Positions 1 through 64,000 of a stretch of 64,000 nucleotides of DNA are shown here, piece by piece. The notes below the pieces were generated by a model. The model ran no database searches. It was not told where the DNA came from and worked only from the letters and a program-made list of their open reading frames with translations. Position 1 is the first letter of the stretch; every line of letters begins with the position of its first letter. The position numbers and the translations under genes were made by a program. Source of the DNA: Aphrocallistes beatrix (lineage: Eukaryota > Porifera > Hexactinellida > Sceptrulophora > Aphrocallistidae); NCBI GenBank assembly GCA_963281255.1, contig OY725506.1:1593001-1657000 (forward strand). The letters are read 5' to 3'.

Positions 1-3000
1 TTTAATCCCCGCACCTGGCACACTCATCATTCAAGTTACTTTGATTTCCTTATAAAGCACTCCTTACATTATATCTCCGAAGTAATATTACCGAATGATT
101 TGTTGTTTTTAATTTACTTCCTAAACATTAGGAGAAAACTCCTCCTTATGTCAGAATCATTTTATGAAATTTATTTTATGACTCATTCTAGCAATCCCTA
201 ATAGCAAACACTAATCAAGAACTGTTCTCTTCACTCAGCATCGTAATGTTATTATTCAATTACGTACTCGCTGTTCAACTCAAAGGTCCAAGCATCTCTG
301 CAGCGTACTGGAATTGGTTTCTAGCAAGTAATCTTGTTGCGGTTCCTTATTCTACAGACATGTAGACTTACATTCTTGCAAATACATTCTTGCAGCTGAA
401 GATGAGAAGGACATATATTTATAAATCTTAATTGAACGTCGAACTTCAAACGCTGCTTTCAGAGGTTTCAATACGTTTGTAGACTCTAGATTGCTAGAAC
501 CAGCATACACATTGATTGATTGGTGTTTATAGCTTACTTAATCGTCCTTTGACCTAAAATTAGAATTTCGGCAGTTTTAACCCTTATAGTTTCCTTTGTC
601 ATGTCTCTTGCGTTTTATAATTGCATTTTACACTATTCTCTTTGATTTGTTGGACATCCTCTAAAAATTGTTTTAGAGCATTTCAGGAAACTTTAATCTA
701 ATTGTATACTAGAATCGATTACTTTTCAAATGTTACCATTAGCATTTATTCTACAGATGATTTACTCTGTACGCAATCCCTGTTCATTGTCTCTTTTCAT
801 CTGAATTTATGCTAATGCCTGTGATGGCTACCTAAGCAGTTGCGTAGGGATTATTATAATTTGAACTATTTTAGATTTAATTTGATAATACAAGTTTTAG
901 ACTCGAACATTCTGGTATTTTCCTTTAGAATCTACATTTATCCGAAGCATTCCGTTGCTTTTCCAGAATCCCATTCACTGCATTCAGGAAGTTTAGGCTA
1001 AGCAAACCATTTTGTTATGAATCCCCAATCACATTGCATTCCTTGTACCGCAATCCAGCATTCAAGTTTAAGGATAATGATGGCTTCGCTGGATTCATTT
1101 TCTGAACTGCGTCACATGCTCTGGAGAAAGTCTCAAACAGATATTCATAGCTATTACGTAAATTAATTTAGAATTCTATGTTCAAACCACTTCGTGAATG
1201 CACTTAATTGGACATTACTAAATGTTTGGGTGACACAGAGCTCCCTAATTGCGATTCCTTGTGGCTCGACATGAACATATCTCTACTTTAGTACTGTACT
1301 ATACAATATTTAATTAGTCCAATAGTCCGAATGCCATAACGTCTGCTGGTGAAGAAATAATTGTAATGCTTGAATTTTGGTCTATTGTCTAGGTTACAAG
1401 TAGGCAATGAATTAATAAAAAGAAATTTTTAGGATCTAGATGACGATGTTTGATATATCTCGAGTCGTCTTTAATCTGCTTTGTGGCTTTACCTCGAATT
1501 AACATTTTCAAATATTATATTCAGAATTATTTGCACTTTCAACGGAATAATCAACACTTAAACCTTGATCCATATTCAAGATCGTATTTGACCTTGAAAC
1601 CAATGTATCCTGCTGACAGCATTCGCTAGGTTATTTGGAGTAGTCCATTGTTTAAACTGGTGAATAATAACAATGACATTCCCGAAAAGAAATCCTGTAT
1701 TATTAAATTGACCGACATTGAATATAGTACGGAGAAATATTTCTGGCGGCGTTGTGTGATCTTAATCGTATTTACTTTGTTTCCGCTGCAAAATGTGATC
1801 ATTTCTACTCTTCCTGTGTTAATTGTATTTACAACTTAGGTGAGAAAGAGCTCTAAAAGAGTTATTAAAAAAGATTTTTTGAAGCTTACATTTCGCATCA
1901 GATAGCTTCTATCAATGCACAAAGGGAAAACCGCTACTCATTATTATTCATCTCCATCATCTGCACAGGATGATGTCTACTATTTACTACAGTGCACATA
2001 AAAATGCTGATAGTCTATTATATACCTTCTCAATTATTTATTTTAAATTTTAATTAGTTAAAACATGGACGCTAATTGTTTGACAATACAGTAATATATA
2101 GATAATTGGCTATTCTAATATCGGAGATAAATCCAATGCTATATTAGTGAATGGCGTACAAGGAACGACATTGCCACTCTCAAGGATCGCCTCGACAAAT
2201 CATTACATCCAAAACACATGTTTTTAATGAGCAAAATTATCTTAATTCATCTCATATATTAGAACGCTATTATTTTGTTTGTTTGTGCGAATTGATTGAG
2301 GAAGTGGCAAGAGCTATGAAAATTGGTATTCGGTGTCAAATGATGTATCTACGGACAACTTTGAATATCTAAGCAAATTTTTCACACCAAAAATTTGATC
2401 GGGGTCTTTAGGAGTGTAGATCCTGAAAATCGTGTATTTACTAACTACAAGTATGTCGATATTTTATTCGTTTTGTTTACAATATATGCATAGAGTAAAT
2501 GAATTAGCGAGCCTCTGAATTCTGGGCGCCCGAAGGGCAACGCTTCGGATACGAAGCGTCTGTTAGCCGCTTTTGTATGGTTTATTACACGATATTCAAT
2601 ATTATGTCAAGTAATTAATGAATACAAATGGACAGATGGTATTTCCTGATATAATTCGATTTTCAACTTTTTGACTTTGAACTGCGTTTAGACCCGAGGA
2701 TGTCAACCACTGCCTTGCATACCCGATACACCTCCTTAGTAATATGACTACTCAGGTTCACACAAGTGCTCTAGCTTTATATTCATAGTTATTGAATTTG
2801 ATTTTGATCTTGTTGGAAGGCTCTGCTTTACTTTATTTCATTTATCATAGCCTATTCTCGAATAGCTGCGGGGCTATTATTACTTTTAGTCTCATTTCCA
2901 ATTGATGAAAATTTATATTTCAGATTTAAGAGAATTTTCAATGAATATAACCGCGCGAATGATTAGATAAACGATAGGAGGGGAGAATTCGTGTAAAAAT

Positions 3001-3606
3001 TTGTTCTGAGGGGTAACAAATTTTTGTACTCACTTGAAGGGAAGGAGGCAATTATTCGGGGGTGGCTACTTTCGGATATATGCAGTATCCATTTTTTCAG
3101 CCAGGAAAATTTTTAATAATACCTATCGTAGTATAACATATCGACGACTGCTATTTTAAGCTATTTTTAGACGAATATTTTCAAATTGAATGTGTAAATT
3201 ATTTATATTTTGTCAGAATTTCGCCATAATTTGACCTGAAAAAGTGATTAATGTGATTTGTTATAATTATACTAGTATTATAATCACTTAAACCCGGTGA
3301 TTTTCCTTAAAAATATTCTATCAAGGTCCATTAAAATTGCTTAACAAATGAACATTGCAAGAAATTATATTTGGAAGGCGATATTTTTATTTGTCATATT
3401 CCCCAATCGATAGTAATCTACTTGTAGTATTTAAGATACAGCCATTTGTTACCCCATTAAAATTATTATAGTGCAAGAGAATCAGTTTTAAAATATTTAA
3501 TTTAATTCAATTTAATATACTATTACAAATCAAGCAACGAATATATTTGGAATTCTGGAGATTGGCCAGGATAGTGAGGATGTTGATGTTAAAATGAATC
3601 GCCAGT
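1..3606. other. gene-poor AT-rich stretch
   Basis: No convincing coding region. Open frames here are short, AT-driven and show no recognisable protein. The only structured piece is a copy of the unclassified repeat at 2283-2575, listed separately. Confidence 0.6.
2283..2575 (-). repeat. unclassified structured repeat, copy 1
   Basis: Read on the minus strand, this starts with a GC-rich head at about 2519-2575. The head contains a perfect 8-bp hairpin, ACGCTTCG with a GATA loop and CGAAGCGT. It then runs through a segment with TTGTAAACAAAA and a CTACACYCCTAAA motif and ends at a conserved CGAATTGATTGAGGAAG block near 2288. The same order of motifs recurs at 16170-16900. The classification is unknown and no terminal inverted repeat is evident. 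Confidence 0.6.
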
Positions 3607-4110
3607 TCATATCAGCACTGAGGAGTTCAAACTTCGATTGCAAAGATTATGGTTTGGCTGTTGGGAATACTTTCTATAGGTTTCATCCAGACTTCGAAAT
3701 GATAGCTGTCTGCATTCTGTAGGAATTATCATGGATCTGGAGTGTGTTTTTTTCATTAGCTTTTCTCTCTGCTTGCACATTACTATGATTGGAGACGGTT
3801 TCCTCGATATTTTCTTTGGTCTCGTGATTGATTTGTATACTTTATGTTGTCTTGATTTTAACAATTCCAATCTCTTGTGTAGTTCTTTCTTCTCATCTTT
3901 ACATCCGTTCACGCGGTCAGGATACATTGCGTGATTTAACATCGCTTCCAATTCGGCGTCTTCTAACTTTCTTTCCAATTGAATGATGCAGGTTGTGAGG
4001 TCCCACAGGTCATCCATGGAAGAAATCTCGTTACTCGAGTCTGTTTCACAAGAATCATAATCAGGAATGCTGCTACCTGTGCTAGACTTACTGCTCAGTC
4101 CTGCTCCCAT
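3607..4110 (-). CDS. small probable N-myristoylated coiled-coil protein
   Basis: This is a single-exon open frame of 167 codons starting at the ATG whose complement is at 4108-4110. The protein begins MGAGLSSK, which fits the N-myristoylation pattern (Gly2, small residue at 6), so membrane attachment is plausible. It continues with a Ser/Thr-rich acidic segment (about residues 8-35), then a charged helical stretch (about 38-90) rich in E, K and L that could form a coiled coil, then a basic C-terminal half rich in K, R and S. A TATA-like run lies about 15-20 bases upstream on the minus strand. I recognise no family. The reading frame is much longer than other frames in this AT-rich region, which is the main support. 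It could instead be a chance frame or one exon of a larger gene. Confidence 0.5.
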   Translation of the reverse strand: MGAGLSSKSSTGSSIPDYDSCETDSSNEISSMDDLWDLTTCIIQLERKLEDAELEAMLNHAMYPDRVNGCKDEKKELHKRLELLKSRQHKVYKSITRPKKISRKPSPIIVMCKQREKLMKKTHSRSMIIPTECRQLSFRSLDETYRKYSQQPNHNLCNRSLNSSVLI

Positions 4111-7100
4111 TTTAGCACGAAAAATATATATGGATTTAATTTTATTTGCTGTGATTGAATTATGAACACTTCTATTTCAATTCCTATTTATACTATCTCT
4201 GAGCTATACTCAACTACTCACTAGCAGTGGCATTGCATTGCGAAGAGTGCAGACTATTACTGCCTTTGTATTCCCCACTGCTATACTCCTGATTATTTGC
4301 AGATTTCACTTCTCAATCTAGCTAACCCTCAGTTGTTTCAGTCCTGCTCGCAAATTATCCACTAATTAGTCTTGATATATCTTTACCATTTCTTTTTCAA
4401 AGTTTCGAATTCTGAAAACTTTTTGTCCTTTGAGCACATTATTCATTCGCGTTAATCCACCATACAATAGACTCGCTGAATACTTGATTATCAATGATAT
4501 CAGATTTAATGCTCTGCTAATTGATTGCTATTATTAAGTTTTCTTAATAAATTGTCTCATTTGGCATTTAATTGCCGTTCACAGGTGTGCCACCAACAAC
4601 AGCATTCGTATACACTTTTATCAAAGAATAACTGCTTTGTAACATGAGATGGAATGATTTTTAGAAATATTCATGTACACATATTCCATCGACATATTAT
4701 CACTATACACCTATCTAACAATCTAAAAACAAGTCTGCGGCACAGCTTGGTGCATGAGTGTGGTTAGTACGTCCCTTTCATCCTGTCAGATGCAAATTAT
4801 AAATTTATTTCTACTAATATAAATTGCTACATACGTGTGCTGAGATAATACACTTTAGAAAGTATTCTTCAATGTTATCTCTGCCTGCTTTTATAACGAC
4901 CAATACGATGAACCCGAAATATCAACCTTACTTTTCATAGCCTAGCTTATCTTCTCGTTATCACATCTCGTCTCGGAAGTTATTGTTACTGTTCAATCGT
5001 TCGTTATCCTGCATGGCTTCATGGCGACATCATCAATTGTTTGACAGCAGACTCTGAGTCCAGGGAAGATAAAGGTTCTACCATCCTTGTTGAGAAACAA
5101 GACTCATGATCTGTTAAGGGATGGAAGCAATACAAATTTAATCATTCGACGTTCTTAGAAGTAGTTTATTGAGAGAACGGAGATTTTGTAAATCATCCTA
5201 ACAAACCTTTTTAGTAAAGTTCACTTCTTGGTTATGTAATATTTATTTTCTCATCTCTTGAAAATAAAAGTGACATTTTATGATGCTTAAGTTCCAACAT
5301 AAATTCCATAATGAATTATTGTGTAGGTAAGAACCAGCAGCTTAGTGATTCTGCTAGACATTATAATGAATCATACGAAATATTGCTTTGCATAATTAAT
5401 TAATTAAGTTTAATCACCAATGTCTCTTTATTAGCGTACTATATGTCTGGCAATATTATCTCGCACCTGGGTTGTGTAGCATTTCTGCTAATTTGGATCA
5501 ATCATTCAATCGCGACGATGTCAAAATCCGGTTAGCCAATGTTATCATACGATATGGTGGTTGATTGAGAAATATCCCGGATATGAAACTCCTTCAGATT
5601 CGAAATATAATGAAAGTGCAATACGCTCGATGGAAACACGTATCCAATTTACGTGTCCAAATGATCTTAGTTATAATAGCGGATGTGCAGCTCTGTCTCC
5701 CACCTATTGAGTAAGAGATGGAGTTTCACTATGCATCAGTTGAACTCTCTGATCTCTTGGGTGTAATCATGTTACAGTTAATGATTGCTATATTTCTAGC
5801 TCATAATGTCATATTACGTAAAATGTATATTTGCTATTTTTAGATTGTTCGTCGTCATCCAAGCTTTGAGGATTACAGACACAGAGCGGTCACTAACTTG
5901 TCCTACATTTGTGCAATACAGATCATCTTTTTGATTGTCTATAAATGATGTTACATAAATCCGCATTATTCCTAATTAATACATTTCTTATTAGTTTAAT
6001 TTGTCATCAGCCAAATATCTGCAATAATTGACGTATGCATTTATCTATACCTGAGCTCTATCTACTGGGATGAAAAGTAGGAAAGAGAAGATTAACAAAA
6101 TGACCTTTCTGAACTTCCTACGGCTCGCAACACAGGAAACGCCATAAAATCGTGCGGGCTTTTTTGATCATCAGAAAGCTATCGCCATCGTGATATAGTC
6201 AACTGATCCCCCTGACAACTTAGATTGTGCCGCCGATAGACCGCGCTTTCTTTTTCTCTCTAATCCACGGATGTGAATTCTAAAGTTTACTTATGTTTAA
6301 TAGTCATGAACCGTTGGTAGTTAATGGCCTAGTTCACATATAATTATTAATGATACTTGGAGTGTTTGAATAACACTGTAATCAAGTCTACTCAATGAGT
6401 TTTGTTAGACAGTTAAATATTTTGTTCCGTTGAACAATTTCGTTTCAGCTGTAACTTATCTCAAATTCTTTCTTTAATTAAGCAATATTTGTTGTAGAAT
6501 TGAATTTAATAGATTGTGTTATTATTATCGGTTTGGTAATGGATCCTGCTGCGGTAGGATAATGCATTATGGGTGAGCTTATAAGATGCATTAATGTATT
6601 TTGCCGAAATAATTCTTCCTTATTCAACGGAATTTGGAAGCTACTGATGTCCCTGACCAAACTTGTCTTCGCGCTTTGAAGACATAATGCTTGTCTTTAT
6701 ATACAGCTGGGCCTGGGATGCTGCAGAGAAAGGCAAGCATAATGTCTACTTTTTAGTCATTGAACTTTTTTCAGTTCAACCGTGCGATCTTTTGTTTTAG
6801 CCAAACTCTTGAAGCATTTGGTAATTCAACAATGCCACTGATAATATGTTCTCTAATTGCTTCTGACTGCAAATTAGGGTCGTTCCACCTGTCTATAGCT
6901 TTGGAGCTGAATTTTAGTATCAGCTAGGTAATTAATGTTACGGTAATAGGATAACTACTATAGTCGATTGGGTTTGATTAACTAGTACCCAGTACCTGAG
7001 GTCTCAGTATAACTTTTCCTAACTTTTCACACAATTCCATGTATGCATCATTATGTATTTAATACGGTTAGCGCAAATCATATTATAGAATTTAATTATT

Positions 7101-7355
7101 TTTCTTCCAAAGTTCTTTGAACTAGAAAAATTTGATATTATATCGGCGGAGAACTTTATACTTGTAGCTGAATAATTTCCTTAATAATCCGTCATTGCTA
7201 ATACATAGCATTAAACTTAGGTCTTATGACCATTGTTTTAAATTTGCGTGGGATACGCAATATTGCAGTCTTTTCTCAGTGACAATGATTTCTTCGAATT
7301 CTTACTTAACCTTGATACCACAAGAAGACTTGAATTTGTTCATCTATACGCGTAC
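4111..7355. other. gene-free stretch
   Basis: AT-rich DNA without a supported gene or a repeat I can delimit. Short frames such as 6478-6660 have no recognisable content. Confidence 0.5.
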
Positions 7356-7697
7356 CAGTGGTTCTCAACCGGGGTGCCATTTGCTTCCTCTAGGGGTGCC
7401 GCAGGCCTTACCACACTTACATACTGCTTTATTTTATTTTCTATTGATACCATTGTCAATGTTGAATTTGATGATTGTCCTCTGACAATCCTCTGGAATA
7501 ATTTATTACACAATATTCACAATAATTTCCTAGTTTATTAATTAGTTATTCTATAATAAAGTCGTAATAATTCAAATCAATCTCCACTTTTACTATCATT
7601 TGTTCATTGGCCTGCCCCTAAGTCAAATTAAGGGGTGCCGCTGAAAGGTATAAGTTTAGAAAGGGTGCCGCGAGAAGAAAAAGGTTGAGAAACACTG
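7356..7697. mobile_element. hAT-type nonautonomous element
   Basis: The element begins CAGTGGTTCTCAACC and ends with the inverse of CAGTGTTTCTCAACC, the classic terminal pattern of Charlie-like hAT elements. GGGGTGCCG motifs appear near both ends. It is 342 bp with no transposase frame. The octamer ATCTATAC immediately follows the right end (7698-7705) and also occurs at 7342-7349, six bases outside the left end. That suggests an 8-bp target duplication with a small later insertion. Confidence 0.8.
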
Positions 7698-7705
7698 ATC
7701 TATAC

Positions 7706-8902
7706 AGATACCCTGAGGCATTATATTCTAAGCTTAGCAAGGTCAAGTTATGTGATCCCACCTCTGTTATCAAATTTAGGAAATATATTTTCTTTCCCTA
7801 TTTATTTCTTCCGTCACGTAATCTCAGAGATCGTTGAGTTCAATTGATTCCTCATTGATTCGGTACCTGGAACCTTTTAAATTGGATTATGAATTAATTG
7901 CATGATTTTGATCATTACACATGCCATTCACTTCCTAAATACGTGAAATAATATGTTTGTTCCTACTAATCTGATGCTACCTAGTAGAATCCCAGGATTC
8001 TGACGAACACCATACATTCTCTGTGTAACATACTCAATTATACGATTTGAATTAATAGACTCAATCTGAAGCTTCTACAGGTTCATCTACAAGCTATCCT
8101 ATTGAGAACTCTGTTAGTACTCAGAACGTATTCATATCACTAAGATGAATGGATTCTTATCAGAATCTTTTTAGATCATCAACACGTTCGCTCTCCCAGG
8201 TTTCCTATGAGGAAGTCATAACAGCACTGATGCTCCTCGATGTCTCGCTATACATCTGTTAGACTGTTTCGGATTGGCATCACCTAGAGCTGCCATCACT
8301 AGCTGCCATCGATCAGCCCTTAGGTCATTTGAAATCCTTTTTCTAGAAATTTGGATAGATCTCGATACTTGTACTGCTTTCTACTTAGGCGATTTTTTAA
8401 TTATTTTTGCAACGCAATCTCTTTTTGAAAGATAATATATTTCAGAATTTGCATGCGCGATAAAATAATTGTCTAAATATTTTAACGCTTTATAAACTGC
8501 AATGATTATCCATCAAAAATACTATTTCTATTTTTATCTAATAGGTGGTGTGGATATACTCTGTACACTATTTCATTTGAATAATTAAGAATTTCTACAT
8601 AATTTATCACCTAAATTTGAGCTTATGGAAACTGTGCAGCTTTTGATAGGATCAGTTATGCCGTATTCGTACTGTGTAATTGTTTTCTACCAGATTGTCA
8701 GAGATGTGAAGGTACTAGACCCGAATGCTCTCCAACTAATTTTGTCAGTCTAACCTCAACTTTTATATGAGGTCTCTTTTCATCTGGACTATTTTCAGTA
8801 AGACTCAGTTGACCTTAATGCCTCATGATCTTTCTTAACTCTTATATTTGTGAGACAAATATGATCCGCAATACTTGCTCCCGTATATATTTGTGCTATG
8901 AT
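7706..8902. other. gene-free stretch
   Basis: No supported gene or delimited repeat seen. Confidence 0.5.
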
Positions 8903-8994
8903 TAGAGATCGCAATGGCCTGAATATTTGCTCCACCCCGGTCCGGCCCGAAAAACCGAATCCCGAACGGACTTCGGTCCGGCTTGCGACCTCCA
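8903..8994. mobile_element. short MITE, TAGAGRTCGCAA family, copy 1
   Basis: A 92-bp GC-rich island in AT-rich DNA, with imperfect terminal inverted repeats (TAGAGATCGCAA at left, TTGCGACCTCCA at right). The same ends bound the element at 38193-38634. Flanking octamers do not match well, so the target duplication here has decayed. Confidence 0.65.
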
Positions 8995-11665
8995 ATACGC
9001 ATAGAGAACTTTATTGTAAGGAAATGTAAGGAGTTTTGAATCATTGATCTTTAGTGCTATGTAAGCTATTTTGTACGTTACAGCTGTCTAACCCGGTACC
9101 CACCAGCAGTTCTAAAATAATATTTGATTGTGTCTCATTTCACAGATATGTACACTCTCTGCAAAATTCAGAATATTGCATATTTATTTTATTGTATAAA
9201 TATGCATTTTAATGGTTTCTCAGCTGGTTGTTCCTATTGATAATATTTCCGTACCATTAGCGAGTAGCATGCTGATATGCGATGATATCCGGAAGCATTA
9301 CATCATACGTATATACAGAGAAACTACTGCGTCCACGAAAGAATACATAATTCGCACAAATAGATGTTATTTAATTAATTTGATTGTAGTAACATCTAGC
9401 TTTCCATTCGTGTGCTTCTTTGTCTGAGTTAGTCGATGAGAAGAAGTTACAACTCTGTACTTAGGTTAAATCTATTGTTGCAAAATTATCGTACAACTAT
9501 TTTCTTCACATTCCAGTTACTGATCAGCTATAATATAATCTTTGTAACTGTGCAAATTAATATTATGTATTACCATGTTGTGTGTGTAATACTTGTCTAA
9601 ATCCCTAACCACTCTTATTATGTTATCATGTATTGTTATTCACAAGTACAAAGTACAGATATTTAATTAGGAATTTCCAAATTTTGTTTTATTTCTGTCC
9701 TAAACTTTCTCTTTCCTATTTTGAGATATATAAATCTTATACTATGTTACTCCACCCATTAACCACATCATTAGCCAAAACATATAATATTGTTAAGAAT
9801 TCTCTTTCATAGCCAGTATGTAGGTAATTATATTTTCCTGGTAGTATTACTGACGCCAACAATTTAATGCCAGTTTGATTTACAAATCTTCAGAGGAGTA
9901 CAAGCACATACACGCATACAATATTTATTCTAACTAAAAAGTTACACAATTAGCCACCTGCAGCAACAGAGAATCGGATACCCTTGCTTCTAACTTTATT
10001 ATCGAATCACTTCTGGGGTGATTTTATATCTCTATTCTCTTTACTGTGTAGTGATTGATCAAGCGAATTGCCTTTGTTCTTTACTTTGCTCAAAGTTGAA
10101 CTTATGTTCAGTTTTCTATGCGGTCTGTTACATTGTAAGGCCTTTTGCCCTAGCAATTCTGCTCTGACTTGACATGCCCCTACTCTTTGTTCTTATTCTA
10201 CTGTGTGGGGGCTCATTATGTCGCGTCTCATATTTTACTCTTACACTGCACGGAAAAGCTGGCGATCAGTTGATCTACAAGTCACCAATCTGTCCGCTAA
10301 CCAAACAATCATCACTTGCGCTAAATAGAATGTTTTTAATTACAAAATTTATTATGCTAACCTTTGATCTGTCCTTTGAATTATTTCCATCTCGGTTCAG
10401 TTTTCTGATTAGCTCATTAGTAACATTAATTCCTCATTGGCTTACACATACTCTTTGGTATGGTACATATTCGTATGCACCATACTTAAACCTGACCTAA
10501 TAACGGACACTGAGTTAAAAAATTATATTTGATTTTAATTCTCAATTAATTAGAAGAAAAAAATGTAGATTTTAGGAACTTCGTATTAATTTACAAGTAT
10601 GTGCACACATCTGGTATCTGGAGACGCACTGATATCTGCACACAGTGGAGCCATGCCATAGCTGCCATGAAAGCTTATACTTACTATAGTTTTCAATGAT
10701 AGCACATACGTTGCATGTTATGAGAAGAATGTTATTAGTGAGCTTATATCGTATTTTTTTCTTAATAGAAGTAATTTCCGTAGGTGTGGCTGAAAAGAGG
10801 TGCAACCTGTACCATTATCATAGAGTACATTTCTTGAAATGATTTACATTAGCCTTCCATTAACTTTTTCAAGATTCAATTATTCAATCCATCACCCATT
10901 TGCATGTTACGAGAGTCTCCCACGCCGATTACACCCGTTTAATTGCTCTATAATATATTCATACCCTCACATGATGTTTAGCATTCATATCGCCGAGAAA
11001 CAACATTCTGTTTAGGCTCAAGCTAGGAGGTGACACGATATTTAATTGTAGGAACTTATTGTTTCTCCTGATCATATTGGCTAGACTATTTCTCTAGAAA
11101 TAATTAACAACACTTCACGATCACATGCAACCTAATTAAGATATGAATAATTATGAGTTCTTATCAGTGTTTCAGGACAATTTTAATTAATTATGGAAGA
11201 TCATGCATGTGCAGGTGTAGTAGTACTGTGGCTGTATTTCGCTTCATAACGTTACTCCTGGAAGAGCTTAATGTCCTCGTGAAACTAATGGTACACTACA
11301 TTGGTTATAGTACTGTCTGAAATATTGAGGATTGACGATGTTCAATCAACTCAATGATTCTTAAAATAAACATTTTTGCATAGCAGCATAGCACATAGTA
11401 GAGGACCGATTTCTAACAAATTGTTGGTGACATCTCCGATACACTGGGACGTAATTGATGCACTAAATTATTTTTCTCTACTATTTGAATATATTTGAGT
11501 TTTTACAGATATGTAATAACATTTATTCTTATTTTTTACTCTAAAGAATGTCTGAAAATATTTCCCTTTTCTATATAATTTCGCTTACAGCTGTTGATGC
11601 TGTTGTTATAATATATACTACTACCACATTTCATATATAATATACTACGTATATATACATATATA
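8995..11665. other. gene-free stretch
   Basis: AT-rich. The frame at 10174-10500 has a hydrophobic start but nothing else supports it as a gene. No other feature delimited. Confidence 0.5.
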
Positions 11666-12253
11666 GGGTGTCTCAAAAGTTCTGCAACAACCAATTTTAC
11701 TTTGTTAATTTGACTAAGATCACTTGATTGTATTCCAAATTAGCCTCCATAAATGAAATCTAGCACCCTTCTTGCATAGAAATGAGCTCAACTCATTACG
11801 CAAAAAACATTTCTTATAAAATTTTAAATAATTACAGACCAATTACTCCAAAATTTAGAGCTCAAAAGTGCGAAGTTTGAAGATCACTATTTTTCTAATG
11901 AAATATTACATCAATCACTTCTAAAGTCTGTAATTGATTCATAATACTAAAATAATATTATTACTTTTGAATTATGTAGCAGTAATCTTCGATAAGAACG
12001 ATTATTTTTAAAGTATAGCCATAAAATGTACCTGAGATGTGAGATTTTTTATTGAGTTAAAAAATATTCTTTACGAGACAATGAAATATATGATCCATCA
12101 TTGCAAATAAATTGAGAAATACAGGCCATTGGAATGCAAAATAATTAAGATAATCCTCTCTTATTTTTGATTAAAATGAGGTATCAGATGTTCGATCTAT
12201 TTATCTATGTATAATACATTAGTAAAATTCGTTGCAGAACTTTTGAGACACCC
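11666..12253. mobile_element. mariner/Tc1-type MITE
   Basis: Terminal inverted repeats of about 23 bp read GGGTGTCTCAAAAGTTCTGC at the left end and the exact inverse at the right end. TA dinucleotides lie at the boundaries (11664-11665 on the left, and TA two bases beyond 12253). The 588-bp interior is AT-rich with no transposase frame, so this is a nonautonomous or internally deleted element. Confidence 0.8.
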
Positions 12254-12346
12254 TGTATAGTATATACTATCCTGATTCTTATGTGTTGTTAATAATCACA
12301 TAATTGCTTGTCTAATGATATTATTGAATTTTTGTTTCCTATTTAA

Positions 12347-12418
12347 AGTAAATACCCCGAATTTTTATGGCTTCCCCACCCAAATGGCTTAAACCGGAAA
12401 TGACGTGACACATTCTAG
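12347..12418. repeat. dispersed repeat, also in LIG4 intron
   Basis: About 70 bp starting AGTAAATACCCC, then GGCTTCCCCACCCAAA and GACACATTC. The same ordered motifs occur at 43121-43194 inside the LIG4 intron. Family unknown. Confidence 0.65.
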
Positions 12419-13447
12419 GGGCAACGGAGGGATAATTATTAATATTATTATTTTTCATTTAATAATTGTGTGTGTTGTAATGTGGCCAAATTTCTCACAA
12501 TTTGACTGTGGAATGGGCGTAACTCCCGCATGCCACCCTACCCCAAATATAGGGTGTATAAATGTGGCATGTCACCCTACTGTTGAGATTCGGTCCAGTA
12601 CAAGATTAAACCAGAGAAGTGTACAAGTTACTAGGTGCTATTTTATAGTATAAATAATTCATCGCAAGATTATATTAGAAGTAATTTACTCAGATCTTCA
12701 AAATGTTCGTGTTTACACTACTATTATCCTTTTAACCTTTTAACCGAACACAGTCAGACATCAGCTGGGTTTATATTATTATCCGAAATGTGCACACTTC
12801 TTAGAATTACCGATAAATATATGCAAATAACTTACTAGTGCAAGGTACACTCCTGAACTTATCTCGTGGATTTAACCATTTCATAATTTATAACCTTATG
12901 ACCTATTACACAATTCTCAATGGCTACTAATACATACCTCGTATCCCATATCCGTTCATACTAAAAGTTTCATACTATCAACATTTTAACATGTACATAT
13001 GTTAATATGTTTGCATTAATTCCCCCTTGTAAACCCAGAAACAACACAAGCTACTTATTTTTGTGTGCATTGCATATTATCTCAAGTACATTACATTTAT
13101 TTAGTGAGTGACATTTATCCAATATGGATGGATATGTAATGCACACAATTTAGTACTTTCGCCGCCGAGTTGATGGCCATTGTTAATGTTATTGCACAAG
13201 AGACATAGCAATGACACATCTTACAATACTATCGCCTCACTTACTGATAACATCTAATATTATCTAATCAGCAGTTTATACGGATTAGCTAATATTAATG
13301 TAATTATTCAGGTGTATCTGAGTGAGTCTTGTGTCTGCTCGTTTTTACAAAATCTCACTAATCCACTATTATGCATTTACTTATGAATTACAACTATTTA
13401 ATTAATCTGATAATTTATTCAACTAATCTAGTTCTGCTTCCTGAGTG
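12419..13447. other. gene-free stretch upstream of the propeller gene
   Basis: AT-rich intergenic DNA. It presumably includes the promoter of the gene at 13448, but no defined element is recognisable. Confidence 0.4.
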
Positions 13448-14728
13448 ATGGCATCAGCGGAAGTTAGAACTGATAAAGTAGCTAGAATGCCAGGTACAGA
13501 TATATTCGAAGAAACGACTTCTCTCATTCACAGGAAGTTTGGTCATCTAGTTGATAGCTTGAATAAGAGAAGAGATGAACTATTGTCCAAGCTAAGACGT
13601 TTTAAACTGGAATGGGAGAGAAAGACAGAAAAGCATTTCCTAACTATCCAGAAGTTAGAATCGATGAAAGCTGGCATTGAAGCCCTTTGTATTAAAGATA
13701 ACCAAATATCTCACGTCCATGATGCTACTCTAAAGCCTGTGTTGCAGGAGTTGAGCATCTTGAAGAGAAAGGTTGAGCAGCCAAATATACTCCTTATTTG
13801 TGACACTCAACAGATAATGGCATTAATTGACGAACTTGGAAAATTCCAAGTTACAGACCCTGAGAAATGTTCTATCACTGATCTTCAAGGGGATAAACCT
13901 GACATTCCTGTCCCTCCAGCTGTTGCTGCCCTCAATGCGTACAAAGGTAGGAACAAGCCAACCGTGAGTATCGAGATTCCACATAATTTTCCTAGAAATA
14001 AACCTCAGGTCAGGAAACTGTTCTTTAGCCGGGCCTCTCAGTCCATATTCGTCGTGTCCGACTCGGAGCATGTCGTACTTGTTTTTACGGTGGAAGGGAG
14101 ATTCGTGACTGAGTTTGGAAGAAGAGTTCTTCAGCGTCCTTGTGGAATCTTTGCTGAGGAAAATCTTTCTTTTGTTATAGATGAAAAATTGGGTATGATT
14201 TATAGATTTATAACAGATAAAGATATACCTCTGAAGAAAATTGCTCCAAATAATTTTGTTCCAAAAGGAATCGACGGAGATACCAAACAATGCCTCTACA
14301 TAATAGACTCTGTCAATAACAACATATGCGTATATGACTTTTCACTGAATTGGATCAGAGACATCAATATCTCTAACAGCATAGAGCATCCGCTAGAAAT
14401 ACAATTGTGCAATGATGCCGTCTTTCTTCTAAGCGCAGATACAGGCGACTATTGCATACATGTTTTCAGTAATGACGGTCAAAAATTGCACTCTCTCATT
14501 TCTCGCGATTGTTTGCAGGATATCGGCGCTCCCAGACACTTTTCTATTGATTCATTCGGCAATTTCATTTTGACTGAATCAATGGACTCGCGAATTAAAG
14601 TGTTTTCATATGGAGGAGATTTTTGCTGTGCTATTGGAGAAAAGAGTGGAGCAACCCCTCAAGCTGTGTGTATTGCGAATGATCGTGTTGTCTCAGCTAC
14701 ACCAAGTGGGAGCATCTGCTTGTACTAG
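13448..14728 (+). CDS. coiled-coil plus NHL-like beta-propeller protein
   Basis: Single-exon frame of 426 residues from the ATG at 13448. Residues about 20-140 form a charged helical/coiled-coil region. Residues about 170-426 contain repeated blade-like segments, for example VVSDSEHVVLVFTVEGRFVT, then IYRF, LYIIDSVNNNICVYDFSLNW, CIHVFSNDGQKL and ILTESMDSRIKVFSYGGDF. This is the NHL/TRIM-type six-bladed propeller pattern. In that family the arrangement is RING/B-box, coiled coil, NHL; no cysteine/histidine zinc module precedes the coiled coil here, so it looks like a TRIM-NHL derivative without E3 ligase modules. The propeller probably binds protein or RNA, but the ligand cannot be inferred. 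A related propeller-only protein lies at 53583-54527. Family call is firm at the propeller level, function unknown. Confidence 0.85.
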   Translation: MASAEVRTDKVARMPGTDIFEETTSLIHRKFGHLVDSLNKRRDELLSKLRRFKLEWERKTEKHFLTIQKLESMKAGIEALCIKDNQISHVHDATLKPVLQELSILKRKVEQPNILLICDTQQIMALIDELGKFQVTDPEKCSITDLQGDKPDIPVPPAVAALNAYKGRNKPTVSIEIPHNFPRNKPQVRKLFFSRASQSIFVVSDSEHVVLVFTVEGRFVTEFGRRVLQRPCGIFAEENLSFVIDEKLGMIYRFITDKDIPLKKIAPNNFVPKGIDGDTKQCLYIIDSVNNNICVYDFSLNWIRDINISNSIEHPLEIQLCNDAVFLLSADTGDYCIHVFSNDGQKLHSLISRDCLQDIGAPRHFSIDSFGNFILTESMDSRIKVFSYGGDFCCAIGEKSGATPQAVCIANDRVVSATPSGSICLY

Positions 14729-15494
14729 CATGCTTACTTAGCATAGAGAATAATTTCTATTTACATTGTTCTGTAAAAACCTGAGTTCATTTGTGAATTT
14801 CTTTTTGTAAAATTTTATATACCATTGCAGTTTGATTATAACTTGTTTGTAAATAATACTGTAGGTTGCATCGAATTGAGATTTAATCATCAGGGTTCTT
14901 CAACGACCGTTTGAAGTGATTGGCCCAAAACAACCTTTTTTCTATGCAATTGAAATGTCAAGTAGAACCGCTAAGCACACTGATAAAATATTTTTCTAAT
15001 CAAACAGTCCGTTCAAAGGTTGTCACCCAATGATCACACAGCACGGACGATATTTTCCCCTATATCGGCCTGTTGAAAGACCATAACTTCAAAACATAAG
15101 TGTTAAAGTTAAAGTTTAGATTTAATAATTGCAGAAAAAGTAGCATCATATACCCTGACGATACTACATTTTCGAGTTAAGACCTATGGATTATGAAATA
15201 GCCCTTGCCAAAAGCAGAAAAAAAGTTTTTAAACAAAATTTTTGTTGGTTGTCTTGAATATCTGAAAAACTACCAACAGTGTGGGCCATTGAATGTAGAT
15301 ATTGCAAAGGTGTATATGAGGAATTTTGCAAAATTATAATTAACGTTCAACAAAAATGCGGAATTTGTTTGAAAAGCAATAATAATTAGCTTTAACACAT
15401 CAATAATCAGACAAGTTAGCTCGAAAAATAGTCTTATCAAGGTATATGGCATTATTTTTTCTACAATTTTTACCACAAAAACTAAGGTCAAGTA
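14729..15494. other. gene-free stretch
   Basis: AT-rich 3' flank of the propeller gene. No supported gene or repeat seen. Confidence 0.5.
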
Positions 15495-16083
15495 CAGGGG
15501 TTCTTAAACTAGGGGGCGCGCCCCCCTAGGGGAGCGTAAGGATATTTTAAGGGGGGCGTAATACCGGATGAAAATGTAAAATGATCAATAATAGAATTGT
15601 ATCAGCTTTAGCAAATTAAGTCTTCTTCAAAGTGTGTTTTAGATTACTAATGACGAAGCCAAAAGTGAATTTCTGATGTCTCATACGACATCATGTTAAA
15701 TTATAACAACTTTAGATCAATTCATATGTATATAGTATTATAGACAATAGTTTTAGATTCCAATATCGATACCTTCCTATACCTAATGGCTAGTTGTGCT
15801 AAAAAGAGGAAATATTTGGATGACTACATCAAATATGGGTTTACTGTCATTAGTAATGCTATCTCTGACACACCCCAAAGAATTAAAAAACTACAGTTAC
15901 ATCCTTCACATTGATAGAGTTGTTTGATTTAAATAGATATTCCTAATTATATTAGAAAATAGAAAATAGGTGTGTTCTCCGAGTTTGGTAGTCTGAAAAA
16001 GTGTAGGTGTAGCCGCGTAGGGGGCGTGATAATTCACAGATTGGCCAAGGGGGGCATGGGGTCTAAAAGTTTAAGAACCCCTG
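15495..16083. mobile_element. hAT-type nonautonomous element with target duplication
   Basis: The ends read CAGGGGTTCTTAAAC and its exact inverse. Flanking octamers are GTCAAGTA (15487-15494) and GTCTAGTA (16084-16091), a 7/8 match expected of a hAT 8-bp target duplication. GC-rich subterminal regions include a near-perfect palindrome around CTAGGGGGCGCGCC. No transposase frame in the 589 bp. Confidence 0.88.
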
Positions 16084-16169
16084 GTCTAGTACTTATGTTA
16101 ATAAGCCCTGCATGGCAATTTAATGACTTAGGATATCTAGAAGTATTTGACATCGCAAATTTTAAATAA

Positions 16170-16900
16170 CAAGCACGCTTCGCTTGCTTGCGCTACGCGG
16201 CTTGCGGACACTGAGTCCGCAGAGTCACCCTGCGGGCGCTTGGAGTTACTCAATCTAGCCTATTTTGGGAATTTGTTTACTTTATATAAATATTGTAAAC
16301 AAAAGTTAACAAATAATTTCTCATATAGATCCGAAAATATAATATTCTAAATCTACACCCCTAAAACCCCCATGTCAACCGTTGGAAGCAAGTCTTTAGC
16401 CTATCTTTGTAATTTGTTTACTTTATGTATCTGATGTAAACAAAAGTAAACAAATAATTTATCATATCGATCTGAAAATATGATATTCGAAATCTACACC
16501 CCTAAAACCCCATGTCAACCGTTGGAAGCTAGTCTGCATATTTTTCAAAATTCGTCAAATGGTGTTAAAATATTTATATAAAGGTGTGAAAATATACACA
16601 AAAACTTTTTTATTGCTATACACTCTAATAAAATTGAAACATCTATATAAGTTATTGCATTGAAGTATTAATAACAATGACAGTCAATTGTAGTGGCTTA
16701 CAATGATTTCTACTGCGAGTGTGAAGCCATATAGATTGTATAGAAAAGGTGTTTTCCAATTTTTTTTGTAGAGGTGTGAAAATTCCGCATAGCTCTTCGA
16801 ACTTATCGCGTAGATTCATCATTTGACTGTCAATTGTCAATGTCAATTTTCGTATCTCTACGACTTGCCACTTCTTCAATCAATTCGGACAAACAAAAAA
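16170..16900 (+). repeat. unclassified structured repeat, copy 2
   Basis: Opens with a GC-rich head (ACAAGCACGCTTCGCTTGC, then CGGACACTGAGTCCGC and CACCCTGCGGGCGC) that can form several short hairpins. It continues into an AT-rich body in which about 140 bp are repeated in tandem (roughly 16262-16400 and 16401-16545, each with TGTAAACAAAAG and CTACACCCCTAAAACCCC). It closes at TTCTTCAATCAATTCGGAC near 16875. It matches copy 1 at 2283-2575 along its length and shares head and tail with 57095-57580. Confidence 0.65.
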
Positions 16901-17850
16901 ATCCTAGCGTTTTAATATATAAGATTCCAAGGAGAATTGCATTCAGAATCGGATGATCGGACATAGGGTACCAAAAAACTGTCTTCCGAAAGTTAGACTT
17001 GAACTTTTGATATGTTGTCGAGGATGCTTCTGACTAACTTCACTGATATTTTGGCCTTGTTTGAATTTTTTAAGTATTCGTCGATTTCTCTTAATGAAGA
17101 TTAATGAAGATACTGCATTACCTATCATGGACTATTATTCTAACTCTAAGATAATTAATAATTATTACAAAGTTTATTTCATCATTTCAGCTTAAACAGT
17201 AGGCTCGTATCTGCGGACAAAATTAAATGGATGATCCAGCAGATATCTTAAATCTCCATGAATAGACTCTTCTTCCAGGTTTAACACACATCTGCAAGTG
17301 GGTACTATGTTTAAATTAGTGTTGAAGCGAGGATTGTGATAGAATAAAGTGTATTATTTTATTGTATACACTACGTGCTGATTAGAGATTCGTTATGATT
17401 GTGGTCCTGCTCTCTCTATCTAAGTTATGGAGCTATTCGCTTGCAGACGGAAGAGTTGGTCATTATCAAAAACGGTGCCTGGTACGTGATACTGCAACAC
17501 ATGTCGGGAGCTGCATTACTAAAAACTAGTTGCAATGGATTCTATGTCTATTTTCTGTGTAGTGTGCCCCATGACTAGATCCACCTAACTAACACATGTA
17601 TTTGTGTATGTTAATTAGATGGTTACACAATGTTCTTTTCTAATCTGGTAAACACAAAAATGCAATTAGCCTGATGTTTTGGTTAATAAGGATTAACTCA
17701 CACATGGTGAAAGTTATCCATTTCTTAATTTGGGAAAATGTAACCATCCTGTTGAAACAGAGAAGACTCTCCATAGACTTAGATCTTTCAGTACAGGCTC
17801 TAACATCAACTTGTGATTCGAAATTGAATTGATTCTAGCTCATGGTGGAA
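16901..17850. other. gene-free stretch
   Basis: No supported gene or delimited repeat seen. Confidence 0.5.
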
Positions 17851-18082
17851 CTGTCACGGAGTAACTTGCCCCACGAAGTAAAGTGTCCCCAGGGGGCAAA
17901 TTACTTCGAAGTATGTTGCCCCTCTTTGAAGTTATTCCCTCCTCCCCTTTCATTATACCCAAACGAACTGAACTAGCCCCGGATACTTTACTTCGAAGGA
18001 AACTGCCCCCTTGCAAGGGGGGACACTTTACTGCGGGGAGACTAAATTGCAGAAAAAATACTGTCAAGTTACTTCGTGACAG
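17851..18082. mobile_element. MITE with TTACTTCG-rich interior
   Basis: Terminal inverted repeats CTGTCACGGAGTAACTTG and the inverse of CTGTCACGAAGTAACTTG (17/18 identical). If the element is taken to start at TGTCAC, the four bases GAAC flank both sides. The interior is built from alternating ACTTTACTTCG and GCCCC-type motifs, so overlapping long frames on both strands are artefacts of the repeats. Superfamily unclear. Confidence 0.7.
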
Positions 18083-18765
18083 AACAAAATCATTGGTGTC
18101 CAACCAATTCACGAAACCCCAGCCCAATGACAGTAGTATTTCTGAACTCGCCCGACGCAATGCAACTCTTCTGGGATTGCACGAGCACTAGATACTATTC
18201 TTCTGTCTTTTTTGAGAATTACTAGCTTCTATCGTGAATAATTTCTTGTCCGAAAAGAGAATGCTGTTTATATGCATAGTATCCCATGAACAAACAGCCT
18301 CTTGCTCTTAACCAGTCTCTTTCCCTTGATCTTGCCAGGAAGGAAGTGCACTTTCTTCCTTTATTTCGCACCTCTGGAGAATTCACAACGTCCAGTATTG
18401 GCCCTATCCTCAACACCCCAGTTTCCAGATAATCTAACCACAGCACACCCATAGGGCCGTAGCACTACCAATGATTTGTCTAAGGCTATTATCTTCTAAT
18501 AACCATAATACGATTGTCCAACATGGCCCTACCAACCATCATCCCGAGTCTACGCTCCTACCTCGCCTCCATATGCTATACAACATTGGAATTTTATGTA
18601 AGATTACTAGAATTTTGGCAATCGTTTTGGGTATCGAGCATTAAACCCGAATTAGCACTGGGGTGGGTTCTATTTATAGTAGACACCCCACATTGTATGG
18701 CTTCCAGGTCAAAATTCCTTGACTTTATCGGGCAATATTAATAATTATTAATAAAATTAGCAAGA
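18083..18765. other. 5' flank of coiled-coil gene
   Basis: No supported gene. AT-rich sequence immediately upstream of the ATG at 18766 presumably contains the promoter and 5' UTR. Confidence 0.4.
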
Positions 18766-21700
18766 ATGGAGCCTACATCGAGCGCGTTACAGATAGTCGC
18801 CCAGAGCGAGGAGCTCGAGAAGCTAACTAAGGAGCTGAGCAAGTGTAGAGCGGACAAAGAGTTCGTCTGGGGGCTTTGGAAAAAACTGCAGAAAACCAAT
18901 CCAGACCTGAACGCAGCGATTGAAATGGTAATGATACGCGAGAAGAACAACAATAAGCAGAAGCTAGAGCAGCTGCTGGCCTACAGCGAGGAGAAGGAGG
19001 GAGAGGTGGAGAGGATGGGGGAAGAGATGGAAGGACTGAGGGTAGAGCTGGTGGAGGAGAGGTCCCGCTATCAGGGGTTGGAAGCGGCTAACCAGGAGTT
19101 GGGGAGTGTGGTGGCTGCAACACAATCTGAGCTGAGAACGGCTAGAGACAGTGTGGTGGGGTATGAGGAGCTGAAGAGGGAGCACTCACTGCTGCAAAGG
19201 AAAGATGGAGATCGGGAGGAAACGATTTCACACCTACAGCAGCAGCTGTCTAACCAGGAGTGCACGTTCAAGAGCCAAGTAGGCCAGCTGTCTGACCGCA
19301 TACGAAACCTGGTACAAGAGAATATGCAGCTGTCAGACAGAGCAGTTGAGTGGGAGAATCGGGGTAGGGAGCTGCAGCACGAGCTGGAAGGGTTCGGAGA
19401 GCAGCTAGAGTCACTGGGTCTGGAGTGCGCCCGTGAGGTGGAGACGTCTCGGAGACTGGATGAACAGCTGACTGCTGCGCGTGAGGAGAGGCAGCAGAAG
19501 GCGTGCGATCTGGAGACACTGCAGATGGAGCATGGGAGGGTGAGGGGGGAGCTGATGAGGTGTCAGGAGGAGGCAGGCAGGCAGAGAGTGTGTATGGAGG
19601 AGAGACGGGCAGTGAATAGCAAGCTGCAGGCATCCTTAACTCTGAAGGACGACGAACTTAGCCAGACCCACGCTCTCAACCAGCGGCTGAATAATGGAAT
19701 TGATGAAAAAGATCGCGAAATTTCACAGCTAAAACAACACCTGAAAGGGAAGGATTCTCAGATAAAGCAACTAACCAGCCGTAGCTGTCACAACGCCTCC
19801 ACACAGACCTACCCCAGCCTTCTGTTCCAGGGCTCCGACCTCAGTCTAGCCGTGCTGGCGCAGCTGCTGGAGTCCAGGAGCTCAGAATTGGAGCAAATGA
19901 AGAAGTCGCACGACAGACGTCAGCAGCGGTACCGAGGCCTGCTGGCTGCTAACCAGCTCCTGAAGCAGCAGCTCAGCACCTACTCTCCCGACTCTGTCCC
20001 CTGCCAACGGCGCGAGGGGGAGGAGGAGCAGCGGTTCTTGAATCAGTTGACACCTTATCATGCTGACACGGATCTAGCAATTTCTTGTGACTCTTGCAAA
20101 GAGGTGAGTGGCTTACTTAATACATCCCTTCTCTTTCATTATCCCATTGAGAATCCCTCTGGTTTATGCTCTTTTCCTGAATTGCAAAGAAATACACTAA
20201 TTCTGCTTAATCCCATGGAATATAGCTTGGTTATTTTAAGGAGTAACGACTGACTTTATCCGCTTGTTTTCCATTCATTAGATAACAAAATAATTCCCTT
20301 AAATTTGTCCTGGCGTAATCGATCTAATTTTGCTGCTAACATTTTGTTGCTTCTAGCAGTATCTAAATTTCCGATAGGCAATTGTATGCCCAGCCTTCGA
20401 CATGTTTGATAATAAACTTCCAAGCCATATCGATCAAAGTTCAGTTGTATACTTACAAATGACTAGCTCGGTTCTAATCCATTAGCTCAGTCCTTATGTT
20501 GTCAGATCATTTGTGAAATCGGATATTCTTTATGAGGTTCGAGGAATTTTGTAGCAATACGAAAAAAGCAAGATCAAAGGTTAATTTAGGACACATCACC
20601 TTTCTTTTCCACCAAACAATTTCTCCTTATTTAAGCTGTCTATCATTCCTGCCATCAAGTGAAATCAGCAGATACCATCACTAGCTATTCCTATGCAGGA
20701 TCTAAGCATCTGCGGTACGCCCATAGGTCATTAGTTCAACCAAGATTCTCATTTTAGTACCACTATCCACGTTCAAACTATAAATTTACTCTGAAGTGCT
20801 GAGCAGGAGATGTGCTGAAAGGCTGAGTAGAAAGGGAGGGAGGAGGAGGAGTAGCTTTTATTGGGAGTTGAGTTCCACAGGTGTTCTAGACTTTTGCTTA
20901 AGATACGTTCAGTTGAACTAAGTAGCATTTGACAAATACGTAGTTATCAGTTGATTCATTAATAGTGTTTGATCATGACAACGTTTAGTGTTAATATAGA
21001 TCAGTAATTCTCAAAGTGAGCAGAAGGGATCCCCAGGGTGCGCTGGATTAAGCAAAAACACTTACGAAGATAGAATCTCAACGAATAATGGTATTCTTAA
21101 AAACTGATAAACAATTATTAAGGCGATAAATTAGCTGTTAATAAACTCTAATAAAAATAATGGCACTGTTAATGACTTCCGATAAGAATAATCTTGACCA
21201 GAAAGCATTAAGAATCCAATTATGAATATGTATCTGTGCGGAATTTTAGTACAGTTCCTATAGAGAGTTGCCCTTATGGCATGGACGGCGTTCTACGTCC
21301 ATCCGTCCATCTCATACGTGTGTTGTAAATACTTCCGTACGCGCGCTCTTGATTCAGATTTCAACCTCATATAGAGTTATGTCCGAAAACTAAGTTATGT
21401 AAGACTAGAAAACGTTGCCAATGACATCCTATTTTCTGCGCGCCAGTTCTTCAATCAATTCGGTCCTGTGTATGGAAATTCCCGAAATGTTTTTTCCTGT
21501 TTCTGTCCATTGGGGATCCCATGGGATTCTTATAGCCAACTGCCTTATCTACACTGAGGCGTGGCGATTACCAGTCATGACCAGTCAAAAAATTGATTAG
21601 GCGATTTATTTTATTTGTAGAATGGGACCGTGGATACATAGCTCTTTAGTTTCAAGCAAATAGGTTGTCTACTCTACTATTTGTATGCTATTTTGAAAGT

Positions 21701-24700
21701 AATCAATTTAGTATTAACAGAGGCTATCTCCTCTCTAACTCGGCAGTATTGTTCCAATAGAGTCAGTGTAATAAGGCGGAGCAGGTCTAGATCAATATCT
21801 GCCTTTTAAATATACAGTTGGATCAAATTTGTTTAATAGCCGAACTACTTGAGTTTGGTTGGACAGATAAAGATTAAACCTCCGCTATTCCTAGGTTAGT
21901 GGGTATGTGAGCCTGCTTGTTATTATCCATGCATGAACCGAAAGTGGGGTTGGAGAATCGCATCAGGGATTTTGCACTTTCCTCTTACCAGGGAGGAAAA
22001 GTGATGCCTCTCTCCGCCCTCGACCCGGCATTACCAAGTTCAGGGACTGGCTGGGTACAGTTAGTTATTATTGCTAGCTATGTTAGATAGCTAATACTTC
22101 ATAATCCTTATAATTCTGTGGAACTCCCAGCTCTACCCCTCTGATGAAACATTACATTTGGATGAAATATTTTATCATGAACTACTCAGGCTTACTAGTT
22201 TACATAGAGTGTATATCGAATTCTTTTAATATGATAGTGCCCTGCAAAACACATTTTGTTCTCCAGTTTGATGAATGGAATCAAGACATCATTGCCTCAT
22301 TTTCCCTCATGCTATTCATGATAGTACCCGCTACCATCACATAATTATGTAGATATTATGAAATTAATGAGTTTTATTGAAAATGTTACAAAAACATAAA
22401 AATCTCTATACAATGAATCTCAATCCCGCAAATTCTAAAATATATTATATACGAATTTCTTTATTTTTCCAAAATACTCCTGGTCGCCAATTTTACCAAG
22501 TCCAAAATATCAATGTTTTCATCGCATCCTAAGGCTTTCCTCAGAGAATTTATCGCCTGGCGAAGCTCTGCAGATGATAAATCAATGTCACTGCCATCGC
22601 TCTCTTCATTCCCTCTTGTTATGTCTGCTTGCTGTGAAGCCATTCAGTACGAAGGCAGATTTTGAATTCTAGTTGGGTATATTTGTCGTGTGCTCCAGAA
22701 TTGTACTTAAGTATCATTCTGTTTCACTCTCACTCCGACTTGAGATGTCATTTCTAGCCTGAGCCTACAATATAATTTTATGTTCACATCATATAGTACC
22801 AACAGGTGTCCAAATCTGATATTCTTAAAGCAGCGGTTGAGATACTGAGAAATATGTATCTCAAATTCCATTTGTCAATTCAAGTACATCTAATTTTATA
22901 TTCTGACTTAAATTGAAATGGTATCGTGACTTGTTCATTTCTTCGTATATACAGAATTAGTAATAATAATGATGAAGTTTTGATCCTGGACAAGTTCACA
23001 TCCCGGGGCTGGGGCTAGCTTCGACTAGACCCCCTAGTCAAAATATACCACTTAAACTACACGAGATTCACAGCTTGTATTTTACTTTTACTAAATGAAA
23101 TTATTTATTGTAGGCCTATTTCCCGGATGGGACAATAGCTCTCACTTCAATAATGAGGAGTTAGTGCAGTGCCATCTAAAAGCAACCTGAATCCCAGGAT
23201 GGGAGGAGGATGGGTCGATAAATTGCATAGAACTGAATTAAACAAAAACCCTCATACGTAGATCGATTACAAGATTTTTATTTTGCATAATTTTTACCAA
23301 TGACCCTAATTATTGATTGAATCAATTTAAAAAAAGTATTTAGATGCCATTCTTAGCCACAAAATATTTAGTTTGCCATGGGGGAATCCAAATATGCGGT
23401 TTAATTAAGCAAGTTGTCTTGGATAAATTAAGTTGGAATGATAGGTCCTTCTGGGTAACATTATACAGTGCGCTGGCCTCGATTTTCTAAAAAATGGGAG
23501 GTCAAGTAATATTATTTTCCATCGAACTGATTTCTCGCTGATAATACTTTTCAAAAGTTGGATCCAACACTATACTACGTGCAAGTGTGTAATTCCAATG
23601 TTCGGTGTTGTTGTGTAGTGCTGAGGAGATGGATGAGATGGTATCACTGTATTCGGTCCTAAATTTCATAACCAGAAGTTAGATGTAGGGATTTGAAACT
23701 GGATTAGTCTGGATGTTAGCAGCTGTGGGTAGGAATTTCTTCATTCAATGCTATTTCCTGTAGATTGGAGAGGAAATGAGGCCATCCCGCTACTCCTCAT
23801 ATTTCCAATGATGTGAACTGTAGTGCAGAATTGCAATATATGTGAAACTAGATGAGCGACTGAGTTGGTTCAATGGAATGGCTGGTTCGCATAGAGAAGG
23901 GATGAGTTCCTATATGTGTAAACTCAGAATTGGAGAATTTTGAAGAAAGCACTGGTCATCTAGTTCGTGTTTGTTAGAATGCACTCTGGTGATATGATGT
24001 TATCAATTCTTGCAGTTGACTGTGAGTTGAGGAGTTTTAATTAGAACGATATCCCTTAAGCTGATGGCTCAGGGAAGAGAAGTTGCGTGTGTTCGTGAGG
24101 ATGAGTTAAGGTGCTGTATCTTTCTATGAAGACTTTTGTAGAGGGGTAGAGATCTCGCAATGCACTCGCGTTGAGTTAAATATGTGCAATTCTATAAATA
24201 AAGATTTCCTGACATGTGCCAGATCACACAGGATGTTTCAACACGATATTTGTTTCGCACCTCTTTTGATCAAAAGGTCTCTACTGGAGTTGGATTTTCC
24301 TTCTTTGAATACACTGGACCTTTTAGTCTGATAAATAGTATTGGCAATTAAAACATTCCTATTTGTTTCGAAACAGATTTCGGCACATGAGTTTCAAGAG
24401 AGTATTTACACTTATTTGGAATTATATTTATAAATATGCTATCTATTTCCATGTCTGTGTACCTACCACCCAAATTTAGCTTTAAATAAATCAAATTTCA
24501 AGACGAGGCTTATCTCAATGGGGAGCAGTACATAAATAGAACTACGTAGTAGGTGAAGTCCAAATCAATCGGGTAACATATCGATCTCTCAATGAATCTC
24601 AAGTTTGCACCATTCTAATTTCACTTCACTACCTGCTCTTGGTTATTTACAAAATCTATAATCATGAACTGCACTCAGTAGTCAGATCTCTTACTCCAGT

Positions 24701-27700
24701 ACGTAATTCTTGATCTGATTTGATTTATTTTAAAAAGACTAGTCATTACATCTGCGACGAGATGACAGCTCCTGCTCCCGCTAGGCTCCCACCGAGTTCC
24801 CATCTCTCCGGCCTCTCTACCGACTTCTACCAGCTCACCATGTGCTACTCCTACTGGAAGAACGACATGCACGAGGAAGAGGCGGTTTTCGAGATCAGCT
24901 TTCGGACCTATCCTTTCAAAGGGAATTTCGCAGTCTTCACCGGCCTCTCCGACTGCCTCAACTCCATCTCCAGCTTCTCCCTGCAGCAGGAGGACGTGGA
25001 CTTCCTGCGGACCATCCTCCCGAGGTACATCGAGCAGGAGTTCTTCCTTTACCTCCAGTCCCTCAACACGGCCTCTCTCAACCTGTTCTTTGTCCCGGAG
25101 GGCACTCTGATACACCCCCGGGTGCCTATCGGCATCATCAGGGGACCGCTGGGACTCATCCAACTGCTAGAAACCGCAGTGATCAATGCCATCGACTACT
25201 CCAGTCTCGTCACGACCAAGGCTGCCCGCATCCGCCTGCGCTGTCCGGAGAAGCGCCTCATCGAGGGCGGCTTCAGACGCGCGCCTGGCCTTGCCGGGGC
25301 GGCGATAGCGTCGAGAGCGGCCTACCTGGGCGGGTTCGACTCCACCTCCAACACGATGGCCGGGAGGATGTTCGACATCCCGACGCGCGGCACCATGGCG
25401 CACGCGTACGTGAGTGCCTACACCGCCGTGAGTCCCGGCTCCCTGGACCAGCGCGTCCTGCCGGCCAGGAAGGGCGGACAGGTGGACATGGTCGGCAGGA
25501 GCTTGCAGTTCCTGGACAAGATCAAGGAAGCGTGCGGTCTGCTTCCCAACTGCGTCACGCACCAGGGGGAGCTCAGCTCCTTCATCGCCTTCGCCATCTC
25601 CTTCCCCTCCTCCTTCCTCCCGGTCATCGACACCTACAACGTGAAGAGCTCCGGCCTGCCCAACTTCCTGGCGGTGGCGCTGGCGCTGGCGGAGGCCGGC
25701 TACAACGCGGTGGGGGTGCGCGTGGACTCCGGCGACCTGGTCTCTCTCTCGCGGCACGCCCGGGACGTGTTCTGCAAGGTGGGGGTGCTGATGCAGGTGC
25801 CCTGGATGCGGGCGATGCTGGTGGTGGCGAGCGGGGACTTGGACGAGGACGTGATCTCCAAGCTGGAGGAGCGCAGGGCGGAGGTCAGCGCCTACCTGGT
25901 CGGGAGCAGACTCGTCAAGACGCAGGGGGACTCGACCCTCGGGGTCGTGTTCAAGCTGGTGCAGAGAGGCCCCCAGCCCTGCTTTAAACGGTCCGAAACG
26001 TCGGAAAAGTCTCTCATCCCCGGGGAAAAGTCGGTGTACCGGCTCACCTTCTCCACCGGGCTAGGAACCGCGGACTACCTCTGTCTCCCGGAGGAGTCCT
26101 GTCCCTCTATCCGCACGCCGCTCCCCTGCGTGCGTCTCCCCAAATGCGAGGAGATCCAGGTGGTTCCGTTCGAGGTGACCAACCTCCTCAGTCGCTACAT
26201 GCCGCAGGCCTACGGGCTCCCGTCTGCGAGGGACACGCGGGAGCGAATCACGATGAACCTGTCTCTAGCCGAGCACAACCTCCACCAGACCCTCCTCAGC
26301 CCCTCCCTCTACGCCGTCACCAGGAAGATGAGCGACGAGGTGAATGCGCTGGAGCTGAGGTACAGTCGTGACGTCATCAAGAGTGTGGAGTCCCTCTCCC
26401 CCACCTGCTCCCCTCTTCCCACAGAGTTGTCTCATGAAACTTAATTTCCCACCAACTCACTCCTTCGAGATTGTTTTTCAAACAGGTTGATTCGGCTGAT
26501 TAGGCACTTCATTCACACACAGAATTCTGCATTCGCTTTAGTTGATTTTATTTCATACATTTATTACTGAGTCATGTTCCATCCACTTATCTGATTAATG
26601 ATCTCAATCTTATCTATTCCCATGACTGTTCGAGTTAGCAGCTTAATGAGGGTTGAGGAATTAATACATCGCAGTGGCTGTACGGTATTCATGACGTGTA
26701 TAATATCCTGACTTGTGTTGTGTAGGCAGTCAGCAGGTACAGGTGCTGCCAGGAAGAGAGTGCACAGCTGGCTGAGACGGTCTCCTGTCTGGAAGAGTGT
26801 GTGGATGAGCTGAGATGTGAAAAGTGCCACCTGGATACGGCGCTGGCAGAGTTGAGACAGTCGGTGGAAGAGGACAGAGAGAACGTCCTAGCCCGACTCT
26901 CCAGTCTCCGCTCTCTCAGCTGTACGGGGGGGTCGGGGTGCGAGGGGGAGGGAGAGGGGATGGAGGAGTTGGAGGGGTGTCTGCTGGATTTGGAGCGGGA
27001 GAGGGAGGCGTGGCGTGGGGAGCAGCAGCGGCTGAGTGAGCAGCTAGAAGCTGCAGGAGCAGAGCTAGCCGCGTGTCGGGAGCAGCTGGGAGAGAGAGCC
27101 GTAGTGACATCTGACTACTCCTGTCAGACAGATCCTACAGGTAGCCCCCTCACTAGCTCAGTGCACGTGCAGACTACACAGGCAGTGCACAGGAAGCAGT
27201 ACCCTCCTCTCAGACACGCCCTCACACAGACCCCGCCCCTGTCCCCTCACACCCCCGCCAAGCCCAGCAAGCAGAGCTCCGAGCTGCGCAGTCTGCAGAA
27301 GCGGGTCAGTTCGCTGGAGAGGCAGGCGGAGCTGCTCGCGGACGCGAGGAGCGAGGCCAGGCGTGCGCTGGCAGAGGAGCAGCACAGGTGTGCGCACCTG
27401 CAGCGGCAGGCGGAGGAGGTGGCGTACAGCCTCAAGGTGAGCAGTGCGGAGAACAGCTCGCTCAGCGCCGAGGCTCTCGTCCTGAGACAGGCCAACGCGA
27501 CCCTGGAGGAGACCCTGCAGGCCGGACTCCTGGAGAGGGACTCTGAGAGTAGCGCGGTCTTCTCCCGCCTGGAGGCCCGTCTTAGAGCCTCTAGCGACGA
27601 GTGCACCAGACAGGCGGCCACGCTGCACCGACTGAGCAAGGAAATATCCGAGAAGAGGGCGGAGATAGAAACTCTGACAGAGTCTGGCGCCCGGAGGGAG

Positions 27701-28372
27701 CGGGAGTACAGGCAGAACCTGACCAACAAGCGACACCTCGTAGACGAGATGAAGGAGCAGCTGCAGGCGCTCAAGTGCGCCAAACAGTCCAACGAGGATC
27801 TGCTACGTAAGCAGGGGGCCGAGGTGCGGCGTGTGTCTGAGAGCAGCGCCCACCTGAGTAGCAGGAACGCGCACCTGAAGCAGCAGCTGTCCCGAGTGAG
27901 CGAGGAGAGGGCCTGCTCGCAGCAGGAGCTGGACCGGGCGCGGCAGGCGCTGTCCGCACACTCGCAGCAGCTCAGCCTCTCGCAGGCCGACTGCGGTCGC
28001 AAGGAGCAGCTGCTGAGAGCAGCCAAGCTCCAGGTAGACCAGCTCTCTCAGCTGTTCGGAGAGGAAGAGAAGGGACGGAGCGAGGACCTGGAGAGGAGAG
28101 TGACCTGTCTCCAGGTGAGCATGCAGGAGTACAGGCAGACGATCCTCTGCGTGAGTGAGCTCATCTGGAGGAAGCGGTCAGGGGGTGTGACTAGAGACAT
28201 ATTGTCTCTTTCAACGAAAGAAATAATGGAAGTAGCCAAGCAAGGTCCGGGCCCCGTTCAGCCATCCTGGGGCGACACGAGCCATTACACACACGTTGTG
28301 GCCGCTCTAGAGAAACAACCGCCGTTTGCACGTCCTCTAGCTGAATTCATTCTGAGCATACTTGACTTGTAA
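18766..28372 (+). CDS. large coiled-coil protein, two coding exons
   Basis: Exon 1 is 18766-20103 and exon 2 is 26726-28372, giving about 994 residues. The donor is CAAAGAG|GTGAGT and the acceptor TTGTGTAG|GCAGTC, both phase 0. The frame is open across the junction and continues the heptad-rich style. Most of the protein (about residues 10-330 and 450-920) is E/Q/K/L/R-rich coiled coil. TQT-type sequences in a less helical middle part (STQTYP near 350, SCQTDP, then LTQTPP) resemble dynein light chain LC8 docking sites. The last about 70 residues are non-coiled and end in a hydrophobic AEFILSILDL. An AATAAA at 28427-28432 follows the stop. A centrosomal, ciliary or cytoskeletal scaffold is plausible by analogy, but I do not recognise the orthologue. 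The 6.6-kb intron holds NAPRT and a small antisense gene. The alternative is two separate genes, which the matching splice phase argues against. Confidence 0.75.
20104..22372. other. intronic DNA of the coiled-coil gene
   Basis: Frame from exon 1 runs on to 20253 only by chance. Contains an unclassified repeat at 21247-21475. Otherwise AT-rich with no supported gene. Confidence 0.5.
21247..21475. repeat. dispersed repeat with TTTTAGTRCAG end
   Basis: Begins TTTTAGTACAGTTCC and contains GGCATGGACGGCGT and CCATCCGTCCATC. It matches the ends of the elements at 40424-40600 and 61545-62075. Its right edge is CAGTTCTTCAATCAATTCGG, the terminal block shared with the structured repeats at 16 kb and 57 kb. 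This suggests either a chimera or that the two families share a 3' end. Confidence 0.5.
22461..22643 (-). CDS. small acidic protein, paralogue A, nested in intron
   Basis: A 60-residue frame starting at the ATG whose complement is at 22641-22643. It has a polar, acidic N-terminal half (SDGSDIDLSS) and a helical C-terminal half containing LRKALGCDENIDILDLVKLA. It resembles the product of 52472-52723 in length, charge and the block LRK-x-L-x-CDEN followed by D and LAT-x-x-I; I count 14 identities in the 27 aligned residues. A polyadenylation signal (AATAAA on the minus strand, 22373-22378) lies about 85 bases downstream. The upstream region is homologous to that of the paralogue. It lies antisense inside the large intron of the coiled-coil gene. 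No known family is recognised. Paralogy plus a shared promoter make it a real gene despite its size. Confidence 0.72.
   Translation of the reverse strand: MASQQADITRGNEESDGSDIDLSSAELRQAINSLRKALGCDENIDILDLVKLATRSILEK
22760..22900 (-). promoter_or_regulatory. conserved upstream module of paralogue A
   Basis: Read on the minus strand: TTGAATTGACAAATGGAA, then GACACCTGTTGGTACT, then ATGATGTGAACAT and finally TGTAGGCTCAGG. The same blocks in the same order precede the paralogue at 52472. CACCTG is an E-box core. The module ends about 120 bases upstream of the ATG. Promoter function is inferred from conservation and position. Confidence 0.7.
22985..23065 (-). other. tRNA-like fragment, possible SINE head or pseudo-tRNA
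   Basis: On the minus strand, GTGTAGTTTAAGTGGTATA resembles a tRNA A box, followed by an anticodon-arm-like stem GACTA/TAGTC with a 7-base loop, and GGGATGTGAACTTGTCC resembles a degenerate B box. U33 is missing and the T-arm is irregular, so it is not a functional tRNA by eye. Confidence 0.3.
23066..24761. other. intronic DNA upstream of NAPRT
   Basis: AT-rich and without supported genes. It must hold the NAPRT promoter if that gene is independently transcribed, but no clear core element is visible. Confidence 0.4.
24762..26444 (+). CDS. NAPRT: nicotinate phosphoribosyltransferase
   Basis: An intronless gene of 560 residues from the ATG at 24762 (human enzyme 538). It catalyses formation of nicotinate mononucleotide from nicotinic acid and PRPP with ATP hydrolysis, the first step of the Preiss-Handler NAD pathway in the cytosol. 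Family signatures in order: STDFYQLTMCYSYW near the start, ISFRTYPFKGNFAVFTGLSD, then GGFRRAPGLAGAAIASRAA and GGFDSTSNTMAG. The catalytic-region GTMAHAYV is followed by VIDTYNVKSSGLPNF and VGVRVDSGDL, then YLVGSRLV. The in-frame codons upstream of the ATG are AT-rich and not family-like. GC content is high relative to the surroundings. The whole gene lies on the same strand inside the 20104-26725 intron of the coiled-coil gene. All key motifs look intact. Confidence 0.95.
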   Translation: MTAPAPARLPPSSHLSGLSTDFYQLTMCYSYWKNDMHEEEAVFEISFRTYPFKGNFAVFTGLSDCLNSISSFSLQQEDVDFLRTILPRYIEQEFFLYLQSLNTASLNLFFVPEGTLIHPRVPIGIIRGPLGLIQLLETAVINAIDYSSLVTTKAARIRLRCPEKRLIEGGFRRAPGLAGAAIASRAAYLGGFDSTSNTMAGRMFDIPTRGTMAHAYVSAYTAVSPGSLDQRVLPARKGGQVDMVGRSLQFLDKIKEACGLLPNCVTHQGELSSFIAFAISFPSSFLPVIDTYNVKSSGLPNFLAVALALAEAGYNAVGVRVDSGDLVSLSRHARDVFCKVGVLMQVPWMRAMLVVASGDLDEDVISKLEERRAEVSAYLVGSRLVKTQGDSTLGVVFKLVQRGPQPCFKRSETSEKSLIPGEKSVYRLTFSTGLGTADYLCLPEESCPSIRTPLPCVRLPKCEEIQVVPFEVTNLLSRYMPQAYGLPSARDTRERITMNLSLAEHNLHQTLLSPSLYAVTRKMSDEVNALELRYSRDVIKSVESLSPTCSPLPTELSHET

Positions 28373-28432
28373 CCTGAATCACTTGCGAATTATGAACCAT
28401 TTTCACACATATTATCTACATGTATAAATAAA

Positions 28433-28965
28433 TATATCTCTGACCTTTTTTTTTCACTTCATTAATGCAGTTTTGCAGATAACTCTGCGATTCAAATCTG
28501 CACTGAAAAAAATATTGAATCGGTTAAAAAAGTCAGAAGTTAGCTATTATAGGAAAGGCCAACCTTAAGATCGAATCTTCAATGATCATGAACTATGCAC
28601 TTTCCTACCTCGAACAGTTAGGTGATCAATTTTCTGAGAATCAAACCAAACAAATTGATTGATTAATTAAAACCCGAGGATTACTTGGGGTCAAAGGTAT
28701 AAATAGAAATGACCCAGCTTTCACTTTCATTTTCAGTTTACTTTCAATTAACTTTCACTTTCAATTCAACATTCCTGGACGTGCTCGGATTAATGATTAT
28801 ACTATTGCAGAACAGGGCAATGCTAGAATCATGCTAATTATTTTCAAGATATAATCAGTAAACTACATGCTTTTGATAACAATTTTCTATTAAAACACAA
28901 CAAACGATTAAATAAAACAACTTTATTTACGTTATTAAAGTCTTCCTCCAAGTTCTTCTCTCATT
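28433..28965. other. intergenic stretch before tRNA
   Basis: No supported gene or delimited repeat. CTTTCACTTTCA-like short repeats occur near 28720-28765. Confidence 0.5.
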
Positions 28966-29037
28966 GGCTCGTTGGTCTAGTGGTATGATTCCTGTTTTGG
29001 GTACAGGAGGCCCCGGGTTCAAATCCCGGACGAGCCC
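28966..29037 (+). tRNA. tRNA-Pro (anticodon TGG)
   Basis: A 72-base cloverleaf with no intron. Acceptor arm GGCTCGT pairs with ACGAGCC and discriminator C. D arm is GTC-TAGTGGTAT-GAT. Anticodon stem CCTGT/ACAGG encloses loop TTTGGGT (anticodon 28998-29000). T arm is CCGGG-TTCAAAT-CCCGG. Internal A box and B box match Pol III consensus. CCA is not encoded, as expected for a eukaryote. Confidence 0.97.
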
Positions 29038-29330
29038 TCACTTTTTATCTAAAATAATTTAGCTACTGAATGGCGATCTGCAGCTTTAGATTCTAGACGC
29101 AATAATGTATGTAGTGTTACGTAGCAGCCATAGACATAAATGGTATCCTTTATTTTGGACCATGGATGAGAAGTTAGGCAATTTCACGACTTTTGAACTA
29201 AGAGAAATTTGTTTCTCTCCACAATGGTTTCCTATTGATATATTTTTGCCGCAAAACCGAACATTTATCTGAACCTGCTTGCTTTACTTCATGTATATTG
29301 TTGTAGGTTCTGTAGTACTTTTTCCAATTA
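29038..29330. other. short intergenic stretch between tRNA and transposon
   Basis: Nothing recognised beyond the Pol III terminator. Confidence 0.4.
29042..29046 (+). terminator. Pol III terminator of tRNA-Pro
   Basis: Run of five T residues starting five bases after the tRNA. Confidence 0.85.
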
Positions 29331-29968
29331 CACTACAGTATCGATTTTACGAACACCGATTTTACGAATTATTTCCAAGTATTGATCGATTTTACGAATT
29401 CTTCTCCCCAAATTCATTTTATCAATAATTATAATATTTGCATCTTGTAAAACAATTTTGGTTGTCTTTTATATCAATAATGCATACGTACTTGTATTAT
29501 GTATACAAATTACGTACGTTGTATTTTACTTCTCAATGGCAAACGGTTTTACGAACTTCTACGATCGATTTTACGAAAAAATACTTAGAACTGAGTTTCT
29601 ACAATTGTTATATGAAGTTTTCTATTATGCTAAAATTTCACTATGGATTGGGCTAATGTTTTTTTCTTGTCATAATGATGCTGCTTCAATTCCATAACAA
29701 GGGTTCTGTTTACGAATTCATAGTACCAATTTTACAAATTCATAGTTCTGATTTTAGGATTTATTAAATTTGTATGCATATAAGAAACATAACATAGGCG
29801 TTAGAAGCTCTCAAAGAGTGGAGGTCCAGTCCATTTTATCCTGATGATTGGAAATGCTTAGTTTAGCCTACATTTAATGAATTAATTATAATTATTGCTT
29901 GATCCATTGGTGTTGACAAGATTCAAATTGTATATTTAGATTTATTACTACTACATACTCCTGTATTT

Positions 29969-31546
29969 ATGGCTTCTCAGATGGTGAAAACCAAAAGGAA
30001 GAGGACTTCCTATAGCTTAAAAATGAAGTTAGATGTCTATAAAAGGATAAAAGATGGAATAGCACCCTCTATTGTTGCAACTGAGTTTGCGATCCCAAGA
30101 TCTTCAGTAAGTGTAATTAAGAGCTCAGGGCCAAAAATGGAAGCATTTCTCTTGGCTAATCCTCGGCTTGATTTTCGACGAACAATGAAAAGTGCTTCTT
30201 TCCCAGAGCTTGATAAAGCTCTGAAATTGTTTTTCGATGGACAACGAGCTTTGGGGAAACCGATATCAGGCGCACTTCTACAGGAGAAGGCAAAAATATT
30301 TTTGGAGAAGTTATCTCCACCGATTCAAGTAAAGACATCAAATAATTTGCTCTCATTAGAGGATATACAAAATAATTCAACGTTAGGAGGAGGTTTTATC
30401 CACAAATTCAAACTGCGTCATGGGATCAGAAATATTAGCTGCGTAGGGGAGAAGGAAAGCGCTAATAAGGATTCAGTCAACCCTTTTCTACAGTCCTTTA
30501 ATTATTTAACAAAGGACTTAACACGCGATCAAATTTATAACGTAGACGAGACCGGTCTATGTTGGAGGGCAATACCAACTAAGACACTAGCAGGTCCAAA
30601 TGAATTGAGAGCCGATGGTAGTAAGATTGACAAAGAGAGGGTAACACTGATGGCGTGCGCCAATGCATCAGGTAATCACAAACTAGAGTTAGTTTTTATC
30701 TATAAGTACCAAAACCCCAGGGCTTTGAAACACATTAATAAAGACAAACTCCCAGTCGTATATTATAGTCAGCCCAAAGCATGGATGACTACGGAATTAT
30801 TTGACAATTGGTTCCACAATCATTTCATTCCGGCTGTCAGTAATTATCTCAAAGAGCTTGGCCTAGAAGGAGCAGTACTTACAATGGATAATGCCCCAAG
30901 CCATACTAAATTTTCAAATCTAAGGAGTTCTGCTGATACTAAAATTAATTGTCTCTTTTTTCCACCTAATACTACGTCAATTTTACAGCCAATGGATCAA
31001 GGCGTGTTAGATACCTTAAAACGGCACTATAGAAAGAAGATAATGAGGAATGCCCTTTTAAATGAAGACAATGTATTGAAAAATATGTCTGCTGTGAAAA
31101 AGAGTATCACAATAAAAGACGCTATTGTCTGGGCGGCTGAAGCATGGGCAGAAGTAAAAACCTCTACGATTCAGTCCAGCTGGAACCTTATCTTACCACA
31201 TCTTGATTCTCCCCAGGAGGGTGATAAAGAAATAACTACGAGTGATGATGTTGAAGACGAAAATGCATCCTCTGATTGTTTTATTGATGAAGATGCTGGC
31301 GGGGAAATGATTGAGCTGAATGATGAGGAAATTATCGAGCTTGTTCAAAATGAGGAACATCAAGAGCCTATTGATGATGGCTTGACCGAAGTGCCTCATA
31401 TTGTCCCAATAATAGAAGCTACTACCATGTTAAGGTCTATATTACCTACCTTGGAAAGCGAACTAGAAAGTAGTAAAGAAGAAATCCTAGTATTTCAAAG
31501 GGTACTGACAAGATGGATGAATTCCCCAGTTCCGAAACCCTGTTAA
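29969..31546 (+). CDS. Tigger/pogo-type DDE transposase
   Basis: An uninterrupted 525-residue frame. The N-terminus (about residues 8-55: KRKRTSYSLKMKLDVYKRIK) is the pipsqueak/CENP-B-type helix-turn-helix that binds the element ends. A second CENP-B-like DNA-binding region (about 65-165) follows. The DDE_1 catalytic core shows the three acidic positions in NVDETGLCW (about 192), LTMDNAPSHT (about 310) and ILQPMDQGVLD (about 344). The C-terminal about 100 residues are acidic, as in many Tigger proteins. Function is cut-and-paste transposition at TA targets. All expected catalytic residues are present, so the copy may be recently active. It could instead be a preserved host gene, but the flanking terminal repeats make a transposon the simpler reading. 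Confidence 0.95.
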   Translation: MASQMVKTKRKRTSYSLKMKLDVYKRIKDGIAPSIVATEFAIPRSSVSVIKSSGPKMEAFLLANPRLDFRRTMKSASFPELDKALKLFFDGQRALGKPISGALLQEKAKIFLEKLSPPIQVKTSNNLLSLEDIQNNSTLGGGFIHKFKLRHGIRNISCVGEKESANKDSVNPFLQSFNYLTKDLTRDQIYNVDETGLCWRAIPTKTLAGPNELRADGSKIDKERVTLMACANASGNHKLELVFIYKYQNPRALKHINKDKLPVVYYSQPKAWMTTELFDNWFHNHFIPAVSNYLKELGLEGAVLTMDNAPSHTKFSNLRSSADTKINCLFFPPNTTSILQPMDQGVLDTLKRHYRKKIMRNALLNEDNVLKNMSAVKKSITIKDAIVWAAEAWAEVKTSTIQSSWNLILPHLDSPQEGDKEITTSDDVEDENASSDCFIDEDAGGEMIELNDEEIIELVQNEEHQEPIDDGLTEVPHIVPIIEATTMLRSILPTLESELESSKEEILVFQRVLTRWMNSPVPKPC

Positions 31547-31650
31547 ATCGAATGATTACCAATTTACTATAATTATTGGAGCTTTAGGTATGTTCCCACT
31601 AGACATGCTCCATTATTCACTTCGAACATTCTAAACTTTATATTATACAA

Positions 31651-31791
31651 ACTCAAACTATCGATTTTACGAACTCAAACTATCGATTTTACGAACTGAA
31701 ATTATCGATTTTACGAACTCAAACTATCGATTTTACGAACTGAAATTATCGATTTTATGACTCAAACTATCGATTTTACGAACTCAAACTA
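31651..31791. repeat. 22-bp tandem array in Tigger element
   Basis: Six copies of a unit containing TATCGATTTTACGAACT, with TCGATTTT starting at 31661, 31683, 31705, 31727, 31749 and 31770 (the fifth unit has lost a base). The unit core equals the inner part of the terminal repeats, so these are probable transposase-binding sites. Confidence 0.9.
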
Positions 31792-32024
31792 GTATTGAAT
31801 TCATATCAATAGATGCATGATTCTAATGAAGTCATGGTTGGCTTAGAAGTTTAAGTTTGAATTATACAATGCATTGCGTAATCTGAAACTTGAAGTTTGT
31901 AGTTCCAAAACAAGCCTAATTAGAACTGTCAAATGGTTGACAAATTTTCCAGGACTAATTCAGCATCCAGTTTATTGGGCGAAATAATGTTTGTTCAATG
32001 AATAATACTATATGTAGAACTATA

Positions 32025-32211
32025 CAGGGAAACTCCGCTAAATCGGGACACCAGTTAATCGGGACAACCGCTTAATTGGGACAAGTCTCCAGGAATGAAA
32101 TGATTCCCATACATAGAAGCTAGTACTAAATTTCATCGGTTAATTGGGAACTCCGCTTAATCAGGACAAAATATCCGGGAGCAAAGTGTCCCGATTAAGC
32201 AAAGTCACATG
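32025..32211. mobile_element. nested MITE with TTAATCGGGAC repeats
   Basis: A 187-bp insertion flanked by TA on both sides, inside the Tigger element. The ends are inverted repeats sharing CTTAATCGGGACAC-like sequence, and the interior repeats TTAATTGGGA several times. The ends resemble other pogo-type elements. Confidence 0.8.
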
Positions 32212-32400
32212 TATTATATTTCGGATCAGAGAATTGAACGGTGTTATAAAATACAAAAATATTTGTTTGTATTTATTTCCAACCACAAGTCTTGAACAAA
32301 AAATTAAATTAAGTTACTAAGGATGATCGATTTTACGAATTATTCGATTTTACGAACAGTTTGGGTCCCAACTAGTTCGTAAAATCGATACTGCACTGTA

Positions 32401-33466
32401 TATGTTTTAGTTTGCAAGTTTTTGCACATATTTTCGAAAATGCGACATTGGGAATTTGTACCACTTAATTAAATTCCTAGTCCACCTCCTGAAAGCTAAT
32501 CTCTAGCACATTTTGTCATGTTATGTCATCTTGCGCAGCCAACTTTGGAAGACAAAAAAGTTCTGATTCCCACGGATTTCAGAACCGTTGGCACATCTCT
32601 GCAGATGTCCAGTCAGGGGCAGTGCTTTCTCCAAGCCATTATCTAGTCTGACCGGATGGTTAGAGAGAGAGCATCATTCCTCCCGCATATAATTTATATG
32701 ATGAAAAGTCGAGTGTGCATGCGCATATCATCGCTTGTGCTTGTTGCGGTATTTTTATTCAACTGACTAGCTTTGCGGAAAATCATCAAGATGTCAGTCC
32801 CAGCAGTCGTGTGTACATAACGGCCACTTTTAGTCAGTCCCTTGAGTGGCCGTTATATTTGGGTTTCACTATACATACATAGATACTATATACTTTTACG
32901 AAAAATACATGCCAAAAGTATCTAATTTGTTTTTTCAATCAATTAAACCTGTCACGAAAAATTTGGACGCCCCTCGGAAGCAATATTTCAGTGTTATACT
33001 GAAATATATGGACCACCGTTATACAGAGGTCAATTGTAATATGAATGTCTACCACGGGACTATTTTTAAGTGACCGTTATATAGAGTGGTTATAGCAGGT
33101 TCTACTGTATAAAGTCTGTATTCCCCTTAATGCTCTGACTTTCTTCAAATTTCTAAAATAATAACTTGCCCTAGCACCCAGTTCTGAATGGATGGGGAAC
33201 AAATCCTGTGCAGTATAGTGAATATCTATATGTACCTGATTTCAGAATTGATTGATTTTATTTTTTAATTTTGGTTCAGTCAAGAGAGAATTCGTGCCAG
33301 TCCATCGCCTATATTTTACTGATTAATTAATTAATTCATAGCAGATCTTACGCCTTATTTTCGATTCCCTTTCGAATCTCCATGTTTGCACACTCAAACT
33401 TTGAGAATCATAAGAAATTATACACATATAAACAATGCCACATGAATATACAAATACTCTCCTTAC
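32401..33466. other. intergenic DNA with degenerate repeat
   Basis: Contains GGCCGTTATAT-type repeats at about 32815-33110, ending in GGTTCTACTGTA, which looks like the right end of a pogo-type element. No supported gene. Confidence 0.45.
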
Positions 33467-35821
33467 CTAAAACAAACACTTGACACAGCTGAATGGTGCA
33501 GCAGACACGGTCTCATGGTCCACATCTGCACAAGAGCAATGGAACCAATCTGAGCATGAGTCGCAACGCACCCATTCAGCAGCATCCTTCTCATCCTCAC
33601 TCGATGTGTCCCCTGTTGGCTCCCGTCTGAGGCAGAGAGAGCACATGATGTCTGACTCTTCGCTACTACTAGAGCAGCCGGGAGATGACGAATCTTCCTC
33701 GTCAGAAGAAGAAGAGTCTTCTCCATCTTCCACTTTTCTCTTTGTTCCAGTGTTCCCTCTTTTTCCTAGCGAAGGTACTACTGTAGTCCCGAAAGGTTCT
33801 TTTTTCTTCAATTTCTTGGTTTGCTTCGCCTGCTTCTCTTCAAGTCCAAATCTGCCCCCGCAGTAGCTGCTTCCACCTTCTGATTTCAACAAAGCGCTCT
33901 CCCTTTGTTGTCTTAATAACTTCCGTTTCCTTCTGAGCGCCTGGGGATTGCCTGTCGTTTTAATTTTAAGACCTAACTTCAATTTTTGTATTCGCTTGAT
34001 GGTTGAGTGGAATACGTTGAAAGATGGAGCGAGCCCTAAATCCTGCATAAGGCCGTATATCGGCAGTTCTCCTTCATTGAACTTGACAATAGCCATCGCT
34101 GTACTGATTCTAATCGACTGGGGCGAGATGTACTTAGTCTTCGGGCATAGGTTCCATATACAGTTGTGAAGTGACTCATTTGCGTTCTGAGTCAGACCTA
34201 GCGTGATGTGACTGCAGAAATCGGGCGTGGCGTAAGTACTGAATACTTCCTCTACCTTCTTGATATCCAGTGGTGTGAATGTGGTGAGTGCAGCGGGAGG
34301 TGTTGAGGTGCTAGGGGGTCTACTCCATCGACACCAGGATGTCTCCCCACTAGGACAATGGGAGTGGTTCCCGGAGGCGTGGTCCAGCAGTCGCAGTAGG
34401 CCAGATGACAGGGCGCTAGGAGAAGAGCCCTTGAGCTGCAAGACAACTGTGGAGTAGTTAGAGGCGATGTAGTCAGCCTTCCACTCGGGGAGTCTGTGCT
34501 GGACGTAGCTAGCTGTCTTGGTGCTGGTCTTGACGCTCTTCAGGTTCCTCTTCAGACGCTTGGCTACGTGCGTGAGACACTCCTCTTTTCGAACCTTGAC
34601 CAGCGGGTACGGGTTCAGTTCGGTCACGGTGTGGAAGCTCTTAGAGTCGCCATCCGCGACCATTACTGAATAGACCAGATCGTGTTTCTCTAGAGAACGA
34701 CCCCAGATGCGTTTAGCTGCTTCTGGCTCCATGCCCTGTGAAGAACCCGTGTAGTTACGATTGCAAATAGGCTTATGATCCTCAAACCACTTCTCGTATT
34801 CGGAGGGATTTTTCTCCTGTTTCTCCTGCGACCAGGTGGCACACTTCTCACAATTCCGACTCAATAGCTCGTAATCTAACACTTTCTTGGTAGAGGTCGA
34901 GATAGCCGAACCGAAACCAACGTTAGAGTAGTGTCCTCTCGTCTTCCAAGAGCTGTCAAAGCTGATGGAGACGTTAGTGGCGTTGGTTTCGGGGGATGAT
35001 TCGCTGTCTACTCTATAATGCAACTCAGTGGCAGCCTCATCCATCGAAACAGCCACAGCATTTCGTGCTACATACTCAAGACGGTCTACATAGCGAGATG
35101 GCATATTCTCTAGTGGTGGTGGCATATCGAAGATAGTTGCTATCTTATGCATATCGCTCCAGGACATCCCCGTTGAGTGAACGACCATTACAGATCTCAT
35201 GCCGACCTCATTCATAGCCCTTGGACTCACTGGCACATTCACGCAAGTATGATGGTTAGGAATGTCTAGCGGTCGTGAAGAAGGAAACGACGCATGTTCT
35301 TTATGGCAACCGCTGCATTTGACATGAAAAAATGTCTGCCAGCCATGCTGCCAATCCTCTTCGTAGAGGACGAGAGGGCGTTTGCAATCAGTGCACCGAA
35401 ATGTAGAGAATACTTCGGACATGATAGCAATGTCAAGCATCCTATTTCCATGAGGCTTATGCATTTTCTTTTCATATACCTTTTCTTCTAAGCAGTATTC
35501 TACAGGTCTAAGTTGAGCTTTTTTCGGTGCGCTGTATCTAGAAGCATATCCGCTTTGTGGAAATGAAAACGAACATTTAGCACGTGTCGATCTAGATGGA
35601 ACGTCTCCAGCTTCTTTGCAAAGTTTTTGAGAAATCACATACTGATTACCGCGGAATTTTTTTTTTGGTGGGCGACCACCACGTTTTTTTTCATTCGGAG
35701 TATTTATACACTTTGAATTGTCGAGTGTAGAGGAGAGTATCGAGATCCCGGAAGAGAATGACATAGGCTGTAGCTGTGGAGACAGAGAGTCTGATCTGAT
35801 TTCGTGAGCACCTTCCATCAT
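33467..35821 (-). CDS. Mutator-like transposase with C-terminal PHD finger
   Basis: An uninterrupted 784-residue frame. It has an AT-hook-like GGRPPKKK near residue 50. A zinc-binding region (FRCTDCKRPL, VKCSGCHKEH, about 140-180) follows. Then comes the Mutator-like transposase core: SISFDSSWKTRGHYSNVGFG (about 287), VMVADGDSKSFHTV (about 390) and NANESLHNCIW (about 568). These supply candidate D, D and E catalytic residues and match the Mutator-like transposase family of invertebrate genomes. A Lys-rich and Ser/Asp/Glu-rich linker leads to a PHD-type finger, CSLC followed by VRCDSCSDWFHCSC and FSCVKC (about 730-783), a possible histone-tail reader. I could not delimit terminal inverted repeats or a target duplication. 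It may be an autonomous element with short or no inverted repeats, or a domesticated transposase. Confidence 0.85.
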   Translation of the reverse strand: MMEGAHEIRSDSLSPQLQPMSFSSGISILSSTLDNSKCINTPNEKKRGGRPPKKKFRGNQYVISQKLCKEAGDVPSRSTRAKCSFSFPQSGYASRYSAPKKAQLRPVEYCLEEKVYEKKMHKPHGNRMLDIAIMSEVFSTFRCTDCKRPLVLYEEDWQHGWQTFFHVKCSGCHKEHASFPSSRPLDIPNHHTCVNVPVSPRAMNEVGMRSVMVVHSTGMSWSDMHKIATIFDMPPPLENMPSRYVDRLEYVARNAVAVSMDEAATELHYRVDSESSPETNATNVSISFDSSWKTRGHYSNVGFGSAISTSTKKVLDYELLSRNCEKCATWSQEKQEKNPSEYEKWFEDHKPICNRNYTGSSQGMEPEAAKRIWGRSLEKHDLVYSVMVADGDSKSFHTVTELNPYPLVKVRKEECLTHVAKRLKRNLKSVKTSTKTASYVQHRLPEWKADYIASNYSTVVLQLKGSSPSALSSGLLRLLDHASGNHSHCPSGETSWCRWSRPPSTSTPPAALTTFTPLDIKKVEEVFSTYATPDFCSHITLGLTQNANESLHNCIWNLCPKTKYISPQSIRISTAMAIVKFNEGELPIYGLMQDLGLAPSFNVFHSTIKRIQKLKLGLKIKTTGNPQALRRKRKLLRQQRESALLKSEGGSSYCGGRFGLEEKQAKQTKKLKKKEPFGTTVVPSLGKRGNTGTKRKVEDGEDSSSSDEEDSSSPGCSSSSEESDIMCSLCLRREPTGDTSSEDEKDAAEWVRCDSCSDWFHCSCADVDHETVSAAPFSCVKCLF

Positions 35822-36983
35822 ATCAAGGGATCAGGGACCGGTAGATCAATTATACGTTGTGATTCTGAAAACAGTAACGAATATTCCGCTATTAATTAAA
35901 ATTGGGGGGAATATAAATTTACCCAAATTGGTTTTGACAAACTTTAACATATCATCAAGCTCTTCTAGAATGTGCACCAAGGAGATAGAGGGTAGAGTCT
36001 GTCGGAAAAACATTTCATACAGTTGTAAGAGACTTAATGATTTTTAAAAATATTAGAAGCTGCAGCCTGTAGGAGTCGTAGGGAATCTTAAAGTAATCGA
36101 CATACAGCACAGCTCTATAAGATGAGCACCACTATTCATATAACTTGAGTATACAGGCATAGACGTTTATAATGAGGATTAGCAAAACTAAATCATTAAA
36201 AGCAAGAAAAGAATGCATTTAAGTGGATCTAGTTATTTAGTGAATATAATCTTACAATAGGATTATCATCACGGTCCAATAATGTAGTTCTCTATAGTAG
36301 CTGATGGAATGGAATTTTATTCTTTACCACACGACACCATACAATGTGTTCAGATGATATGCCTGCAGGTTTTTATTTATAAGGCTTACCACTTCTCCAC
36401 CTTTTGCAGCACATCATACACATTATTTAGTACTGAGCTGAAGAAGGCCTCGTATATAAAATTTGCAACTTCTAAATTTGAAAATTTAAATATTATCCTT
36501 GTTCGTACTAACGGTTCCTTAAAATTATATAGTCAATCTGTACTTCCAGATTCCGCGGCCAGGGCCTCATTTGCCTCAATGAGGATCCGCATCTGCTTCG
36601 AATAAGAAGCTCCCGGGTGCTTATTGTTTTCGTGACCGAAATTTTCCCTGAAGAATTTGTGAAAAATTAAGAAGCCTAAATCAATGTAAATGTATATCAT
36701 TATCTCACTGTTGGGATTTAAAATTATCTCCTTACCCCGGCCCTTATTCGAAGTCGGACAATTGTAACAAAGAAATTGATTAGTGAAAATTAAATTGTGA
36801 AAGGTACACACGTACTTATAACTTGATAATGCTAGACTCTGGCTAGTCAATTAAATGTGCTAAATGTTACAATGAAGACTACGTAAATCGAAGTTATATA
36901 AATGCAAACCCAAGCACTTTTGCGGTAACATTATACTTGCATTGTTAAATTAATAACTTTGTTTTGGATTTTTCAAGGACCCG
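35822..36983. other. gene-free stretch
   Basis: No supported gene. The short frames at 36309-36605 and 36533-36850 have no recognisable content. Confidence 0.5.
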
Positions 36984-36996
36984 CTAGACCAACGGG

Positions 36997-37078
36997 CATG
37001 CCTAATTTACGGGACGGGACGGCATCCCGTCCCGTAAATTAGGCATCTTAACTCGTCCCGTCCCGTAAATTAGGCATG
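36997..37078. mobile_element. palindromic mini-element with three repeat arms
   Basis: A 22-base arm at 36998-37019 is perfectly inverted at 37025-37046 with a 5-base loop, and a third arm copy is at 37056-37077. The ends are CATGCCTAATTTACGGGAC and its inverse. The direct repeat CTAGACCAACGGG flanks it (36984-36996 and 37441-37453, the latter now displaced by the hAT insertion). Confidence 0.65.
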
Positions 37079-37086
37079 CCCTAGAC

Positions 37087-37438
37087 CAGGGGTGGGCACA
37101 AAAGTTAGCTTTCGGGCCGCAGTAAAACTTTGGGCCACAAAATTTGAGAATGTTTTTGCTACCATGAAAAACGAACAAATACATACAAGTACACACGTCT
37201 ATAGAATTTAGGTGTGGAATAATAATTCAAGTGTATTTGCAATTAAATGTGTACTTGGAGTACAATACCATTATAGAATTATAGAAAGGGATTTATGAAT
37301 GGAAAAATAAAATCTACTCCTCTCAAGTAAGGGCTAAAAGTGTCCTAGAAAATTCTTCGGGCCGCATTCATGCCCTTTCCAAACGAACCCCACGGGCCGC
37401 ATAAACTTAGCGAGCGGGCCGCACTTTGCCCACATATG
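37087..37438. mobile_element. hAT-type nonautonomous element
   Basis: Flanked by a perfect 8-bp target duplication CCCTAGAC (37079-37086 and 37439-37446). The ends are CAGGGGTGGGCA and the inverse of CATATGTGGGCA, with GGGCCGC motifs subterminally at both ends. 352 bp with no transposase frame. Confidence 0.9.
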
Positions 37439-37906
37439 CCCTAGACCAACGGGCCCGGGGAAACTGTCCCCCCTGCCTCCCCTCTCTCGGCGGCCCTGCT
37501 AATAAGTAATAAATTCCATAACACAATGAACTGAAATACTGTTCTAACAACTGACAGTTTTTGTCTTGTAGCGAAAAGGGGATGACGGCTGCACATTTTT
37601 GACGATTTGTCATTATATTATGTTGTTTTGGAATTCGAGTGTGCCCTGTCAGACCAAAATTGGTCCGGGCCAAACTTGGTCCTGGGGACCAGATTTGGTC
37701 GCCAAAATTGGTCCGGGGGACCAGTTTTAGCAGCCAAAATTGGTCCCCCCTGGCTAAATTTGGTCCCCCCAGGACCAGTTTTGGTCGCCAAAATTGGTCC
37801 GGGGGGACTAGTTTTGGCAGCCAAAACTGGTCCCCCCTAGCTAAATTTGGTCACCCGGACCAGTTTTGGCTGCCAAAATTAGTCCGGGGGGAGGTATTAA
37901 AATTCC

Positions 37907-38060
37907 TTATTCGACAGTCGCTTAACTCTTATTCGACAGTCGCTTAACTCTTATTCGACAGTCGCTTAACTCTTATTCGACAGTCGCTTAACTCTTATTC
38001 GACCGTCGCTTAACTCTTATTCGACAGTCGCTTAACTCTTATTCGACAATCGATTAATTC
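37907..38060. repeat. 22-bp tandem array, left arm
   Basis: Seven copies of TTATTCGACAGTCGCTTAAC plus TC (22 bp), the last degenerate. Nearly identical to each other. Inverse copies lie at 40248-40325. Confidence 0.92.
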
Positions 38061-38192
38061 CCTCTGGAAATTTCTTATTTGAATTGTTATCAGAGTTATC
38101 ACTATTTCGAGTAATCAAAGAATATTTCAAAGTCAGCTGAACATTTTATTTTTGACTTCGTTGGTGGTAAAAATACTGACTGAGCTCACAGG

Positions 38193-38634
38193 TAGAGGTC
38201 GCAACGGGCCTGAATTCTCGGTCCGAGGCATAGGCGCAAGTTTTGGAAACTAGAATAAAACCTGGGGGGGCCAATAGCGAGCGACGGTAATGGGGGATCT
38301 GGGGAATTTTTAAAATCTTAGATGCTCAAATATCGATATACAGCTATTGTTGTTACCTAGGGAAAAGAAAATATCGGACTAAAGTGGAAGAAAATTGTAA
38401 TTGGGATATATATTTAGGCTCAATTAACATAATTTTGGGGTTTAGTTGTAACCTATCAGTTTGTGTGGAGTCCTGCCATACCACAGCTTCCTCCACTGCT
38501 CCATTGCCCAGCACCACGTCCCCCCACATGCTCCAAACCTGGGGGATGCGCCCCCAGGTACCCACACTTGACGCCTATGGCCCGAGGCCCGAGCCCAATC
38601 AGGCTTCGGGCTCGGGCCGGGCTTGCGACCTCTA
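38193..38634. mobile_element. hAT-type element, TAGAGRTCGCAA family, copy 2
   Basis: A perfect 8-bp target duplication CTCACAGG (38185-38192 and 38635-38642). The ends are TAGAGGTCGCAAC and TTGCGACCTCTA. The interior holds a further pair of inverted ends, CATAGGCGCAAGTTTTGG near 38228 and the inverse of CATAGGCGTCAAGTGTGG near 38577, indicating a second element inserted within it. Same family as 8903-8994. Confidence 0.88.
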
Positions 38635-40247
38635 CTCACAGGTAACTAAAAGTAATTTTTGATTAATATTATACGATCAATAAGATTTTTTTGATTTTAT
38701 GACTCATAATTTTATGGTGAAATTTTTTGTAATTGATTTCAAATTCTAATTTTGTTATAAATAAATTAACATTCCCGAGAGAATTGCTGAAAATGTGACA
38801 ACTTCATTAAATTTCACATTATCATCACCAATCAAAAGAGTTCTTGTTTGTACAAGTATTTTAATTAAACAAGCTGATTAATGCGCTTAAATGAAGATAT
38901 CAAAAGAAAATGCCACATTATTTTATTGCACACTATTAAACGAATGTATAAACATAATTTCAGGATTCAGTGTTAAATCGATTCTACCATAGCCATACTA
39001 ACAAACTGAACAAGAAATTTGTTTCATTCCCTAAACCTTCCCAAAATAAGTAAACACGAATCTGCTAAAGATAAAATATGTCGTTAGTGTTGCTTCAAAG
39101 TTGGTAAAATAAGAATCAAAAACAACAGTCTTAAAGACACGAACTTACTAAACTCAGTTCTTCGAAGTAATCGATATCTTCGAAGAGAACCACCCCAAAG
39201 TAGTGTGCAATACCTGCAAACTGTATTTTCTCAAAAGATCTTCTGGAGAGTTATGACCAAAAACTACTTATCGCTTTGTCTGGCCGACCATTCGGAATAC
39301 GCTGAATCTTAAAAATTTAATAACTTCTTTACACAAAATGAAGCATTTTAAATTTTGAAATTCTGTCCAATTATCCGACTGTTGTAGTTCAAGAAATAAA
39401 AACACGAACGTATTTAGTTAGAGAAATATAGTCCAGAATACATGGATACTTGGATCGTGAGATGCTGTAATGTAGAAGCTCTCATTGAGAAAGTCTATAA
39501 TTTCCTTTGTCTGCAAAATGAAAAGTGCACCTGAAACGAAACACAACTTGTCAGTTATGCTTAAGGATGAACAGATTTACGCTTGTTAGAAGAATACCAT
39601 GTCTCTTTTACAGTCGACCTCAAAGCAGCTTCCTTGTGCCTAGGAATCATGTCTGGCCTTGTATATGGTGTACCTGGGACGAGAGAAGCGGGTTAAGTAA
39701 AGTTGATTGGCATCCGAGATCTTCGGCACACCATAGTAAAATGACGTTTATAATGGTGATTCGAAAACTAAGTTTATAAACGTTTATTCAAATCATAGAG
39801 GCGAATAAAATTATATTTTGGGTATTCGGATTTTAAGAATGAAGTGTTCGGATTAGCGAGGGTTCGGATTGGCGAGGTTCGGACTAGCGAGGGTGTACTG
39901 TACTTACTAACCAACCCCTTGAGAAATAGAGTAGTCTTGAATCAGTGCTATATTGGTAGTATCAAGAGGTTGTCATAAAACCTCGTTTAGCTGAATATTG
40001 TAGGCCATGAGAAATTTCAAATTGTGTTGCCTCATAATAAAAATCGATCGATTCATTATAATTTGTCAGCTGTGTGCATTGCTCTTTATTGGAAATGCCA
40101 ACACTTTCGAATAATGAGAAAGTCTCTTCCATCTCCATAGATTTTCTCCTTTTTTAGTTGGTTTTAAAACCAGAATTTTTTTGTTGTCAGCCATGTAGTT
40201 ACTAATATTTTTAGAAACCTAATACAGTAGTTCAATAGGAGTTCAAC

Positions 40248-40325
40248 TGCGAATAAGAGTTAAGCGACGGTCGAATAAGAGTTAAGCGACTGTCGAATAA
40301 GAGTTAAGCGACTGTCGAATAAGGG
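40248..40325. repeat. 22-bp tandem array, right arm (inverted)
   Basis: More than three copies of the inverse of the 37907-38060 unit, read here as GAGTTAAGCGACTGTCGAAT. Confidence 0.9.
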
Positions 40326-40423
40326 TATTTAATATATGCCGGGGGACCAGTTTTAGCTGCCAAATTTGGTCCGAGGGATCAGTTTTGGCTGCCAAATCTA
40401 GTCCGGGGGACCATTTTTAGTGC

Positions 40424-40600
40424 AGTTTCTGCAGAGAGATGCCCCTATGGCAAGGAGGGTGTACCACATCCGTCCATATGTATGTATGTATCTCCATACG
40501 CTGCGAAATTTGAGTTAAATTTAGTAGCCCGATGTATTACAATATTCATATCTCACGTGCCAAGTCAGCTGCACTATCGGTCTACCGACAGACATTTTTT
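40424..40600. mobile_element. MITE, TTTTAGTGCAG/GCACTATCGGTCT family
   Basis: The left end is TTTTAGTGCAGTTTCTGCAG and the right end GCTGCACTATCGGTCTACC. The same pair of ends occurs in opposite orientation at 61545-62075. Single ends occur at 21247 and 60388. Nested in the larger composite element. Confidence 0.6.
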
Positions 40601-40948
40601 TAACATGAATAATGCCAACTTGAGCCATGATAAAAGTGGGGCGCAGCGTCGCAATAATAAAACTTCTACATACTTGTAGAATCAAAAAAAGTGGACAGAA
40701 TAAAACTTCATATAAAAGCGGGACATTCAATGCAAAAATCGGGACGTCCCGTCAAAACGGGCAGTTGGCATGCATTGAATAGACTCCCTATTAATAGAGA
40801 CCTCCTAGAGTGATTGTAATGTCATCACATCCTATGAGGAGAGGACTACTTTAGTGTACGTAATTAAATGACACCAAATTTAATCCGGACCAATTTTGGC
40901 AGGGGTGGACCAGTTTTGGCCCCGGACCATTTTTTTCGTGACAGCCCC

Positions 40949-41385
40949 ACCGCGGGCGTGGCACATTCGAATTCTCCTGGGGTCTGTCCCCACTGGCCTC
41001 ACCCTCGCGCCGCCACTGGTCAGGCTAAAACTTTTGTACAAAGAGTATATGCAAAAAATCAAGGAAAATTCTGTTTTTGTGGTAGGAGTGGGGAGGATTG
41101 AAGTCAACTGCGAAAATTCGGGAATGTCCAGCTTTTTATGCAGTGCCTAGGAAAGTCTACTGGACATTTCTCAAATTTCAAAAACAAACGAACACAGGAC
41201 TTTCCAAGACAAAAATTACTATCTGATAGATCTAATCTTATTGGAGTTGACTAATTGGTATATTTTCGATACTTTAAAGACATTTTATCTCTCACGATTG
41301 ATTCTTATAATGAAATCGGATATTCTCTTATTCGTGTTCGCAATTCTATGTGAGGCTGACAGAGGTGATAAAATGTTATTGTTAG
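40949..41385. other. flank between composite element and LIG4
   Basis: The first 70 bases are repeat-derived (CGCGCCGCCACTG end at 41018). The rest is the 5' flank of LIG4 with no defined promoter element. Confidence 0.4.
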
Positions 41386-44300
41386 ATGGCGACTACTAGT
41401 GAGATGGACGTGAGTAACAGTCCTGTCGTATCAGTCCTGTCAGAGCCGACTGGTGCTCTGTCTGAGTGCGAGGAAAAGCTGGATAGCCAGATCCCGTTCT
41501 CAGATGTGTGCAGCGTGTTTGAGAGGATCAGCACGTGTGAAGGGAAGGAGAGGAGGAAGAAGCTGCTCGCGCTTCTCCTCAATACGTGGCGCACTCAGCA
41601 CGACAAGATGTACCAAGATGCAGAGGCGGGGAAGAAAGACAGCTTCTACCCCGTGATGAGGCTGTGTCTGCCTCACCTGGACAGGAAGAGAGCGGCCTAC
41701 GGGATGAAGGAGACTGTGCTAGCCAGGTATTACATAGATGTGCTAGGAATCGCGAAAGGAGCAGCAGACGCGCAGAAACTGCTGAATTACCGCGCCCCTA
41801 GCAGTGGCAAAACGCAGGCGGGGGATTTCGCAGCGGTTGCGTACTTCGTTCTGAAGGACAGATGCCCCGAGGCTGGCAGCTTGACGGTGGCAGACGTGAA
41901 CCGCCTCCTGAGCAAAATCGCCGTGTCCAACGCTGCTCACGACAGGAGCAGCGTGAAGCAGACCCTCCAGCAGATGCTACGCAGCACCAGCGCCGTGCAG
42001 CAGAAGTGGATGATTCGGATCATCATGAAGGAGCTGAAGCTGGGGATCAACGAGAACTCCATTCTCTCGCTCTTCCACCCGGACGCCGTGGACCTGTTCA
42101 GCGTGTGCGCCGACCTGGAGAAGGTGTGCGTGGACTTGATGGACCCCAGCTTCAGACTGAACGAGGCTGCCATCCAGCTGTTCACACCTTTCAGACCGAT
42201 GCTCGGACAGCGCGCCTCCATCCCTCAGGCCTACAAGCTGGCGGAAGGGAAGCCCTTCTACGTGGAGACCAAGTTCGACGGGGACCGGATGCAGCTGCAC
42301 AGAGACGGGGACGACTACCGCTACTTCTCGCGCAGCTCCAAAGACTACACTTCCTCGTTCGGCGCCAGTCCCACCGAGGGCTCTCTCACCCCGCGAATCC
42401 ACCCCGCCTTCTGTCCGCACATCTCCCGCTGCATCCTGGATGGAGAGATGGTGGGCTATGACGTCACAGAAGATTGCTTCGTGCCGAAGGGCGACAACAT
42501 CGATGTGAAGGCGATCAGCGGCAGCGGTGCTCAGACAGGGAAGTACGAAGGGATGCAGCAGTGCTTCGTCGTGTTCGATGTCCTCATGGTTAATGGGCAG
42601 AACCTAGCCAACCTGAGTTTGAGGGAGAGATCTCAAGAGTTGGAACAGGTGTTCACACCTGTGAAGGGAGTGCTACAGCTGGTGAATAGGAAAGAACTAA
42701 CACTCAGAGAAGAGATAGTCACGTCTCTGAACGAGGCAATCGACCAGAGAGAGGAGGGACTGCTGGTGAAGCTGCCGGACTCTACCTACCAGCCCGACAA
42801 GAGGAAGGGCAGCGGCTGGCTGAAGCTGAAGCCGGAGTACATGGACTCTCTCAGCGACCAGCTGGACCTGCTCATCCTGGGCGGGTACTACGGGAGCGGG
42901 AAGAGAGGAGGGATTGTGTCGCACTTTCTTCTCGGAATTGCAGAAACACCCCCACCGGGCCAGAACCCATCCAAGTTTTACTCTTTCTGTAAGGTACGTC
43001 ACAGTAACGCACACTAATATGCAATCTACTACAACCATGTTCCAACGCTACTACATACTATGTTGTATCATGTCACCGTGTTTGAATTGAGATATTTGAT
43101 TCCATCAGTATTACATTTCTAGTAAATACCCCACACTTTTGGCTCCCCACCCAAAATGATGTAACCAGAAATGAGTTAGCGACACATTCCTAGGCTAATA
43201 TTCGGATTATTAAATACTACTTTTTAGTGGTGTAGAGTGTATCATTATCTCAGTTCAATCTCAGGTAGGCACTGGTTACACCATCAGTGAGCTACGCAAA
43301 CTCACGGAGGAGCTAGCAGCCTACTGGCGGCCTTTCAACGCGGGCAGCATCCCTCACAACATAGTGCTAACCGCTGGGAACAAAGAGAGACCGGACGTGG
43401 TGATCCCTCCTGAGTTCTCGCGGATGGTGCAGATAAGAGCAGCGGAGGTGACTGTCTCGGACAAGTACAGCGCGAACTGCACCCTGAGATTCCCGCGGCT
43501 GGAGCGCTTCCGAGAAGACAAGGACTGGTACCAGTGCATGGACATGGAGGAGCTGGACAACATCAAGCAGAGTTCTGCCGGCAGGCTGACTCACTCGTAT
43601 GCCGACGGGTTTGAGGATATGAGTGTTAAAAAGCGCAAAAGGACAGGTGGCAGGAAGGTAGCCATCACTCGCGGCGTAGCTTCTCAGTTCAGGAGTGCGA
43701 ACGTGGATGACGTAGAGGTGACCAGTGACACGTTCAAAGGGAAAGAGTTCTACGTGGTTAACGGTTCTGCTTCTCTCTCTAAGAATGACATCGAGCTTAA
43801 GATTGCCTCGTATGGCGGCGTGTTTAGGCAGAACCCGACTGCGAATACCTTCTGTGTGTTGGTGCACAAACAGAACTTAAAGGTGAAGCACATCATCGAG
43901 TCTGCTCTCCACAACGTGGTGAAGTTGGACTGGTTCCAAAGGTGTTTGGAAGAGGACAGGTTCATTCCTCTTACGCCGGAATATATGATCTATGCTGAGC
44001 CTAGCACGCAGAGACAGTTCCAATCTCTCTATGACGAGTACGGGGACAGCTACACCAGCGCGTGCACAGAAGAAGAGTTCGTAAGTCTGTGTAAGAGGAT
44101 TCGAACACAGGCAGTCGCACCTCCTCTAACGCACAGGGAAATAGCAGAGATAAAGGACAAATACATCGAGGATGTGTCGGTTGCTGGGGTGTTCAGGTGC
44201 TATACTTTCTACGTGGATAGGTATTGTGAACTCAGCAATCCCGATTCAGAACTAGCCATCAACCCCCTCGAGCTAACTGAGATGAGTATCAGGTTGAATG

Positions 44301-44500
44301 GTGGAGAGATTAGTCGAGAACTGATGGAAGGGGTGAGTCATGTCGTCATGGATGAAGGAGATTTAAATAGACTCACAGCCATCAAATCCACTGTAAAATC
44401 ATTCCAACGCCTGTGCTACATTGTCACAAGTCAGTGGGTTAGGGATTGTAGCCGTTTGAAACATCCTCGAAATGAAAGGATGTATGAACCTAAAATTTAA
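41386..44500 (+). CDS. LIG4: DNA ligase IV, two coding exons
   Basis: Exon 1 is 41386-42993 and exon 2 is 43265-44500, giving 947 residues (human 911). The donor TGTAAG|GTACGT and acceptor TCTCAG|GTAGGC are phase 0, joining FYSFCK to VGTGYTISEL as in the family. The enzyme seals DNA ends in non-homologous end joining in complex with XRCC4 in the nucleus. Domains: N-terminal DNA-binding domain (about 35-250), then the adenylation domain with nucleophile Lys296 in ETKFDGDRMQ. Ligase motifs FVVFDVLMVNG, EEGLLVKLPD and GWLKLKPEY follow. The oligonucleotide-binding domain includes NCTLRFPRLERFREDKDW. Tandem BRCT domains (about 650-745 and 830-945) are separated by the XRCC4-binding linker. All catalytic motifs look intact. 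The coding sequence is GC-rich. The 271-bp intron carries a dispersed repeat. Confidence 0.96.
43121..43194. repeat. dispersed repeat in LIG4 intron
   Basis: AGTAAATACCCC, GGCTCCCCACCCAAAA and GCGACACATTCCTAGG in the same order as at 12347-12418. Confidence 0.65.
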
Positions 44501-44985
44501 TTTTCAGTTTATGATACAAGCTGCATTCATTATTTTCCAAAGTAAATACTAAATAGATTTGAATTTAATTGTTTCAATTATTGAATTGCAAAGATTGTAG
44601 TTTGTGTATCACTGACAAGCGGACTTTGCTTGTGTTTCGCTGCCGTGGCTTATGTCTATTAGAGTTTAATTAATTGAAACTACGTACATACTATACGTGT
44701 AAGTTTAAACTAAATAGAAACTTTAAACGTGCTAGTTTTGACGTTTGATTAAAGTTAAGTATAAATTTTTAAAATCAGGGGGTCCAACCAGGCCAATCCA
44801 AATTCGAGGCGTCTACGTTCATTATTATGTCTTTAAAGTTTTAATATTCCAACATATGTTCCCAACTCTCTATTGTCTAAATGTTTATTGTTTATAAACA
44901 AATAAATTGGGAATGTTTTAACAATCTTCAAAACTAAACACACTAGATTTAATTAGGTCATAAAAGTATTAACACAACAAAAAAT
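44501..44985. other. convergent intergenic region
   Basis: Lies between the LIG4 stop and the stop of the secreted-protein gene on the opposite strand. TTTATT at 44884-44889 is an AATAAA polyadenylation signal for the minus-strand gene. Otherwise nothing. Confidence 0.55.
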
Positions 44986-45732
44986 TCACCAAATATTTGG
45001 AACTATTTGAACTACGCGATTACTTAAGTTAAACAATGAGTTTAATATTTTGGATTTCATTTCAAGCTTGAAATCTGTATTTGAAACTGACTGGCACAAA
45101 GGAAAATTGTCAGTTTCTTTACATTCCATTTCTGGAAGGAAATTTGAAGGTATCGGTCCTACCGTCTGGAAGTTGTCATAAATCATGGGTTTGTAGAGTA
45201 GTCCAGACATCAGGATGACTTCGATTGTATCTCCATTCGTGTAGATCGTTACGTCTTCATCAGAATCGTACCATTTATCGCAGGGAGCCTCGGGGTGATG
45301 CGGACACTGTTCATACGTCTTGTTGTATGTGTAAGTGTCTTCTGGATATTCATCCACCACAAGGGCTGTTATGTACGAAGGTATGTAAAAACAAAATATT
45401 GAAACGTCGGATAGGCTTGTTTTCTGGCAATCTTTACCATCCACATAGTAAGCATAGTTCGTAACAGAGTTCATGTACACTTGGTATCTCGGCTCTGTGT
45501 CTCCTGGATTTACGTAATCTTTCTCACTAATATAAGCAGCCAGAGCCGTACCATTAGAAGAATAATTAACCCAAGAATATATGTGAGATGTCAGATTTAC
45601 AAACTGTGGGAAAAAAATTGCTCCAGGTCTCACTACGGCACTGAATGATGTCGAGAGCTTGGGAGGATTTTTTCCTTCGCCATAGTTTGCAATCAATATA
45701 ATTGCAAATACGATTTTTATTAAAATTCCCAT
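44986..45732 (-). CDS. secreted or extracellular glycoprotein, unknown family
   Basis: A single-exon frame of 248 residues from the ATG complement at 45730-45732. Residues 1-20 (MGILIKIVFAIILIANYGEG) are a good signal peptide. The mature part has several N-glycosylation sequons (NLTS, NYSS, NGTA, NKTY, NLSN) and paired cysteines (KDCQK, IFCFY, YEQCPHHPEAPCDKW, MECKE, PLCQS). Alternating hydrophobic and polar segments suggest a mostly beta fold. There is no transmembrane segment or lipid-anchor motif. I do not recognise the family. The layout (signal peptide, small cysteine-containing beta domain) is typical of lineage-specific extracellular proteins. The polyadenylation signal is about 100 bases past the stop. 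Confidence 0.72.
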   Translation of the reverse strand: MGILIKIVFAIILIANYGEGKNPPKLSTSFSAVVRPGAIFFPQFVNLTSHIYSWVNYSSNGTALAAYISEKDYVNPGDTEPRYQVYMNSVTNYAYYVDGKDCQKTSLSDVSIFCFYIPSYITALVVDEYPEDTYTYNKTYEQCPHHPEAPCDKWYDSDEDVTIYTNGDTIEVILMSGLLYKPMIYDNFQTVGPIPSNFLPEMECKETDNFPLCQSVSNTDFKLEMKSKILNSLFNLSNRVVQIVPNIW

Positions 45733-46309
45733 GCGACTGTTATGCTTGCTTCTACCATCTTTAAATTAGTATAATTTATATGCAGAATTTCTTCATAATG
45801 AATGTATCGTATTACTACTTGCAGTGCTAATTAGTTCTGTTAATGAAAGTCCCTTTACCAAACACTCTACAGTATACATTGCAGGTCGTGGGTTTAAATT
45901 GAGGGTCATAGTCAGGCTGCATAGAGGTCTTGTTTGGCCCGTCAAAACAGTTACGAGATGATTTTCTAGATTCTAGCGCTAGTACGAATAAGACTGAATT
46001 ATTTATAACTCGTGCATTCTAATGTGTAGTAGGCGAAAACCGTTGGCTGATGAAAACAAGGGTAGCACCAGGGTGATCGGGTGGGTTACGGCGCCTATGG
46101 TCGAATCAGCTCGCCCTGGAGGAGTGGTGGACGGTATTGATAAATTTCTTCCCAACACAAACTCTACACATGGTGGTCTCATTCAACCTATGTATGGGGA
46201 TTTAGCCTAAAGTTATTTTATTCACTCTTCTCTAAACTTTATATATTGTTTGAGTCATGGAATCTAATCACGTTTGTTAGATATCTTGGGTATACAGTAT
46301 TTCATTACG
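45733..46309. other. intergenic stretch, possible SINE-like sequence
   Basis: GGTCGTGGGTTTAAATTGAGGG at about 45885-45906 weakly resembles a tRNA-type B box preceding a unique-looking body. No firm classification and no supported gene. The frame at 46022-46210 is not convincing. Confidence 0.3.
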
Positions 46310-46861
46310 ATGCAACAGGTAAATATTTCTACAGATGCGACAGAAGAGCCACAGCAGAGAATAGGTGTTCTAAAGGAGATCCACATTCGAGAGATGAATT
46401 CACTTATTTCAGTTAGAGCCAACAAATCGGAAAGAGTTCTCACTAATCTTGAGAAAGAGTCGAGCATAATGAATAAGTTCATTTATCGTAGCCACAACCA
46501 GCGTAGACGAGAAAAAAGTTTTCGGAATCTCAAGTACATCTGTAAGAATATTAATAAATATATAATCTTAGAAAAGTCTGCTTCGAAACATCTGTCCAGG
46601 CAAAAGAAGAGTTTAAAATCAACTGATTCCAATCTGCAATCCATATCACATGCGTTACAAGGTGTTATATCACTCTCCAAGCACATTACTAGTTTGATCA
46701 GATCCAATTTCCAGAGTTTAATTGCACAGTTATCAGCTGGAATCTTCACACTCGTTAATCTCACTTTCCTCTCAGGGCTTGCTTCTCTCCATCAGCTGAT
46801 GAGACGACTTCTGATTCATAACCAAGCCATTTGCTCCTATATCCGAGACAAAATTAAATGA
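46310..46861 (+). CDS. small helical protein of unknown function
   Basis: A frame of 183 residues from the first ATG at 46310. It is mostly helical and basic (many K, R, S, L), with coiled-coil-like segments around residues 30-60 and 85-130. A hydrophobic stretch near the C-terminus (LIAQLSAGIFTLVNLTFLSG, about 140-162) could be a membrane segment or buried helix. The stop is at 46859-46861, and a palindromic MITE inserted only 20 bases downstream, so the 3' UTR contains it. The frame is open further upstream without an ATG, so a spliced upstream exon is possible. No family recognised. Expression evidence would settle whether it is real. Confidence 0.5.
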   Translation: MQQVNISTDATEEPQQRIGVLKEIHIREMNSLISVRANKSERVLTNLEKESSIMNKFIYRSHNQRRREKSFRNLKYICKNINKYIILEKSASKHLSRQKKSLKSTDSNLQSISHALQGVISLSKHITSLIRSNFQSLIAQLSAGIFTLVNLTFLSGLASLHQLMRRLLIHNQAICSYIRDKIK

Positions 46862-46881
46862 TTTAGCTATTGAATTATATG

Positions 46882-47091
46882 CAGGGTTGCCGTGGGAAAG
46901 AAATTTCCATTCCCATTCCCACGAGATTTCCCGTGGGAATTCCCATGGGTTTTCCCACGTGGGAATTTCCATGGGTTTTCCCATGTGGGAATTCCCATGG
47001 GTTTTCCCACATGGGAATTCCCATATGGGAAACCCATGGGAATTCCCACGTGGAAAAATCATTTCCCATTCCCATTCCCACGGCAACCCTG
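46882..47091. mobile_element. hAT-type MITE built of CCCATGGG palindromes
   Basis: A perfect 8-bp target duplication ATTATATG (46874-46881 and 47092-47099). The ends are CAGGGTTGCCGTGGGAA and its inverse. The interior consists of repeated GGGAATTCCCATGGGTTTTC units alternating with CCACATGTGGG-like palindromes, so every strand and frame is open and several spurious overlapping frames appear. 210 bp. Confidence 0.93.
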
Positions 47092-47099
47092 ATTATATG

Positions 47100-47494
47100 A
47101 CCATTCTCTTAATTGTGTTGGTCACATTAGCCGAGTGGATTTTGAAACGAAGGATTAACTAATACTTTCGTTGGTATGTTTTTACTCTGTGTTTTCTTTC
47201 GCTGACCATGGATAATAATTAGAGGGAATGCAGTAAACCCACCTGTCAAACTGTCTAACGTTTTCTAACTTCACTTGGAATCACTTGTCTCGCCACGCTT
47301 TACCTGGTCCTGCCAGGGCTAGTTATGGTTGCCATAGACGCTTCTAAATTATTTGATTTCACAGGGGGCGACTAATGCAGACACGAGAGTGCTTGTAATG
47401 TGATAAATTTATAACTATTTCACATTTCTTGCTTATTAACTTTTTATATTATCTGCTATTATATTAGATTCCCGTAATCTTGTATATACCCGTA
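47100..47494. other. 5' flank of RPL9
   Basis: No supported gene or repeat. A TTATATTAG just upstream of 47470 could be a splice acceptor for a 5' UTR exon. Confidence 0.35.
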
Positions 47495-48064
47495 ATGAAG
47501 ACCATTCATGTGAAACAGTTAGTCCAGATTCCGCCAGGAATAAAGGTAACTCTCAAAGGTCGAACTATTACAGTCGCTGGGAAGAGAGGTACATTGAAGC
47601 GTAATTTCAGTCACCTCTCTTTGGAAATGAAGAAAGAGGGCAAGAGGAGGATAATGGTCGAAGTCTGGTTTGCGGACAGGAAGCAACAAGCTCTGGTGAA
47701 CACGGTATGCAGCCACATACTGAATCTATGCAAAGGAGTGCAGTACGGGTACAGGTACAAGATGAGGGCTGTGTACGCCCACTTTCCTATTAACATCATT
47801 ATCTCAGACGATTTGTCTCAAGTCGAAATACGGAATTTCATTGGTGAGAAGGCAGTCCGGCATGTACAGATGTTAGAAGGGGTCACCTGCATTAATTCAT
47901 CCGTGAAGGATGAAATCTACGTGGAAGGGAACGACCTGGATGATGTGTCTCGTTGCGCTGCAAGGATCCACCAATCTGTCTTGGTGCGTGGTAAGGATAT
48001 CAGAAAGTTCTTGGATGGAATTTATGTTTCCGAAAAGACGACAATTCTTTCAACCGAGACTTAG
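47495..48064 (+). CDS. RPL9: 60S ribosomal protein L9 (uL6), intronless
   Basis: A 189-residue protein from the ATG at 47495 (human 192). The start MKTI matches the family start, so the open codons before it are not used. The uL6 fold is visible: VTLKGRTITVAGKRGTLKRN (N-terminal domain), KGVQYGYRYKMRAVYAHFPI (linker and second domain), IRNFIGEKAVRHV, VEGNDLDDVS and the C-terminal signature KDIRKFLDGIYVSEK. It belongs to the large ribosomal subunit near the stalk base and sarcin-ricin loop. Divergence is noticeable around residues 45-65 (EVWFADRKQQALV). There are no introns in the coding region, unusual for a metazoan ribosomal-protein gene, so it may be a retrocopy, though the frame is fully intact. 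Confidence 0.93.
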   Translation: MKTIHVKQLVQIPPGIKVTLKGRTITVAGKRGTLKRNFSHLSLEMKKEGKRRIMVEVWFADRKQQALVNTVCSHILNLCKGVQYGYRYKMRAVYAHFPINIIISDDLSQVEIRNFIGEKAVRHVQMLEGVTCINSSVKDEIYVEGNDLDDVSRCAARIHQSVLVRGKDIRKFLDGIYVSEKTTILSTET

Positions 48065-48709
48065 CTAGACTACTGACATTATTCTAGTTGATTAGGCTCT
48101 TAGTAGTTCGTAGTGTTCAAGTGAGTATAATTAGTGAATATACCAATTCAATGCTATTGGTAGAAATTATACATATTTACAATTAAGTGTATGCTAAAAA
48201 ATTTATTTCGTTTACATACGAGTAAATGTAGGATTAGAGGTTGCATAGAGCTTCCCCCTTTCTTATGATTATTATGTCATGGTAGGGAACTAATAGACTC
48301 ACCATCAAGGCGTAGCCAGTCACTCAATCAGGGGCTGCAACCTAGCAACCTGAAACGGCAAATCTACAGGTCCTGGCGACCTCCCAGAAGTTTAATAGGT
48401 CTGCCGGCAGCCCTTTGCTGCGCTCTTGAGTGGTAGCAAAGAAATTGTATGTTGGAGTGTTGGGATGGAAGGGATTTCATTGAACTCCTAGAAGTAGAAC
48501 TTCTTCAGGGCTTTTGAAAATAGATGAGAGTGAACCATTTCAATAAATAGTATCTAGAACAAACTGATGGCCATCACTAGGAGTCTAACAGGAAATGTGT
48601 ATGTGACAGCTGCACCTTCACAAATATATTTATTATAGAGATGGGGAGGTATTCCATTAACTCTTATGTGAAAGTATAGGAATTTTAAAATAGATTCAAA
48701 TTATGACCG
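48065..48709. other. intergenic region between RPL9 and the RCC1 gene
   Basis: AT-rich with a GC-richer patch at about 48320-48430 that resembles transposon-derived sequence but could not be delimited. An upstream out-of-frame ATG at 48703 overlaps the start of the RCC1 gene. Confidence 0.4.
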
Positions 48710-51700
48710 ATGTCATTTCCGGAGTTGTTTGAATTGGTTGAGCTGTTGGACATCACTCGTCCACCTGACCCCTTGCTCTCTCCCTTCCTGGAGAGAAAGG
48801 AATCCGGAGAGCAGCCTGGAGCGGACACGGGGGAGTCTCTGCTGGAAGGGGTGCAGCAGGACATCAAGAGGGTCTGTCTCAAGGACTACGGGGAGATGAG
48901 TGTGCTGGTGCTGTACTGTAGGAACGGACACCTGTTCTACAGACTCACCCAGAGAGACCGCCCTACCAAGCTTAGAATTGTAAGGTATCATTATCCTATC
49001 TATTTATATACGCACTGTGTATACTCGAAGGGTAGCCCTACCTCGAATATCAGGTCCCCTTATTGCCTAGAAAATGTGGCTAATAACACTAGCTACTATT
49101 CGAGGAGATTTACAGTCCCATTCCATTTCAAAAGTATTCTTTTTTAACAATTTTTCAATTTCCACCTGCACGCCGTGATTTAACCTTGAATTTAATTAAT
49201 TTACCTTCAATGGCAATTTAAGTACATAGTATATTATTAATATTTGTCTTTAATTTTAAAAAATATCGACTTTTAACGATTACAACAAAATGCACACATA
49301 AAATAACTGGCTCTGCAAAGGCGCTATAGACTCAATCTGGTCCGCAGGCTCAAAATGGTGCCGACCCCTGTCATACAGGAACAAAGCATGTATGCGAGAA
49401 TTGATTCGTTAGACTAGAACGGATCTTTGAACATTGAACGCACAATCGTAAATGCCCTCTGCATTACTTCTTACAGACAATCAGAACATAGACATTCAAA
49501 GTTCTCACATTCCTTCTTAGTTTCGTGTTTCCTAGCTGTCTTCCCTTATTTTAGGTGGTTTCAGAACTGCTGGATCTGTGACATGTGTCTGAGTCCGGAC
49601 AGTCAGCGGCTGCTGGTTGCTTGCAGTCACGGCATCCTCAAGATGCTGCCGGTGCTGCCTCTACTCACGGACAGCTACCTCACTAATGGAGAGTGGGAGG
49701 CACGAGATGTTGAAAGTCTCCTCAATATCAGGCAATTGCCATACACGAATTGTTTAATGTAGGATTGACTCTTCACACTCTTTGTTCGGATCCTTTAATT
49801 TATTCTGACTAATTTACTAACTAACTCAGAAATTACCCTTTACATGTATCCCAAATCCAGAAGGGCTCATGTATGGATTACTTAAACAAATAGAAGGCCA
49901 GTTTTAATTTTGTTTCTAGAGGAAATTTTCCTTTTATAGTAACGAATCTCGCTTTGTTTAAGACATTCCATTGGAATCATTTTTGAAGCAAGTTTCGACC
50001 GTCCCTTGTTATTTGTATTAATGAGGTGTAAATAATATATAATTGTCTGCACTTTGTATCAAGAAGCATGTCTTTAGTGGACATAAAATTTTTCTTCCAT
50101 TTTATTACTAATTTGGATTTTTTTATAATCCCGAGGGATTCTTTTACTTATTAACGGAATAACATCCAAGATTAACTTGTGTCTCTTTCTAGACCATATG
50201 GCTGTCCTACCAGCATCGCCTGGTGGAGTGCACACAACGCTAAGAATATAGGCATTGTTGGCTTCCAGAAAGGTAGCATCGTGTTCGTGGACCTAGACGA
50301 GAGGGAAGTGAAACGGGTGTTGGAGCTAGGAGCAGAGCATGTGCCCCGAGACCTGCAGCTACAGCAACACAATAACCACTCTGCTACCACTCTGATTGTT
50401 GTCACCAACAGCAATGTGAACTTCTTCTGCCAGCTGGAATCAGCTGATGACACACTGCTCAATACGATCAATGGGGGTGAGTAATTCAATGTAATATGCA
50501 ATATTTAAAAATTCACGTATTTAAATCAGCCAGTTTTCAATATGCAATCGGAACCGTTTTTTCTTACTGGATTTTCAGAATTTCAAATTTAGACTCAAAT
50601 TATGTTGACGTTGATCTCCTCAATTTAATTATTCCTTGTCAGAATACTATATTTGATACAGGGCTAAATCCTTGTAAAGATGGAATGTTATAGAAAACTA
50701 CAAATTTTAACATATTTTTGTCCAATTTTTTTTTGCAATTTTTAAAATTATTTGCTCTTTCACCTATCTAATCATAACACTATTAGCAATAGACAGGCTA
50801 AAAATGGGCAATATTAAAATGAATCGTGACCTTCGTTATATAATGACAACTCACGGTTTAAAAAATTTGGACCAGGGATAAGACCGAAATCTATCGAGTA
50901 AATAAAATATCTTCAACTTTGTAAGATAGAACTTATGAATATATTACCTGCATATGCAATTGTAATTTTGATTACATCATCGTTTAATTATTACGTCATC
51001 ATGATAGATCAAATAATATATTTCTCTACTCAGTTCAATACATATCTCTACTCAGTTCAATTATCTCATTCAAACTTAGTATGTATGTGTGTAGGAGGTA
51101 GTAAAGGCTGTGGAGAGGATCACTCAGAGTATTTGAGTCGTCAAGAATTTGGGTCCAGCATTCTAAGCAGGCCTTCTTCTGATGTTGAATTCTCTCCTCG
51201 GCGTATCCAGGTACCGAAAGAGACACAGAAGTTGTGTCCGTATCGACAGAATCACAGATCTTACATTGCTCTCTTTGACTCACTCGACAGCAAGCTCCTG
51301 CTGTGTCAGGATATCGACCTCCTCTCTCAGGTCTGTCAATGTTGTACTCTCCTTTTCTTATTAGTTCTATGTCCAGTTATTTCTTTAGCAGTGTTCTACA
51401 ATTATTTGAATCAAATTAAGTTTCAGAGTATAAAATACAGTCGACTCAGCTTAATAGGGTCACTGTTTAATCGGAGCACTTTTGGTAGGACCGGAATAGC
51501 TCTCACACATTCATGGATCTACCGGTTTCCGAATAAGGGTTCACTTACCGCACTCATCCTCTTGCCGTCTATGTAGATCTGCAGCTGATGTATAGTTCCT
51601 CGAAGTATATTTGTATCTGGGAAGTCTTAATATGTGAAGAAGATTGCTACAGTAGCTGGCCATTCAATACAGGAGTAAACTGTCATACTTTAATAGAATT

Positions 51701-54700
51701 AAGTTATGGCAACTTTCTGAGCATATAATAATACATGTAGGCCCACATACCACATTTATGCAGATTCAGGGGTCGGCAACTCTAGGCAGGGCTGCCACTG
51801 GCACACTTCATTCAAAAGTTTGCCGGCCCCTGCCGTAGAGATAGTGAAAAGATTCCATATTAAACACCTGATAAATATTTAAGGAAGTTTGAATGGGTAT
51901 CCCATCGTTCGCGGGCTAGGAAAATCTGTCTGCGGGCCAAATTTGGTCCGCGGGCCTTATGTTGGGCAGGCCTGAACTATAATAACAATACGGTTTATAA
52001 TGAAGTGTCCAAATTGATGGAAATTGTAATGTCACACATAACAGTTTATTGCATTGTAGTTTGCATTTTATTAATGAGATCACATACCTCATCTGATTTA
52101 ATCAGTTATTAAGAACTGCTTTAATTGACCATTGGAACGTTGATTAAATTTCTCTCTTGCTCTTAATCTTACTTAGTTTGATAAGGAGCAGGTTTAGACA
52201 CCTGTTGGTACTAAATGGTGTGAACATTAAATAATTGCTTTAATTGACCATTGGAATGTTGACTCAATCTCTCTCGTTCTCTTAAATTTTACTTAGCCTT
52301 ATAGAAGAAGCAGGTTTAGACACCTGTTGTGATACTACATGATGTGAACATTAAATCTATAGGCTCAGGTAAGTTGCTCGGTAGTTGAAGATATGATCCA
52401 ATAAATAAAACATGTTATAAATTGCAGTCAGATTTTGAATCTAAGTCAAGCTAACCACTCATTCATATCCAATGGCTAATCCAGACAACGTAAAGTTCGG
52501 AAAAACGGAAATTGATGCCAGTTCAGGGTGTTCAGATCCATATCCTCCTATTCAGAGCTCCGATTTAGCAAAACTAAGGAAAATATTACAATGCGATGAA
52601 AATACTAAATTAGAAGATATGTTAGTGCTGGCAACAGAGAAAATTAAAGAGCATCTTGAAGTAGAGAAAGGGAAAGAATTGGCAGGGATAATAGAAACTT
52701 TAGAAACTTTAAATCTTGATTAATTCAAATAATAAATACTATTTAAATTTGTAGATGTGTTGTTCTCGAGATTTTTATGCTTCTTATTACTATCTTAATA
52801 TTAAATATCTTTTCTTGAATATAATATTTTCCTTCTACTGCTTTGATTGATGAGTGATATAATTTTATACATGAATCCCCGTATATTTAATTAATAACCT
52901 GAATTCGTTTCTTCACCTAAAAACCTCGACAACCACCCTTTCTGCAAGTAAATGCCTCGTTCGGCAACCTGAGAGCCATATCTCCTGTCCCGGTAAACGG
53001 ATGTTTCGTCCCGGATATTTCATCGTCGGATTTTTCGTCGCTGATATCTCTTCGAATGGAATACAAACTGTTGGGAAACATGAATTTGTTCTAAAGCTGA
53101 ATATAATTAATAGGAGAGTGAGAGTGAGCATTTTGGAGAGTATTATGTATAAGAGCAAAGAGAAAGTGGTAGTTTTCGGGTTGAAATAATATCAAATGGC
53201 ACGCGAGAGTGGTATTTTTATTTCTTGAGGGGGTGGGTGATTGTCATTATTATTTTTTAGAATGAATGTGGGAGAATGAAAGCGAGGATTCAATAATTTC
53301 ATTCAAAGAAATATCAGCGACGAAACTTGTTTTTAGTTATTTTTTCCTTTGTAAAATACAGAGAAATAGAAAATTGTAGATCATTTGTACAGTAGAACAG
53401 AACGTCGTTAATACGAACGAGATTTTATCCCCGACTATATACGTGTATGATATTCACGCTAAGGTTCTTGTGTATCTGTCGATGTGATGAAATTAAGTTT
53501 GAAATCTCTATTTAATTTAGATTAACTAGTCTGCCTATCCTGTAACTCTCAAGTCAATACTCGGAGTAACACGTAATTGGAAATGTCTAAATTATTGAAA
53601 GTGGAACCTTTGTTTGTATTTCCATGTTCTCTACCATCTCCTCTATCAAGCACAAGATATGATCACATGTCTATTTGTCAAGAAGACAACCAAATATACT
53701 TCGGGTTTCCTGTACACAATATCATCTCAGTGTTTGATCTAGATGGAAATTTCTTATTCTCTATCAAAATACGCATCTCTCTTTTTATTCTAGGCAAACT
53801 GTGCTCTCTTTCAGCGAACAAGTTATGTGTTTCCAACCGATACAGACCTCTACTCTTCAGCATTTATATAATAACTTGCGAGGGTGTAGTCATAACAAAA
53901 TATAACATGGCAAATGTGAATCCCCGGAGTTTCGTAGATTGCAAGTATTCGGTCAAAACTAATATTCTCTGTTTTGCTAAACTTCACGTTATCTATTCTC
54001 TTGGTGATGAAGGAATGATTGAGCTAAAGAAGACTGATTTTAGAATATCAAATCGTCCTTCAGCGAGTATCACATTTATCCATACAAATTTACTGCTTGT
54101 TTATTATAAATTTGGGAAGATCTCTGTATTTGACGTAGAGCATGATGTGCTTTTGAGGGAATTGAATTTGGACATACGGCCCAGATATAATATGAGATGC
54201 TTCGATTATTCTGACAATTTATTCTTTTACTATTCCATGCCATCTGAAATTGTCCTTAAGGTCGTCTACTCACCAAATCAAAACAGTGCATCTTTACTGG
54301 ATGGTAGGAGCATACGTCTATCTGTTCCAGCTGCTAAATTCAAATTAATGGCTGTCCACTCTAAGAGTAGGCGGTTGTACATAGAGGAAAGGGATAATCG
54401 TGTGAGAGTGTACGATTTAGACGAAATCATCAGATTATCCAGCACTAAACCCGATGAAAAGGAAACTGACTCTGAACAAGATGCTGATAGCATTCCGCTT
54501 TTACCTCTCATCATGTATTATATTTGAGTGGATATCATATCATATTATTTGTTTACAGTTGAAATACATATATTCACTATATTTTTCAAGTGGAGTTACT
54601 TTTACCTATTCACCTACTCTACTACTATTCCTCTTCCATTTAAAGATGGTATTTATTTGTGTGAATTTGAACATTTACTTTGATTATTCTAATACTTGGA

Positions 54701-57700
54701 TCCTTTTCTGATGTTCTATTTTCTCTAGCTTATTTAGTATGGAATTTTGAAATTTTTATAATGTATTAGAATAGATACAGTGCATTGGTTTCTTTTAGCT
54801 AAGTTAGCATGATATTACGCGAACGAGTATTTATATAGAGTTAGATACCTGTATACCGTATGCAGCTTTATTTGTGCGATTTGATTACATTTAACATACA
54901 ATTTTATCATACGGAAATATACAAGTATTTGTGCGATACAACCAACTATCTCTAACAACTAAAAACATCAAAAATACCAGCTTTAAAACCATTGACAGCA
55001 AACTGTTCATTATCTTATAGATTTATAGATAGTCAAATGCACCAACCACAGCCAACGAGCAGCAAGTGGTTTCAAAAAATATTATGCGAAACGTGAAAAA
55101 GCGCACGTTTTGCACGATTTAATATAACACACACAAATAAAGTTGTATACGGTATAGGGGAAATGAAGATGCAATAGTTTTAGCATTTAACCACCATACT
55201 TATCCGATCACTAATGTGGTATACTCATTGAAAAGTAGAAATTTATTTATCAGGTGGTGAATAGGACTAATGGATAATCGCCCCGCTCTATCGAAGACAT
55301 ACGCGATAATACCGTTTATGTATGAATATTTTATTATGATTATTTGTTGCTCTTTTAGCCACTGCTCGAGTATGCTCTTCCACAACGCACCTACGACTTC
55401 CTGCTGGGCAATAACATCCTATACACCCTCTCCTCGAAAGGAGAGCACATGTACTTGAGTGTACTCAGTGCACAGATGTGCTCTCTTCTAGCTCGGAGAG
55501 AGGAGCAGGACATCGACTCAGCTCTCATTTTCCAAATCAAACTTCCTTCTCAGCAGCGAGTTAGAAAGCTGTTCCCCCTGATAGCCCAACAACAAGCTGT
55601 CACGGGTGGATTGGAGTCTACGGTATTCACTCAGTGTCTCATTGTCACTCGGTAAACCTCACTGCGTATAGTTGAACAAAGAATACCATGGACTCACTCT
55701 AATACAATCAATTAGGTACAAAGTGTTTCAGTGCAGACATGTTCTGGCGCCTGAGCAGCTGTTCTTGCAGCTGGCGTCAAGGGAGAGTTCTATGAGGAAG
55801 GCAGACAAACTCGGCATCACACTTCAACTGGACATTTGTGCATTGTATGAACAAAGTGCTGAGTCCCACCTACAGCGAGGTAACTACATGTTGGCGCTGA
55901 ACTTCTACAAACTAGCCAAGACAAAGACGGCAAAGATAGCTGCTAGCTTCTCGAAGTATGATCAGTTCGATCTGCTCATTCACCATCTACGGACTGAGCT
56001 AGCCTCTGCTCTCTGTCCAGATATTGAAATAAAATCTAACATCATGTTCAAGCTACTCATCGGTTCGTATTCAGAGATATTAAAAACTGCAAGTAGCTAA
56101 ATCCGGTTAGATTACACTGGTCAACAAAATAAAACCTTTTTTCTGTTGCCTAAGATGTTAGATCGATTTTAGTGTATATTTGGTGCGTTGAATCCAAAAA
56201 TACCATTGGTTTTCCTGAATTGGCTCTAGTTTTTGAGATATCGAATTCCCTTGGAAATACCAGAAATTGTCACCAGCGGTAACTTTTCTGGCGATTATAA
56301 AATGTATATACGTGTAGATAGGTTGAATTAACATTTGTAATTTCTCTGTAATTTCTCGACTATTAAAACAATGATTCACTACGAAGAAACTGCTCTGACC
56401 ACCTTGATGGGTTTTGCGTCATTTGTGCCGAATAAACCCTTAAAGACTTTTTTTTAAAAAATCGATCATAGATTTTGTTAAAAGAGCCTATCGCCTATTT
56501 TGTCATGAAACTTATAAATCAGGATACGCCATGGGCTAAAATTTAAACGTAACAGTGCAAAACGGTTTACACATTTTGAATCAGCACTTAAAATATATTA
56601 TGTACATTTCCAGTAAGTTGTATAACCCCATTATTATGGTATTCCAAAAATGTGAAAGTTTAATTTTCGCTGCTTTTGGGTACTTTTCGAAAACTAAGTT
56701 GACATCTTAAAAACTCGAGCCAATTCTGCAAAGCCTTGGCATAGTTATTTCGATAGGAAAGCTCCTAAGAGAGCCTCTCCCAGAATCCAAGCTAGAGCTG
56801 GAGCTAGATGTCCGCCTCTTCCTCCACACTAACCAGCACTACAACGAGAGCGAGATACTCAAGCTGCTGCTGGAATCTGACCTCGAGTCGCTGGCTATAG
56901 ACATGACGCTAGTAAATGGAATCGTACAGGAGTTTATCTGTCTCTGCGCTAAGAAGGGGAGGTTCATTCTACAGGAGGCCACCATCAACAAGATCCTATT
57001 CACCAGGTTAACTTTTGTCATTCGAGCTGATTATTGATCGCTTGATTGATGTTCTATTCATAATTTCGTACAATCAACCGCACTTTTACTTATACAAGCG
57101 CGCTTCGCTTGCTTGCGCTGCGCGACTGGCGGACACTTTGTGTCTGCTGGAGGCTCCCTTCGGTCGCCTGGGGTCACATTGGTTAATTATAATGGAGATA
57201 GCATCTCTAAATATGTCGTCCTACTGTGATGATCGATATCACTCGAAAAATCACCAAATTTGTCAATTTTAAAATTTTGATGAGTAATGACGTCATAACA
57301 AAGTGATGAGTCACCATTTTTTGATGATAGTTGCATCATATGTGAGGCGTGTTAGTATACAAATTCTATTAAAATTTCAGCCTTCTATCTCCTATAATGG
57401 CTGAGTTATCCGCGAATAACTGTGTTGCTCAACTTTTAAAAATGTGACAATGACGTCATAATTCCATGATGAGTCGACATTTTGTTCTGAGCTCAGAACT
57501 TACTGGAGCCATAGCCAAAAATACTCCCGCATGCCAAAAATCAGCATTCTGCGCCCGCAGTTTCTTCAATCAATTCGTTACAGATATAGATATATATACA
57601 TTAATCGAGTTTTAATAGTAAGGATAATTACCATCTTTCCCTGAATAAGCGTCGGGGTTAGATAAGATGCGAACATTTTAGACAGGAAAAACCATTCGTT

Positions 57701-60700
57701 GTGGCTAGTTGTATTGGAAAAGAGGATAAATTCAAATTTTTATTATGATAATCATGCTTCGTCAAATTGATTTTGTTAGCCTTATACTTTTGCAAATGTA
57801 AGCATAATACAAGTATTTCTAAATCTGATGCACCAGTACTTGTAGTAGTATAAAATCAAAAGATGGGTATAGCTTACATTTAATAATTTTAATAAGAATT
57901 AAATTGATACTACATTGCGGATCCTGCATATAGACATATATACATCTAGATATATATAATATCTCGTAATTATGATGTTAAGAAGACCCGGAATTAGCAA
58001 GTTTAGAAGAACTTCTCAAATTAATGGATTCATCTGGACATAGGTGTAGCTTGAGTTGTCTTCATCCCCCACTCGTGTATTCATTGCACTCAGCATATCT
58101 CTATCCCTCAATTTCGTTCTTTCTGATATCTCTCCTTCTTTCTGATATGTAGTTACTAACCTCATTGATGTATATTCAACGTCTCCTATTTTAGTAAAAT
58201 CAACTGAGTTGCTCGCCGTTGGAATTTGATAATATATTGATTCTGTCTGTGGAAATGGGCTCACTGCTGTGCTATGGAGTGTTCTATCAACTTCTGCTAG
58301 TTTTCCCTTCTCCATCTTCTTTGTTTTCAAATAAATCAACAGGACCGCGACATGACAACAACACAATAATACTAAAATTGAAGATGATACTCCTATCATT
58401 ACATAGCCTGCTAATTGTTGATTTATGTATAAGGCTTTTGCAGGTATTTTGATTTTGTCTATCGAGTTGGTTGGGCTTGTCGTGGTGCTGTTTCTGTGGT
58501 CTATTCCAGTATTATGAATTGTGATGACGTCATCTCCCTTCTCTGTCTTCTTTGTTTCACACATATCTCCTTCGTATCCTACTTTGCATGCACAAATTCC
58601 ATTCTCTAGGCACATCATATTCTTCCCACAATTTGGGATGCATTCTTTGTATTCACACCTGTCTCCATGGTATCCTTCTTTGCATTCACAGCCTCCCTTG
58701 CTTCCGCACTCGCCTCCACTCCCACACGTGACATTGCACTTCTCACACTGTGTCCCATGGAATCCAGCCTGACACGCGCATGCTCCCATGATGCACGCTC
58801 CTCCATTCATGCATTCAGCCACGCACTCACACTTCCCGTTCTTTAGACACAGACCCGGGGACGTGCAGTCTTGGTCCTGTCTGCACCGATTACACGCGAC
58901 ACCTCTCACGAATCTGCAATTAGCTCTCCTGCTAACGTTATATCCACACTCGCCTAGCCTGTCATGGTGATTGCCATCACACCTGATGCTATTGACAGCA
59001 GCTACCTCGCTCCAATATCTTGAATATTTAGTTGTGTCTAGTTTGTTAGCTCTCTTCACGCCTATATATCCTACTTCTCTACAAAGTACAGTTGCCTCGC
59101 TCTCTCCCCACCCTTCATCACATACATACTTCCAATTCAGATTCATTTGAGTATTGTTAACGCAGAGCTGAACGTAATCCTTTCTTCTTCTATGTGCAGG
59201 GCCTCTCCACACTCGTATGCCTCCTTCTATGTCACAAGAATCCTCACTTGCTTTAACTGATATGCATGTTAAAACTATTAACATTTCTGCCAGATAAAAA
59301 TAATTCATTTTGTCCAATAAGTGAGATTGCATACCTATCACTCAGCATAGCAGTATTTATACAAGAGAGAAGTTGTTATTTCAAGGAACTGCAACGATTA
59401 ATTAGTTGCTATTCTAATCTGACTCATATAACACATTTTCTGCAGTATTCATCTATTGCTCCTTTTTAATCATTCATTTCTATATTACTACGATTATATC
59501 ATTGACCGATCATTGATTAGTTTTGTTTCCATATAAAAGTACTCTGATTGTTCAGTAGTTCATCTTAATTCTATGAAAATTAAGCACACACAATTAGTGT
59601 ATAGTGTGGCATTTTAATTATGAAAGTTCAATTTACGTATCTACTTAGATACATCCATTATTATTTATAACAGTCTCTTCTGGACTGATTAGTACATGAC
59701 ACCGCCTCACACATTATATAATAACCGCTGCATTTCCCCCACTTACGAACCCTTAATCATAGTGTGGCTGCCTAATGTGTTTAATACCTCTTTGTACAAA
59801 CACGTATTACGTATAATACGTATTTTTAAAGCACCGTTTCCGCATGCTTTGCCAAGTGAGAACGACGTACTTCGGTTGCATATAATATCACATGAGTTGA
59901 GCATAGCTGAACCTTTGCTCCAGAAGTTCGCATTCCTGAAATTAAGACAAATCATTACCTTTCCAGACTGAATATTAATCTAGGTATATAGTACAGGGTC
60001 CATGGACAATCTGATATTTCATTCAGTTCTAATCTTAAAACTGTTGGAAAAAAAATGTTGTAAAATATGAACAAATACTTTTGTAAATTGTTACCCAAAA
60101 TATCATTAGTCATTAATCATGTACTTAATCCACCCCCTCACTTTCCTAGCCATTTTGGAGTCTAATCTGTCATATACTCTAGCCAGTGGTTCCCAGTGGA
60201 CGTTTCTTACCAAATTAGCGTGGAAGTCTAAATTGCACTATAACCGACAATTTCCCAACGAGTGTCGGATTATGCAGTTCTACTATCCTGTATTAAACAA
60301 CAGGTGGCTCTTAAAGGCTTAATGGAGTGGGCAGCGTAACGTCCGTTCATGAGGCTAATTTCACACTTCTATCTGGTCAGTATTTTAATAGAGCTGCACT
60401 ATCGGTCTGTTGACCGATTCTTTCTAACCTTTTTTAAAAAGTTAATTTACTAAATAAAAATTTGGTGGCATAATATACATACACTTATTTGCTTAAATAT
60501 AACTTTGTACCCACAGTCCCGAGTATGCGAGACTCCGCTGTATACTACTATAGATATTATTGATTTATATGTGTAGTATTTTATATTTTGAATAAATAAT
60601 AGATTAAATGTATGTAATATTTTCCTCTTTAGATTTGCAGATCTCTTAGCTACACTATGTCATGGTTCATATCTCCAACACATGCAATTATTCTCAATGC

Positions 60701-63700
60701 TATTACTGCTGCTAAAATACCCTGATACTGCTAGTAATATTCTACCAATCATTAAGAGCAAGCTGCATCTGTTTTCTGTGTCAGACCTTCTGCAACTCGC
60801 TGTACTATTCGATCCCAGTCAAGAATATGTTAAACATTTAGTGCTGTGCAATCAGAAGTCGCGTCTCTCTTCTGGCAGAGGAGGGCTGCAGCATTCTGCT
60901 TCTATGGACTCTCTCAACCAACTAAGTTTGGGTGCTTGGACAGTCACTTCGAACTCGGAATCTAATGTCCTCCCACCAATGCAGACGCGAATGGAAATTG
61001 ATTTAGCTGATACGTCAGAAAACTTTACCGAACTACAGCCTCAAGCTTATTTTGAAATGTTCATTGAGACTTTGCTTTGGATAAGCAGAAAGAGAAAGAT
61101 GTTACAGGTGATTATTGTTGTATTCTAGTCAGTGGCGTTTCTAGCCTAATGAAACTGGGGGGCAAAGGAGAAGAAGAAAAATCTACTTTATAATACTCGC
61201 ATCCAATATAAATCCAGTAGAGTTATCAGGGGGCTGTCACGCCAAATTGGTTCGGGCTAAACTTGGTCGTGGAGACCAATTTTTACCGCCAAATAGACGA
61301 GGGCCAACCACTGGTTGTCAAACTTTGTCCGGATGACGAACTTTGATCCAGGGGACCAAAATTGGCTGCTAAATCTGGTCCCCCTAGCTAAGTTTGGTCA
61401 CCCTGGACCAGCTTTGGTTTCCAATTTTAGTCCGGCGACCAGTTTTGGCTGTCAATTTTGGTCTGAGTGTCCTATTTTCTATGTGTAATTAAGTTGGTAG
61501 AATGAATAGCTACTAGATAACTAGTGGAACAATAGAAACACGAGTAAAAATGTCGATCGACAGACCGATAGTGCAGATCCAGTAAGTGACTTGGCAGGTG
61601 GGATATGAATATCTTAATACATCGGTATGACTCAGTTAATGAAAACTAATATATTCGCATTCTTATGTTCAAAGTACGAAAATCGGATTCTACATATTGA
61701 AATACCCTATATAGCCGTTAAGAACTGGCTTCAAACATAAAATATTTTAAAGGTGTGAAAAATGTATATATATTACATATGTTAATAACTTATAAAAATT
61801 CATCATATTACTTTCAAAGTGCGAAAATCGGAATCTACATTTGAAATATCCTACATCAGTCGTTGAGATCTTACTTATATCTATAAAACAACAATTTGCA
61901 GTGACAGTATTAAAATTTAAATATACGCTCAAAAAACCCGGAAGTGATGGGATTTCGCAGTAGCGCACGTACGGACATACATACATACATACATACATAC
62001 ATGTATACATGCATATGATGTAGCACGCCGTCCATGTTATGAGGACATCTCCCTCCTGGAGCTGCACTAAAATAGGGCTAATAGGATCCTACAACCCACA
62101 TTATATTATCCCGATTATCCGAACCTGGCACGATAATTGTGCGAAATGCATTTATGTGGTACGAGAAGTGGGGGGGAGGTGCTGCCCTGACCCCCAGACA
62201 CGTCCCTGATCCTAGTCCTAGGAATCAATTAATTTTTTCAGCAAAAACTTTATATTTTATTTGTGTTACTTTAATTATCTCCATTCTAGATTTACACACA
62301 ATCTCCCCTCAGCGAAGAGCTTTATATTCAAAATATTAACAAATTATTTTCAAATTTGACGTCCAGTCATGATTCAGAAAGAAATTCATGTAATCAAGTG
62401 TCATGTGGTAGTAGCCACACAGGCTATATCCTCATGAATCAAGTATTCATGTGGACGAAAACTCATGATCACTTGCTCAGCCCTAGAACATTCACAGCTG
62501 ATGACGTGCACCCCCTCACTGTGCCTCTCTTATCCTTCTTGCACATCAAAGTTTTGGAAATTTCCTGTGGCCACGATTACGCTTTAGCGCGCACTTCATG
62601 TGGTGTGTATGCTTGGGGAGATAACACTTACGGACAACTGGGGTTGGGAGACAGACACAAAAGGCAACTTCCTACGATGATCGAATTCCTCTCTCACACG
62701 CCGATCGTTGCGTTAGCTTGTGGAGACAACCATTCAATGGTGATTGGCTCCAATAACATTGTTTCCGTATTCGGAGACAACCGATACGGACAACTCGGAA
62801 TCGGAAGGAGAGATCCGTATCAAACGACACCCATTGCTATAGCCTTGGAAGTTCCTGTTGTAGAAATATGCGGCGGTTCAATGCATTCATTGATGCTAGC
62901 GCCAGATGGCTCCGTGTTTGCTATGGGAGATAATTCTTACGGACAACTTGGAGTTGAGGGTTTGGACGGTGCAACTGAACCCGTCAGAGTACAAATCCTC
63001 CTCGAGTATAAGGTCCTTGTGATAGCTTCAGGAGCTCATACTTGTGTTGCTTGTGGTAGAAATGCTACGCAACTGTGGGTATGGGGCAAGGGATTCGGAG
63101 AGCAGGAGCAGGGAGATATCGACTCAGAAGTACAAGAGAAACCTACTATAGCTTTGTCCAAAATGGATATAAACTTGAAAAAAGGAGATCAGCTTCAAAA
63201 TTTGGTGATTGGAAATAACCACTGTCTCTTGTTGACTAAAAATGGGCTTATTCTATCATGGGGTTGTAACGACCAAGGCCAATGTGGAGTAGGCACTTTT
63301 GATTACCAAAATGATCCGAAAGTACTTCCCATTAACATGACTGGAGTTTGTTTTACATCAGTTAGTGCATACTCTAGTATGAGCGCTGCAATTGATTCGA
63401 AAAATAGGTGTTTTGTTTGGGGGAAGATATATCCTAGCTCAATTCCTCAGATGACGACACCACAGAGTTCATTGGAATTAGAAAATTCACCTACAGTTAT
63501 TATAAGCGCAGTAGATTCTTCAACTGAGTGTTCTAATCTGCCAGCTCTCATTCACGATCTACAGCCGGAATGGAATACTAACTTTTTCACTGAATCAGAG
63601 CGTGCTGCTGCTCACGAATTGTCTGAACGCATCCCTGGTTTCCCGGACTTCTCCTGCCTGGGTACTCTCCCTTATGGAGACGAATCACTTGAGTGTGCAC

Positions 63701-64000
63701 TCAGAGAATTGCATAAGTTCTACTCCCCCACTCGTGTGAGAAGGTTATGCCAGAGCACGAATAATCTAATGGCCACTGCTCTTTTGATGGAGATGAGAGG
63801 GGACATCCCAGGAGCTCTTGAATGCAGACTCAGGCATGCCGTGGAGACAAGAGGAGACGCTGAGTTAGCACCTAAAGTGACTGAACTGGTATACAAACAT
63901 CTAGATAGCCTGCTGAATCAGAACCAAGGAGCACACACTTCTCGGGTTAGCTTCTTGAATCAATCCATACTTCTGATCAAGTCAGCTTACAAAATCTACA
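48710..64000 (+). CDS. large RCC1-repeat protein, nine coding exons, runs off the window
   Basis: Exons: 48710-48984, 49555-49758, 50193-50476, 51095-51330, 55359-55651, 55716-56062, 56757-57006, 60633-61107 and 62290-64000 (open at the edge). All junctions are GT/AG and phases agree throughout, giving at least 1358 residues. Residues about 1-450 show WD/propeller-like strands (CWICDMCLSPDSQRLLVACS; SIAWWSAHNAKNIGIVGFQK). About 450-790 are helical repeats (ICALYEQSAESHLQRGNYML), reminiscent of Vps/clathrin-type solenoids. From about 790, RCC1 repeats are clear: VYAWGDNTYGQLGLGDR, VSVFGDNRYGQLGIGRR, VFAMGDNSYGQLGVEG and ILSWGCNDQGQCGVGTF. A further helical region follows. The RCC1 part forms a propeller. 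I do not recognise the exact orthologue. Introns hold three other genes. The donor of exon 2 (GTAGGA) is weak. Confidence 0.75.
51777..51974. mobile_element. hAT-like repeat fragments
   Basis: CAGGGGTCGGCAACT at 51777 faces the inverse of CAGGGGCCGGCAAACT at 51817-51832, forming a 56-bp mini-element. A second hAT-type end, GCGGGCC...GGGCAGGCCTG, lies at 51910-51974. No matching target duplication, so boundaries are uncertain. Confidence 0.5.
52115..52356 (+). promoter_or_regulatory. tandemly duplicated promoter module of paralogue B
   Basis: Two direct copies of about 120 bp (roughly 52115-52233 and 52234-52356). Each has GCTTTAATTGACCATTGGAA, a TCTCTC-rich middle, AAGCAGGTTTAGACACCTG-like sequence and GTGTGAACATTAAA or GATGTGAACATTAAA. 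The same blocks precede paralogue A at 22760-22900. After the second copy, AGGCTCAG|GTAAGT is a strong splice donor that could pair with AATTGCAG near 52427, making a 5' UTR intron. Confidence 0.75.
52472..52723 (+). CDS. small acidic protein, paralogue B, nested in intron
   Basis: An 83-residue frame from the ATG at 52472. The polar N-terminal 30 residues are followed by a helical half containing LRKILQCDENTKLEDMLVLA and a charged tail (EHLEVEKGKELAGIIETLET). It is related to the 60-residue product of 22461-22643 through LRK-x-L-x-CDEN, the following D, and LAT-x-x-I, and is longer at its C-terminus by about 20 residues. AATAAA follows within about 15 bases of the stop. It sits on the same strand inside intron 4 of the RCC1 gene. 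No known domain is recognised. Homology of both protein and upstream DNA to the other copy is the strongest support. Confidence 0.75.
   Translation: MANPDNVKFGKTEIDASSGCSDPYPPIQSSDLAKLRKILQCDENTKLEDMLVLATEKIKEHLEVEKGKELAGIIETLETLNLD
52737..53582. other. intronic stretch between two nested genes
   Basis: Contains TTTCGTCG-type short repeats at 53000-53050 and, at about 53388, CAGTAGAACAGAACG resembling a pogo-type end. No supported gene. Confidence 0.4.
53583..54527 (+). CDS. beta-propeller protein nested in intron of the RCC1 gene
   Basis: A single-exon frame of 314 residues from the ATG at 53583. Repeated blade-like units end in a hydrophobic strand plus aspartate turn: QIYFGFPVHNIISVFDLDGN, LLVYYKFGKISVFDVEHDVL and RLYIEERDNRVRVYDLDEII. 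The pattern matches the propeller half of the protein at 13448-14728, but the N-terminal coiled coil is missing and the blades are more degenerate. An NHL- or WD-like scaffold is the best call, and ligand and pathway are unknown. The gene lies on the same strand as its host, inside intron 4, about 860 bases after the small acidic gene. Codon composition is AT-rich like the other lineage-specific genes here. Confidence 0.7.
   Translation: MSKLLKVEPLFVFPCSLPSPLSSTRYDHMSICQEDNQIYFGFPVHNIISVFDLDGNFLFSIKIRISLFILGKLCSLSANKLCVSNRYRPLLFSIYIITCEGVVITKYNMANVNPRSFVDCKYSVKTNILCFAKLHVIYSLGDEGMIELKKTDFRISNRPSASITFIHTNLLLVYYKFGKISVFDVEHDVLLRELNLDIRPRYNMRCFDYSDNLFFYYSMPSEIVLKVVYSPNQNSASLLDGRSIRLSVPAAKFKLMAVHSKSRRLYIEERDNRVRVYDLDEIIRLSSTKPDEKETDSEQDADSIPLLPLIMYYI
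54528..55358. other. intronic stretch
   Basis: AT-rich 3' flank of the nested propeller gene and the remainder of intron 4. No supported feature. Confidence 0.45.
56063..56756. other. intron 6 of the RCC1 gene, possible transposon remnant
   Basis: Starts with TTACACTGGTCAACAAAATA near 56112, a sequence type often seen at the ends of cut-and-paste elements. No matching inverse end was found, so it is left unclassified. Confidence 0.35.
57095..57580 (+). repeat. unclassified structured repeat, copy 3
   Basis: Head ACAAGCGCGCTTCGCTTGC, then CGGACACTTTGTGTCTGC and GGCTCCCTTCGGTCGCC; tail TTTCTTCAATCAATTCG near 57560-57580. Same head and tail as the 16-kb copy but a different middle (several TGACGTCATAA motifs). 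Confidence 0.6.
58016..59341 (-). CDS. SRCR-EGF single-pass receptor-like protein, nested antisense
   Basis: A single-exon frame of 441 residues. The Met at residue 12 (ATG complement near 59308) gives a cleaner signal peptide (MNYFYLAEMLIVLTCISVKA). The extracellular part has one SRCR domain (about 40-150: VCDEGWGESEATVLCREVGY, with NSIRCDG). EGF-like modules follow (about 152-268: CMNGGACIMGACACQAGFHG, CECKEGYHGDRCE, CACKVGYEGDMCE). A Ser/Thr-rich stalk leads to a transmembrane helix (about 310-340, GYVMIGVSSSILVLLCCCHV). The cytoplasmic tail carries tyrosine motifs YYQIP, YTSM and YVQM, the last two fitting YxxM, a phosphatidylinositol 3-kinase SH2-binding pattern. Likely a cell-surface scavenger-type or signalling receptor; ligand unknown. 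It lies antisense in intron 7 of the RCC1 gene. Confidence 0.88.
   Translation of the reverse strand: MIGMQSHLLDKMNYFYLAEMLIVLTCISVKASEDSCDIEGGIRVWRGPAHRRRKDYVQLCVNNTQMNLNWKYVCDEGWGESEATVLCREVGYIGVKRANKLDTTKYSRYWSEVAAVNSIRCDGNHHDRLGECGYNVSRRANCRFVRGVACNRCRQDQDCTSPGLCLKNGKCECVAECMNGGACIMGACACQAGFHGTQCEKCNVTCGSGGECGSKGGCECKEGYHGDRCEYKECIPNCGKNMMCLENGICACKVGYEGDMCETKKTEKGDDVITIHNTGIDHRNSTTTSPTNSIDKIKIPAKALYINQQLAGYVMIGVSSSILVLLCCCHVAVLLIYLKTKKMEKGKLAEVDRTLHSTAVSPFPQTESIYYQIPTASNSVDFTKIGDVEYTSMRLVTTYQKEGEISERTKLRDRDMLSAMNTRVGDEDNSSYTYVQMNPLI
59342..60632. other. remainder of intron 7
   Basis: Includes GCTGCACTATCGGTCTGTTG at about 60388, a solo end of the family at 40424-40600, and a GACTCCGCTGTA pogo-type end near 60531. 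No supported gene. Confidence 0.45.
61127..61480. mobile_element. end of the palindromic TTGGTCC element family, second copy
   Basis: Begins CAGTGGCGTTTCTAGCC, then GGGGGCTGTCACG, then about 230 bp of degenerate TTGGTCC/GGACCAR palindromic units. It matches the inverse of the right flank of the 37643-40948 element. No opposite end seen nearby. Confidence 0.6.
61545..62075 (-). mobile_element. MITE, TTTTAGTGCAG/GCACTATCGGTCT family, second copy
   Basis: Right end is GGAGCTGCACTAAAATAG and left end GACAGACCGATAGTGCAGAT, i.e. inverted relative to 40424-40600. Longer (about 530 bp) and contains a CATA microsatellite at 61974-62002. Confidence 0.55.
61974..62002. repeat. (CATA)n microsatellite
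   Basis: About seven uninterrupted CATA units followed by a degenerate ATGTATACATGCAT tail. Confidence 0.9.

Follow-up and report, generated by a model that had tools for sequence, protein, structure and literature searches.

A linked pair of probable small acidic-protein genes with a shared upstream module in the glass sponge Aphrocallistes beatrix

We suggest that two small open reading frames (ORFs) in a 64,000-nt stretch of Aphrocallistes beatrix DNA (contig OY725506.1; the whole stretch is called the window below) very probably belong to two paralogous intronless small-mRNA genes, which are separated by about 30 kb and lie on opposite strands. One gene would have been duplicated together with its promoter and 3′UTR. 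Selection would keep the protein core, and a compact cis-regulatory module would have stayed almost unchanged amid diverging flanks. The tandem doubling of the module at copy 2 presumably came later.

Two open reading frames with a common core

22461..22643, minus strand: copy 1 ORF, 60 aa, pI about 4.4, single uninterrupted frame
52472..52723, plus strand: copy 2 ORF, 83 aa, pI about 4.6, single uninterrupted frame

The first-pass annotation had assigned 60 and 83 residues to these frames, and both translate so. Each frame starts with ATGGCT, and the copy 2 protein has a C-terminal extension, which the copy 1 protein does not have. The common core runs from LRK to ILE in copy 1 and from LRK to IKE in copy 2, with 14 of 26 residues identical; the same 14 identities had earlier been counted over 27 aligned positions. 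When the copy 1 protein (P0001) was used as the tblastn query against the window with 200 kb of flanking DNA, copy 2 was the best non-self match (E 5.5e-4).

At the nucleotide level 32 of the 78 core positions differ between the copies, with 11, 8 and 13 differences at codon positions 1, 2 and 3. The bias toward synonymous sites, which had been proposed as a check, is present: pS is 0.70 and pN is 0.34, a rough selection estimate from one short comparison in which silent change is favoured. If as many substitutions are scattered randomly over the core, a mean of 8.4 of the 26 residues is kept, and 14 is reached with P 0.0017.

The upstream module

22758..22880, minus strand: copy 1 module, with AATTGACAAATGGAA at 22880-22866, GACACCTGTTG at 22810-22800, ATGATGTGAACAT at 22792-22780 and AGGCTCAGG at 22766-22758
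52117..52235, plus strand: copy 2 module, first tandem copy, without AGGCTCAGG
52236..52369, plus strand: copy 2 module, second tandem copy, with AGGCTCAGG at 52361-52369

The same module indeed stands before each copy, and at copy 2 it is doubled in tandem (52117-52356, period 119 nt). About 115 nt separate its end from the ATG in copy 1, and about 103 nt separate the end of the second tandem module from the copy 2 ATG. In a blastn comparison of 3 kb against 3 kb the copy 1 module matches the copy 2 modules at 41/47 (E 2e-11) and 50/63 (E 2e-9) positions. Outside the module the two 3-kb regions give weak matches only, with E of 0.09 or more.

The internal geometry of the three modules is similar. 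The exact GACACCTGTTG occurs three times in the window (22810-22800 on the minus strand, 52197-52207 and 52319-52329). The distance from block 1 to GACACC is 70, 74 and 77 nt in the three modules, and GTGAACAT ends 31, 31 and 33 nt from GACACC. The CACCTG E-box is found in all three and accounts for only 6 of the conserved module bases. The modules also contain GATGTGAAC or GGTGTGAAC, which we take to resemble a T-box half site. Of the upstream blocks described earlier as common to both copies, the homology stands (blastn E 2e-11), but AGGCTCAGG is missing from the first tandem copy and block 1 differs between the copies: copy 1 has AATTGACAAATGGAA where copy 2 has AATTGACCATTGGAA.

The module is better conserved than the coding core (41/47 against 46/78 nt), as would be expected if the conserved unit were a regulatory element or a non-coding transcript and the ORFs were incidental. 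We consider this improbable. The silent-site bias and the amino acid identity above chance speak against it, as do the ATGGCT opening of both frames and their common 3′-end anatomy. RNA folding of the modules shows no excess structure in two of them (z -0.24 and -0.10), while the first tandem copy gives z -2.03. A structured RNA was rejected, as Rfam finds only tRNA-Pro in the window and the folds are ordinary for two of the three modules.

The 3′ ends

22395..22406, minus strand: common 3′UTR block GAGATTTTTATG of copy 1, 54 nt past the stop, with AATAAA 16 nt later
52768..52779, plus strand: common 3′UTR block GAGATTTTTATG of copy 2, 44 nt past the stop, with ATTAAA 20 nt later

This homology of 12 nt was not part of the first-pass annotation. 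A match of at least 12 nt within a 20-nt offset occurs in 1 of 1977 random 120-nt window pairs. Copy 2 has a second candidate signal, an earlier AATAAA 7 nt past the stop, so that either may mark its poly(A) site. The TTTTTAT motif is presumably similar to a cytoplasmic polyadenylation element.

Taken with the module blastn, the tblastn match (E 5.5e-4) and the silent bias, the common 3′UTR block argues for functional duplicates and not chance frames, as had been proposed.

Copy number across the genome

The genome searched comprises 100.5 Mb in 28 contigs. The composite pattern GACACCTGTTG-N(3-12)-ATGRTGTGAACAT has three matches genome-wide, all at this locus (control 0), and its shorter form returns the same three (control 1). 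The fixed-spacing composite with up to 3 mismatches returns two, both at this locus (control 0), because the third module has a spacer 2 nt longer. Block 1 alone has eight matches (control 0), five of them outside this locus. In 915 nt around each of these five places, neither the remaining module nor the protein is seen; two of the five, L029 and L030, are nearly the same sequence. That other genes bearing the module form a regulon was rejected, as the composite pattern searches of the genome found none.

Genome protein searches with P0001 (E≤10) and with the copy 2 protein, P0002 (E≤1), matched only the queries themselves, and a 143-nt DNA search found the two copy 2 modules and missed the copy 1 module. 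Since these searches failed to link the two known copies, a third copy as diverged as they are could be missed. Genome-wide, copies 1 and 2 are linked by the pattern searches only, and those found nothing more. Within 100 kb on either side tblastn gave no convincing third protein copy; the strongest hit beyond the window, L011 3526-3600 with E 0.034, falls in a frame of 42 aa that does not carry the motif. Viral contigs searched with P0002 contained no relative. The homology of the pair is real, but the pattern searches of the genome gave no third locus. What had been called an undescribed family is undescribed as far as Pfam and NCBIfam give no match and PDB matches are at chance level, but the 'family' is a pair.

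These counts also bear on whether the copies belong to a mobile or repeated element. The tandem doubling at copy 2 and the frequent tandem repeats of the window would fit such an origin. Against it, the pattern searches of the genome give these three modules only, and the 3-kb regions match weakly outside the module. We regard a mobile or repeated element as very improbable, and a transposon or dispersed repeat was rejected on the count of three modules.

Genomic surroundings

18745-20253, plus strand: first coiled-coil ORF, on one side of copy 1
24714-26444, plus strand: NAPRT gene, on the other side of copy 1
26726-28372: second coiled-coil ORF, after the NAPRT gene

Both copies had been placed inside large introns. 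For copy 1 this is plausible. A phase-0 donor, AG/GTGAGT, is present at 20103 in the first coiled-coil ORF; the second begins at 26726, behind TAG/, and is likewise in phase 0 (both phases by hand). These matching phases make it possible that, judged from the sequence, one gene may span both coiled-coil ORFs and have an intron that contains NAPRT and copy 1. The two ORFs may resemble the two ends of centlein. For copy 2 the intron position is unsupported: some 0.86 kb downstream of the copy is an ORF whose own ATG stands at 53583.

At gathering scores the sole Rfam match in the window is tRNA-Pro. Tandem repeats are frequent in it (24 rows). For Aphrocallistes vastus, one account gives about 80 Mb and nearly 2500 nested genes (PMC10282587).

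The bHLH set of this genome

At E≤1 this genome has 49 HLH places, of which 20 pass the cut-off; 19 of the 49 were fetched and read. By eye, we take the bHLH set to include AP4, SREBP, MITF, two E12/E47-like genes, one atonal-like gene, ARNT/BMAL- and Clock-like genes and a few small ones. It is similar to the list for the glass sponge Oopsacas minuta. That list, as excerpted from its source, names AP4, MITF, SREBP, E12/E47, atonal-related, Clock, ARNT and BMAL, and no group D, E or F (PMC10280926). A Wnt search of this genome gave no match, a weak test as the control genomes gave none either; for Oopsacas minuta, the part of the source at hand reports no Wnt.

Tests of a helix-loop-helix core

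The idea of an HLH core originated from the pattern LRK-x-L ... LATxxI, and then from three small bHLH genes that the genome carries: L040 on C16, L041 on C10 and L049 on C1. These genes appear to be like the copy 1 and 2 proteins in the short loop and in the helix 1/loop/helix 2 register, which agrees in the HMM and hhalign alignments. Unlike them, they have Pfam HLH scores (23-32 bits). L040 and L041 each fit one open frame and are related to each other (E 3.4e-6).

The 3-gene HMM (L040, L041, L049) was chosen after the resemblance was noticed. The 11-gene model of the shuffle and window tests consists of L033-L043, and the 12-gene model of L040, L041 and L049 with L033-L039, L042 and L047. 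Alignment A5 holds 11 genes, L033-L042 and L049. L043 is thus only in the first 11-gene model and L047 only in the 12-gene model; L046, L048 and L050-L053, which are partial or have an HLH unclear by eye, are in no model. The ORF backgrounds are stop-to-stop frames from fetched sequence only, of 40-400 aa for the 3-gene ranking and of at least 35 aa for the reverse ranking.

With the 3-gene HMM the copy 1 protein scores 9.8 bits, which 1 of 3000 shuffles reaches, and ranks first of 2377 ORFs. The copy 2 protein scores 5.1 bits (5 of 3000 shuffles) and ranks third, with the copy 1 ORF among the two above it; the score of its core alone is reached by 18 of 3000 shuffles. Sixteen other ORFs of the window were cut into 2846 overlapping windows of 38 aa, and 0 of these reach either core. 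The scores are reached by 3/3000 (copy 1) and 132/3000 (copy 2) shuffles with the 12-gene HMM, and by 18/2000 and 72/2000 with the 11-gene HMM. Real-protein windows reach the copy 2 core in 34/2846 (12-gene) and 18/2846 (11-gene) cases and the copy 1 core in 0.

Alignment of the core pair with 11 bHLH genes by hhalign gives P 2.7e-4 and probability 41.5 in the helix 1-loop-helix 2 register; the probability is 10.7 for the full-length pair and 6.5 for a local run of the core pair. The observed score is attained by 2/400 column shuffles with the 11 bHLH genes and by 0/400 with three.

Pfam HLH (PF00010, cut-off 20.7 bits) gives no match at E≤10 to either protein, whole or core. NCBIfam has no family for either, with one sub-threshold match for P0002 (E 0.15). 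A profile made of the two cores places L049 42nd and L040 331st of 3498 ORFs, and the L041 bHLH frame is absent from the first 400. For the supposed helices, the hydrophobic moment does not clearly exceed that of shuffles. Neither protein has a basic stretch ahead of the core. We consider the HLH resemblance a modest lead and not membership; the unbiased searches give it no support.

The PDB profile search gave no bHLH among its 43 matches, which are mainly PCNA and PI3K p85. PCNA heads this list: single chains have E 0.45-1, and a triple fusion has 7.9e-7, which sums three weak matches. The same fusion is the top match of P0002 (E 0.0054) and of P0001 (E 1.5). Accordingly, the core could be imagined as a fragment related to the helix and strand of the PCNA N-terminal domain, which we find hardly credible. 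The single-copy E-values are at chance level, the aligned stretch is about 30 residues, and column shuffles against the genome's own PCNA reach the score in 4/400 cases. The Pfam scan of both proteins for PCNA_N is empty, and a genome search with PF00705 finds the PCNA gene on C1 and a weak place on C18 (E 1.5), with none in the window. The PCNA relation was rejected on the chance-level matches, the shuffles and the absence of PF00705 from the window.

Discussion

The duplicated pair with its shared promoter is compatible with a protein that is a lineage-restricted orphan of another fold or role, for instance a small acidic adaptor, and we give this about an even chance. The lack of a Pfam or NCBIfam family, PDB matches at chance level only and the poor reverse profile ranking of the bHLH genes point that way, but with the 3-gene model the HLH-like score of both cores is above nearly all controls. 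The pair is like lineage-restricted tandem or dispersed duplicates in being linked, in the common promoter and 3′UTR block and in the short protein. It is unlike them in that here the promoter module beats the coding core in conservation.

We tentatively propose, as the foremost specific mechanism and as a whole explanation which is possible though somewhat doubtful, that the duplicated genes encode Id-like bHLH antagonists. The core LRKxLxCDEN...LATxxI would form a short-loop HLH without a basic region. The products would be dimerisation-only partners, pairing with E-like bHLH proteins and keeping them off DNA; bHLH activators, with the E12/E47-like genes L036 and L039 of this genome as candidates, would thus be titrated, as they are by Id/Emc proteins elsewhere. 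A weaker suggestion, read from the promoter sequence, is that the E-box in all three modules would place both genes under bHLH control. Then bHLH factors would drive the genes and the products would damp bHLH activity, that is, negative feedback.

The proposed products are similar to Id/Emc (bHLH group D) in the small size, the possible HLH core, the lack of a basic stretch before it and the possible bHLH control. However, the copies here have 60-83 aa, a short loop and no detectable Pfam HLH score. In the sources as excerpted, the calcisponge Sycon and the demosponge Amphimedon are each listed with 0 members of group D (PMC5064789), and none turned up in Oopsacas, a glass sponge (PMC10280926). 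A sponge lineage without group D might have acquired Id-like antagonists of its own, in the form of very small HLH-only proteins which are duplicated, stand under a bHLH-responsive module better conserved than the protein and feed back on E proteins; we hold this to be unlikely, though worth stating.

If the copies are an orphan pair only, they would be an unusually clean, and so dissectable, case of a duplicated cis-regulatory module that outlives the coding sequence. If they are HLH-only proteins, dominant-negative bHLH control would have arisen again in animals reported to be without Id/Emc genes.

Genes, transposase-like frames and repeats around the two copies

Two domain-bearing frames of the window are listed here with their coordinates and strand.
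24714-26444, plus strand: NAPRT in a single long open frame, with the Pfam N and C domains
47468-48064, plus strand: ribosomal protein L6 domains (PF00347) in one open frame

NAPRT is possibly nested within an intron of the coiled-coil gene, whose parts would lie at 18745-20103 and 26726-28372. The L6-domain frame may be a retrocopy.

Two further long frames of the window were judged by eye. The frame at 29903-31546 (plus strand) looks like a DDE transposase of the Tigger/pogo type, and 22-nt tandem repeats are found near it at 31642-31791. The other, at 33467-35830 (minus strand), is open for 787 codons and possibly includes a Mutator-like transposase part, with a PHD-like region at its C-terminal end.

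Directly downstream of copy 2 of the tiny acidic-protein gene there is an inverted repeat (53033-53325), which resembles a small MITE; its 30-nt arms are 90% complementary and spaced by 233 nt. Elsewhere in the genome, AATTGACCATTGGAA is present at two of the places matching block 1 of the upstream module, L029 (contig C2) and L030 (contig C9), and the surrounding stretches are near-identical across the two contigs. These stretches are probably one dispersed repeat.

Frames elsewhere in the genome

The 10-kb stretch L023 (C20:1707001-1717000) carries one open frame of more than 2800 codons, which opens at base 1475 and is still open where the stretch ends; judged by eye, it is built from repeated units.

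On the minus strand of L045 (C10:4865626-4867826) lies a bHLH gene of 158 amino acids in a single frame, apparently, on visual inspection, between exons of an aminopeptidase-like gene. It may be a second small regulator gene inside an intron.
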